From a virus: DNA of 32,302 nt. The DNA lies in IMG/VR virus record IMGVR_UViG_3300023174_002331, positions 1 to 32,302 of that record. The stretch is one strand, 5' to 3'. Positions within the stretch are counted from its first letter, which is position 1, and each line of letters starts with the position of its first letter. Below are positions 1 through 32,302 of this stretch, in pieces. A program made the position numbers and the translations under genes. The notes below the pieces were generated by a model. The model had not been told where the DNA came from and did not search any database. It saw only the letters and a list, made by a program, of their open reading frames with translations.

Positions 1-2
1 AA

Positions 3-122
3 ATATATGATGAGAATTTTTCTCATTTTGATTTCATGGATAACATGAATGGTGGAGAATGTGATTGTAAATTACATATGGCAATGGATTTAATGTATGA
101 ATATGGGGGTGGATTATGCTAG
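3..122 (+). CDS. partial hypothetical protein (C-terminal end)
   Basis: An open frame runs from the window edge to TAG at 120-122; its start lies outside. The visible 39 residues end with NGGECDCKLHMAMDL and MYEYGGGLC. The CDC pair and a lone terminal Cys are the only notable residues. It overlaps the next ATG by 7 nt, the usual spacing in this gene chain, which supports it being real. No function recognised. Confidence 0.5.
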   Translation: MYDENFSHFDFMDNMNGGECDCKLHMAMDLMYEYGGGLC

Positions 123-283
123 GCTATACATATAAGGATATACAAGCCTTTGGTAATAGTTTGACTTGGGCTATTGATACCGCCAAATCTCAGGGTAATG
201 AGCAACAATGGAAAGAGTTGTTAATAGTATGGGATTTCTTTGAGGGATTACTAGCAGAAGGGTATTTGACTAATGAAAGTTAG
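116..283 (+). CDS. small hypothetical protein (55 aa)
   Basis: ATG at 116, preceded by the purine-rich GGGGGTGGA, which can serve as a ribosome site. The product begins MLGYTYKDIQAFGNSLTWAI and continues as an amphipathic helical protein (WKELLIVWDFFEGLLAEGYL). It overlaps both neighbours by a few bases, so translation is probably coupled. It contains one copy of the dispersed motif TACCGCC (178-184). No family recognised. Confidence 0.6.
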   Translation: MLGYTYKDIQAFGNSLTWAIDTAKSQGNEQQWKELLIVWDFFEGLLAEGYLTNES

Positions 284-479
284 AATTGCTATTGAGCAGA
301 TTATAGATCTAGATGACGCTATGTCTAATGATATAGGGTTTGAACTCTATGGTCCTGAAGATATGAGTAATAATGACAAGGTTGATTATCTAGTTACCCG
401 CTTTGCTGAGGACATTGATAGTCTTGTAAAATATGATGAGGTAAGAGACCAAATCCTAGTAGAATACATAGAGGATTAA
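273..479 (+). CDS. small acidic hypothetical protein (68 aa)
   Basis: Starts at ATG 273 inside the end of the preceding gene (11-nt overlap) and ends one base before the next ATG. The product is strongly acidic (IIDLDDAMSNDIGFELYG, RFAEDIDSLVKYDEV) with no Cys and no membrane segment. Such small acidic proteins are typical of early phage regions, but no function can be assigned. Confidence 0.65.
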   Translation: MKVRIAIEQIIDLDDAMSNDIGFELYGPEDMSNNDKVDYLVTRFAEDIDSLVKYDEVRDQILVEYIED

Positions 480-480
480 T

Positions 481-696
481 ATGTGGACTAAGTATGATTA
501 TCTATGTACTGATTGTGATGCCCTTATAGAGATTACTGCTTGTGCAGATAAGGTTCTTGATCCCGCTTGCATTTGTGGGGGATTAGGAATAGTTATCCTA
601 TTATCACAAGGAGAAGGAACAGGACCTCTCCTGGAGCCTGTGACTAAGGTCACACCAAGAGAAGTTGTAAAAATTAACACCAACCCTTATAATTAA
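481..696 (+). CDS. zinc-ribbon-like small protein (71 aa)
   Basis: Begins MWTKYDYLCTDCDALIEI and has CTDC at residues 9-12, C21, and CIC around 30-32. This resembles the FmdB/zinc-ribbon-8 layout of a short beta hairpin with paired knuckles, although the second knuckle is CxC rather than CxxC. The tail (TPREVVKINTNPYN) is polar. ATG 481 follows the previous stop by one base. Probably a metal-binding regulatory or structural peptide; the exact role is unknown. Confidence 0.65.
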   Translation: MWTKYDYLCTDCDALIEITACADKVLDPACICGGLGIVILLSQGEGTGPLLEPVTKVTPREVVKINTNPYN

Positions 697-699
697 TAT

Positions 700-852
700 A
701 TGGACATAAATACATTAAGAGAGTATATTAATATTCATATAATCTCATTAGAGCAAGACCTACAAGATAATCCTGAGTCTGAGAATGTTATAGATATAGC
801 AGGTCAGATTGAAGGGTGTAAGCATATATTAGGAGTAATCAATGAGCACTAA
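700..852 (+). CDS. small hypothetical protein (50 aa)
   Basis: ATG 700 to TAA 850-852. The product starts MDINTLREYINIHIISLEQD and looks like one long helix (coiled-coil-like, SLEQDLQDNPESENV). It follows the zinc-ribbon gene by 3 nt and overlaps the next gene by 11 nt, so it fills what would otherwise be an unexplained 145-bp gap. No family recognised. Confidence 0.6.
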   Translation: MDINTLREYINIHIISLEQDLQDNPESENVIDIAGQIEGCKHILGVINEH

Positions 853-1126
853 GTATCCCTTCATACCGCCGCATTTAGAAAAAGGATTAGAGGACATCTC
901 CATACCACTAATAGATTTAATACATGGTCATCTTAAAGTAGCCATGATTGACGCAGAGGTAGAACTTGAGTCTAAGAAAGAACAAGAAGAGTATTCAGGT
1001 GACGCTATGGATAGCATGGAGCGTACTTATGCTGAGGGCTATATGGAGGCCTTGACAGAACTGTATTGCTTGACGTATAATTTATCTATTGACCGTAAAA
1101 ATATTGAGGAGAAATACTATGCCTAA
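842..1126 (+). CDS. hypothetical protein (94 aa)
   Basis: ATG 842 lies inside the preceding gene. The product begins MSTKYPFIPPHLEKGLEDIS and is otherwise helical and acidic (AEVELESKKEQEEYSGDAM, YAEGYMEALTELYCLTYNLS). No domain recognised. The motif ATACCGCC lies at 863-870 within the coding sequence. It overlaps the next gene by 8 nt. Confidence 0.65.
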   Translation: MSTKYPFIPPHLEKGLEDISIPLIDLIHGHLKVAMIDAEVELESKKEQEEYSGDAMDSMERTYAEGYMEALTELYCLTYNLSIDRKNIEEKYYA

Positions 1127-1298
1127 GTGTTTAGACTGTGACAACACCACTAGATTTTGGTATCAAGAAATGGGAAATAAACTTGGTATATATAATGAGG
1201 ACGGCACTCTTGATGATGTAGAGGATGACTACTACGACGAGGTAGAGGGTGGCACCTGTGCTGAGTGTGACTCTACAAATATCGAGGGTAAACTATGA
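1119..1298 (+). CDS. zinc-ribbon protein (59 aa)
   Basis: The start is taken at ATG 1119, not the upstream TTG at 1089, because GAGGAG at 1105-1110 sits 8 nt before it. Two knuckles, CLDC (residues 4-7) and CAEC (about 49-52), flank a strongly acidic loop (DDVEDDYYDEVEGG), giving a two-CxxC zinc ribbon. It overlaps the next ATG by 4 nt. Likely a small nucleic-acid or protein-binding factor; the specific role is unknown. Confidence 0.7.
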   Translation: MPKCLDCDNTTRFWYQEMGNKLGIYNEDGTLDDVEDDYYDEVEGGTCAECDSTNIEGKL

Positions 1299-1675
1299 GT
1301 ACTAAACTTATTGAACTTACCTTTGATGAATGGCTAGATACATATAAGCCTATTACTAATCATATAGATACTAATGCTTCTTTTCAAAATGAAGAAGGCG
1401 AAGGTATTATGTTTGAAACCTATGGGGAAGAAGTAGATTTTGTAAAGCAGCAAGACCCTAATAGGATATGGATGTATGGCTCTGGCGATGACGGTGGTAC
1501 ATACATCTGGTCTGGCTGGGGATTTGTAAATAGATTAGGATACTTTATCACAGAAGTACCTTTCTCAGATAGTGAGATTGTTCAGGTGCTTGTTGCAGAA
1601 CCCGACTTGACATGCGACCTGTGTGATGAGATAATTGATACAGACCAAGAACATCAATGCGAGGAGATAGAATGA
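1295..1675 (+). CDS. hypothetical protein with C-terminal Cys/His knuckle (126 aa)
   Basis: Begins MSTKLIELTFDEWLDTYKPI. The middle is aromatic and Gly-rich (RIWMYGSGDDGGTYIWSGWG), suggesting a beta fold. The C-terminus carries CDLC, then HQC, a possible zinc site. ATGA overlap at both ends indicates translational coupling. No known family identified; it resembles small conserved actinophage proteins of unknown role. Confidence 0.65.
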   Translation: MSTKLIELTFDEWLDTYKPITNHIDTNASFQNEEGEGIMFETYGEEVDFVKQQDPNRIWMYGSGDDGGTYIWSGWGFVNRLGYFITEVPFSDSEIVQVLVAEPDLTCDLCDEIIDTDQEHQCEEIE

Positions 1676-1998
1676 CAACGACCCAACTAGAAGGACTAGT
1701 AATTGCAGGACACATTTCAGTAGACTCAGGACAAGCAATGGTAGGCGACCCCTGCTATCTTGACAATTGGGATACAAATAAAAACGATGAATGGAATTTA
1801 GAAGGCAAGGTAGGAGAGTATTCCTATCAAGGTGCTAGTGCTACTACCCTTTCTAATAACTATGGGCAACTAGGTTTTGCAGATGCCGTTGTTTTTAGCA
1901 CAGGCTATGGTGACGGACTTTATCCTGTTTATGTTCAAATGAATGCTGACGGACGAGTTAGCAAGATTGTAATCGACTTTGAGGGAGACATTGAATAA
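1672..1998 (+). CDS. DUF4241-like hypothetical protein (108 aa)
   Basis: ATG 1672 is chosen over the in-frame ATG 1657 because GAGGAG (1661-1666) precedes it and it forms an ATGA overlap with the previous stop. The product has SGQAMVGDPCYLDNW near the N-terminus and FSTGYGDGLYPVYVQ followed by SKIVIDFEGD at the C-terminus. That pattern (GDPCY...GYGDGLYPVY...DF) recalls DUF4241-like phage proteins. The function of that family is not known to me and the family match is tentative. Confidence 0.6.
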   Translation: MTTTQLEGLVIAGHISVDSGQAMVGDPCYLDNWDTNKNDEWNLEGKVGEYSYQGASATTLSNNYGQLGFADAVVFSTGYGDGLYPVYVQMNADGRVSKIVIDFEGDIE

Positions 1999-2390
1999 TG
2001 GGTGCACGTATTAACTATGTATTTAAAGATTCAGATTCACATCCTGCAGTAGTACTTTACAGTCACTGGGGTGAGACCGAATGGCAACGGGACCTAGCAA
2101 TGGCACTGGAGCATTCAAGGCCTAGGTGGATTGATGACACATATGCAACACGTATGATGATTAGTTATCTTACGCAAGATTCAACGCTAGAGGAGACAGG
2201 GTTTGGTATTTATGCTGTTGACCCTAAGAACCTTATGCTAGGAGATTTTACAGTCATCGTGGACCTATTACATAAGACCGTCTATGAGGAGGGCTCAGAT
2301 GTATACGTACGCTGGAATGCATTCATTGAGGCCTACAACCCTAAAGTTTTAGTTGAGGCAAGCGCTACTGAGGGGTCACATAGCGCATAA
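1998..2390 (+). CDS. conserved phage hypothetical protein (130 aa)
   Basis: Begins MGARINYVFKDSDSHPAVVL and continues YSHWGETEWQRDLAMAL, an arrangement I associate with a conserved actinophage hypothetical family. It is rich in Trp and acidic residues, with no Cys or membrane segment. It is the last gene before the terminator at 2396-2439 and overlaps the previous stop by one base, so it closes the first transcription unit. Confidence 0.7.
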   Translation: MGARINYVFKDSDSHPAVVLYSHWGETEWQRDLAMALEHSRPRWIDDTYATRMMISYLTQDSTLEETGFGIYAVDPKNLMLGDFTVIVDLLHKTVYEEGSDVYVRWNAFIEAYNPKVLVEASATEGSHSA

Positions 2391-2395
2391 TAAAA

Positions 2396-2439
2396 GGGGG
2401 GCGCAGTCTGTGGTGGGGTTGCGCCTCCCACTATTTTTT
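2396..2439 (+). terminator. intrinsic terminator
   Basis: GGGGGGCGCA (2396-2405) pairs with TGCGCCTCCC (2420-2429) over 10 bp with one G-T pair, and is followed by a T-run at 2434-2439. It lies 5 nt after the stop at 2390 and 18 nt before the next start. The A-run before the stem is short. Confidence 0.85.
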
Positions 2440-2456
2440 GATACAATGGAGGAACC

Positions 2457-2681
2457 ATGTATAAAATTAATCGAACGGTACAAATAACATCAGAGGAAAA
2501 GGTAGCCAAGAAAATGGCTCTACTCCTATCTGACCTGACCCTAGATTTAGACAAGGTTGGCTATCACTTGGCACACTCTAATCCTTATCTATGGTATGCT
2601 CGTTCTATTGAAGTTTTAGAAGCGGCACTGTATAATAAAGAAGTAGAACAACTTAACAAATGGGGAGAATATAAATCATGA
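2457..2681 (+). CDS. hypothetical protein (74 aa)
   Basis: Strong GGAGG (2448-2452) four bases before ATG 2457. The product is helical (MYKINRTVQITSEEKVAKKM; LIEVL-type heptads around SIEVLEAALYNKEVEQL). It lies just after the terminator, so it needs its own promoter or readthrough; TACAAT at 2442-2447 is a weak -10 candidate. No family recognised. Confidence 0.65.
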   Translation: MYKINRTVQITSEEKVAKKMALLLSDLTLDLDKVGYHLAHSNPYLWYARSIEVLEAALYNKEVEQLNKWGEYKS

Positions 2682-2944
2682 CAGATTTTGAAACACAGTG
2701 TGAAATCTTATCTGACCTTTGGCTTAACTATAAAGACAATGTAGAGTTAAAAGATTTTATTGAATACAATGATTTGGGATTGCCTCTTGCTTATGTGATC
2801 CATACTGATTTGGCGAGGGTAACAGAAGATGGTGTTCCCTATGTAGAAGAAACATTTAATCTACTATGTGCTGCATTAGAATTAGATATGGAAGCAGACT
2901 ATCTTAATCTTAATGAAATGCTTGGGGAATCAGAAGAAGAATAA
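2678..2944 (+). CDS. acidic hypothetical protein (88 aa)
   Basis: ATG 2678 overlaps the previous stop (ATGA) and has GGGGAG about 10 nt upstream. The product is strongly acidic and ends LNEMLGESEEE. It contains DLGLPLAYVIHTDLARVT and FNLLCAALELDMEADYL. It is the last rightward gene before the gene-free origin region. No family recognised. Confidence 0.65.
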   Translation: MTDFETQCEILSDLWLNYKDNVELKDFIEYNDLGLPLAYVIHTDLARVTEDGVPYVEETFNLLCAALELDMEADYLNLNEMLGESEEE

Positions 2945-2992
2945 AATAGTTTGATGTCAGCAGGCCGTGACTGGTCTGACTGGCCCCGGCAA

Positions 2993-3002
2993 TTGTATAC
3001 AA
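2993..3002. promoter_or_regulatory. perfect palindrome, possible operator
   Basis: TTGTATACAA is its own reverse complement and sits 48 bp after the last rightward gene. Just upstream the direct repeat TGACTGG occurs twice (about 2968-2983), bounded by GGCC. This could be a binding site for a dimeric regulator; no bound protein can be named. Confidence 0.35.
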
Positions 3003-3030
3003 AACGGACATATCAGACAAACATTTTATA

Positions 3031-3120
3031 AAAACCTTATTACGAAGGACCAAAAAATTTTCCAGATTCATGGAATAAAAATCTTATTACGATAGACAAA
3101 TATTTTTCCAGATTCATGGA
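3031..3120. repeat. 46-bp-period direct repeat, two copies
   Basis: Copies at 3031-3074 and 3077-3120 are alike over 44 nt, with only a few differences in the middle. Each ends in TTCCAGATTCATGGA, which itself contains the inverted pair TCCA/TGGA, and each contains CTTATTACGA. The unit is too long and too few for CRISPR; as part of an origin it would be called an iteron. Confidence 0.8.
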
Positions 3121-3188
3121 GTATATCAAACAAACATATCTTTGTCAAGTATCCAGGTATATAGAGTATATTATATATAGGGGTATTT

Positions 3189-3235
3189 GGTATACTTTTA
3201 TATACCGCCGCCTTTTGGCGGCACCCCGAAGGGGT
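3189..3235. repeat. three consecutive short hairpins
   Basis: GGTATA-CTTTTA-TATACC (3189-3206), GCCGCC-TTTT-GGCGGC (3207-3222) and ACCCC-GAA-GGGGT (3223-3235) follow each other without a gap. None has a proper T-run after it, so a terminator is unlikely. ATACCGCC, the dispersed oriented motif, bridges hairpins one and two. Such folded single-strand structures can serve as primosome or initiator sites; that role is inference. Confidence 0.6.
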
Positions 3236-3478
3236 ATAAAGAAGATCACCTGATACACAAAACCTCTATAGTAAAAGACATTACGAACAAACAATTCTTT
3301 TCCCCAAATTATCCAAACATTATATACATTTTTAAAACATTTGTCTATAGTTTTTGGATATTTTTGGGGATTTTTCCTATGTTTTTATATAGGGTTTTTA
3401 CTTGACAAATAAGGATTTTATGGGTATAATCCAGCAAAAAAGGATTTGACATATAAAGGTTTTTATGATATGGGGTTT

Positions 3479-3547
3479 GGGAACTGGGTTGGTTTGAACT
3501 GCAGCATTACGAGCCGCCTCTTAAAGATGCTCCATAACCCATTTCCC
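3479..3547. other. long-stem structured element, possible ncRNA
   Basis: GGGAACTGGGTT (3479-3490) pairs with AACCCATTTCCC (3536-3547) in 11 of 12 positions. The 45-nt interior is GC-richer than its surroundings and can form AGCAT/ATGCT or GAGC/GCTC inner stems. On the - strand the interior includes GTTCAAACC, a tRNA T-loop-like string, but no cloverleaf forms. A near-consensus TTGACA (3446-3451) precedes it on the + strand without a good -10 at 17 nt. It may be a replication-primer or regulatory RNA, or a DNA structure of the origin. Confidence 0.5.
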
Positions 3548-3598
3548 TCCACTTTCCTCCATAAAACACATATGATTATATAATCAGTAATATATTAT

Positions 3599-3670
3599 TG
3601 TGGATAACATGTGGATAACTTGTCTCATATTGTGGATAAAGGTGTGGATAATTATGGAATATGTGGATAA
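3599..3670. promoter_or_regulatory. array of five perfect DnaA boxes
   Basis: TGTGGATAA, the complement of the DnaA-box consensus TTATCCACA, occurs exactly at 3599-3607, 3610-3618, 3631-3639, 3643-3651 and 3662-3670, all in one orientation. One-mismatch boxes in the opposite orientation lie outside the array at 3309-3317 (TTATCCAAA) and 3693-3701 (TTATCCAGA). Five exact 9-mers in 72 bp cannot be chance. Binding by host DnaA is inferred. Confidence 0.9.
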
Positions 3671-3673
3671 GTT

Positions 3674-3877
3674 TTATAGATTTTTCAGGGTATTATCCAG
3701 AGGAACTTCACTCTGATATCCCGTATGGCATTTATTGCAATATGATCTAGGAGCCTTACTTCTGGGATTTCCTTCAACCAGGATAATCTGTCCTATTCTA
3801 TCCATTCCAATAAGAACCTCATCTATAGTCTTTGTATATACTATAGGAGTAAGGTATGTATTACATATAGGGCACAT
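3674..3877 (-). CDS. zinc-ribbon small protein (67 aa)
   Basis: Leftward gene with CPIC at residues 2-5 and CNKC at about 47-50, a two-knuckle zinc ribbon. The rest (IDEVLIGMDRIGQIILVEG) is a short beta-alpha segment. It starts leaderless: a -10-like TAGAAT ends 6 nt before its ATG. The stop lies 3 nt from the last DnaA box. It could be an origin-linked regulator, but nothing in the sequence proves this. Confidence 0.65.
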   Translation of the reverse strand: MCPICNTYLTPIVYTKTIDEVLIGMDRIGQIILVEGNPRSKAPRSYCNKCHTGYQSEVPLDNTLKNL

Positions 3878-3883
3878 AAGTCT

Positions 3884-3889
3884 ATTCTA
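3884..3889 (-). promoter_or_regulatory. -10 box, leaderless promoter for the leftward zinc-ribbon gene
   Basis: TAGAAT on the - strand, then 6 nt, then ATG at 3877, so transcription would start at the start codon. No convincing -35 is seen. It is divergent to the -10 box at 3921-3926. Confidence 0.45.
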
Positions 3890-3920
3890 GCATATACCGT
3901 CGCAAAATTGCCATATGGGG

Positions 3921-3926
3921 TATAAT
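3921..3926 (+). promoter_or_regulatory. -10 box, leaderless promoter
   Basis: TATAAT, then exactly 6 nt, then ATG at 3933. No ribosome site can fit. The -35 region is weak. The oriented motif variant ATACCGTC lies between the two divergent promoters at 3893-3900. Confidence 0.55.
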
Positions 3927-3932
3927 TGAGAT

Positions 3933-4046
3933 ATGACTGGAATAACATGCTCTATATGTGGAAATGAAAATGCAACTCAAGTAACTACCTCTGGGAACTA
4001 TTGTGTAGCCTGTTATGGTAGATATTATGAAAATAGGAAGCGTTAG
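3933..4046 (+). CDS. small zinc-ribbon protein (37 aa)
   Basis: MTGITCSICGNENATQVTTS with CSIC (6-9) and CVAC near residues 24-27 forms a complete minimal zinc ribbon, ending YYENRKR. It is expressed from the leaderless promoter at 3921-3926. Its stop overlaps the stop of the convergent nucleotidyltransferase gene by 4 nt. A 37-aa gene is short, but the two knuckles and the promoter support it. Confidence 0.6.
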   Translation: MTGITCSICGNENATQVTTSGNYCVACYGRYYENRKR

Positions 4047-4672
4047 TTCCTACCCCGCATCTTTTCCCATTTGATTAAGTCATTGGGATAATCAAAATCT
4101 TCTGTCCAGTCATCAATATGGACATACCCATCTGTGTTATAAAATCCTGACTTAGCCTTGTCTAACCCATGAAGATGTAGATATAGTCTCCATGCCCCTG
4201 CTCCGCCTTGTTTCCTGTCTATTAGCGTTTCTATGGATGATTTGATCCTTTGGTTCATACCGCCAGAAAATGCTAAGGCAAAGATTTCCTTGTGATTTTT
4301 ACCTGTATAGGATGACTTATCTTTTCTGAGGAAAAACTTAAACTCATCCTCATTTGACATAATTGTTTTTACTGCCTCATCCGTAAAGTATACATCTCCA
4401 AAGACTATTACTGTTCTTTCCTCATCCCAGATAGGATGGGAAGAATAGACTTTGCCATAGTCAAAGAAATCTCCTACTAATGGGGAGTATGTTTGTCCTA
4501 TTGCATATTGTGGATCTGTGGAGACTATTACGATATTGTCCGTATACCGCTTGAATTGAGCATAGGTTCTATGTAGAAGAACCTGTCCCTCAACTTCAAC
4601 TATATGCTTTGGGACATTACGATAGTTTTCCCATCTCACACCTTCACCTGCTGCAACTATTAATACCTTCAT
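4043..4672 (-). CDS. nucleotidyltransferase (MobA/NTP-transferase-like)
   Basis: 209 aa. The N-terminus, VLIVAAGEGVRWENYRNVPK, matches the NTP_transferase Rossmann signature (AAGxGxRW...PK), in which the Gly/Arg loop and Lys bind the nucleoside triphosphate. VIVFGDVYFTDEAV at about residues 90-103 resembles the GDV/GD metal-binding strand of sugar-1-phosphate nucleotidyltransferases. It probably activates a sugar or related phosphate with CTP or UTP, which would suit the glycan island at 7-17 kb. It is read leftward from a leaderless start between rightward genes. The substrate cannot be read from sequence. Confidence 0.7.
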   Translation of the reverse strand: MKVLIVAAGEGVRWENYRNVPKHIVEVEGQVLLHRTYAQFKRYTDNIVIVSTDPQYAIGQTYSPLVGDFFDYGKVYSSHPIWDEERTVIVFGDVYFTDEAVKTIMSNEDEFKFFLRKDKSSYTGKNHKEIFALAFSGGMNQRIKSSIETLIDRKQGGAGAWRLYLHLHGLDKAKSGFYNTDGYVHIDDWTEDFDYPNDLIKWEKMRGRN

Positions 4673-4678
4673 ACTTTT

Positions 4679-4684
4679 AGTATA
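4679..4684 (-). promoter_or_regulatory. -10 box, leaderless promoter of the nucleotidyltransferase gene
   Basis: TATACT on the - strand followed by 6 nt and ATG 4672. The -35 is weak. It lies beside the -35 of the divergent promoter at 4689-4717, so one bound protein could affect both. Confidence 0.5.
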
Positions 4685-4688
4685 TCAT

Positions 4689-4717
4689 TTGACATACCGC
4701 CTGATTTAGGCTATACT
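4689..4717 (+). promoter_or_regulatory. consensus promoter, leaderless
   Basis: TTGACA (4689-4694), 17-bp spacer, TATACT (4712-4717), then 6 nt to ATG 4724. The spacer contains ATACCGCC (4694-4701). Confidence 0.8.
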
Positions 4718-4723
4718 GATTAG

Positions 4724-4864
4724 ATGAAGATCAACTATGGAACACAGACTGCCAATTATTCTATTGGCATATATGTGCATAACTGGGGCTATCCAGTTAG
4801 ACATGAATGGGAGATTGGCCTATACTTGTTTAAGTGGTATGTGGGAGTGGAGTTCTTTAAATGA
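4724..4864 (+). CDS. small aromatic-rich protein, paralogue A (46 aa)
   Basis: MKINYGTQTANYSIGIYVHN continues WGYPVRHEWEIGLYLF and ends KWYVGVEFFK. It is about 75% identical over its full length to the 46-aa product at 6063-6203. Four Trp residues are conserved, suggesting a compact beta or membrane-interface peptide. Leaderless start, and an ATGA overlap with the next gene. Function unknown; conservation after duplication implies selection. Confidence 0.7.
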   Translation: MKINYGTQTANYSIGIYVHNWGYPVRHEWEIGLYLFKWYVGVEFFK

Positions 4865-5088
4865 CACACGATGAGTTATCAATAGAAGTTAGTCGTAGGC
4901 TACAAGTTGCTTTATATAATGGTGATATACCAGCGATTCATGCTCTTAAAGCAGTAGTAGAGTTGCATAAGCCATATGAACATGAAGTTGTTAGTTATGT
5001 TTTTTGTCAAGGATGTACAATAGATTTAGACTTAGCACCACCCTATCCATGTGAAACAATTCAGGCTATTGAGAAGGAGTTGGGATGA
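4861..5088 (+). CDS. MTHDEL-type phage protein, copy 1 (75 aa)
   Basis: Begins MTHDELSIEVSRRLQVALYN. Ends with CQGC, then PPYPCETIQAIEKELG. The combination of ALKAVVELHKP, a Cys pair and YPCxTIxxI near the C-terminus is a recurrent small actinophage family of unknown function with a probable zinc site. The gene immediately downstream is a diverged copy with the same MTHDELS start. Confidence 0.75.
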   Translation: MTHDELSIEVSRRLQVALYNGDIPAIHALKAVVELHKPYEHEVVSYVFCQGCTIDLDLAPPYPCETIQAIEKELG

Positions 5089-5297
5089 CACACGATGAGT
5101 TATCCAAGAAACTAGAAGCCCTATGGCATGATTCCTTCAAGGATCCAGCCTATGCTACCCTTCGTGCATTGGTTGAATATCACGAACCATTTGATTTTAA
5201 TTTAGGTGAAGAAACCTATACAGCATGTTATTGTGGTAGAGACTATCCGTGTCCAACTATTGAGATTGTTATAGGTAAATTAAATGGACAGATCTAA
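5085..5297 (+). CDS. MTHDEL-type phage protein, copy 2 (70 aa)
   Basis: Starts MTHDELSKKLEALWHDSFKD. It shares ATLRALVEYHEPF, a Cys pair (CYC) and DYPCPTIEIVIGKL with copy 1. It overlaps copy 1 by 4 nt, the arrangement of a tandem duplication. Function unknown; metal binding through Cys residues is likely. Confidence 0.75.
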   Translation: MTHDELSKKLEALWHDSFKDPAYATLRALVEYHEPFDFNLGEETYTACYCGRDYPCPTIEIVIGKLNGQI

Positions 5298-5424
5298 GTC
5301 TCAAATCAGACGTATCTCAGTATCTGCCTGTCCTAAATGTCTAATGTCTAAAGAAGACATTGAGTATTGGGATAGCCATCAGACTATGCAAGATGGGAAT
5401 ATTTGGTGTGCCAAAAGAACCTAG
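5284..5424 (+). CDS. small Cys-containing protein (46 aa)
   Basis: MDRSKSQIRRISVSACPKCL with CPKC at 16-19 and a single Cys in NIWCAKRT at the end. The N-terminus is basic, which would suit nucleic-acid binding. It overlaps the previous gene by 14 nt and fills a gap too short for longer genes. Role unknown. Confidence 0.55.
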   Translation: MDRSKSQIRRISVSACPKCLMSKEDIEYWDSHQTMQDGNIWCAKRT

Positions 5425-5428
5425 AATT

Positions 5429-5524
5429 ATGCAGATGGATTGGAAAGCATTAGGATATGAAAGGGTATGGGTAGATGGCAAAATCAGATGGATTCGGCAA
5501 GATAACAAAGCATCAAAAGACTAA
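5429..5524 (+). CDS. possible 31-aa peptide
   Basis: MQMDWKALGYERVWVDGKIR continues WIRQDNKASKD. ATG 5429 follows the previous stop by 4 nt. It overlaps the next gene by 50 nt, more than is usual here, so one of the two starts may be wrong. The three Trp residues and good coding texture make it plausible, but the evidence is thin. Confidence 0.35.
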   Translation: MQMDWKALGYERVWVDGKIRWIRQDNKASKD

Positions 5525-5753
5525 GATTCTTCCCCTTAGATGGATTGGCAACATATGTGGTGGATATGCAGGCAATCATCTAGTTAAGTGTTTTGATTAT
5601 GATGAAGACAATAGGCATGGCTTTGCCTATAGATACCACGCAAAAATGTATCAAATACTAAATATGCCTTATGAATTATGGGGCACATATTATATGGTTG
5701 ATACTAAGGCTTGGAAAGAAACATTAACCGATGGCGAGTCGCAAGACTCGTAG
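5475..5753 (+). CDS. hypothetical protein (92 aa)
   Basis: Begins MAKSDGFGKITKHQKTKILP, basic at the N-terminus, then aromatic and Gly-rich (GFAYRYHAKMYQILNMPYEL). GGGTA stands just before ATG 5475. No domain recognised. A perfect 6-bp hairpin with a GCAA tetraloop overlaps the last codons. Confidence 0.6.
   Translation: MAKSDGFGKITKHQKTKILPLRWIGNICGGYAGNHLVKCFDYDEDNRHGFAYRYHAKMYQILNMPYELWGTYYMVDTKAWKETLTDGESQDS
5735..5750. other. hairpin with GNRA tetraloop at gene end
   Basis: CGAGTC-GCAA-GACTCG immediately precedes the TAG stop at 5751-5753. There is no T-run, only GGTGGTTT downstream, so it is at best a weak terminator or an RNA-stability element. Confidence 0.45.
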
Positions 5754-5784
5754 GGTGGTTTGTGACTCTATTTTCGCGCCGAAC

Positions 5785-5813
5785 TTGACGTATTTGTCGC
5801 CGAACTGTATAAT
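5785..5813 (+). promoter_or_regulatory. consensus promoter, leaderless
   Basis: TTGACG (5785-5790), 17-bp spacer, TATAAT (5808-5813), then 6 nt to ATG 5820. CGCCGAACT is repeated directly in and before the spacer (5777-5785 and 5798-5806), a possible regulator site. Confidence 0.85.
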
Positions 5814-5819
5814 GGGTAT

Positions 5820-5933
5820 ATGAAACTAATTATAGGACTTTTAGTATATGGGCTATCTGTTGCTACCATTATTGCTTTTATGATGGGTGCAACCCGCAAA
5901 GAAAAAGAATGGGATCAGAATCATGGAAAATAA
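5820..5933 (+). CDS. single-pass small membrane protein (37 aa)
   Basis: MKLIIGLLVYGLSVATIIAF is one hydrophobic helix (residues 2-23), followed by a charged tail TRKEKEWDQNHGK. With one transmembrane segment and the positive charge after it, the tail is probably cytoplasmic. First gene after a perfect leaderless promoter. Function unknown; it could act on the host membrane. Confidence 0.65.
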   Translation: MKLIIGLLVYGLSVATIIAFMMGATRKEKEWDQNHGK

Positions 5934-6066
5934 AGAAATAGCAGATTTATTAGATAAAGAATCTTATCGTATCTGGGATACAACTAAGGTTATCAAGAAT
6001 CAAGACTACCATGATGGATTGGTAAAAGGTCTTAAGATGGCATCTAAGTTGGTGGCTAAACTATGA
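5923..6066 (+). CDS. small hypothetical protein (47 aa)
   Basis: MENKEIADLLDKESYRIWDT followed by KVIKNQDYHDGLVKGLKMAS. Helical, mixed charge, no Cys. Overlaps its neighbours by 11 and 4 nt. No family recognised. Confidence 0.6.
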   Translation: MENKEIADLLDKESYRIWDTTKVIKNQDYHDGLVKGLKMASKLVAKL

Positions 6067-6203
6067 AACTTCGCTTTGGCACAATGACTGCTAATTATTC
6101 TTTAGGTGTGTATCTTCATAACTGGGGGTATCCTATCAAGCATGAATGGGAAATTGGATTGTACTTGTTTAAGTGGTATATAGGATTGGATTTCTTTAAA
6201 TGA
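6063..6203 (+). CDS. small aromatic-rich protein, paralogue B (46 aa)
   Basis: MKLRFGTMTANYSLGVYLHN aligns without gaps to the product at 4724-4864; the shared core includes HEWEIGLYLFKWY. The two genes are 1.2 kb apart and each is followed, with an ATGA overlap, by a small helical gene, so a two-gene module may have been copied. Function unknown. Confidence 0.7.
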   Translation: MKLRFGTMTANYSLGVYLHNWGYPIKHEWEIGLYLFKWYIGLDFFK

Positions 6204-6379
6204 GTCTAGATGATATGATGTTAAGAGAAGAGATTGCCAGGGCTATTGAGGCTATACCGCTGGGTGAAGACAATGCCCAACACAATGCATTGGGTATGCG
6301 TATGCTTGCTGCAAAGGTTGCAAGGGGAGAAAACAACCACATGTCTAGCATCTTTGAACAGCAGATAGATTTTGAATAA
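6200..6379 (+). CDS. small helical protein (59 aa)
   Basis: MSLDDMMLREEIARAIEAIP then MRMLAAKVARGENN. It sits behind paralogue B where the MTHDEL-type gene sits behind paralogue A, and the start (MSLDDM.. versus MTHDEL..) and IEAI-type helix are loosely similar, but the Cys motifs are absent. It overlaps the next gene by 8 nt. Confidence 0.6.
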   Translation: MSLDDMMLREEIARAIEAIPLGEDNAQHNALGMRMLAAKVARGENNHMSSIFEQQIDFE

Positions 6380-6581
6380 ACATTACGATATTCCAGATCC
6401 TTTCCAGACCTTTGTATATAAAAAATATGCAAATGCCAAAGGGTATATACATGATTTCTTTAGTGGTGAATGGTCTTATAAGTGTTTAACTTGTAAGGAA
6501 GATCTTTGTGCACCGTCCAGAAAAATTATGACTAAAATACGTTTGTATCATAGTCGTAATGAGTGTATGGGAGGGTATTAA
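6372..6581 (+). CDS. Cys-rich hypothetical protein (69 aa), TTG start
   Basis: The only usable start is TTG 6372 inside the previous gene. The product has CLTC (about residues 38-41), a further Cys (EDLCAP), then HSRNEC near the end: four Cys plus one His in zinc-finger spacing. The N-terminus is DIPDPFQTFVYKKYANAKGY. Probable metal-binding protein; role unknown. Confidence 0.55.
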   Translation: MNKHYDIPDPFQTFVYKKYANAKGYIHDFFSGEWSYKCLTCKEDLCAPSRKIMTKIRLYHSRNECMGGY

Positions 6582-6582
6582 A

Positions 6583-6714
6583 ATGTTATTGCACATACTA
6601 TGGGGAATGTTGTTTGGTTATCTAATTGCAACATTTAATTTTGCATTGGTATTGGTTAATAAAGGATACCGCTCAGTTAGCGAGATTCCAGATAAGGAGT
6701 TAGATAATGGATGA
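6583..6714 (+). CDS. single-pass small membrane protein (43 aa)
   Basis: MLLHILWGMLFGYLIATFNF is a hydrophobic segment reaching to about residue 25, followed by NKGYRSVSEIPDKELDNG. One transmembrane helix. TACCGCT (6667-6673) lies in the coding sequence. Overlaps the next gene by 8 nt. Confidence 0.6.
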   Translation: MLLHILWGMLFGYLIATFNFALVLVNKGYRSVSEIPDKELDNG

Positions 6715-6802
6715 AGACTTAAATGATCCACACACATACTGGAAAGAAATACTTATTGTTGTGGCTATCCTTTCATTCTTACTTGGTGTTTTAGTTGGAT
6801 GA
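6707..6802 (+). CDS. single-pass small membrane protein (31 aa)
   Basis: MDEDLNDPHTYWKEILIVVA followed by ILSFLLGVLVG. Acidic N-terminus and a C-terminal transmembrane helix, a tail-anchored layout. It is one of three tiny membrane proteins within 1 kb. Its shortness makes it less certain, but the overlaps on both sides fit the gene chain. Confidence 0.5.
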   Translation: MDEDLNDPHTYWKEILIVVAILSFLLGVLVG

Positions 6803-6903
6803 GATACTGTGATTATTGCAATGCCCCGTTAGATAGCAATGCTTGTTTATATTGTTATAATAATAAAGAATCATTAGAAGAGTTTGACAATGAAGACGAT
6901 TAA
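6799..6903 (+). CDS. small zinc-ribbon protein (34 aa)
   Basis: MRYCDYCNAPLDSNACLYCY carries CDYC (4-7) and CLYC (16-19), a perfect two-knuckle minimal zinc ribbon, then an acidic tail. ATGA overlap with the previous gene. Its 3' end contains the -35 box of the next promoter. Confidence 0.6.
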   Translation: MRYCDYCNAPLDSNACLYCYNNKESLEEFDNEDD

Positions 6904-6912
6904 TGGTATGAT
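6884..6912 (+). promoter_or_regulatory. consensus promoter upstream of the glycan island
   Basis: TTGACA (6884-6889), 17-bp spacer, TATGAT (6907-6912). Expected start near 6919, leaving a short leader with AGGGGG before ATG 6933. This would drive the cytidylyltransferase gene and the one behind it. Confidence 0.85.
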
Positions 6913-6932
6913 AGAAATCTAGGGGGAAACAA

Positions 6933-7355
6933 ATGATAGTCTACACTGGAGGCACTTTTGATCTTTTTCATTCTGGGCATGTGAATTTTTTAAAACGTTG
7001 TAAAGAGATTGCTGGGCATGACGGAAAAGTTATTGTATCTTTAAACACAGATAGTTTTATTCTTGAATATAAGAAAGAACTGCCAGTTTGTTCAGAACAA
7101 GAAAGAAAAGTAGTGTTGGAGTCTTGTAGGCATGTAGACGAAGTTGTGTTTAACATAGGTGGAAAAGATTCAAAAGTAGCAATAGAATTAGTTAACCCAG
7201 ACTATGTTGTAATTGGGTCAGATTGGGCAAGAAAAGACTACTATAAACAAATGGAATTTACACAAGAATGGCTAGATAAAAAGAATATAGGATTGATCTA
7301 TATCCCATACACACCTGATATTTCTACAACAAAGATCAAGGAAAAAATTTTATGA
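6933..7355 (+). CDS. glycerol-3-phosphate cytidylyltransferase-like (TagD family)
   Basis: 140 aa, a usual length for TagD-like CTP transferases. MIVYTGGTFDLFHSGHVNFL holds the HxGH motif at 13-16 that binds CTP, and ISTTKIKEKI at 130-139 is the second signature (ISTxxI). These enzymes join CTP to a phosphorylated alcohol or sugar, giving CDP-activated precursors of teichoic acid or heptose-type glycans. It opens the glycan island behind a strong promoter and overlaps the next gene by 4 nt. FAD-synthase-like or ADP-heptose-type relatives share these motifs, so the exact substrate is open. Confidence 0.85.
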   Translation: MIVYTGGTFDLFHSGHVNFLKRCKEIAGHDGKVIVSLNTDSFILEYKKELPVCSEQERKVVLESCRHVDEVVFNIGGKDSKVAIELVNPDYVVIGSDWARKDYYKQMEFTQEWLDKKNIGLIYIPYTPDISTTKIKEKIL

Positions 7356-8179
7356 AGTCTTTTGTATATATTGTTTGTTGGGAAGATGTTTTAGAAAATG
7401 TATTAGACATTGAAAAACATTTTTTAGAACATGAAACCCCACACAAAATTATTAACTCTGGGCTTACTCAAAATGAAAGATGGGATAACGTTGGTGATAT
7501 TAGATATTATAGACAATTTTATCACGCTTTAAAAAGTTTTGATTATGATAAATATGATTATATGGGATTTTTATGTGGAGATGTTTCATATAACGAATGG
7601 CCAAAATTTTTAGATAGAGTTGAAGATGTTTTATCTTCGTATGAAGATGTTGGTCTTTATGCACCACGCCTAACATTTATGCCTGTAAATCAAAAAGTAA
7701 CGGAATTAAAAAAACTAAAAAATGATCAAGACTTAATAGTATCAATTCATACTGATGGAATATTTTATTATATTCATAAAGATATTGCACAATCAATTTT
7801 AACTTTTTTTAATATAATTAATAAAAATTTAGATTTATCAAAAATGATCAGTGGTTGGGGTATAGATACAGTTGCTGCCATTACATCTATAAGCAATAAC
7901 AAGGCTATTATTTGTGATAATAAGCATGTCTTAAATCATCCAGAAGAAAGCAGTTATGATCATATGATGGCTAAAGAAGAAAACAAAATATTCCTTGAGG
8001 AATATGTAAAATATATGAAAAGCAATAATGAGGATTATAGTGATATGAAATTCTATCAGGCAAAATTTAAAACTAGGTTTATGTTTCAAGACAACAATAC
8101 AAAAAAATTTTTAATGAACATAGAAGATTTTTATACAAACTTGCCAAAACATTTTGAGTTAGAAGAGTTTGACAACTAA
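7352..8179 (+). CDS. putative glycosyltransferase-like protein (275 aa)
   Basis: No exact family recognised. The N-terminus (FVYIVCWEDVLENVLDIEKH), a mid-protein MGFLCGDVSYNEWPKFLDRV, and GWGIDTVAAITSISN near residue 168 follow the order of GT-A-type transferases: donor strand, D-containing metal motif, then a GWGxD acceptor motif. The gene is more AT-rich than its neighbours, with runs of Lys, Asn, Ile and Phe codons, a sign of separate acquisition. It is cotranscribed with the cytidylyltransferase. Its last codons contain the -35 of the ssb promoter. Confidence 0.55.
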   Translation: MKSFVYIVCWEDVLENVLDIEKHFLEHETPHKIINSGLTQNERWDNVGDIRYYRQFYHALKSFDYDKYDYMGFLCGDVSYNEWPKFLDRVEDVLSSYEDVGLYAPRLTFMPVNQKVTELKKLKNDQDLIVSIHTDGIFYYIHKDIAQSILTFFNIINKNLDLSKMISGWGIDTVAAITSISNNKAIICDNKHVLNHPEESSYDHMMAKEENKIFLEEYVKYMKSNNEDYSDMKFYQAKFKTRFMFQDNNTKKFLMNIEDFYTNLPKHFELEEFDN

Positions 8180-8197
8180 GTTGATCAATGATATGAT
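8169..8197 (+). promoter_or_regulatory. consensus promoter for ssb
   Basis: TTGACA (8169-8174), 17-bp spacer, TATGAT (8192-8197). Same hexamers and spacing as the promoter at 6884-6912. Expected start near 8204, then GAGAGAAGAAAG before ATG 8225. Confidence 0.85.
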
Positions 8198-8224
8198 ATA
8201 TAGACGAGTAGAGAGAAGAAAGAT

Positions 8225-8632
8225 ATGAATCCAAAGGTAACGGTAGTAGGACGTATTGGCGCAGATCCAGAAGCAATTGGAACAAGCGGAGTGCGTATGC
8301 GTGTAGTAACAAATGATCGTGTTAAGAATCCACAGACAGGTGCATGGGAAGACCGTGATACATCTTGGTGGACTGTAAAGGCTTGGAAGACTCTTGCTGA
8401 GCAAGCAAGGGCAACCTTGAAGAAAGGTCAAGAAGTAATTATTGTTGGAACAATCTATCAGGAAAGTTGGACAGATAGTGCTGGCGCAACAAAGACTTCT
8501 TATGAAATTAATGCTGAGTCACTTGCTTTAACTATGCACACCTTGACAAGAGATATGCCAGGTATTGCTTCTGCAGCACCAAAAGTTGCATCAGTGCCAG
8601 CAGAAGATCCTTGGAAAAAGGTAAATGTCTAA
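8225..8632 (+). CDS. ssb: single-stranded DNA-binding protein
   Basis: 135 aa with an OB fold: MNPKVTVVGRIGADPEAIGT at the start, WWTVKAWKTLAEQARATLKK in the middle and EVIIVGTIYQESWTD matching the SSB core. The C-terminus ends EDPWKKVNV instead of the usual acidic DDxxF tip, so partner recruitment may differ from host SSB. It coats ssDNA during phage replication. It has its own consensus promoter and overlaps the next gene by 8 nt. Confidence 0.9.
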   Translation: MNPKVTVVGRIGADPEAIGTSGVRMRVVTNDRVKNPQTGAWEDRDTSWWTVKAWKTLAEQARATLKKGQEVIIVGTIYQESWTDSAGATKTSYEINAESLALTMHTLTRDMPGIASAAPKVASVPAEDPWKKVNV

Positions 8633-8843
8633 TTTTGATGATCTAACTGATGATCAAAAGTCACAGGTAATGAATTTAGTTATACTAACTGTGAAAGAGA
8701 TTAGAGAACAAATTGCTAATGATATTGAGTATACATATGAAGTATGGGCTACTCATGGAAAAGCAAAAAGTCGTAGAACTAAGAAAGCATTTGAGGTCTG
8801 TGCAGATATTGCAAGAGGCCTAAATGAAATAGTAGAGAAGTAA
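8625..8843 (+). CDS. hypothetical protein downstream of ssb (72 aa)
   Basis: Helical protein, MSNFDDLTDDQKSQVMNLVI to ADIARGLNEIVEK, with a basic patch KAKSRRTKKAFEV. ATG 8625 overlaps the end of ssb, so the two are translationally coupled, which suggests a role in DNA metabolism. No family recognised. Confidence 0.65.
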   Translation: MSNFDDLTDDQKSQVMNLVILTVKEIREQIANDIEYTYEVWATHGKAKSRRTKKAFEVCADIARGLNEIVEK

Positions 8844-8862
8844 TGTTTGGGGGTAGGTTTAA

Positions 8863-9630
8863 TTGAAAGATATTACGCCTACCCCTGAAACAATTAATAA
8901 ATTAGATGGGTTTGGGCCACTCTATATAATTAATTTAAAGCGCCGTACTGATAGGTATGAACGCATGATGAATCTTATAAACAATAACAATATAACTAAC
9001 TATACTTTTGTTGAAGCAGTAGATGCTACAGAAAACATTGATCATTTAATTCACAATATTGAACAAAAACATAGGGCTATGGCACAAATGCCAGAGATTG
9101 CAACAACAATTTCTCATATAAAAGCAATAGAATATTGGCTTAATACATCTAATAGTGAATATGCTATATTTGCAGAAGATGATCTTTCTGATGAAACCCT
9201 TCAATACTGGGGCTGGACATGGAAAGAGTTTATATCTTCAGTAGACTTTGATTACGATGTTCTACAATTATGCCAGACGCAGTTTACTAAAATAGACTAT
9301 AAGATTCATAAAAGAATGAGGAATGACTACAGCGCAGGGCTATATATTTTAAAACGTGAACATGCCAAGGGCATCCTAGATAGGATGATTTATAAGGGTA
9401 AGTATAAGGTGAATGACCATAGAACAAAGATTTTAGCAGACCATACAGTTATTTATGGTAATACAGATAAGGCTTATTCTTGTGGGCTTTTTACCTATGA
9501 TACCGACACAAATTCAGATGTAAATCCAAGTGGTGCAAATCTTCACAAAAGGTCTAGGGAACTAGTCCTTAAGTTCTGGAAAGAAAATAAAATATCTTTA
9601 AAGGATTTTATAGGAAACCATAAAAAGTGA
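8863..9630 (+). CDS. glycosyltransferase family 25-like
   Basis: TTG start at 8863 with GGGGGTAGG 6 nt upstream. 255 aa. LYIINLKRRTDRYERMM (20-36) is the N-terminal signature of GT25 (LPS-biosynthesis galactosyltransferase type), followed by FVEAVDA. IFAEDDLSDE near 105-112 gives the acidic metal-binding motif. HIKAIEYW and the later DHTVIYG match the family order. It transfers a sugar from a nucleotide donor to a glycan or protein; donor and acceptor are not evident. Confidence 0.8.
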   Translation: MKDITPTPETINKLDGFGPLYIINLKRRTDRYERMMNLINNNNITNYTFVEAVDATENIDHLIHNIEQKHRAMAQMPEIATTISHIKAIEYWLNTSNSEYAIFAEDDLSDETLQYWGWTWKEFISSVDFDYDVLQLCQTQFTKIDYKIHKRMRNDYSAGLYILKREHAKGILDRMIYKGKYKVNDHRTKILADHTVIYGNTDKAYSCGLFTYDTDTNSDVNPSGANLHKRSRELVLKFWKENKISLKDFIGNHKK

Positions 9631-9725
9631 TACAATTATATCCTCAATCTTTCCCAACATATCTGCATCACCTGCAGTATAAATATAGGTGACGACCTGA
9701 GTATGTCGCTACATAAACTGCTCAC

Positions 9726-9754
9726 TTGACTTATTATGATGAGTATAGTACAAT
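9726..9754 (+). promoter_or_regulatory. promoter before the second glycosyltransferase and tRNA block
   Basis: TTGACT (9726-9731), 17-bp spacer, TACAAT (9749-9754). Expected start near 9761, then AAAAGGGGTGG before ATG 9782. The 95 bp before it hold small hairpins (CACCT/AGGTG around 9667-9693) without a T-run. Confidence 0.8.
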
Positions 9755-9781
9755 TAGTATAGAGAAAAGGGGTGGATTCTT

Positions 9782-10549
9782 ATGCCACATAGCGTTAAAG
9801 AAACAATTACAATTGGCTGGTGTGATGGTGGTACCGTAGAAGGACGATTTACCAGCGGTATTGCTAATACAATTATTGAAGCAGCAAAACAAAAGATCAA
9901 TATTGATAATACTATACGTGTAAATGGTAATCAGATTGCACGACAAAGACAATCTTTGTTTGATTATTGGGCAGACTTAGCAACAAGCGATTGGCTTTTG
10001 TGGGTAGACTCTGACATTGTAATTGATTACAATATTGTAAAAATGTTATGGGATGTAGCGGATAAGAAAACAAAACCAATAGTAACTGGAACATATTTTG
10101 TTTCTAGTGAAAACGAACAAACACTCATGCAGCCACTCCCTTCTTTGTACATGGAAACAGGAGATGAATTTCAAACACATGTTGTTCACCCTCTTCCAGA
10201 AAACAAAGTTATACCAGTAGACATTGCTGGATTTGGCCTTATGCTAATGCATAGATCTATTGTTGATCCAGTAAGAAAGGCTGCTGAAGGGTATTCCGTT
10301 TTTGGAGAAAAACAAAACCCTGGGGCTAAGTTTGTTAGTGAAGATGTTGCATTCTGTCGCTATGTTAAAAAGGCTGGCATTCAACTACACGCTCATACTG
10401 GAGCAGTTGTTCCACATATGAAAAAGTTTTCATTTGATAAGAATTATTATAATATTTATTGGAGCAGTATTGCTGATGGCAAGATTAGAAAACATAATCC
10501 TGGATTAGTTGATAAAGATCCAGTAAAAGAAAAAGATGGTGTGTCTTAA
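9782..10549 (+). CDS. glycosyltransferase family 2-like (GT-A fold)
   Basis: 255 aa. WLLWVDSDIVIDYNIVKMLW contains the DSD triad (76-78) of GT-A enzymes, preceded by RQRQSLFDYWADLATSDW. VDIAGFGLMLMHRSIV and VSEDVAFCRYVKKAG match the acceptor-site and ED motifs of GT2. The N-terminus (TIGWCDGGTVEGRF) is phage-type. Good AGGGGTGG ribosome site. It lies just before the tRNA genes in the same transcript. Substrate unknown. Confidence 0.8.
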   Translation: MPHSVKETITIGWCDGGTVEGRFTSGIANTIIEAAKQKINIDNTIRVNGNQIARQRQSLFDYWADLATSDWLLWVDSDIVIDYNIVKMLWDVADKKTKPIVTGTYFVSSENEQTLMQPLPSLYMETGDEFQTHVVHPLPENKVIPVDIAGFGLMLMHRSIVDPVRKAAEGYSVFGEKQNPGAKFVSEDVAFCRYVKKAGIQLHAHTGAVVPHMKKFSFDKNYYNIYWSSIADGKIRKHNPGLVDKDPVKEKDGVS

Positions 10550-10557
10550 TGACACAG

Positions 10558-10631
10558 GGGGCAATAGCCAAGTTGGTTAAGGCACCGAACTCATAATTCG
10601 GCTATCCTAGGTTCAAGTCCTAGTTGCCCTA
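10558..10631 (+). tRNA. tRNA-Met (CAT)
   Basis: Full cloverleaf: acceptor GGGGCAA/TTGCCCT, D stem GCC/GGC, anticodon stem CCGAA/TTCGG with loop CTCATAA, T stem CTAGG/CCTAG with loop TTCAAGT, discriminator A. No encoded CCA. The anticodon stem lacks the three G-C pairs of an initiator, so it is elongator Met, or tRNA-Ile2 if C34 is modified to lysidine. Confidence 0.92.
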
Positions 10632-10635
10632 CAAT

Positions 10636-10708
10636 TGGTCTGTAACTCAGTTGGCAGAGTGGGAAACTGTTAATTTCCAAGTCGTAGGTTCGAGTCCTAC
10701 CAGACCAG
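10636..10708 (+). tRNA. tRNA-Asn (GTT)
   Basis: Acceptor TGGTCTG/CAGACCA, D stem ACTC/GAGT, anticodon stem GGAAA/TTTCC with loop CTGTTAA, T stem GTAGG/CCTAC with loop TTCGAGT, discriminator G. Starts 4 nt after tRNA-Met, so the two are processed from one transcript. No encoded CCA. Confidence 0.93.
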
Positions 10709-10712
10709 CATT

Positions 10713-10783
10713 GCGGATATTGCATAGTGGTAGTGCGTAACCTTGCCAAGGTTAATGTGCGAGTTCGATTCTCGCTATTCGCT
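10713..10783 (+). tRNA. tRNA-Gly (GCC)
   Basis: Acceptor GCGGATA/TATTCGC (one G-T), D stem GCAT/GTGC, anticodon stem TAACC/GGTTA with loop TTGCCAA, T stem GCGAG/CTCGC with loop TTCGATT, discriminator T as usual for Gly. The endonuclease VII start codon follows 2 nt later. Confidence 0.92.
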
Positions 10784-10785
10784 CA

Positions 10786-11142
10786 ATGAAAACATGTAGC
10801 AAGTGTAAACTTGATCTAGATAACTCAGAGTTTTCACCATCTTCTGGTGGTAAATATCTAAGACCTGAGTGTAGGCAGTGTGCAAAAAAATTAGCAAAAC
10901 GTAGAGAAGAATTAAAGAAAGAGTTTGGTTATCCTGTTAATGATTATGCCTGCCCAATATGTTTAAAAAATGAAGATGAGTTAAAAGGTACTGGTGGAAA
11001 TGCTAGTATATGGGTAGTTGATCATGACCACGGCACCGATAAGTTTAGAGGTCATATCTGTCACAACTGTAATCGTGGTCTTGGTGTTTTTCAAGACAAC
11101 ATAGAAAGACTTGAGAGAGCAATTAAATATTTATCTCTGTAA
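10786..11142 (+). CDS. recombination endonuclease VII-like (HNH/His-Me finger)
   Basis: 118 aa. Two zinc knuckles: C4/C7 with C29/C32, then C56/C59 with C92/C95. WVVDHDHGTDKFRGHICHNC (76-95) followed by NRGLGVFQDN is the endonuclease VII signature, with the catalytic DHDH at 79-82. This family resolves branched DNA during phage replication and packaging; small relatives also act as homing endonucleases. ATG 10786 has no room for a ribosome site except inside tRNA-Gly, and the last 10 nt are also the first 10 nt of tRNA-Arg, a striking squeeze into a tRNA array. Confidence 0.88.
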   Translation: MKTCSKCKLDLDNSEFSPSSGGKYLRPECRQCAKKLAKRREELKKEFGYPVNDYACPICLKNEDELKGTGGNASIWVVDHDHGTDKFRGHICHNCNRGLGVFQDNIERLERAIKYLSL

Positions 11143-11204
11143 CTCAGCGGAAGAGTGACACCCTTCTAAGGTGTAGGTCGCAGGTTCGAATCCTGCCAGG
11201 GATG
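11133..11204 (+). tRNA. tRNA-Arg (TCT)
   Basis: Acceptor ATCTCTG/CAGGGAT (one T-G), D stem ACTC/GAGT, anticodon stem ACACC/GGTGT with loop CTTCTAA, T stem GCAGG/CCTGC with loop TTCGAAT, discriminator G. It reads AGA codons, which are common in these AT-rich genes. Its first 10 nt encode the last residues and TAA stop of the endonuclease VII gene. Confidence 0.92.
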
Positions 11205-11233
11205 CTATAATAGATTAAAACAAAGGGGTAATC

Positions 11234-12193
11234 TTGGCAAACATAGTTTTCTTGGGTAATTTTGAGGTAGAGTATAGTAGTGAAAATCATCACGCTAAAT
11301 CTTTAGAGTCTCTTGGCCATACCGTCGTTAAATTGCAAGAGCGTGTAGCAATGACAGAAGTTATTTTGCGTCATGCGCTTAATAGTGATCTGTTTATTTG
11401 GGTACACACACATGGGTGGAAGACAACTGGAAAGATTACGATGGACTCTGTTTTGGCCAGATTGAACAAGGCTGGGGTGCCAACAATGACCTATCATCTT
11501 GATTTGTGGTTTGGATTAGATAGACAAACGGATCTAAGCAAGGACAACTTTTATAAAACAATTGGACATTTTTTCACGGTAGATAAATTGATGGCTGATT
11601 GGTTTAATGAAAATACTCAGGTGAAGGGACACTTCATTCCTGCTGGAGTATACGATAAAGAGTGTTACATACATGAAGACTACACTAAAGAATCTTTTGA
11701 GAATGATATTATCTTTGTTGGAAGCAAGAGATACCATCATGAATATCCATATAGACCTCAATTAATTGAATACTTAAAGAAAAAATACGGTAAAAGATTT
11801 CTTCATGTTGGTGGAGATGGCGATACTGGAACTATTCGTGGTCAGGCATTAAATAAGATGTATGCAAAAAGTAAGATAGCAATTGGAGATAGTTTAAATA
11901 TTGGCTTTAACTATCCATACTATACAAGTGATAGATTGTTTGAGAGTACTGGTCGTGGTGGCTTTACTATCTACCCTCGCATCAAGGGTCTTGAAGAATA
12001 CTTTGAAGATAGTAAAGAAATTGTTTTTTATGAACATGGAAACTTTGAAGATCTGTCAAATAAAATAGATAAGTATTTAGCAGATGATGAAGAGCGTGAA
12101 AAGATTCGTATGGCTGGACACGAAAGAACAAAAACAGAGCATACTTATTTAAATAGATGGACAGCAATAATGAATGAGTTAGGTATAAAATGA
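11234..12193 (+). CDS. CgeB-like glycosyltransferase (GT-B, Glyco_trans_1_2)
   Basis: 319 aa, TTG start at 11234 behind AAAGGGG. The N-terminal half (IVFLGNFEVEYSSENHHAKS; TYHLDLWFGLDRQTD) and the C-terminal half with DRLFESTGRGGFTIYPRIKG, then VFYEHGNFEDLSNKI and RIRM-type AGHERTKTEHTY, match the CgeB/DUF3880 plus Glyco_trans_1_2 order. This suggests a GT-B enzyme transferring from a nucleotide sugar. TATAAT at 11206-11211, right after tRNA-Arg, may be a local -10. Overlaps the next gene by 4 nt. Confidence 0.78.
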   Translation: MANIVFLGNFEVEYSSENHHAKSLESLGHTVVKLQERVAMTEVILRHALNSDLFIWVHTHGWKTTGKITMDSVLARLNKAGVPTMTYHLDLWFGLDRQTDLSKDNFYKTIGHFFTVDKLMADWFNENTQVKGHFIPAGVYDKECYIHEDYTKESFENDIIFVGSKRYHHEYPYRPQLIEYLKKKYGKRFLHVGGDGDTGTIRGQALNKMYAKSKIAIGDSLNIGFNYPYYTSDRLFESTGRGGFTIYPRIKGLEEYFEDSKEIVFYEHGNFEDLSNKIDKYLADDEEREKIRMAGHERTKTEHTYLNRWTAIMNELGIK

Positions 12194-13119
12194 AAAGCAT
12201 AGCAATTACTGGCGCAACTGGGCTACTGGGTTCACACCTATCCAACTATTATTTATCTTTAGGGTGGGATGTATTTGTTTTATTAAAAGATGAGCACAGC
12301 AGAGCAGAGTTGTCGGATAAGGTTAATAAGGTATATGGAAGCATTAACAACAAAACAGATATTGATTTCTTTATAGAAAAATCCAGACCAGATTACTTTA
12401 TCCATCTTGCAGCACAAACTCAGGCGTATGACTCAATTAAGTATCCATATAATACTTTTTATACAAACCTAGTTGGTACACTAAATGTGCTTGAATCATT
12501 AAGAGAGTATAAAAATTGTAAGTCTATCATCGTTGCATCTAGTGATAAAGCCTACGGTGAATTGGTAAATGATGAATATTTTGAAGATCACATTCTTAAT
12601 GGTATATATCCATATGATGCATCTAAAACTATTACAGACATAATGTGTAATTCATATAGAAACACATACAATATGCCAGTAGTAACTACCCGTGCTTGCA
12701 ACATATATGGAACTGGAGATAACAATATACAAAGATTAGTTCCTGGAGTTGTAAAGGCTTTTAAGGATGGGGCAATTTTTACTATCAGAAATGGTGGAAG
12801 AGATATTAGAGAATATATTAATGTTCAAGATGTTGTTTCAGCATACGATAAGATTTTGTCTTACGGGGAAACAGTTAATAACATACCGTCGTTTAATATT
12901 TCTTCTGGAGAAAGATATTCTACTCTTGAGGTATTTAATCTTATACAGCACTCTATTGGAGAAAAGGTTAATCATGAAATTATTGAGAGCGATGGCTTTG
13001 AAATTAAGAAACAGTTTATGAACTCATCTTTGTTGCAAGAAAAAACTGGGTGGATGCCACAGCATAATATGAAAGATAGTATGAAGGACATAGTTGCTTT
13101 CTATGTGGAAAATAAATGA
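12190..13119 (+). CDS. extended SDR sugar-nucleotide dehydratase/epimerase
   Basis: 309 aa. IAITGATGLLGSHL has the NAD-binding GxxGxxG at 8-14. ASSDKAYGE (about 116-124) supplies the catalytic Ser and DK motif, and YPYDASK gives YxxxK at 142-146. RACNIYGTGDNNIQRLVPG and GGRDIREYINVQDVVSAYDK resemble CDP-glucose 4,6-dehydratase and GDP-mannose 4,6-dehydratase relatives; the SDKAYG and GDNN...RLVPG strings fit the CDP-glucose type best. With the CTP transferase upstream, it may make a CDP-deoxysugar; this is inference. Confidence 0.85.
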   Translation: MKSIAITGATGLLGSHLSNYYLSLGWDVFVLLKDEHSRAELSDKVNKVYGSINNKTDIDFFIEKSRPDYFIHLAAQTQAYDSIKYPYNTFYTNLVGTLNVLESLREYKNCKSIIVASSDKAYGELVNDEYFEDHILNGIYPYDASKTITDIMCNSYRNTYNMPVVTTRACNIYGTGDNNIQRLVPGVVKAFKDGAIFTIRNGGRDIREYINVQDVVSAYDKILSYGETVNNIPSFNISSGERYSTLEVFNLIQHSIGEKVNHEIIESDGFEIKKQFMNSSLLQEKTGWMPQHNMKDSMKDIVAFYVENK

Positions 13120-13625
13120 ATATAAATTTTGGTTGTGGAAGTATTCAGCCTTCTGATTGGATTAATATAGATCTTGATCCAGAGTTTAATACCGAGCATA
13201 AAAACTTAAACTCAATCCCAGATAACTCTTGTGACATAATTGTTTGTCATGCAATAATTTGTTGTGTTAAATATCATGATATCGAAAAGGTATTGTCAGA
13301 ATTTTATAGAGTTTTAAAACCAAATGGAGTTGTAAGAATTAGCCTTCCAGATATAATTTCTGGATTTGAAGCATATAAAAACAATAACATTAATTTCTTT
13401 CCTAACTCTGAAGATGATTTAGATAAACGCTTCTCTGCATGGCTAACATGGTACTCACAGTCAGCATCCTTATTAACAGATAAAGCATTACAATATAAAC
13501 TAAAAGACTCTGGATTTAACTCTGTATCAAAAACAGAATTTAAACAAACAGCATATTCAAATGAAAAGATTTATGAACTTGATACAAGAGAGCACGAGTT
13601 TTACTTTGTGGAGGCAATAAAATGA
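13116..13625 (+). CDS. class I SAM-dependent methyltransferase (Methyltransf_11-like)
   Basis: 169 aa. INFGCGSIQPSDWINIDLDP is motif I of the methyltransferase fold, although the GCG is followed by SIQP instead of the usual GxG. SIPDNSCDIIVCHAI is motif II/III, and VLSEFYRVLKPNGVVRISLP is the hallmark post-motif strand. It is short, with no clear acceptor domain. Probable target is a sugar intermediate or glycan in this island. ATGA overlap at both ends. Confidence 0.8.
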   Translation: MNINFGCGSIQPSDWINIDLDPEFNTEHKNLNSIPDNSCDIIVCHAIICCVKYHDIEKVLSEFYRVLKPNGVVRISLPDIISGFEAYKNNNINFFPNSEDDLDKRFSAWLTWYSQSASLLTDKALQYKLKDSGFNSVSKTEFKQTAYSNEKIYELDTREHEFYFVEAIK

Positions 13626-14329
13626 CAGAAATGATTAAAACAACTCTTAACGGAGAGTTTGAGATGGTGCTTCCAAAACATCGTGCAGAGAGACCAGAGT
13701 GGTATTCTGAGTCTGGTTGGGAAAAGTTACGACTTAAGTCAATGCATAACCATATTGGTAGTGGGGATGTAGTTTATTATGTTGGTGCAGAAGAAGGAGA
13801 GTTCCCCGCACTTTGTCAAATGTGGGGGGCAGAATTAGTTTTGTTTGAACCAAACCCTAAAGTGTGGTCACATCTTCCATTAACTTGGACATCTAATAAT
13901 CTAGAACTTCCAATGGTCTGTATTCCTGGATTTGCATCAGATAAAATAAATAACCTTTTACGCATTTATTATAATGAATGGCCACCAGAGGTTAATGATG
14001 TTATTGAAGCAGCACACGGATTTAAAGAATTATACCTTGAAGGTGATTCATATGGTCAGATTACTATAGATTCATGTGTATATGATCATGGTATTAAACC
14101 ACCTACCGCCATTTCATTGGACGTAGAGGGCAGCGAATGGAGAGTTCTAGGAGGGGCTGAGAAAGTACTTAGAGAGCACAAACCAAAGATTTGGCTATCT
14201 GGACACCCAGAGTTTATGCTACAGCAATGGGATGAATCTTTATATAATCTTAGACAGTGGATAAAGGGGTTTGGATATAAAGAAACCTTGCTTGACTACC
14301 AACATGAGGTTCATTTATTTTATGAGTAG
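13622..14329 (+). CDS. FkbM-type methyltransferase
   Basis: 235 aa. DVVYYVGAEEGEFPALC is motif I, AELVLFEPNPKVW motif II, and SLDVEGSEWRVLGGAEKVLR (DVEGSEW at 167-173) is the FkbM/Methyltransf_21 signature. FkbM enzymes O-methylate hydroxyls, often on sugars of surface glycans. It overlaps both neighbours, so it is translated as part of the sugar operon. Confidence 0.85.
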   Translation: MTEMIKTTLNGEFEMVLPKHRAERPEWYSESGWEKLRLKSMHNHIGSGDVVYYVGAEEGEFPALCQMWGAELVLFEPNPKVWSHLPLTWTSNNLELPMVCIPGFASDKINNLLRIYYNEWPPEVNDVIEAAHGFKELYLEGDSYGQITIDSCVYDHGIKPPTAISLDVEGSEWRVLGGAEKVLREHKPKIWLSGHPEFMLQQWDESLYNLRQWIKGFGYKETLLDYQHEVHLFYE

Positions 14330-14945
14330 TCTAATTTTTTGTCCACATACAGATGATGCAATTTTTTCTTTAGGTGATTATATTATCGACAATCCTGATA
14401 ATATTTTTACTATTGCATCAGCATTTGCTGGTATACCAACAGATGAAGTTGGACATAAAAAACACACACAATTAAGACAAGAGCATGATGAAGCATGTTC
14501 TATGATAAATGCCAAGGTTATTAATGGAGACTTGTTAGACGATGTTTATGGAAAACAAGATGAAGATCATTTAATAGAGTGGATAAAATCTATAATTGTA
14601 AACTTTGATAACATATATATACCGATTGGAATTTATCATCCAGACCATGTGCTATTATCAAATACTTTATTTAATTTAATGAAAGATTTTGATAAAACAT
14701 ATTTTATTTATTCTGAATTACCATATAGGGTTTTATATCCAGACTTACATAAGCATAGACTTAGACAGTTCAAATCAGAATATAGTATAGAAAATATTGG
14801 TATTAACTTTACACCGCACAAGATTGATGCAATAAAAAAATATAACTCACAGATTGCACATGTTCATAATCCATCTTATATCGATGAAGATTTAATAGGA
14901 AAACTTCTTGTGCATGAGAAGTTGTGGAGGATCGTAAAATTATAA
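14322..14945 (+). CDS. PIG-L (LmbE) family deacetylase
   Basis: 207 aa from ATG 14322, chosen over the upstream in-frame start (14271) because it brings the conserved core to the N-terminus and leaves an 8-nt overlap. LIFCPHTDDAIFSLG holds the PHxDD zinc site (residues 8-12) and IYHPDH (104-109) gives the third zinc ligand. QLRQEHDEACSMI is the usual helix after the first motif. Members deacetylate N-acetyl sugars in glycan, GPI or mycothiol pathways. It would trim an N-acetyl group from an island intermediate. Confidence 0.88.
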   Translation: MSSLIFCPHTDDAIFSLGDYIIDNPDNIFTIASAFAGIPTDEVGHKKHTQLRQEHDEACSMINAKVINGDLLDDVYGKQDEDHLIEWIKSIIVNFDNIYIPIGIYHPDHVLLSNTLFNLMKDFDKTYFIYSELPYRVLYPDLHKHRLRQFKSEYSIENIGINFTPHKIDAIKKYNSQIAHVHNPSYIDEDLIGKLLVHEKLWRIVKL

Positions 14946-15793
14946 AAGCATACCTTCTTTCTTTTAGCGAAAATGATTGTGCTGCCGACAAGTGGGATTA
15001 TGGTCTATTAAAAGAAATCTTTACTAAATATGAGATAGAGCAAATTAAAGTAACTTCTTTGCCACAAGAAGAAAGAGCCATCGTTGTTGTTCCTGGGCCA
15101 CAGAACATTAGACATGAGGAATATATCAATCAAGAAATACAAAAAATATCAAGGCTTGTTTTGTTTATTAATGGTGACGAAGAAGGTAAGTTTGATATAA
15201 CTAAGATAAATCATCCAAATGCTGAAATATGGGTTCAGTATCCATATGCTAAACATCATAAATTAAATAAACTACCTATTGGTGTACCCCAACATTTAAA
15301 AAAGTTAGTTCCAGAATACCCTTCAAAAGATTATGACGTATATTTTAGTGGCCAGATAACTCATCAAAGAAGGAAGCAAATAGCAGAGGTGCTACCCTCT
15401 TTACCAAATACCCTTTTTACCCTCACAGCAGGCTTTGCACAGGGCGGAGAGCCTAAAGACTACTATAAGGCCTTAGCCAGTGCCAAGATCGCCCCTGCGC
15501 CTGCTGGCGCTGCAACAGTAGACACCTTTAGGTTCTTTGAGGCAATTGAGATGCTTTGTCTGCCAATTGGAGATATGATAAATTCAAAGGGTATTTATCT
15601 GGAGTTCTATAAAGATGTTTTTGGGTATGAGCCACCTACATCATATGTTTCTGATTGGTCAGAACTAACTACTTTACTACCGAATTTATTAGAAAACTAT
15701 CCACAAAATATGCATACGATAGTTTCTTGGTGGATAAAATATAAGAGAGACCTGGGTATAAAGATTATGAGGCAAGTTAATGAAGAAAAGTGA
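14924..15793 (+). CDS. exostosin/GT47-like glycosyltransferase
   Basis: About 285 aa. KDYDVYFSGQITHQRRKQIA resembles the exostosin central motif (DxxxSGxxxxxR), and later APAPAGAATVDTFRFFEAIE followed by LCLPIG is the DTxRxxEAl..G-P signature. Start is uncertain: GTG 14924 is the first in-frame option, but GGAGG at 14926-14930 would ideally serve a start about 8 nt later, where an ATT codon (14939) lies. It overlaps the PIG-L gene by 22 nt. Confidence 0.75.
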   Translation: MEDRKIIKAYLLSFSENDCAADKWDYGLLKEIFTKYEIEQIKVTSLPQEERAIVVVPGPQNIRHEEYINQEIQKISRLVLFINGDEEGKFDITKINHPNAEIWVQYPYAKHHKLNKLPIGVPQHLKKLVPEYPSKDYDVYFSGQITHQRRKQIAEVLPSLPNTLFTLTAGFAQGGEPKDYYKALASAKIAPAPAGAATVDTFRFFEAIEMLCLPIGDMINSKGIYLEFYKDVFGYEPPTSYVSDWSELTTLLPNLLENYPQNMHTIVSWWIKYKRDLGIKIMRQVNEEK

Positions 15794-16511
15794 TATAACA
15801 ATTGTAATAGCAACATCTGTGTTGCCAAGTCACCCAGATACGCATATTATTGATGAAACCATTGGGGCTATACGATCTCATTTTCCTAAAAATGAAATAA
15901 TCTTACAGATAGATGGGCTTAGAGAAGAAAGATTAAATCGCAAAGCAGATTATGATGAATATAAAAATATAATGTTATGGAAGTGTTTGCATGAATGGAA
16001 CAATGTTCTTCCTATTATATTTGATGAACACTCTCATCAAACTACTATGATGCGTAAAACTATTGATTTAATAGATACCCCGTTAATGTTATATGTTGAA
16101 GGAGATGCACCAATTACTCCTGATATTGAAATAGATTGGGATAAGTGCATACAATTAATAAAAACTAAAAAGGCAAAGACTATTCGTTTTCACTTTGAAG
16201 CATCAATACCACAAGACCATAATCATTTAATGCTTGGTCTTGAAGATGGATTTATGAAAACAACACAATGGAGTCAGAGACCACACCTTAGTACTGTGCA
16301 ATATTATAGAAATGTTGTTCTTCCTTACTCTGATGAAAAAACTTTTATTGAAGATAGGTTTCATGGAAAGGTTCAAGATGATTCATGGGAAGACCATAAA
16401 CTTTGGATATATCATCCAGAAGGAAATATTAAAAGATCTTATCATTTAGATGGACGTGAAGGTGGAAGAAAGTTTACAGCCGACGATGAGGCATGGGGGC
16501 TAACTGAATGA
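15780..16511 (+). CDS. glycosyltransferase, GT2/GT-A-like
   Basis: 243 aa. SDITIVIATSVLPSHPDTHI at the N-terminus matches the GT2 donor-site strand, and LMLYVEGDAPITPDIEIDW at about 100-118 holds an EGD motif in the place of DxD. Later KVQDDSWEDHKLWIYHPEG is a likely acceptor loop. ATG 15780 overlaps the previous gene by 14 nt. No closer family recognised; the sugar is unknown. Confidence 0.7.
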   Translation: MKKSDITIVIATSVLPSHPDTHIIDETIGAIRSHFPKNEIILQIDGLREERLNRKADYDEYKNIMLWKCLHEWNNVLPIIFDEHSHQTTMMRKTIDLIDTPLMLYVEGDAPITPDIEIDWDKCIQLIKTKKAKTIRFHFEASIPQDHNHLMLGLEDGFMKTTQWSQRPHLSTVQYYRNVVLPYSDEKTFIEDRFHGKVQDDSWEDHKLWIYHPEGNIKRSYHLDGREGGRKFTADDEAWGLTE

Positions 16512-17542
16512 GACTTGGCATTATTGCAAGATCAGATAACACTGGTTTAGGTAATCAAACTAGAGAACTTGTTAATATGCTTAATCCAACAAAGATAATG
16601 CTTATTAACTCCTTATCTTTTAATAGGAATAAACAACATCCAGAATGGTATGAGAATTATGACTGCCAACATATTCGTGGTTTTCCAAGAGCATTTGAAA
16701 TAGATCATTTCTTAAAAGGATTAGATGTTGTATTAACTTGTGAAACATTCTATAACAAAGAGTTTATTGAGTTAGCAAGAAGAAAAAAAGTAAAGACTGT
16801 ATTGCAATACAACTATGAGTTTTTGGAGTATTTGGCACAACCAACACTTGCTTTACCCGATGTTCTGCTGGCACCAAGCCTTTGGAACTTTGAGCATGTA
16901 ACAGAATTGTTTGGAAGTAAAACAAATGTAACATATCTACCGCCTCCAACAGATCATATACTATTTAATGCTGTAAGAGAAAATAATATTTCTAATCATC
17001 ATAATAAAATATTACACATTGGTGGTAAGGCTGCATCCGAAGATAGAAACGGAACTAAATCTGTTGTTGAGATGCTTAAGTATTCACAAGAAGATTTTGA
17101 AGTTGTTATTAAAACACAAACACCTCTTGAACTAAAATGCAATGATCCAAGACTAATAGTTGACACAAACGATGTACTTAACAGAGAAAGCATGTATGAT
17201 GGCTTTGATGCAATGATTTTGCCTAGAAGATATGCTGGTCTTTGCTTGCCAATGAATGAGGCTTTAATGAGTGGACTGCCAGTATTCATGACAGACATAT
17301 CACCAAACAATAGAATACTTCCACAAGAGTGGCTGGCACAGTCTAAAAAGATTGGTAGCCTAAGAACAAGAACAGTTCTTGATGTTTACTCTGCTGATCC
17401 AAGAAACCTTGCACGTATTATTGATGATTATATGAAAGAAAAAAATACAACTGCTGAAAAACAAAAAGCATTTGATGTTGGAACAAACAACTTTTCTGTT
17501 GAAAATCTAAAACAAAAGTATCTAGATATTTTAAAGAAATAA
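16508..17542 (+). CDS. glycosyltransferase family 4-like (GT-B)
   Basis: 344 aa. MRLGIIARSDNTGLGNQTRE has the GLGNQT Gly loop of GT-B N-domains. ILHIGGKAASEDRNGTKSVV begins the C-domain, and YAGLCLPMNEALMSGLPVFM is the GxxxP..EALmsGlPV donor-binding motif (about residues 242-261). Last gene of the rightward island: it ends 5 nt before a strong terminator. Sugar and acceptor are unknown. Confidence 0.82.
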   Translation: MRLGIIARSDNTGLGNQTRELVNMLNPTKIMLINSLSFNRNKQHPEWYENYDCQHIRGFPRAFEIDHFLKGLDVVLTCETFYNKEFIELARRKKVKTVLQYNYEFLEYLAQPTLALPDVLLAPSLWNFEHVTELFGSKTNVTYLPPPTDHILFNAVRENNISNHHNKILHIGGKAASEDRNGTKSVVEMLKYSQEDFEVVIKTQTPLELKCNDPRLIVDTNDVLNRESMYDGFDAMILPRRYAGLCLPMNEALMSGLPVFMTDISPNNRILPQEWLAQSKKIGSLRTRTVLDVYSADPRNLARIIDDYMKEKNTTAEKQKAFDVGTNNFSVENLKQKYLDILKK

Positions 17543-17564
17543 AAAAGCGGATCCGAAGATCCGC
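17541..17564. terminator. bidirectional terminator between convergent arms
   Basis: GCGGATC (17547-17553), loop CGAA, GATCCGC (17558-17564). For leftward transcripts the stem is followed by a run of six Ts (complement of A 17541-17546), an ideal intrinsic terminator. For rightward transcripts the tail is only CCTTCT, so it is weaker. It separates the rightward island from the leftward arm. Confidence 0.88.
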
Positions 17565-17583
17565 CCTTCTATGTAAGATAAAC

Positions 17584-17850
17584 TTACTTCTTTGCAGCAG
17601 GCTTCTTTGCAGCCTTCTTCTTAACAACCTTAGCATTCTTTAGTGCTGCTTCAATATCTGATTCAGCAGGCATACGTCCAAATGCCTTATCGTTAGGGTT
17701 GACTGCTCTCAAAACTACTGGCACGAGTGCACCAATTAGTGAGTAAGCCAAAGTCTCTGGATCTGTCACACCAGATGCGTACATTGCTGTTGCTGCACCA
17801 AGAACTGATCGTCCGTATGATGCAAGTACTGCTTTAATTTGTTCGTTCAT
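17584..17850 (-). CDS. holin-like membrane protein (88 aa)
   Basis: MNEQIKAVLASYGRSVLGAA, a hydrophobic segment around residues 15-30, then LAYSLIGALVPVVLRAV (33-50): two probable transmembrane helices. The last 15 residues are Lys/Ala-rich (KKKAAKKPAAKK), a classic dibasic holin tail, and VNPNDKAFGR recurs in phage proteins of this kind. Good GGAGG before the start. Last gene of the leftward arm. Holin function is inferred from topology. Confidence 0.65.
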   Translation of the reverse strand: MNEQIKAVLASYGRSVLGAATAMYASGVTDPETLAYSLIGALVPVVLRAVNPNDKAFGRMPAESDIEAALKNAKVVKKKAAKKPAAKK

Positions 17851-17860
17851 TTTATTCCTC

Positions 17861-18019
17861 CTAGGATATAACTTTCATTAGTATTGCGTAGCCAGCCCAT
17901 AGGCCTACGATGCCTGCGACCCCTGCAAAAACAGGTGGTGCTGGAACTGGCAATTTGAATGCAGCAAATACAACACCACATCCAAAACCTGTTAGTACTG
18001 ATAGTACTATGTCTTTCAT
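17861..18019 (-). CDS. XapX-like membrane protein (52 aa)
   Basis: MKDIVLSVLTGFGCGVVFAA then KLPVPAPPVFAGVAGIVGLW. The GxxxGxxFxxxxLPxPAPP pattern is the XapX domain signature (a short two-helix membrane protein of unknown function). Helices about 3-22 and 28-48. GGAGGAAAA precedes ATG. It precedes the holin-like gene, overlapping its ribosome site, so it may be an accessory lysis protein; this is inference. Confidence 0.78.
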   Translation of the reverse strand: MKDIVLSVLTGFGCGVVFAAFKLPVPAPPVFAGVAGIVGLWAGYAILMKVIS

Positions 18020-18183
18020 TTTTCCTCCAGTATATATTGTTTATGATGATTTTTACAAAAGTCTACAAATCTTGTATCTGTCATTGCAAGAACCTTTGCT
18101 TCATCAATACATTGTTCTATTTCACAAACAGCATAATCATATGCTATTGTTTGTTCAAAGTTTTTTAATTTTGGAATAATCAT
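18016..18183 (-). CDS. small hypothetical protein (55 aa)
   Basis: MIIPKLKNFEQTIAYDYAVC followed by EIEQCIDEAKVLAMTD and ending HHKQYILEEK. ATGA overlaps with both neighbours show that it is part of the operon. Two Cys and two adjacent His near the end; no family recognised. Confidence 0.65.
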   Translation of the reverse strand: MIIPKLKNFEQTIAYDYAVCEIEQCIDEAKVLAMTDTRFVDFCKNHHKQYILEEK

Positions 18184-18395
18184 TCCTTCACTCCATAATT
18201 ATTACTTGGATTTTCAGGATGATCTATCGGTGTTGGAGCGGTACACATAGTTCCACAATCATTACACTGTATATCTAAATGGTACATTCCTACCATGTAT
18301 GTTGCTATATCAAATGACACTAACGCTCTAAACAATGTACCGCCACAACTTGGACACTCACAAGTTGGGATACCTCTAGCGTCTATCATCGGCAT
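18180..18395 (-). CDS. zinc-ribbon small protein (71 aa)
   Basis: CECPSCGGTLFRALV at about residues 12-26 and IQCNDCGTMC near 42-51 give two CxxC knuckles, a zinc ribbon. The N-terminal MPMIDARGIP resembles small phage zinc proteins. Sits between overlapping genes. Role unknown. Confidence 0.7.
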   Translation of the reverse strand: MPMIDARGIPTCECPSCGGTLFRALVSFDIATYMVGMYHLDIQCNDCGTMCTAPTPIDHPENPSNNYGVKE

Positions 18396-18801
18396 CTTCT
18401 GGAAGCATTTTCTTTAAATCTTTATATGCACTAGATATTTTTTTCATTGAATGGTAGTGTGGATAAGCATCTCCAACAATACCATACTCATCAAAATACA
18501 TTATTTCTGGTTCAATATCTCTAATAAAACTTTCTAATTGTTTCTGTACATCTTCGATGTACTCAAATGCCCAGTCACGGGAATCAGAAAGAAACTTAAT
18601 AAAGTTTTCCTTATGGATATCTTGATCTTCTTTGTTAATTGGAGATTGAAGAGTTGTCTCAAATGCTTCTTGCATAGTTGAGTTAAGGACGACCATCTGT
18701 GCAAAAGCCTTACTTATAGAATTAAGTCTCTTTAGTGTTGAAAAATATGCAACACAAAAAGATATTGAAACTAAACTAAGTACTATCACCATGATTCTCA
18801 T
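18376..18801 (-). CDS. membrane-anchored hypothetical protein (141 aa)
   Basis: MRIMVIVLSLVSISFCVAYF is one N-terminal membrane helix, followed by a long helical, charged region (SISKAFAQMVVL; IEDVQKQLESFIRDIEPEIM), so an anchored coiled-coil-like protein is likely. AAGGA precedes the start. It ends in KKMLPEDADDRR. Possibly acts at the envelope in lysis or exclusion; not identifiable. Confidence 0.65.
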   Translation of the reverse strand: MRIMVIVLSLVSISFCVAYFSTLKRLNSISKAFAQMVVLNSTMQEAFETTLQSPINKEDQDIHKENFIKFLSDSRDWAFEYIEDVQKQLESFIRDIEPEIMYFDEYGIVGDAYPHYHSMKKISSAYKDLKKMLPEDADDRR

Positions 18802-18802
18802 A

Positions 18803-19735
18803 CTAATCCTTTTCTCTCAATACTATTGTATCACTAGCCATGCTATACATTTTTTTAAAGTTTAAGCCTGTTATTTTTTCATAATCTTCTATTGGTCTTT
18901 GCTGTCCTACACCATAGATACCGTTTTCAAGACCACATAGAACTCTTTTTTGTTTTTCTTTTGATAGAACTTCTAGTTCTTTCCATGAGATTTCTCTAAG
19001 GTTCCTGTCTTTCCAAACCTTGCTATAACCTTCACGAGTATAAAAATGATAAACAATTGTTACACATGGAGAATAGATGTCCCATCCCCTAGTCCAAGCC
19101 CTTATTGCAAAACATAGTTCCTCACCAAAAAAACTAATCTCTGGATCATATGGAACCTCTTCTATGATTTGTCCAGTAGAAAATATAAATCCTGCCAGAA
19201 TTGTTGTAGATTCTTCTGGAAGATTTTTATTAGACAGTTTGACTCTTTCAGCAGTCCACTCTCCACGCTTCGTCAGCATTGGCTTTTGTTTTGTAGGGTA
19301 TGGAGGTTGTGTCTTTGAGTTTTTAATAATACTTATTGTGTTATTTTGTTCTACATAAAATGGTGGTGGGAAATATGAAAGAATTATTTTATTATTATTA
19401 GATAATTCTTGAGACTTTTTATATTGTTGAATACAAAGCAAGTCCCAATTCTTTTCAAATACTGTGTGAGAATCAATCTGTAAGAAGTAATCTTGTTTAG
19501 AATACATTGATACAATTTGTGCTCTTGCATATCCAGCACCTCTTGCCATTTTAGGATGTATTGTTTTTAATGTAAGGTTTGGAACCCAAGAAAGGTCTGG
19601 GGCAAACTTTTCAAACTCTTGCAAGAATACACCAAAGTGTAAGTCTTGTGGATTTGCTGCATTATCTAGTGCAGAATGAATAGTTCTTTCCAGTTCTGGA
19701 TCTCTATAACTAGCAATAGATATAAAGATTGTCAC
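18803..19735 (-). CDS. GlcNAc-transferase-like glycosyltransferase (PF11397 type)
   Basis: 310 aa, GTG start at 19735 overlapping the previous stop (GTGA). TIFISIASYRDPELERTIHS at the N-terminus and HFGVFLQEF followed by ARGAGYARAQIVSMY are signatures of the Skp1-type GlcNAc transferase family. QIDSHTVFEKNW supplies the metal-binding DSH, and FFGEELCFAIRAWTRGW (about 224-240) the acceptor EE motif. It is the only large sugar-transfer gene in the leftward arm, so this activity is expressed apart from the island. Likely acts on a surface or virion protein; not certain. Confidence 0.8.
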   Translation of the reverse strand: MTIFISIASYRDPELERTIHSALDNAANPQDLHFGVFLQEFEKFAPDLSWVPNLTLKTIHPKMARGAGYARAQIVSMYSKQDYFLQIDSHTVFEKNWDLLCIQQYKKSQELSNNNKIILSYFPPPFYVEQNNTISIIKNSKTQPPYPTKQKPMLTKRGEWTAERVKLSNKNLPEESTTILAGFIFSTGQIIEEVPYDPEISFFGEELCFAIRAWTRGWDIYSPCVTIVYHFYTREGYSKVWKDRNLREISWKELEVLSKEKQKRVLCGLENGIYGVGQQRPIEDYEKITGLNFKKMYSMASDTIVLREKD

Positions 19736-19965
19736 TTAGGAAGCGCCTCTCTGGTAACTAAAACAATTGCACCTTCCATCTCAAGTGCATTCTTTAGTTT
19801 TACTACATACTGCAATGCTTGTATCTTATCATCATGAACAAGTCCAGAAAAATGCTTTTCATCTAACTTAATAGTGAGAAAATGTTCATTATCAATTATG
19901 TTTACACCAAAACCTTTTGGTGGTATGACTGAATGAAAAGCCCTACGCATTGCATCTGTATACAT
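19732..19965 (-). CDS. small hypothetical protein (77 aa)
   Basis: ATG 19965 is taken over an in-frame TTG at 19983 because it overlaps the previous stop (TAATG) and has GAGAAGAG upstream. The product, MYTDAMRRAFHSVIPPKGFG, has a beta-hairpin-like core (LTIKLDEKHFSGLVHDDKIQ). No family recognised. Confidence 0.6.
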   Translation of the reverse strand: MYTDAMRRAFHSVIPPKGFGVNIIDNEHFLTIKLDEKHFSGLVHDDKIQALQYVVKLKNALEMEGAIVLVTREALPK

Positions 19966-20174
19966 TACTCTTCTCTTTTCCAATGGAGATATGATTTAAT
20001 GTATACCGCTGCATATGCTAATGCAGAAAATATGAATCCATACTGATCAGTTATCAATGCATATGCTATCCATAGGACTTCATTAAATAGTAGTACAAAC
20101 CATCCCCAAATGGTCTTACGACCAACAAAGAAGATTCCAGTTACACCTATTACCGCTAATATCCACGACCACAT
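19965..20174 (-). CDS. small polytopic membrane protein (69 aa)
   Basis: MWSWILAVIGVTGIFFVGRK, then WGWFVLLFNEVLWIAYALIT, then FIFSALAYAAVYIKSYLHW: three membrane helices with a basic C-terminal tail. Resembles small actinophage membrane proteins with PnuC-like texture; a real transport role is doubtful at this size. Contains TACCGCT on the + strand at 20004 and 20151. Confidence 0.68.
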   Translation of the reverse strand: MWSWILAVIGVTGIFFVGRKTIWGWFVLLFNEVLWIAYALITDQYGFIFSALAYAAVYIKSYLHWKREE

Positions 20175-20175
20175 A

Positions 20176-20460
20176 TTACTGCTCCATTGTTAATGATTGC
20201 CAAGTCAAAGACCATTCTTGCTTTGATCTATGATTACTAAACTCTCTTGAGATTTCTCCACCTTCTAGGTAAATACCGCCCCAAACTCCCCATTCTTTAC
20301 CAGACACACCAACTGCAAAGCATCTCTTTGCTACTGGACATGTTCTACAAAGAGAATCAACAAACTCTCTGCTCTCTGGATTTTCTTCATATTGATCAAA
20401 AAATATATTTGTGTCAGAGCCTAAACACTGTGCATCATCTTTCCATAGATGTTGTTTCAT
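20176..20460 (-). CDS. WhiB-family transcriptional regulator
   Basis: 94 aa from ATG 20460, picked because AGGGGC precedes it; the longer frame to 20496 overlaps the upstream gene. Four Cys at 12, 38, 41 and 47 (Q-C, then CRTCPVAKRC) bind a [4Fe-4S] cluster, and WGVWGG at 57-62 is the invariant beta-turn. WhiB proteins occur only in Actinobacteria and their phages, and act with sigma A to redirect transcription. The phage copy could remodel host gene expression or block host WhiB. The C-terminus is short and lacks a strong AT-hook. Confidence 0.95.
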   Translation of the reverse strand: MKQHLWKDDAQCLGSDTNIFFDQYEENPESREFVDSLCRTCPVAKRCFAVGVSGKEWGVWGGIYLEGGEISREFSNHRSKQEWSLTWQSLTMEQ

Positions 20461-20461
20461 G

Positions 20462-20671
20462 TTAGCCCCTATATCTGTTTGGAATGTCCCATCCATTACG
20501 AGTGACTTTGTAAACTCTTTGCATGTACCAAAGGCCTTTTACTCTCACACCGTTAACGGCAGTACGTGCAGAATCAGATCTTTTTAAATCTACTACGTCC
20601 CATCCAACCCATGAAAGATTAGTATTAGCCTTTACAATCTTTTCCATCTTTTCTAAATTAGTTACAATCAT
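20462..20671 (-). CDS. conserved phage small protein (69 aa)
   Basis: SWVGWDVVDLKRSDSARTAV followed by KGLWYMQRVYKVTRNGWDIP. A W-G-W-D...K-x-L-W...NGWxIPN pattern, which I associate with phage hypothetical families of unknown function. It ends 2 nt before the whiB start, so both are on one message. Basic C-terminus suggests nucleic-acid contact. Confidence 0.65.
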   Translation of the reverse strand: MIVTNLEKMEKIVKANTNLSWVGWDVVDLKRSDSARTAVNGVRVKGLWYMQRVYKVTRNGWDIPNRYRG

Positions 20672-20679
20672 ACTTCCCC

Positions 20680-21030
20680 CTAGTATCTAAAAATTCCAAC
20701 TTCGACATTTTCCAGTTCAGCCTTAGCAACTAACTTAGATGCTGTTTGCTTTGGATTACAAAGATATGCAAAATAATTTATATGCATCATGTTTTCTTCA
20801 ACCCAATGGCTAGGAACTTTATAGTATTTAATTTTTCTTCCTCTTGCCTTCATACCACGCTCTGAAAGGTTTGAGAATTCTGAAACCATTGAGTTTATTT
20901 TTGTAGGACCAACTGAGTAAATACTAAACTCTTGATCCTCATCACTCATTCCAGATAGAGCAACACCCATTGCACGAATGAAGATGTTGTAATCATCAAA
21001 TTCATTTGTTCCCTGTACTACTACTATCAT
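20680..21030 (-). CDS. SLOG/DUF2493-like hypothetical protein (116 aa)
   Basis: MIVVVQGTNEFDDYNIFIRA looks like the first strand-loop of a Rossmann-like nucleotide-binding domain of the DUF2493/YAcAr type. FSIYSVGPTKINSMVSEFSN and ARGRKIKYYKVPSHWVEENM would follow as beta-alpha units. The glycine-rich loop is only weakly preserved (GTNEF instead of GSR). Tentative family assignment. Confidence 0.55.
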   Translation of the reverse strand: MIVVVQGTNEFDDYNIFIRAMGVALSGMSDEDQEFSIYSVGPTKINSMVSEFSNLSERGMKARGRKIKYYKVPSHWVEENMMHINYFAYLCNPKQTASKLVAKAELENVEVGIFRY

Positions 21031-21421
21031 CTTTTTTTCCTTTTCGTAAATTATCTAATATAAAAAGCATTTTATCCATGTCTTGTTTAGACATAGTAGA
21101 TATATCTACTGGCTTTGCAGTAACATCAACAATGTCACCATTGGACGTATCAGCAAAATAAAAGATATTATCTTTAACCCAGTATGCCTTGTTTTCTATA
21201 ACAATAATCTTTATCATTGTACTAGCAGCATGTTTTGCTGACTGAGATTCAATTTGCATCTTATTGTTTGTTTTTTTAGGAACAATGTCTAAAATTCTTT
21301 GATGTATATCGCTTTGACTATAGCGAACATTATTCAAAGTCTTTAATACTTTGTACCTGTTTAATTCAATTATAGACCAAGACATAGCCAATGTCAAGCC
21401 AATGGCTAGAATATACTCCAT
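21002..21421 (-). CDS. membrane-anchored hypothetical protein (139 aa)
   Basis: MEYILAIGLTLAMSWSIIEL is an N-terminal membrane helix. The rest is soluble, with two beta stretches (MIKIIVIENKAYWVKDNIFY) and a basic-acidic tail (RKGKKDDSSSTGNK). The 29-nt overlap with the next gene is larger than usual, yet both have credible starts. No family recognised. Confidence 0.6.
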   Translation of the reverse strand: MEYILAIGLTLAMSWSIIELNRYKVLKTLNNVRYSQSDIHQRILDIVPKKTNNKMQIESQSAKHAASTMIKIIVIENKAYWVKDNIFYFADTSNGDIVDVTAKPVDISTMSKQDMDKMLFILDNLRKGKKDDSSSTGNK

Positions 21422-21429
21422 GCTATCTC

Positions 21430-21591
21430 TTATTCAGATTTTGTTTTTGTGATTTTTGTAGCAGGAACTGGTTCAGCCTGAGTCATCATAAGTTTATTTA
21501 ACTTAATTTGTGACTGCAACAACTGCAACTCTAAGTCTGCTGCCTTTTGTCTATAGAAATTAACCAACTGGTTAAGGTCTTCAATTTGCAT
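21430..21591 (-). CDS. small coiled-coil protein (53 aa)
   Basis: MQIEDLNQLVNFYRQKAADL then ELQLLQSQIKLNKLMM: heptad-like Leu/Ile spacing predicts one coiled-coil helix, then PVPATKITKTKSE. GGAGG sits 3 nt before the ATG. Fills a 180-bp gap otherwise unexplained. Likely a structural or chaperone peptide; unknown. Confidence 0.65.
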   Translation of the reverse strand: MQIEDLNQLVNFYRQKAADLELQLLQSQIKLNKLMMTQAEPVPATKITKTKSE

Positions 21592-21604
21592 ATCCTCCAC
21601 CGCA

Positions 21605-21970
21605 TTACCCCTTTCTGAAACTAAATGGGCTACCCACCCATGCCTTGTTTGCTTTTTCTCTTTCTACAATTGCACGACTCCATGAGAATCCTGCATCTCC
21701 ACCCCAAGCATCCCACATAATTCTTCCATTAGATGGGAATTCTGGGCCATCGTAAAAACCTTTTCCTTTTTTATCTACTTCATGACGAGAAAAGAATGAA
21801 TACATTCTCTTAACAGTATCAAGAGACATAACAGATCCATTTACAATATCTGTTGCTCTACCCCAGCCTACAGGAGTACCTGCACCAGTTGCCTTGCCAT
21901 CTTCTTTCCACTTCAAAGCACGACGTGCAGCAGCCTTCATACCAGCATTAGGTGAGTATGTATCTGCCAT
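21605..21970 (-). CDS. conserved phage protein, RH-type (121 aa)
   Basis: GTPVGWGRATDIVNGSVMSL, TVKRMYSFFSRHEVDKKGKG and NGRIMWDAWGGDAGFSWSRA form a well-preserved pattern seen in phage proteins near capsid-maturation genes (GxGR.IxNG...TVKRM.SFF.RHEVDK..PS.GRI.W..WGGD). Function not established; DNA- or capsid-associated role possible. It pairs with the next genes, which have the same phage-structural texture. Confidence 0.75.
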   Translation of the reverse strand: MADTYSPNAGMKAAARRALKWKEDGKATGAGTPVGWGRATDIVNGSVMSLDTVKRMYSFFSRHEVDKKGKGFYDGPEFPSNGRIMWDAWGGDAGFSWSRAIVEREKANKAWVGSPFSFRKG

Positions 21971-22104
21971 TACTTATCCTTCTTTGGATGTTTTACTTCA
22001 TATGGACCAAGAACGGATTTAACTGTACCGTTTTTATTCATACGAACAATCATTCCATTTTTGATTTGTGTTGCATTAAAAGATTTTGCTTTTTTCTTCG
22101 GCAT
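21970..22104 (-). CDS. small basic protein (44 aa)
   Basis: MPKKKAKSFNATQIKNGMIV followed by RMNKNGTVKSVLGPYEVKHP and ending KKDK. Strongly basic, with a short beta core; it may bind nucleic acid or pack into the virion. Its stop overlaps the start of the RH-type gene (TAATG). Confidence 0.62.
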   Translation of the reverse strand: MPKKKAKSFNATQIKNGMIVRMNKNGTVKSVLGPYEVKHPKKDK

Positions 22105-23264
22105 TATTTTACAAATGGATTAAGATCAAAGATTGATCCACTCCAGTTGCCCATACCTTTCGTTGCATTGTTGCGCCAATCTTGTGGAAGCATTTCCATC
22201 ATACCTAGTGCTCTTGCACGACGGATGATGTGTTCTTTTGCTGCTGCATAATTTGATGCACGTCCAACAGACTGAATTGCATTTTGTAAATCTGCACCAT
22301 TTGCAATTGGGAATGATCCATCTGGCATTGCCATGCCTGACTCAGCCATTGTACGACGTGCATCCATTGAATAGTCTCTTTTATCCATGTCTTCTCCCTT
22401 ATAGGTACCACCACGACGCTTATACTCTTGAACTACCCATCCATTTGCAACTGCAGAAGGGTAAACATCAAACTTATCTTTTGCTTCTCTAACAACTGCT
22501 TCATAAAGTCTTGGGTTAGAAGGAGTTGATCCACCTCGTCTTGGCTGAATCATATCTTCATAGTTTGGCTTCTTTGCCTTATTCATGTCTACTTGGCATA
22601 CTGGACAATTAGGACAGTCAACATTTAATTCTTTACATGTTGGACATCCACATCCTTGATACTCTTTATCCATTTCTTCTGCATCTTCATATGGAGCATT
22701 AGCCATTTGTGACTTACCCATCTGTGCATCATACATAGCCATCTGAACTTCCTCAGTTGGCTCTGGAATTCCAGAACCATTTGATCCCATTTCAACTACA
22801 AGATCTACTGATACTGGTAGTGATTCAATCTTAACAACTTCAGACATTCTGTGGTAGCAAACATATTCTTCTTCTTCCCACACGCCATCTTCTTGTTCAT
22901 ACTTACGAACAATAACTGGCTTATCATCTTCCATATACTCAAGAGCATACTCTGATCCTGGAAGTCCAAGAAGTCCTGGGTTTGTCATAACATATTCAAT
23001 ACGACCAACCATAATTTCATCATCTTCACCCATGTACATAACAAAGTCGCCCTCTTTTACCATTGACTTTTCTACTGAAGAGATAGACTTACGTGCTGTG
23101 CTTGCCCAAATTGCACGAGCCTGTGCTTGTGCTCTAGCCTTAGTTGGATGACATCCATGTACTGTTCCATCTGCACTTACTGTTGGGAATCCAGCGCATC
23201 CGTATGAACCTTTTTTGCCTGCACGATACCCACCTGCTGGCTTTCCGCCTCCGCCTACTGGCAT
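22104..23264 (-). CDS. DUF6582-like phage protein with zinc knuckles (386 aa)
   Basis: Gly-rich start (MPVGGGGKPAGGYRAGKKGS) then GCHPTKARAQAQARAIWAS. A beta domain around 70-140 (VKEGDFVMYMGEDDEIMVGR) resembles a DUF2945/SH3-like fold. CGCPTC and CPNCPVC near 205-225 form a Cys cluster for zinc. The last 90 residues, ARRTMAESGMAMPDGSFPIA and SNYAAAKEHIIRRARALGMM, match DUF6582, a module often fused to phage head-maturation proteases. No protease site is seen here. Good GGAGG upstream. Likely virion-assembly accessory. Confidence 0.72.
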   Translation of the reverse strand: MPVGGGGKPAGGYRAGKKGSYGCAGFPTVSADGTVHGCHPTKARAQAQARAIWASTARKSISSVEKSMVKEGDFVMYMGEDDEIMVGRIEYVMTNPGLLGLPGSEYALEYMEDDKPVIVRKYEQEDGVWEEEEYVCYHRMSEVVKIESLPVSVDLVVEMGSNGSGIPEPTEEVQMAMYDAQMGKSQMANAPYEDAEEMDKEYQGCGCPTCKELNVDCPNCPVCQVDMNKAKKPNYEDMIQPRRGGSTPSNPRLYEAVVREAKDKFDVYPSAVANGWVVQEYKRRGGTYKGEDMDKRDYSMDARRTMAESGMAMPDGSFPIANGADLQNAIQSVGRASNYAAAKEHIIRRARALGMMEMLPQDWRNNATKGMGNWSGSIFDLNPFVK

Positions 23265-23298
23265 AATAAACCTCCTATTGGTCTTACCTTAGATTATA

Positions 23299-23646
23299 TC
23301 AGACTTCTCGTTTTTTAAGAAGGCGTTTTATTTCCTCCAAAGACCAAAGTTCTTGGCTATTTAATTTCTTTAATTCTTCATCTATAAAGGCTTTATCTGT
23401 AAGGGTTACTGATGGATCTTCTGCAAGAAAATCGACATTTAAATATCCCTTTTCCCAAAGCAACATTATCTCAGAATTAACAAAATTAAGATGATCCTCA
23501 TATAAATCTGGCATAACTTCTTTTATTTTTGGGGTAAAAGCATACAAAAATTCACCATTTGTTTTATCAATTCCAACTACCTCTAGGGCATTCTCTAGTA
23601 ATAGTTGTTCAATAATCTCTTCTTCTTCAGAATTAAAACTACTCAT
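23299..23646 (-). CDS. acidic hypothetical protein (115 aa)
   Basis: MSSFNSEEEEIIEQLLLENA begins a very acidic helical protein with VGIDKTNGEFLYAFTPKIKE in the middle and KRLLKKREV at the end. It overlaps the thioredoxin gene by 8 nt, so the two are co-expressed. Winged-helix-like texture (FIDEELKKLNSQELWSLEEI) is possible but not proven. Confidence 0.6.
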   Translation of the reverse strand: MSSFNSEEEEIIEQLLLENALEVVGIDKTNGEFLYAFTPKIKEVMPDLYEDHLNFVNSEIMLLWEKGYLNVDFLAEDPSVTLTDKAFIDEELKKLNSQELWSLEEIKRLLKKREV

Positions 23647-23911
23647 TGGTATACTCTAACTCTGTGCCAATAAAATCTAATAATGTTTCTTTTGTTTGTG
23701 CCCCTGAAATTCTATTGATGACATTTCCTTCTTCAATAAGAATAAAGGTTGGGACTGACTGAATATTAAAAGACTTGGCCAAATTTATTTCGTAATCAAC
23801 ATCAACTATTTTAAACTTAATAATACTATCCTGATTGATTTCTTCTACAATTGGTTTTACTTTTTTACAAGGATTGCACCAGTCTGCTGTAAAATATAAT
23901 ACATGCTTCAT
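23639..23911 (-). CDS. thioredoxin-like protein
   Basis: 90 aa, a single thioredoxin fold. Active site WCNPC at 11-15 in FTADWCNPCKKVKPIVEEIN, DVDYEINLAKSFNIQSVPTF with the cis-Pro (SVPT), then GAQTKETLLDFIG. Small phage thioredoxins supply reducing power to ribonucleotide reductase or keep phage proteins reduced. The site CNPC replaces CGPC, which will alter its redox potential. ATGA overlap with SNase. Confidence 0.9.
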   Translation of the reverse strand: MKHVLYFTADWCNPCKKVKPIVEEINQDSIIKFKIVDVDYEINLAKSFNIQSVPTFILIEEGNVINRISGAQTKETLLDFIGTELEYTNE

Positions 23912-24315
23912 TTCCCTGAAGCCTTTCTTGCTTTAGCAAGTGCCTGAAAGTCTTTAACTTTGGTATCGCCCATATATCCCCAAGCATATCCATCATTAAT
24001 CATCTTATCATTAAGTGATTCTGTGTCACCATTAATATATACCCAGCCTAAAATACGACCATACTTTTCAGATGAATCCATTTTTTCTGTTTTGATTACA
24101 ACAGACTTTGCATCCTTTAGATGCTTCTTTAGATATTCCTTAGACTCAAGACCAAGAGCCTTCTCAGCAAGATCTTTTGTGCGAGACTCAGGGGTATCAA
24201 TACCAGCCAATCTTACACGGGACTGAAATAAAATATCAAACCCTAGATCAATAAGAACATCAATGGTATCCCCATCTACTACATTCTCTACTTTTCTTAC
24301 ATAATATTCATACAT
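23908..24315 (-). CDS. thermonuclease (SNase) family nuclease
   Basis: 135 aa, SNase fold: VENVVDGDTIDVLIDLGFDI, then RVRLAGIDTPESR (the catalytic Arg/Asp/Glu loop), and YGRILGWVYINGD, LNDKMINDGYAWGY. Calcium-dependent nucleases of this kind degrade DNA or RNA. With no signal peptide it would act inside the host, perhaps on host DNA. Start overlaps the DUF7455-like gene. Confidence 0.9.
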   Translation of the reverse strand: MYEYYVRKVENVVDGDTIDVLIDLGFDILFQSRVRLAGIDTPESRTKDLAEKALGLESKEYLKKHLKDAKSVVIKTEKMDSSEKYGRILGWVYINGDTESLNDKMINDGYAWGYMGDTKVKDFQALAKARKASGK

Positions 24316-24316
24316 T

Positions 24317-24547
24317 TTATACCGCTAACTTTTCTCGTTCATCAACAATAGTTATTGCAAAAGACATCATCTTTTCGTATCCTTTAGGATTATCCATAAT
24401 TTTATTATAATGATGTCCACAAAACATTAAGTCTCCAGATAAGCCTGTTACTTTTACCAATGCTTCTGCTGCACATGAATCACATCGATCTGTTGCTTTT
24501 AAAATCCAGTCTTTTGCTACAATCTCTTCTGTAATCATTGTCTTCAT
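24317..24547 (-). CDS. DUF7455-like zinc protein (76 aa)
   Basis: DRCDSCAAEALVKVTGLSGD then LMFCGHHYNKIM. The CxxC plus CGHHY pattern is the DUF7455 signature, common in actinobacteria and their phages, with probable zinc binding. Host homologues are often adjacent to sigma-factor genes, so a transcription-linked role is plausible; not proven. Confidence 0.8.
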   Translation of the reverse strand: MKTMITEEIVAKDWILKATDRCDSCAAEALVKVTGLSGDLMFCGHHYNKIMDNPKGYEKMMSFAITIVDEREKLAV

Positions 24548-24558
24548 AGTATATACCC

Positions 24559-24735
24559 TTACTTTTTGTTGTCTGTTGAATAGAAGCCTGAACCATTAAA
24601 AATTACACCTACAGATCCTGTCCACTGCCTTTGCATTATTTCGTTACAGCACGATGGCTCTCTGTCTTCACCAAATCCTCTTTCAAATTCAATAGACATT
24701 GAGCACACCGTGCATTTGTAATCATATTTTGGCAT
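24559..24735 (-). CDS. FmdB-like zinc-ribbon protein (58 aa)
   Basis: MPKYDYKCTVCSMSIEFERG has the FmdB/zinc-ribbon-8 start (YxYxCxxC). The second Cys pair, PSCCNE, is CC rather than CxxC, so metal ligands may be rearranged. WTGSVGVIFNGSGFYSTD is the typical FmdB C-terminus (GSGFYxTD). Overlaps the endolysin stop by one base. Role unknown. Confidence 0.75.
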   Translation of the reverse strand: MPKYDYKCTVCSMSIEFERGFGEDREPSCCNEIMQRQWTGSVGVIFNGSGFYSTDNKK

Positions 24736-25391
24736 TATTTAATTGCAGATCCTTTTGAGCCACCAGAAGTCTTTTTAATATTTTGTGTTTTACTTACAGA
24801 CTTCTTTGCAGCATCAGGAGATGTTGCCTTTACTGGAGTTGCTGGCTTGTCTGCTAACTTATTTAGCAATGGAGCATTTTCTTCTCCAGCATAAACTGGT
24901 CGACCCCAACCAACTACAGCATTAAGCAACTTCTTCTTATTGTTCTTTACATATGCACGAGTCTTTTCTACGCACATTCCGCCATTTCTTTGGTCTCCCT
25001 TTGCAGTTCCTGAAGTGTTTCCTTCAATAACTTGGATTGTTCCATCTCCATTGTTTTTAATGCAAAGACCAACGTGTGAAATACGATTTACACCATCATC
25101 TGGGAAATCAAAATAAATCCAGTCTCCTGGCATTGGATCATCGTTACGTGCATCTGACCAACGACCTTCTTTCTTAAACTGATCTGAGGCTGCTACTGTT
25201 GAAGCAGACTTTGGAAACTTGCTTACTCCTGCAGTCATAGCACACCACGAAACGAAAGACTGGCACCATGGTTGGAAGTTCACCTTAATCCATGCACCGT
25301 ACTTTGTTTCATTATCTTTTGGACCTTCAATAGTCCCTACTTCTGCCTTTGCAACTTCAATAATTGCTTCTAGGCTACCTTTTGCTGCCAT
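24735..25391 (-). CDS. CHAP-domain endolysin
   Basis: 218 aa. PWCQSFVSWCAMTAG holds the catalytic Cys (C43), RISHVGLC the His (H106), VIEGNTSG the Glu/Asn (E123, N125): a complete CHAP amidase/endopeptidase triad. The C-terminal 50 residues (PATPVKATSPDAAKKSVSKT) are Lys/Ala/Pro-rich, a linker or charged wall-attachment tail instead of a recognisable binding domain. No signal peptide, so a holin is needed. Promoter at 25417-25446. Confidence 0.88.
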   Translation of the reverse strand: MAAKGSLEAIIEVAKAEVGTIEGPKDNETKYGAWIKVNFQPWCQSFVSWCAMTAGVSKFPKSASTVAASDQFKKEGRWSDARNDDPMPGDWIYFDFPDDGVNRISHVGLCIKNNGDGTIQVIEGNTSGTAKGDQRNGGMCVEKTRAYVKNNKKKLLNAVVGWGRPVYAGEENAPLLNKLADKPATPVKATSPDAAKKSVSKTQNIKKTSGGSKGSAIK

Positions 25392-25416
25392 TTCTATCCT
25401 CCTAAAGTATATCTAT

Positions 25417-25446
25417 AGTATATCATTATGCACTCTTTGATGTCAA
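25417..25446 (-). promoter_or_regulatory. promoter for the endolysin gene
   Basis: On the - strand TTGACA (25446-25441), 18-bp spacer, TATACT (25422-25417), then a second TATACT at 25411-25406 and TTAGGAGGATAG before ATG 25391. The -35 lies inside the end of the HNH gene. Confidence 0.8.
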
Positions 25447-25701
25447 GCGGGCATATGTTCTAATTCTATGACAGTTTGCACATACCACTTCACACTTTGC
25501 AATCTCTTTTTTTATGGCTGCCCAAGAAAATCCATCATGGATCATTCTTGATACATTATATTTTTTATCTTTAAGATGATCAAAATCTAAAACTATTGGA
25601 TTTTTAACTCCGCAGTCTTTGCAACCAGATGTTTCTTTGATCTCTGACAGTCTTTTTTTAAACTGCTGCTTATTATAATGTACCAACTCTTTGTCAGTCA
25701 T
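25426..25701 (-). CDS. HNH endonuclease
   Basis: 91 aa. SGCKDCGVKNPIVLDFDHLK gives the first Cys pair (27, 30) and the catalytic DH (41-42). EIAKCEVVCANCHRIRTYAR gives the second Cys pair (74, 77) and H78. A full HNH/zinc-knuckle fold at the minimal size, as in free-standing homing or nicking nucleases. The 26-bp neighbourhood upstream holds a strong -10, then an 82-nt inverted-repeat element, so it may form one mobile unit with it. Basic N-terminus binds DNA. Confidence 0.85.
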   Translation of the reverse strand: MTDKELVHYNKQQFKKRLSEIKETSGCKDCGVKNPIVLDFDHLKDKKYNVSRMIHDGFSWAAIKKEIAKCEVVCANCHRIRTYARLTSKSA

Positions 25702-25710
25702 AACATCTTT

Positions 25711-25716
25711 ATTATA
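25711..25716 (-). promoter_or_regulatory. -10 box for the HNH gene
   Basis: TATAAT on the - strand in the string TTGATATAATAAAGAT, then 9 nt to ATG 25701, leaving a leader of about 3 nt. The same string occurs before the gene at 28223-30346. No clear -35. Confidence 0.5.
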
Positions 25717-25731
25717 TCAATAAATATTAAG

Positions 25732-25813
25732 CCCCACACAGGCAATTCACCTGACTTGCGCCACGGTCTCTATCCAATGGGTAACTAATCCATCACTAAG
25801 GTCCTGTGTGGGG
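25732..25813 (-). other. 82-nt element with perfect 11-bp terminal inverted repeats (structured RNA candidate)
   Basis: CCCCACACAGG (25732-25742) and CCTGTGTGGGG (25803-25813) pair perfectly. The 60-nt interior can form ATGG/CCAT and short GC-rich inner pairings, giving a branched fold on the - strand. No T-run follows, so it is not a normal terminator, and no T-loop or D-loop signature is present, so it is not a tRNA. It lies between hsp20 and the HNH gene. Possible regulatory RNA, processing element or small mobile repeat. Confidence 0.5.
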
Positions 25814-25827
25814 ACATTGATATTGTA

Positions 25828-26247
25828 CTACTTGATTTTGATTACTTTAGGCTTCTTGTCTTCAGGAACAAGACGGTTAATGTCAATGTTTAACATACCG
25901 TCTTTTAGTTCTGCACCAGTGATTTCCATGTATTCTCCAAGTGCAAATGTTCTAGTAAACTTACGACCAGCAATTCCCTTATGAAGAATTTCTGCATCAT
26001 AAACTTCTGCAATCTCTCCAGTGATCACAAGTGTTTGATTATCAACTGAAACATTGATATCATCATTTGAAAATCCTGCAACAGCCAAAGATAACTTATA
26101 TGTATCTTCATCCAACTTAAGCAAATCATAAGGTGGATAGGATGTTTGTCTTGATGCTAACTGAACATTACTTAGACGCTCCAATTCACGATTGAAGCCA
26201 ATAAAAAAGGGATCCTTGAAAAGGTCCCATGCAAACGAACTTACCAT
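25828..26247 (-). CDS. Hsp20/alpha-crystallin small heat-shock protein
   Basis: 139 aa. N-terminal MVSSFAWDLFKDPFFIGFNR precedes the alpha-crystallin domain: YKLSLAVAGFSNDDINVSVD, TLVITGEIAEVYDAEILHKG, FTRTFALGEYMEITGAELKD and GMLNIDINRLVPE. C-terminal KVIKIK carries the IxI-like oligomer anchor. Holds unfolding proteins, here perhaps virion proteins or host enzymes. Its leader has TGTACC/GGTACA inverted repeats (26277-26299), but no ribosome-site pairing that would make a clear RNA thermometer. Confidence 0.92.
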   Translation of the reverse strand: MVSSFAWDLFKDPFFIGFNRELERLSNVQLASRQTSYPPYDLLKLDEDTYKLSLAVAGFSNDDINVSVDNQTLVITGEIAEVYDAEILHKGIAGRKFTRTFALGEYMEITGAELKDGMLNIDINRLVPEDKKPKVIKIK

Positions 26248-26317
26248 TTTATTCTCCTTTTCAGCGAGTTGTTTGGTGTACCCCCTTTTGGCAGGTACAT
26301 ATCTATTATATCAGGTT

Positions 26318-26926
26318 TTAAAGAAACCATCCCCATGAAGATAGAATCATATCAAAAAAGTTAATATTAAGGAACAAGAATTCAAATTCACTAAGCCATA
26401 CGTACCAGTCAAACTCTTCAACAGTTATTCTTTTATCAAATTCTAAAGTTTCAGAATTAATTTCAGAATTAGCAGAAATTGTTACCTTTGTATCAACTGG
26501 AAGTGGAACAGGAGTTAGCCATTCATTAGATGGCTTAGTCACTGTATCTTCAAATGTCATAGTGCTTTTTAATTCACCTTGCATTGTTACTGATATTTTT
26601 ATTTTATCAATAACTTCTTCTGCTGTATTTATTGGTCCACTTTGTGAAATAGTAAAAATACCATTTAATTCGGTACCACGATAGCCACCACGATTTTGTC
26701 CGCTTGAGTCTGCTGCTACTTGTGGAACAACTCTTTGTCCACCAAGAAATCCAGATCCACAAACAGATGGCTGGCAAACTATAATATTAGCAACTTTATT
26801 GCCATCCATAACTGCGTAGGTCTGGCAAGGATCTTCTACTGAACACTCACCAGCATTTGCATTTGAAATAAAAAATGTAGAAAATAGTACTAATAAAACT
26901 CCACCTAAAACTGCTTTAATTTTCAT
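26318..26926 (-). CDS. secreted hypothetical protein (202 aa)
   Basis: Signal peptide MKIKAVLGGVLLVLFSTFFI, cut near SNANAG. The mature part starts ECSVEDPCQTYAVMDGNKVA, with four Cys (24-60) that probably form disulfides outside the cell. VTMQGELKSTMTFEDTVTKP and VDTKVTISANSEIN suggest a beta sandwich. The C-terminal FLFLNINFFDMILSSWGWFL is hydrophobic and may anchor it. AAGGAGC before the start. Exported, perhaps a receptor-blocking or envelope protein; not known. Confidence 0.72.
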   Translation of the reverse strand: MKIKAVLGGVLLVLFSTFFISNANAGECSVEDPCQTYAVMDGNKVANIIVCQPSVCGSGFLGGQRVVPQVAADSSGQNRGGYRGTELNGIFTISQSGPINTAEEVIDKIKISVTMQGELKSTMTFEDTVTKPSNEWLTPVPLPVDTKVTISANSEINSETLEFDKRITVEEFDWYVWLSEFEFLFLNINFFDMILSSWGWFL

Positions 26927-27108
26927 TATTGCTCCTTTATCTTAAATACTACTTGACATGGGTCGCCCCCTGCTTCCCATTCTTCTTGCTCTTCTTCGCT
27001 CATATATGGATCTCCATCATGAGTGTTACAAAACGGTTCAGTAATCCATCCTCGTTCAATACCGTTGTTTAACCAGATATCAAACTCATCATAATCTTCT
27101 TCTAGCAT
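26926..27108 (-). CDS. conserved actinophage small acidic protein (60 aa)
   Basis: DIWLNNGIERGWITEPFCNT then MSEEEQEEWEAGGDPCQVVF. The pattern W-x-x-x-G-I-x-x-G-W...C-x-T-H-x-G...EEWEAGGDPC is a recurring actinophage family without known function. One-base overlap with the secreted protein gene. Confidence 0.72.
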   Translation of the reverse strand: MLEEDYDEFDIWLNNGIERGWITEPFCNTHDGDPYMSEEEQEEWEAGGDPCQVVFKIKEQ

Positions 27109-27123
27109 ATTAAAAGTATACCC

Positions 27124-27642
27124 CTAACCTTGAACAAAGTCAATTTGACCAATGCATGATGAACTAAATTCAATAGCACAACCTAGAGCAAGAGCAAGCC
27201 TACGCTTTGGATCTTTATGATTTTGGGTAGCATGAAGAGATCCAATAGCGTAGTCCGCCCCTGATCCTATGGCAACATAATCTCTGTCATAGGAAATCAT
27301 AGTAAACCCCTCTGCTTCATGCTCATAGAGTTTACCTTTTATGCCAATAAGAAGGGATATTTCACTTTCTTTACCACCAATATCCCATTCATTATAAAAT
27401 TCTTTTAGGGATTTTAAAAATTTTCCATGCATAAATTTATCTATGTTACCTTCTGGGGTTGGGGGTACAAAATTATATTGAATAATTTGTGCATCAAATG
27501 TACCAGCATATCCAAATACATATGCTCCAGATTTCCAGATTTTTGGTTTGTCAATAGAAACAATATAGTTACCTTCAGAGGCACCACGTTCACCAGCAAG
27601 GTGTACCTTGCCGTCCTTCATTATTCCTGCAATACAAGTCAT
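27124..27642 (-). CDS. proteasome beta/HslV-like Ntn hydrolase
   Basis: 172 aa. MTCIAGIMKDGKVHLAGERG aligns with HslV/proteasome-beta starts: Thr2 would be the N-terminal nucleophile after Met removal, E18 takes the Asp17 place, and DKPKIWKSG provides the Lys. FGYAGTFDAQ and VAIGSGADYAIGSLHA (G-S-G-x-x-A) are family landmarks. No ATPase partner lies nearby. It may cleave or process host or phage proteins, or be a self-assembled protease. Own strong promoter at 27670-27698. Confidence 0.8.
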   Translation of the reverse strand: MTCIAGIMKDGKVHLAGERGASEGNYIVSIDKPKIWKSGAYVFGYAGTFDAQIIQYNFVPPTPEGNIDKFMHGKFLKSLKEFYNEWDIGGKESEISLLIGIKGKLYEHEAEGFTMISYDRDYVAIGSGADYAIGSLHATQNHKDPKRRLALALGCAIEFSSSCIGQIDFVQG

Positions 27643-27669
27643 GCCTACCCCTAAGTTTACCGTATTACT

Positions 27670-27698
27670 AGTATATCAGAGGCAGGCATGGCTGTCAA
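27670..27698 (-). promoter_or_regulatory. consensus promoter for the Ntn-hydrolase gene
   Basis: On the - strand TTGACA (27698-27693), 17-bp spacer, TATACT (27675-27670). Then AGGGGTAGG and ATG 27642. Confidence 0.85.
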
Positions 27699-27714
27699 AC
27701 AAGTCTAGATATTA

Positions 27715-27999
27715 TTAATTAGCCTTTTTGTCTACTGTTTTAAACGCATCATTTATTTCTGATAATGTGAGTTTTCCATCGTCCAAAAAAGCCCTAGCCA
27801 ACCGTTCAATAACTGTGGCTACTCCTAATAGTCCTGCTAAGAATACCGCCTGCATAGTATCAATTCCTACCACGGCTCCTGCTCCCAAGACTGATAGTCC
27901 TGATGCTGCAAACACTGCCACGATTCTCATTAATACATTTGTTATTGCTTTTTGTGGATGCTCTTTTTTAGGAGCCTCTACTGTTTTTTTAGTTGCCAT
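27715..27999 (-). CDS. holin-like membrane protein (94 aa)
   Basis: Basic N-terminus (MATKKTVEAPKKEHPQKAIT), membrane segments LMRIVAVFAASGLSVLGAGA and MQAVFLAGLLGVATVI, then a charged tail (LTLSEINDAFKTVDKKAN). Two-helix, size and charge pattern fit a class II holin. It sits just upstream of the Ntn-hydrolase promoter. Holin role is inferred. Confidence 0.68.
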   Translation of the reverse strand: MATKKTVEAPKKEHPQKAITNVLMRIVAVFAASGLSVLGAGAVVGIDTMQAVFLAGLLGVATVIERLARAFLDDGKLTLSEINDAFKTVDKKAN

Positions 28000-28226
28000 T
28001 ATTTATCCTTTCTGAGCGGAATTGTGATTAGCCAGATTATTGTAGTTGCCAGTACTGCAATACCAACAATATCTCTTGCTGATCCTGTCAAAGTTAGCCA
28101 TGCTATAAAGAAGCCAAGGAGGGTGAATGCCTGTGCAATTAATTCCATTCCTGCGTCTTTAAACCATTTAATTAAACCCTTTAGCATTTTGCCTACTAGG
28201 TTAATGGCTTTATTGATTATTTTCAT
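27999..28226 (-). CDS. second small membrane protein, possible holin/antiholin (75 aa)
   Basis: Amphipathic N-terminal helix MKIINKAINLVGKMLKGLIK then LIAQAFTLLGFFIAWLTLT and DIVGIAVLATTIIWLITIP, followed by LRKDK. Two membrane helices. It overlaps the 707-aa gene by 4 nt and abuts the holin-like gene, so they are co-translated; a holin/antiholin pair is plausible. Confidence 0.65.
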   Translation of the reverse strand: MKIINKAINLVGKMLKGLIKWFKDAGMELIAQAFTLLGFFIAWLTLTGSARDIVGIAVLATTIIWLITIPLRKDK

Positions 28227-30346
28227 TTGTTCCTCCTTATCATTGCCCCTGCAATTTGTGATGCAATTACAACTGGGACAATTACTTCTTGTGCTTTTTC
28301 TCTCTGATCATCCGTCATATCCATACCTAACTCAGAGAAATTAGATAGTAACTCTGCTACATCCACTTCAAATATTGCTGCAAGTGGATCTTCAAGAAAT
28401 GCTTCTGTTTGTACTTCTGTTGTTGCATCTGCTAATGTAAATGGCATTGGGGCATCTCCAGCATCCCCTGCTCTATCTGCAAACTCAACAAATGCTGCTG
28501 CTACTGCAGGGTCTGACTTCATTGCCTCTGCTATTTTTGCTACTTCTGCTGAAGAAATACCAAGTCCTGATGCAAGTTCTTTCTTTGCATCCTGAGTTAA
28601 AGACTTAAGTGTCTGACTAACTGCTGCTGTTTGTTCTGGTGAAAGTTTAACTAATTTATTATCCTTGCTTGTAAGGTTTGCAATAACTCCAGACAAATCT
28701 TCTGATGTTCCAGAACCTTTCTGTGGGATAAGGGCTGCAAGAGCAGCATCCTTGATAACTGGGTCCACATTCTCTGCTGGTTTAAAGTCTGGTCTTGGAA
28801 GCGGCTTAGGCTCTGGAGAAGGGGCTACAGGAGGCTCTGGAGAGGGTTCTGGCTTTGGTTCAGGTCTTGGCTCAGGCTTAGGTTCTGGTTTTGGCTCTGG
28901 CTTTGGCTCAATAGGTGGTGTTGGCTTTGGTCCTGGATTTCCAATAGATCCCTCTGGATCTCCAGTGGCAGTTGGATTAGTTGGTTTTGGTTCTGGCTTG
29001 TCTGTTGGTGGTGCAGAAGGCTTAGGTTTTTCTGGCTCAATGGTTGGTTTTGGTTCTGGAGAAGGTTCTGGCTTAGGTTGGTTTGCTGCAGCGTTTGCTG
29101 CTGCTTGTGCTATTGCTCTTTGGATTTCTCTTTGAGATTGTTCATCATAATAATTCCAACTATCTTGAATTGCATTATTAACATCATTCATAGCATTATT
29201 AAAACTACTTATAGCATTATTCTTTTCAGACAAAGCATCTTCTGTATCATTTATTGCATTGTCATGCTCAGATGTTTTATTAGTTAGTGTTTGATTATAG
29301 CCATTTAATGTTGCAACCTCTTGATTGTAAACATTTAGTTTGTCATTGTATTCTTGCTGTGCTTCATTCTTTGCAGTTAAGGCTGCTTGATATTCAGAAG
29401 TCTGTGTTGCAGTTGGTCCAGATCCAGAAGAAAATGTATTTAAATTACAACTAAAGTCTTGTCCCCATACCCTTGGATTACCAGCATAATCACAGCCTGC
29501 TCCAGTCCAGCCTCCAGGAATAGCCCAGCCAAGATGATATGATCCTGGCCCTCCCCCGTTATACCACCAAATTTCTACATCAAAAACTTTATCATTTGTT
29601 ACATCATATATCGGAGAGTATGCACTCCAAGTTGTTCCTTGCTCCCGCCAATTATTTATGGCCAATTCTCCATCAATATACATTCTAAAACCATCATCTG
29701 TATATCCTGCAAATTTTGTTTGTGTAAACCATGATGGAACTGTTATCTGTCCAGTAAACTTAACAATAAAATTACTATACCGATTTCCGCAAACTGGTAG
29801 TTGCATATGGTTTGAATTCCATGTACCACTACATAATAATTCATCTGTGGCTGCCTGACCATTTTGTCTTACTAGACTATAAACATCATATCTTAAGCCA
29901 ATACCGCCAGCATTATTTAATGCTTGCTGAGCATTTGATAGATTTATCTTGGCTACCTCAAGGGCATCATAGGCATCATTCTTGTGGTCAAGGGCTAACT
30001 CTACCGTTACTGTATGCCCATCTACATTTGACTGTGCAAGTATTTTTGCATCTAAGGCTAGTTCTTCTGCCTCTATTGCATCTTCATAGTCTTTAATTGC
30101 TTTATCTCTGACATCCCGCAGATTTTTAGCATACATGAACTTGTTTTCTGCTATATCAATCATATTTATTAGACCATCTTTATAGTCTAATTTATCCACT
30201 GCGCTATTTAGGTTTTCAATTTGTTTTGCTGCAAGCATTAATGGGTCATCAGAGTTAGCCTGTGTTGGTGATATAAATAACCATCCAAAAGCAAGAAATA
30301 GTGCTATAAACATGCGAAATAATTTGTTCAAGTAGGGGCCTTTCAT
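28223..30346 (-). CDS. 707-aa secreted PA14-domain protein with Pro-rich repeats
   Basis: Signal peptide about 1-30 (LFRMFIALFLAFGWLFISP, cut near TQA). Helical region 35-140 with DAYDALEVAK-type heptads. PA14 carbohydrate-binding domain about 180-280: FTGQITVPSWFTQTKFAGYT, DDGFRMYIDGELAINNWREQ, DVEIWWYNGGGPGSYHLGWA. A second coiled coil 300-420, then about 90 residues of EPKP/EPKPEP repeats (425-516), and a hydrophobic C-terminus (VIVPVVIASQIAGAMIRRNK). Build fits a cell-surface adhesin or tail-fibre-like receptor protein. ATG 30346 stands 7 nt after a TATAAT. Confidence 0.8.
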   Translation of the reverse strand: MKGPYLNKLFRMFIALFLAFGWLFISPTQANSDDPLMLAAKQIENLNSAVDKLDYKDGLINMIDIAENKFMYAKNLRDVRDKAIKDYEDAIEAEELALDAKILAQSNVDGHTVTVELALDHKNDAYDALEVAKINLSNAQQALNNAGGIGLRYDVYSLVRQNGQAATDELLCSGTWNSNHMQLPVCGNRYSNFIVKFTGQITVPSWFTQTKFAGYTDDGFRMYIDGELAINNWREQGTTWSAYSPIYDVTNDKVFDVEIWWYNGGGPGSYHLGWAIPGGWTGAGCDYAGNPRVWGQDFSCNLNTFSSGSGPTATQTSEYQAALTAKNEAQQEYNDKLNVYNQEVATLNGYNQTLTNKTSEHDNAINDTEDALSEKNNAISSFNNAMNDVNNAIQDSWNYYDEQSQREIQRAIAQAAANAAANQPKPEPSPEPKPTIEPEKPKPSAPPTDKPEPKPTNPTATGDPEGSIGNPGPKPTPPIEPKPEPKPEPKPEPRPEPKPEPSPEPPVAPSPEPKPLPRPDFKPAENVDPVIKDAALAALIPQKGSGTSEDLSGVIANLTSKDNKLVKLSPEQTAAVSQTLKSLTQDAKKELASGLGISSAEVAKIAEAMKSDPAVAAAFVEFADRAGDAGDAPMPFTLADATTEVQTEAFLEDPLAAIFEVDVAELLSNFSELGMDMTDDQREKAQEVIVPVVIASQIAGAMIRRNK

Positions 30347-30353
30347 TATCTTT

Positions 30354-30359
30354 ATTATA
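30354..30359 (-). promoter_or_regulatory. -10 box for the PA14 protein gene
   Basis: TATAAT on the - strand, 7 nt before ATG 30346: leaderless or nearly so. Shares TTGATATAATAAAGAT with the HNH promoter. The -35 is weak. Confidence 0.5.
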
Positions 30360-30391
30360 TCAAACTATTCAGTTAGACATAAAAGTATAAC

Positions 30392-30419
30392 AAAAAAGGG
30401 AGCCAAATTAATGGCTCCC
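30392..30419 (-). terminator. intrinsic terminator of the Ala-rich protein gene
   Basis: On the - strand GGGAGCC, loop of 8 nt, GGCTCCC, then TTTTTT (complement of A 30392-30397). It stands 17 nt after the stop at 30436 and isolates it from the PA14 gene. Confidence 0.9.
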
Positions 30420-30435
30420 TCAGTTGTTGGACTAA

Positions 30436-31542
30436 TTACTTAATTAGAGTAACCTTTGCCTTTGGATTCTTTGCATTCCACTTCTTTGCAAGTGCATTAA
30501 AAGCATCCTTAATTGACTTAAGTGCAGCAGCATTATCTGCTGTTAACTTAGCGATAGTTGCATCCTTAGCAAGGATAACTGCATCTGAAGCAGCCTTTGC
30601 ATCAGCAAGTGCCTTAGCAGAAGCAGCCTTCTCTGCTGCAAGAGCAGCAGTGTGTTCTGCGGTTGCCTTAACAAGTGCAGCGTCTGCAATTGCCTTAGCA
30701 GCAAGTGCTGCATCTGTAGCAGCCTTAGCAGCAGCAAGTTCTGATACTAGATCACGAACTGTAATTTCTGCAAACGGTGCAAGCACACGAGCAGGAAGTC
30801 CAACTACATCTGCAGTTGTTGCATCTCCAGCATTTGTTGGGCTGAATGTAATTAGTGAACGTGATCCAGTTGCTGGAAGTGTTGCAGTAAACTTTGCAAC
30901 TCCAAAATCTGAAAGTGTAGCACCAGTTGATACTGTTGCTGTTTCTAGTGTTGCTGTTGCAGCAAACACTGTTGCAGTAATTGACTTACCTGATACCTTA
31001 TTACCAAATGTATCTGTTGCAGTCACTGAGATATCTTGCTTTGTACCAGCAGCACCAGCAGCAGGAGCAGTTACTGTTAGATTATTAATCTTTCCAGCAG
31101 TTCCCTGTACGTAGTAGGTAAGTGTTGTTCCACCGTTGTTGATTACAACTGTACCAATTGCTGTGGTCTTTGTGTAGACATAAAATGTTGCTGTTGTTCC
31201 TGTACCAGTTGCAACTGTCAAAGATGATGATCCTGATGTTGCGCCTACTGGTGCAGCAGTTGTGTGTAGAGCAGATACGATTGTTGCATTTGTTGCTGAA
31301 ACAGAAACGCTTGTTCCCATATCAACTGTTGCAACAAACTTTAGTGCATCTACAGAATCAACTGAGTTGTCTGCAGGTACTGGCAGTGAAGCAGGTGTTG
31401 TAATTGAATTTGCTGTAGTGTTTGCTACAGAATCCAAAGATACAGCAACTGTCATTACCGCAGCACTTGCAGGTGTTGCTACCATTGTGCCCAAAGTCAT
31501 GGCTGCAACCAGACCTAGAGCAATCTTCTTAAATGAATTCAT
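30436..31542 (-). CDS. secreted Ala/Thr-rich surface protein (368 aa)
   Basis: Signal peptide MNSFKKIALGLVAAMTLGTM, cut near ATPASA, typical of actinobacterial secreted proteins. Residues 30-150 are Thr/Ser/Ala-rich beta; 155-255 (INNLTVTAPAAGAAGTKQDI; ATDTFGNKVSGKSITATVF) form a Big/Ig-like repeat. Residues 265-345 are an Ala-Lys coiled coil (AAAKAATDAALAAKAIADAA) and the C-terminus, LAKKWNAKNPKAKVTLIK, is basic. It is much richer in Ala and Thr than its neighbours, suggesting recent capture of a host S-layer-like gene. AAGGAG before ATG. Confidence 0.82.
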   Translation of the reverse strand: MNSFKKIALGLVAAMTLGTMVATPASAAVMTVAVSLDSVANTTANSITTPASLPVPADNSVDSVDALKFVATVDMGTSVSVSATNATIVSALHTTAAPVGATSGSSSLTVATGTGTTATFYVYTKTTAIGTVVINNGGTTLTYYVQGTAGKINNLTVTAPAAGAAGTKQDISVTATDTFGNKVSGKSITATVFAATATLETATVSTGATLSDFGVAKFTATLPATGSRSLITFSPTNAGDATTADVVGLPARVLAPFAEITVRDLVSELAAAKAATDAALAAKAIADAALVKATAEHTAALAAEKAASAKALADAKAASDAVILAKDATIAKLTADNAAALKSIKDAFNALAKKWNAKNPKAKVTLIK

Positions 31543-31558
31543 TTTTCTCCTTGTTTGA

Positions 31559-32302
31559 TTAAATTAGTTTGTATTCATCTAGGAAATCTCTGATATCTTC
31601 AGGAATTTCCCTAGTTTCTAATTCTACCATATCCCTTTGCTTTTGTGCAAGTCGGGATGCAGTAGACCAGGTATGGATCTCAATTTCTAGATTAGAGTCC
31701 TTGCTGGTGTGAGATATTGCTCCAAATACCGCCCCACAAACGGCATCTGCCAAGTCCTTAGATTTCTTGCGTGGATGGTCAACCTTATTATTTCTCATAA
31801 TCTTAAGTTCACTCATCTCATCAAGCAATAAAGGAATCATTGGCATAGCAACTCTTTCTTCATATATCATCATTGCTAAATCTTCATAATGTTTTTTAGC
31901 AACAGAAACAGTATCAGTTCTTATACCGACAGCCTTTAATTCATTTTGAATATCAAAAGACTGCCACCTATCAAACGATACCATTCCAATATTAAATCCT
32001 TCTCTGCGAAGGTTTTGTATCCATAGTTTTACCTCAGATAGGTTTACTGGTCCTTCTACCTTTGGTTCCCACCAAGCAACGGCATCAACAATTACAATTG
32101 GTGCTACCTGCTCATAATCTTTAATTACCTGAATGCTAACCCACTTATCAACATGGGCAATCGCAACTGCACACTTATCGTGTTTTTGTGCAAGGTCAGC
32201 ATGAACATAATAAACTTTATCTGGATCTGGTTTAAAGCCAGGATCAAATCTTCTATGACTATCCACAGGATTTCTTAAGGTCATACATCTTTCTAACTTA
32301 TC
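31559..32302 (-). CDS. terL: terminase large subunit, C-terminal nuclease part (partial)
   Basis: About 247 residues to the window edge. The frame stays open through the internal ATG at 32284, so the N-terminal ATPase lies outside. YYVHADLAQKHDKCAVAI gives the first nuclease Asp, IGMVSFDRWQSFDIQ the second, and KKSKDLADAVCGAVFGAISH the third: an RNase H-like terminase nuclease. EPKVEGPVNLSEVKLWIQNL lies between. It cuts concatemers and packs DNA into the head. Read leftward, 16 nt before the Ala-rich protein gene. Confidence 0.9.
   Translation of the reverse strand, partial: DKLERCMTLRNPVDSHRRFDPGFKPDPDKVYYVHADLAQKHDKCAVAIAHVDKWVSIQVIKDYEQVAPIVIVDAVAWWEPKVEGPVNLSEVKLWIQNLRREGFNIGMVSFDRWQSFDIQNELKAVGIRTDTVSVAKKHYEDLAMMIYEERVAMPMIPLLLDEMSELKIMRNNKVDHPRKKSKDLADAVCGAVFGAISHTSKDSNLEIEIHTWSTASRLAQKQRDMVELETREIPEDIRDFLDEYKLI

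Follow-up and report, generated by a model that had tools for sequence, protein, structure and literature searches.

Why does a short GC-rich word stand on only one strand of this viral DNA, and does it mark a direction along the molecule? The window, i.e., the whole stretch of 32,302 nt that was analysed, is a 32-kb fragment and not a complete genome. An earlier note had reported 12 positions of TACCGCC on the + strand with no copy of GGCGGTA, together with about 35 copies of TACCG on that strand versus about 7 on the other; every position was correct, and exact counts gave 12/0 (+/-) and 35/7, respectively. Nine of the TACCGCC copies lie within ATACCGCC, which is absent from the - strand (9/0), and the best core is ATACCG (25/1), which tops all 6-mers of the window both in strand bias and in over-representation. 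The copies are located as follows.

177-184, + strand: ATACCGCC, between called genes
863-870, + strand: ATACCGCC, inside rightward gene 842-1126
3202-3209, + strand: ATACCGCC, between hand-picked genes (automatic call: short rightward ORF), within a predicted hairpin
4257-4264, + strand: ATACCGCC, inside leftward gene 4043-4672
4694-4701, + strand: ATACCGCC, intergenic; a promoter-like TTGACA box (by eye) ends on its first A
14104-14110, + strand: TACCGCC, inside rightward gene 13622-14329
16938-16944, + strand: TACCGCC, inside rightward glycosyltransferase-like gene 16508-17542
18338-18344, + strand: TACCGCC, inside leftward ORF 18180-18395
20273-20280, + strand: ATACCGCC, inside leftward whiB gene 20176-20496
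27843-27850, + strand: ATACCGCC, leftward ORF 27715-27999 (automatic call: overlapping rightward ORF)
29901-29908, + strand: ATACCGCC, inside leftward gene 28223-30346
31726-31733, + strand: ATACCGCC, inside leftward terL gene 31559-32284
3894-3899, + strand: ATACCG core (ATACCGTC)
4544-4549, + strand: ATACCG core
6254-6259, + strand: ATACCG core
6666-6671, + strand: ATACCG core
9500-9505, + strand: ATACCG core
11319-11324, + strand: ATACCG core (ATACCGTC)
12883-12888, + strand: ATACCG core (ATACCGTC)
13189-13194, + strand: ATACCG core
14619-14624, + strand: ATACCG core
18918-18923, + strand: ATACCG core
20003-20008, + strand: ATACCG core
24319-24324, + strand: ATACCG core
25895-25900, + strand: ATACCG core (ATACCGTC)
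27059-27064, + strand: ATACCG core
29777-29782, + strand: ATACCG core
31923-31928, + strand: ATACCG core
9856-9861, - strand: sole ATACCG copy on the other strand

The strand-biased word in the window is a confirmed observation. Among the 1702 6-mers recorded as commoner on one strand than on the other, none was more biased than ATACCG (binomial p = 8e-7; ~0.0014 after correction for these 1702), which occurred 25 times, compared with 3.2 expected from an order-2 Markov model. By itself, the 12/0 distribution of TACCGCC (binomial p = 0.0005) fails correction over all 7-mers; therefore, the case is carried by the 6-mer core and by its replication in relatives. When synonymous codons were shuffled with the noncoding copies held fixed, 2000 runs yielded at most 17 copies of ATACCG (25 in the real sequence) and 7 of TACCGCC (12 in the real sequence).

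Coding direction had been dismissed as the cause of the polarity, and the data agree. Hand-picked ORFs placed three TACCGCC copies in rightward genes, six in leftward genes, and three between genes, and an automatic call placed five, five, and two; neither gave a reverse copy. The equal polarity in both gene directions and in intergenic DNA, together with the synonymous shuffles, rules out a coding explanation, and the occurrence of TACCGCC in several frames of both gene strands rules out the reading frame as the cause. General GC skew is likewise ruled out, since it changes sign with gene direction (0.137 and -0.144 in the window), whereas the polarity of the word does not; intergenic skew was 0.123 in the window and -0.06 in close relatives.

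The orientation is common to related phages. With the window left out, 46 close loci (partly de-duplicated) gave 143/41 for ATACCG and 55/14 for TACCGCC, and the ATACCG excess was seen in rightward genes (29/13), leftward genes (91/23), and intergenic DNA (23/5). In an uncorrected orientation screen, the unequal composition of the two gene directions gave many words a high rank; it was replaced by an orientation test with codon control and sense matching, run on ~2.9 Mb of family DNA. There, TACCGCC ranked third of 16,384 7-mers (z = 5.9), 4.7 standard deviations outside the word distribution, and ATACCGCC ranked sixth of 65,536 8-mers (ratio, 3.5); raw counts of TACCGCC in rightward genes of this set were only 52/33. 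Near-identical DNA was masked in all three analyses, but homologous sites at lower identity were counted more than once, and the counts are not fully independent because sites shared by descent at under ~90% identity stayed in. A second candidate, CCCCTGC (7/0 in the window and promising in close relatives), ranked 4951 in the codon-controlled family test and was rejected.

Polarity in the relatives is about 3:1, weaker than in the window, and it fades in many others, with several loci at 0/0 or 2/2, where it is weak or absent. Among 307 loci, forward TACCGCC outnumbered the reverse in 105, the converse held in 26, and 176 were tied; family-wide, ATACCG stood at 489/277. The idea of a constant orientation over the genome was thus borne out for 6 of the 15 long relatives fetched, which have no reverse TACCGCC (e.g., G027, 11/0 over 118 kb, and G031, 7/0 over 99 kb), and not for the other nine, which have 1 to 3 reverse copies per record. 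Forward TACCGCC lies ~3-fold (leftward genes) to ~6-fold (rightward genes) above the codon-use prediction, or 3.7-fold family-wide, and its 21 single-substitution variants lie at 0.0 to 2.7 times codon expectation, so that a change at each of the seven positions lowers the excess. Flanks are not conserved around 230 sites and sites turn over among relatives, which rules out a dispersed repeat. The phage clade, then, keeps an oriented word of 7 to 8 bp, which reads 5'-GGCGGTAT-3' on the terL sense strand and (A)TACCGC(C) on the other.

Such a pattern could arise without function, as a by-product of codon-pair context, differences in protein composition between the two gene directions, and restriction-site purging, the window being an extreme draw. 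It is true that the 25/1 of the window is far above the 143/41 of its close relatives, that other words also carry residual bias (standard deviation of z, 1.25 over 7-mers in the ~2.9-Mb test), and that neighbouring words, TACCGGC and TACCGCG among them, are lost through the purging of CCGG and CGCG. In close relatives, sites of recent origin were only weakly favourable to the word (13 versus 4 for ATACCG; 5 versus 4 for TACCGCC), but 7 of 180 ATACCG anagrams gained an excess as large or larger, ATACCG being eighth of the 180. However, in the 46 close loci the excess persists in both gene directions and between genes, and it also survives coding-sense matching; we regard a by-product as possible but rather unlikely.

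Five perfect DnaA boxes (3599-3670) form an origin-like locus in the window, at which the earlier note saw no flip of the word. Only three TACCGCC copies lie to their left. In relatives with a DnaA-box cluster, ATACCG showed no flip, with 12/5 on the left and 26/11 on the right, whereas the TACCGCC counts around such clusters (3/5 left and 6/3 right in nonredundant bases; 6/2 left and 19/3 right in four records) are too few to tell. This behaviour of ATACCG would suit a priming signal, in which the word marks start sites for a phage primase on the lagging-strand template and one-way (unidirectional or rolling-circle) replication results in a single orientation. The 11/0 of G027 also fits, as does the presence in one relative of a primase and a DnaB-like helicase, alongside SSB and a RecA/UvsX-like recombinase. 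However, known primase signals are 3 to 5 nt long, shorter than a word in which each of seven positions matters, and the copies are sparse, one to several kilobases apart; priming is, in our judgement, an unlikely explanation.

In phage T7, the sites for the Type III restriction enzyme EcoP15I are all in one orientation, and the window has a similar look, with every copy of the nonpalindromic TACCGCC in one orientation in a family that is under restriction pressure. That the phage escapes a Type III-like enzyme through a uniform site orientation is nevertheless very improbable, since across the family the forward word is enriched while the reverse word shows no purging (63 versus 35 expected; 1.8 times codon expectation). 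Earlier pooled counts from 15 overlapping records gave 20 reverse copies versus 11.2 expected, figures that are not independent because equal site spacings reveal common DNA among G010, G037, and G038 and between G033 and G045. The window alone (0 reverse copies versus 0.7 expected) has too few to tell. A screen of 16 records for 5- and 6-mers confined to a single orientation returned three weak words and not this word, for which it had little or no power (none in the window) because an expected reverse count of 10 was required. The proposal of a site protected against host defence is thus disfavoured.

The host of this phage family is probably an actinobacterium, to which WhiB points. In 12 actinobacterial genomes, picked by title from 47 hit genomes and possibly not including the true host, GGCGGTAT was no commoner than its reversed control (480 versus 430), and neither was GGCGGTA (1927 versus 2031). 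For Planktophila sp. BS7, of which 400 kb was analysed, GGCGGTA was at z = 1.1 by a maximal-order model and at 75 versus 30.6 expected by an order-2 model, a 2.5-fold excess. In this one lineage, no clear orientation was left after coding had been cancelled (ratio, 1.37; z = 1.1; rank 2021 of 16,384); the rightward genes of a 190-kb part gave 24/3. Neither the reversed control nor the maximal-order model therefore supports a host Chi or KOPS, although the order-2 excess in BS7 may leave room for a host reader.

Bacterial chromosomes are known to carry oriented words, among them Chi and KOPS. Chi regulates RecBCD and AddAB and, like the phage word (G-rich as GGCGGTAT on the other strand), is a short, dispersed G-rich sequence that is over-represented beyond codon use, with one preferred orientation independent of gene direction. 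Unlike Chi, the phage word belongs to a phage clade, was no commoner in candidate hosts than the reversed control, and has a minority of reverse copies. KOPS and SRS, which are read by FtsK and SpoIIIE, are oriented words of ~8 bp that ignore gene direction, as this word does, but the counts around DnaA-box clusters show no flip of ATACCG. If the word gave packaging or injection its direction, or guided a DNA translocase in the manner of KOPS, the dispersed, oriented copies and the six long records with none in reverse would be accounted for. However, no translocase was found among the best 25 of 40 Pfam and the best 25 of 97 PHROG families in scans of 69 ORFs of one relative, a range too narrow to declare a nuclease or translocase missing, and the result in the 12 actinobacterial genomes counts against a host FtsK guide; we consider this improbable. 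The stoperators of cluster A mycobacteriophages are also dispersed asymmetric sites in actinophages, but they follow transcription and are mainly intergenic, whereas here most copies are intragenic, with an orientation independent of gene direction; on both grounds they were rejected as a model for the window.

We tentatively favour, at less than even confidence, the reading that this Chi-like word is a directional site for a phage-encoded enzyme that tracks along phage DNA. By analogy with Chi, the word would be read one way by a helicase-nuclease or a recombinase loader. In its favour are the replication outside the window, the word-like specificity, the turnover of sites, the lack of an excess over the reversed control in the 12 actinobacterial genomes, and the DnaB-like helicase, primase, SSB, and RecA/UvsX-like recombinase encoded by one relative. 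Reverse TACCGCC above expectation and weak polarity in many relatives are evidence against this reading. It is more speculative that the large-actinophage clade has its own genome-polarity system, in which such a tracker would read ATACCGC(C) one way along the whole chromosome, similar to Chi or KOPS but viral and evolving with the clade. Of the orienting signals suggested earlier, what stands is a word that is oriented, independent of gene direction, and common to related phages; its sharing with the host is not supported.

No description of this word was found in the literature surveyed, which consisted mainly of titles and included part of PMC10202952. Searching genomes with a conserved protein adjoining terL produced 23 pattern matches, none of them a relative. 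A one-way word that is commoner than the genes require, in large and probably actinobacterial viruses, hints at a directional signal; if a virus family keeps such a word independently of its host, a viral enzyme may sense the direction of DNA in replication, recombination, or packaging. Related contigs reach 118 kb, and with hundreds of them in public metagenomes (at least 600 matching stretches), the reader could be sought by comparison.

Exact counting in the window gave 12 copies of TACCGCC on the forward strand, at exactly the positions listed in the earlier note, and none on the reverse strand (12/0, forward/reverse throughout); TACCG, put there at about 35 and about 7, came to 35/7. ACCGCC (12/0) and the 8-mer ATACCGCC (9/0) are equally one-sided. 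The most striking core of the word is ATACCG, which at 25/1 (p = 8e-7) stands top of all 6-mers in the window for strand bias and also for excess over an order-2 Markov expectation (25 observed, 3.2 expected).

The bias had been said to hold in rightward and leftward genes alike, and it does: hand-picked ORFs place three TACCGCC copies in rightward genes, six in leftward genes and three between genes, and automatic ORFs five, five and two, with no reverse copy under either scheme. When synonymous codons of the window were permuted with proteins, codon usage and non-coding copies kept fixed, ATACCG never exceeded 17 (25 observed) and TACCGCC never exceeded 7 (12 observed) in 2,000 shuffles. A rival explanation is that the word is a non-functional residue of codon context. 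In 15 relatives with shared DNA unmasked, TACCGCC showed 14 forward copies against 2.1 expected in rightward genes (reverse, 9 against 5.5), 109 against 24.5 in leftward genes (reverse, 10 against 5.2) and 7/1 in intergenic DNA. Coding does not account for the TACCGCC bias, which shows a forward excess in both gene directions and between genes.

Because the records of these relatives overlap, two masked sets were built with the window left out. Related phages were found to share the oriented word: in the close set, with 436,704 bases left unmasked across 46 loci, ATACCG stood at 143/41 (29/13 in rightward genes, 91/23 in leftward genes and 23/5 between genes) and TACCGCC at 55/14 (13/5, 37/7 and 5/2, respectively). 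The family set comprised 457 loci and 2,896,176 unmasked bases; its orientation test, per-locus counts and totals (489/277 for ATACCG and 230/72 for TACCGCC) used the 307 loci with at least 1,000 unmasked bases. In that test, which compared observed with codon-shuffled counts for each word with coding sense matched, TACCGCC showed 52 forward copies in rightward genes (8.2 expected) versus 30 reverse copies in leftward genes (14.0), and 153 forward copies in leftward genes (47.1) versus 33 reverse copies in rightward genes (20.8); family-set intergenic DNA held 24/9. The word ranked third of 16,384 (z 5.9, a value that is too generous, since masking took out near-identical DNA only and homologous sites of lower identity were counted more than once), behind two overlapping forms of ATTACGA. 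ATACCGCC ranked sixth of 65,536 (ratio 3.5; intergenic 15/2). By locus, forward TACCGCC outnumbered reverse in 105, reverse outnumbered forward in 26, and 176 were tied.

Constant orientation is a tendency in the family and not a rule, and the window lies at the strong end of the range. Orientation of TACCGCC was constant over the whole record in 6 of 15 long related contigs (G027 and G045, 11/0 each; G031, 7/0; G016, 4/0; G032, 3/0; G021, 2/0) and mixed in the other nine, which carry one to three reverse copies of TACCGCC (e.g., G038, 15/3; G029, 11/3; G037, 17/3; G054, 8/3). When 60 loci are ranked on identity with the window, ATACCG runs at 3.0 to 7.5 per 10 kb in the top 11, with a ratio of 4:1 or higher; in the remainder it is mostly at 0 to 3 per 10 kb, some loci being at parity and a few at 4 to 6. 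Packaging or translocation is a rival use for such a polarity.

An origin-like cluster at 3599-3670 packs five perfect DnaA boxes, all pointing the same way, into 72 bases. The claim that the word does not flip there holds for ATACCG in relatives with such clusters, where orientation is kept on both sides (12/5 and 26/11), but TACCGCC is too rare to decide (3/5 and 6/3; in four records, 6/2 and 19/3). That the word serves in priming is a further rival.

The excess is sequence specific. Forward TACCGCC reaches 3.7 times expectation and its 21 single-base variants 0.0 to 2.7 times; the two at 2.7, TACCGCT and TCCCGCC, are nearly equal in reverse (2.3 and 2.2), and TACCGCA, at 1.9 forward and 1.1 reverse, retains the effect weakly. 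A preceding A or C and a following A, C or G strengthen the word. The close set holds ATACCGCC at 33/6, ATACCGTC at 17/2 and ATACCGCA at 19/3. A repeat family as its source is ruled out: no flank conservation was found around 230 sites, and sites are gained and lost. The terL ATACCG is retained in 66 of 156 aligned stretches, that at 27843 in 0 of 59 and that at 29901 in 0 of 99 (stretches overlap). Newly arisen sites in close relatives number 13 forward versus 4 reverse for ATACCG, a forward lean equaled or exceeded by 7 of 180 anagrams, and 5 versus 4 for TACCGCC. The sites are those of a recurring word.

The virus record that makes up the window is 32,302 bases long and encodes the following.
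Large terminase, C-terminal part
PA14-domain protein
8863-17542, several glycosyltransferase-like proteins and an epimerase
10558-11205, inside that block, four tRNAs
WhiB, SSB, endonuclease VII and thioredoxin
Nuclease-like protein, HSP20 and CHAP domain

WhiB, together with a terminase whose closest named relatives among the matches listed are those of Streptomyces phages (~45% identity), points to an actinobacterium as host. Contigs of relatives extend to as much as 118 kb; the annotated collection's phage records gave no DNA-level match to the window's first 25,000 bases. The family's habitat is presumably freshwater. The protein adjoining terL (30436-31542) looks secreted and S-layer-like by eye; it is highly conserved in the family, sharing 76 to 88% identity with its counterparts in the 18 other members aligned, had no match among named phages, and gave 23 pattern matches in genomes, none confirmed. 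The WhiB-bearing phages of Ca. Nanopelagicales described in PMC10202952 are smaller and distinct from this family.

We take the word to act like an oriented recognition word; that its reader is phage-encoded is our best guess. A family scan of contig G027 (69 of 94 longer ORFs) listed, among others, a DnaB-like helicase, a primase, an SSB and a RecA/UvsX-like recombinase, so the phage family's own machinery could read direction. Of known signals, Chi is most alike, in length, exactness, one-strand G-richness, density and independence from transcription. Enrichment in the host is among the features that define Chi, and in 12 actinobacterial genomes, as candidate hosts, the word was about as frequent as its reversed control (GGCGGTA 1,927, reversed control 2,031, single genomes 0.6 to 1.5 times control; GGCGGTAT 480 and 430). 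The claim is therefore limited to an oriented recognition word: the orienting signal proposed earlier stands as independent of gene direction, and its sharing with the host is not supported by these genomes. The 12 were chosen from 47 genomes matching a WhiB-type pattern; several are named Nanopelagicales and one Aquiluna, and the others are unassigned actinobacteria. GGCGGTA in 400 kb of Planktophila sp. BS7 was unremarkable (z 1.1) by a maximal-order model but 75 copies versus 30.6 by an order-2 model, with a coding-cancelled orientation of 1.37 (z 1.1); one 190-kb part showed 24/3 in rightward genes.

Protection against host defense, also suggested earlier, is not supported: reverse TACCGCC was not depleted family-wide. 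A screen of 16 records for one-orientation words, with little power for TACCGCC, returned three weak words, none related to it. Four-base palindromes are purged in the window (AGCT, 0 observed/93 expected; CCGG, 1/13; CGCG, 1/7), and the purged sets differ among relatives (G027, AGCT 0/333; G038, additionally GGCC 0/79; G016, TCGA 0/71); AGCT is not purged in G026 (512 observed, 633 expected). This purging may reflect host restriction systems.

At 3202, ATACCGCC lies inside a predicted stem-loop (3190-3250; -22.3 kcal/mol, z -3.6), and it also lies in a predicted stem-loop element common to three related loci, L389, L396 and L397 (z -2.0 to -2.8); for those of the window, L389 and L396, Rfam yielded nothing at E values up to 1. 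A second oriented word, ATTACGA (10/2 in the window; 172/7 in intergenic DNA of the family), occurs as follows.
3039, 3086, 3280, 3506, 4527, 4616, 6382, 9251, 11435 and 20495, ATTACGA

Its intergenic copies follow a weakly conserved A-rich stretch and precede, by ~18 to 24 bases, a T-run and CCC; the word may be a promoter or other early regulatory element. Contigs G026 and G016 are enriched in a different string around AGAACGG and GGGAAGA, the latter at 40 copies versus 5.1 expected in G026 and 20 versus 2.1 in G016.

Follow-up and report, generated by a model that had tools for sequence, protein, structure and literature searches.

A 6-nt spacing between -10 elements and start codons points to leaderless promoters in an uncultured freshwater phage, its relatives and its likely host order

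Results and discussion

The source stretch and its probable host

The window, by which we mean the whole 32,302-nt stretch of DNA analysed here (IMG/VR virus record IMGVR_UViG_3300023174_002331; GC 36%), appears to come from a freshwater actinobacterial virus. It carries a whiB-like gene, a marker of actinobacterial phages (20176-20496; Pfam Whib, E 2e-12), an SSB gene (8225-8632, + strand) and, at its right end, a TerL fragment (31559-32284). Evaluating the relatives of this TerL, we found that those with annotation among phage records were mostly from Streptomyces and Gordonia phages (best ~45%), and that the sole match among bacterial genomes was a Ca. Nanopelagicales MAG (59% identity), on a contig that is perhaps a co-binned phage. 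The host is thus likely actinobacterial, with Nanopelagicales plausible though not proven. Similarity of tRNAs between the window and the order of this MAG gave a weak match and was dropped as host evidence. No near DNA match to window positions 3000-12000 was found among 50,697 phage records.

Start codons placed 6 nt behind a -10 element

Within the window, we identified the following elements and genes in which a -10 hexamer stands 6 nt ahead of an ATG (hereafter N6):

688..693, + strand: TATAAT, 6 nt ahead of ATG 700; overlaps the end of gene 481-696
3884..3889, - strand: -10 TAGAAT with TGC extension, 6 nt ahead of ATG 3877
3674..3877, - strand: predicted leaderless gene, 67-aa Cys-rich (CPxC...CNxC) protein
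3921..3926, + strand: -10 TATAAT, 6 nt ahead of ATG 3933
3933..4046, + strand: predicted leaderless gene, 37-aa CxxC protein, divergent from 3877
4679..4684, - strand: -10 TATACT with TGA extension, 6 nt ahead of ATG 4672
4043..4672, - strand: predicted leaderless gene, 209-aa sugar nucleotidyltransferase-like (NTP_transf_3) protein; phrog_33187, E 2e-22
4689..4717, + strand: promoter TTGACA-17-TATACT, 6 nt ahead of ATG 4724
4724..4864, + strand: predicted leaderless gene, 46 aa, paralog of 6063-6203
5785..5813, + strand: promoter TTGACG-17-TATAAT, 6 nt ahead of ATG 5820
5820..5933, + strand: predicted leaderless gene, 37-aa hydrophobic microprotein
27115..27143, - strand: promoter TTGACT-17-TATACT, 6 nt ahead of ATG 27108

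The original prediction had placed five start codons, 3877(-), 3933(+), 4672(-), 4724(+) and 5820(+), exactly 6 nt behind a -10 box, two of them with a perfect promoter; all five spacings are exact, and the two promoters are present as described (4689-4717 and 5785-5813). These starts do form a cluster, as had been proposed, but the arrangement is not confined to it, as two N6 starts that had been overlooked lie elsewhere, namely 700(+), with TATAAT-N6-ATG, and 27108(-), with TTGACT-17-TATACT-N6-ATG. By direct reading, a -35 is present at 4724, 5820 and 27108, a TGN extension without -35 at 3877 and 4672, and neither at 3933. No Shine-Dalgarno (SD) sequence was found at the five originally claimed starts, and each of the two features by which TA-led genes are recognised, a TANNNT some 12 bp ahead of the start codon and the lack of an SD, was found here.

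To quantify this spacing, we counted canonical -10 hexamers (TATAAT, TATACT, TAGAAT, TAAAAT, TACAAT, TATGAT) ahead of 71 gene starts in the window, which is the distance count that had been proposed as a check, and found 7 at distance 6 versus 0.59 per distance at other distances (Poisson p 3e-6). Across the entire window, hexamer-N6-ATG occurred 16 times versus 6.0 in dinucleotide shuffles (max 13, n=200). Four starts had been offered as comparators in which the same promoter type is followed by a leader, and here the -10 to ATG distances are indeed long:

6907..6912, + strand: leadered -10, 20 nt ahead of ATG 6933, with SD-like AGGGGG
8192..8197, + strand: leadered -10 of the SSB gene, 27 nt ahead of ATG 8225
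9749..9754, + strand: leadered -10, 27 nt ahead of ATG 9782
27670..27675, - strand: leadered -10, 27 nt ahead of ATG 27642

An SD-like G-rich stretch is clear in three of these four, with 8225 having only AGAGAGAAGAAAG. The promoters of 6933 and 8225 (6880-8225) also have GAGTTTGACAA... in common, and close relatives carry only the SSB one, which suggests that the two genes at 6933-8179 were inserted, either carrying a promoter with them or duplicating one.

The 6-nt peak beyond the window: related phages and the likely host order

We repeated the distance count on ~215 related phage loci, calling ORF starts mechanically and removing near-duplicates. Among 1,587 non-redundant ATG starts, 93 possessed a canonical -10 at distance 6 against a background of 6.7 (p ~8e-71), with only 6 at distance 5 and 11 at distance 7. 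No such peak was seen at in-frame internal ATGs of the same loci (17/3,475 at distance 6 versus 8.9), nor in the equally AT-rich control phages, cyanophage P-SSM2 (100 kb) and T4 (50 kb), where 2/189 starts had the hexamer at this distance. TTG starts showed no peak at 6, and GTG starts a weak one in phages (14 versus 5.2) that is clear in some genomes of the likely host group. A minor second peak at 11 nt proved to be an artefact of TATGATATAAT, in which the TATGAT of an extended -10 was counted.

The N6 starts also differ in composition, although these fractions are approximate because the starts are uncurated: an SD was present at 8% of N6 starts, versus 53% of starts whose -10 lies 17-45 nt away and 32% of all non-N6 starts; a TGN preceded the -10 in 47/93; a near-consensus -35 at 16-18 bp occurred in 20/93 versus 2 at shifted spacing; and base -1 was T in 60% of N6 starts versus 25% elsewhere. 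Altogether 64/93 N6 starts across the phage loci have the features of a SigA (sigma-70) promoter, that is, TTGACA at 16-18 bp or TGN.

We then counted TANNNT before ATG starts in parts of six genomes that share the order of the Ca. Nanopelagicales MAG, revealing 83 at distance 6 versus ~9 expected (22, 23, 10, 21, 4 and 3 per genome versus 2.2, 2.6, 1.5, 1.9, 0.3 and 0.3). The peak lies at 6 in five of the six, the last one (G003) having 4 at distance 7. As the 6-nt peak is common to genomes of the likely host order, the phages follow a rule of their likely host group.

Conservation of the spacing at individual starts

Most individual N6 starts of the window recur in relatives. At 3877, 5 close relatives and L019 (51% protein identity) share the N6 while the upstream DNA diverges, and the start codon is secure because the N-terminal Cys motif is conserved. 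Homologs of 3933 have N6 in L002 and L064 and N7 in L058. For 4672, whose position is fixed by the nucleotide-binding N-terminus of its product, N6 occurs in L001 and L002 and also in homologs of 41-45% identity (L019, L010, L027, L029). The N6 promoter at 700 is kept in L057 and L055, and that at 27108 in homologs on ~10 other contigs (64-93% identity), whose -10 and spacer sequences vary.

Four of the N6 starts form two divergent pairs in the window with ATGs only 51-55 bp apart, so that two polymerases probably cannot occupy both promoters of a pair together. Across phages, the 3877/3933 pair has 45, 55 or 71 bp between its start codons with both N6 kept, and tighter divergent leaderless pairs of 32-39 bp were found in six contigs (L014, L015, L020, L026, L029, L030).

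Leadered and leaderless starts of the same gene

A sixth start, 30346(-), had been proposed with a spacing of 7 nt:

30354..30359, - strand: TATAAT, 7 nt ahead of ATG 30346; start doubtful

The spacing stands (TATAAT-N7-ATG), but the choice of start codon is open to doubt: in most homologs the -10 is unchanged and leads to AAGCAAGAGGAGAGTCCACCAC-TTG, i.e., an SD with a TTG start, which corresponds to TTG 30331, five codons downstream of ATG 30346; the window, L138 and L139 deviate in having ATG at N7. ATG 30346 is, judging from this comparison, probably a recent or false leaderless start: either the mode changed lately, or TTG 30331 is still the start.

The gene at 27642 is leadered in the window and most homologs, and N6 leaderless in distant homologs (L084, L087, L089/L090 and L098). 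It encodes an HslV/proteasome-like peptidase (27124-27642; phrog_1040), whose orthologs thus alternate between leadered and leaderless starts. Interchange of this kind among orthologs is a known phenomenon (PMC3160421).

Interpretation and alternatives

We interpret the N6 starts as leaderless promoters read by host SigA, coexisting with leadered ones, and consider this reading highly likely. Under it, host sigma-70/SigA polymerase would bind the -10, with help from either a TTGAC 17 bp away or a TGN extension; transcription would start on the A of the ATG, giving an mRNA without a 5' leader; and the host ribosome would start on the 5'-terminal AUG without SD contact. In the phage, several genes that open a transcription unit, the two divergent pairs among them, would be expressed in this way, with leadered SD genes used elsewhere. 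Transcription start, SigA use and leaderless translation are all predicted here from sequence. If the A of the ATG is the transcription start, few SDs and a T at -1 are to be expected, as counted at N6. Both the leaderless reading of the original prediction and its proposal that two start modes coexist are therefore supported, the one by the sharp 6-nt peak in phages and likely host order, the missing SD, the T at -1 and the conserved spacing, the other by N6 starts that lack an SD alongside leadered promoters at 20-27 nt. Several observations speak against this reading: 3933 has no clear -35 or TGN, 700 lies behind a promoter inside the coding sequence of the preceding gene, 30346 fails the homolog comparison, and one 3933 homolog has 7 nt.

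Transcripts might instead begin further upstream, the genes having SD-less leaders and the -10 at 6 nt being incidental, and many phage genes in the set do lack a clear SD; however, a peak at one position that is missing at internal ATGs cannot come from incidental hexamers, and the spacing persists where flanks and downstream genes differ, such that we regard this explanation as improbable. A further concern is that some N6 ATGs are not true starts, with 30346 really starting at TTG 30331 behind a short SD leader and its ATG a by-product. That most 30346 homologs read TATAATAAGCAAGAGGAGAGTCCACCAC-TTG favours this, but three genomes keep the ATG at 30346, and for the other claimed genes the ATG is backed by N-terminal motifs or by homologs or paralogs with the same start, leaving false starts a very slim chance as a general account. 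Chance itself must be weighed in an AT-rich genome that yields many -10-like hexamers near ATGs: TANNNT is common, and a promoter scan of the first 12 kb gave 62 hits versus 51.6 in shuffles. Against this stand the 7 versus 0.6 at window starts, the 93 versus 6.7 in relatives and the conservation, and with the shuffles, internal ATGs and control phages ruling out AT-richness as the source, we give chance practically no weight.

Gene exchange behind conserved promoters

Returning to host-SigA leaderless promoters, the most interesting part is that genes are exchanged downstream of a promoter-ATG that stays conserved. The promoter at 5820 contains two repeats:

5777..5785, + strand: CGCCGAACT repeat copy 1, ends on the -35; candidate operator
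5798..5806, + strand: CGCCGAACT repeat copy 2, 21 bp downstream, one base ahead of the -10

This promoter, together with both repeats, recurs in six other contigs (L001, L002, L019, L059, L061, L064), always with N6, and the gene that follows varies between hydrophobic microproteins (L001, L002, L059), the 4861/5085 family (L064), the 5929 family (L061) and the 6201 family (L019). The CGCCGAACT motif occurs 44 times in the phage loci, counted without deduplication, versus 7 expected, and from their placement the repeats look like possible operator sites of the 5820 promoter. In L002 the 4724 promoter is found with N6 ahead of a gene homologous to the one at ~5414; in L001 it precedes a different gene, which has a leader and an SD. 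Exchange at a fixed breakpoint is thus seen at 5820 and partly at 4724. In the window, 4724-4864 and 6074-6203 share 80% nucleotide identity, and of these two 46-aa paralogs the one at 4724-4864 sits behind the leaderless promoter while that at 6063-6203 overlaps the preceding gene.

A promoter running right up to its own ATG might serve as a docking module for small genes exchanged at a fixed breakpoint: with neither a leader nor a ribosome site required, any reading frame joined at the ATG would be expressed. Leaderless genes might also continue to be translated when infection impairs normal initiation. We put these two ideas forward jointly as speculation that is rather unlikely to hold.

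Relation to known leaderless systems

Among M. tuberculosis genes whose starts have been mapped, 22-26% have leaderless mRNAs (PMC3898074), and prediction puts the share at >20% of actinobacterial genes (PMC3160421). The N6 starts resemble these M. tuberculosis and TA-led genes in having TANNNT ~12 bp before the start, no SD, a pyrimidine at -1 and a purine at +1, but differ in their near-consensus TATAAT/TATACT, some TTGAC -35 elements, viral origin, low GC and a TGN at half of the -10s versus 7% in M. tuberculosis. Among phages, the closest parallel is the pair of divergent leaderless promoters PL1/PR2 predicted in Cluster O mycobacteriophages (PMC4351075), which likewise are SigA-like, belong to an actinophage, occupy an AT-rich intergenic stretch close to one end and have +1 predicted on the first base of the start codon. 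Homologous DNA is not shared, window positions 3000-12000 being unmatched in the 50,697 phage records, and the start codons are 500 bp apart in Cluster O versus 51-55 bp in the window, with spacings in Firecracker of 7 and 8 nt (as read here from L286) versus 6. Mycobacteriophage Adephagia gene 90 (PMC11373665) is also a small phage gene with a predicted leaderless mRNA, but unlike the window involves a single promoter of a toxin-antitoxin locus.

The pattern is real, well supported and more general than originally thought, and it is of a known kind. Already known are leaderless starts in Actinobacteria and their prediction in a few actinophages; here they amount to a general rule, precise to the single nucleotide, across a large uncultured group of freshwater phages and in its likely host order. 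Such a rule offers a simple means to correct gene starts and find promoters in these metagenomic genomes, and the conserved promoter-ATG with its exchanged genes represents a natural experiment on leaderless/leadered interconversion.

Other features of the region

The hexamer ATACCG is strongly strand-biased in the window, with 25 of 26 copies on the + strand (177, 863, 3202, 3894, 4257, 4694 and others), for which no explanation was found. Next to the divergent leaderless promoters and a conserved AT-rich stretch, ATATATTACTGATTATATTAT, lie five perfect DnaA boxes (TTATCCACA, all on the - strand) within 72 bp (3599-3670), and similar arrays occur in close relatives and in L072, L078, L082, L084, L088, L096 and L098. 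Going by its sequence, the array is possibly a DnaA-dependent phage origin or a DnaA sink. A perfect TTGACA-17-TATAAT at 3402-3430, with no ATG at 6 nt, is directed toward this array and could make a priming or untranslated RNA.
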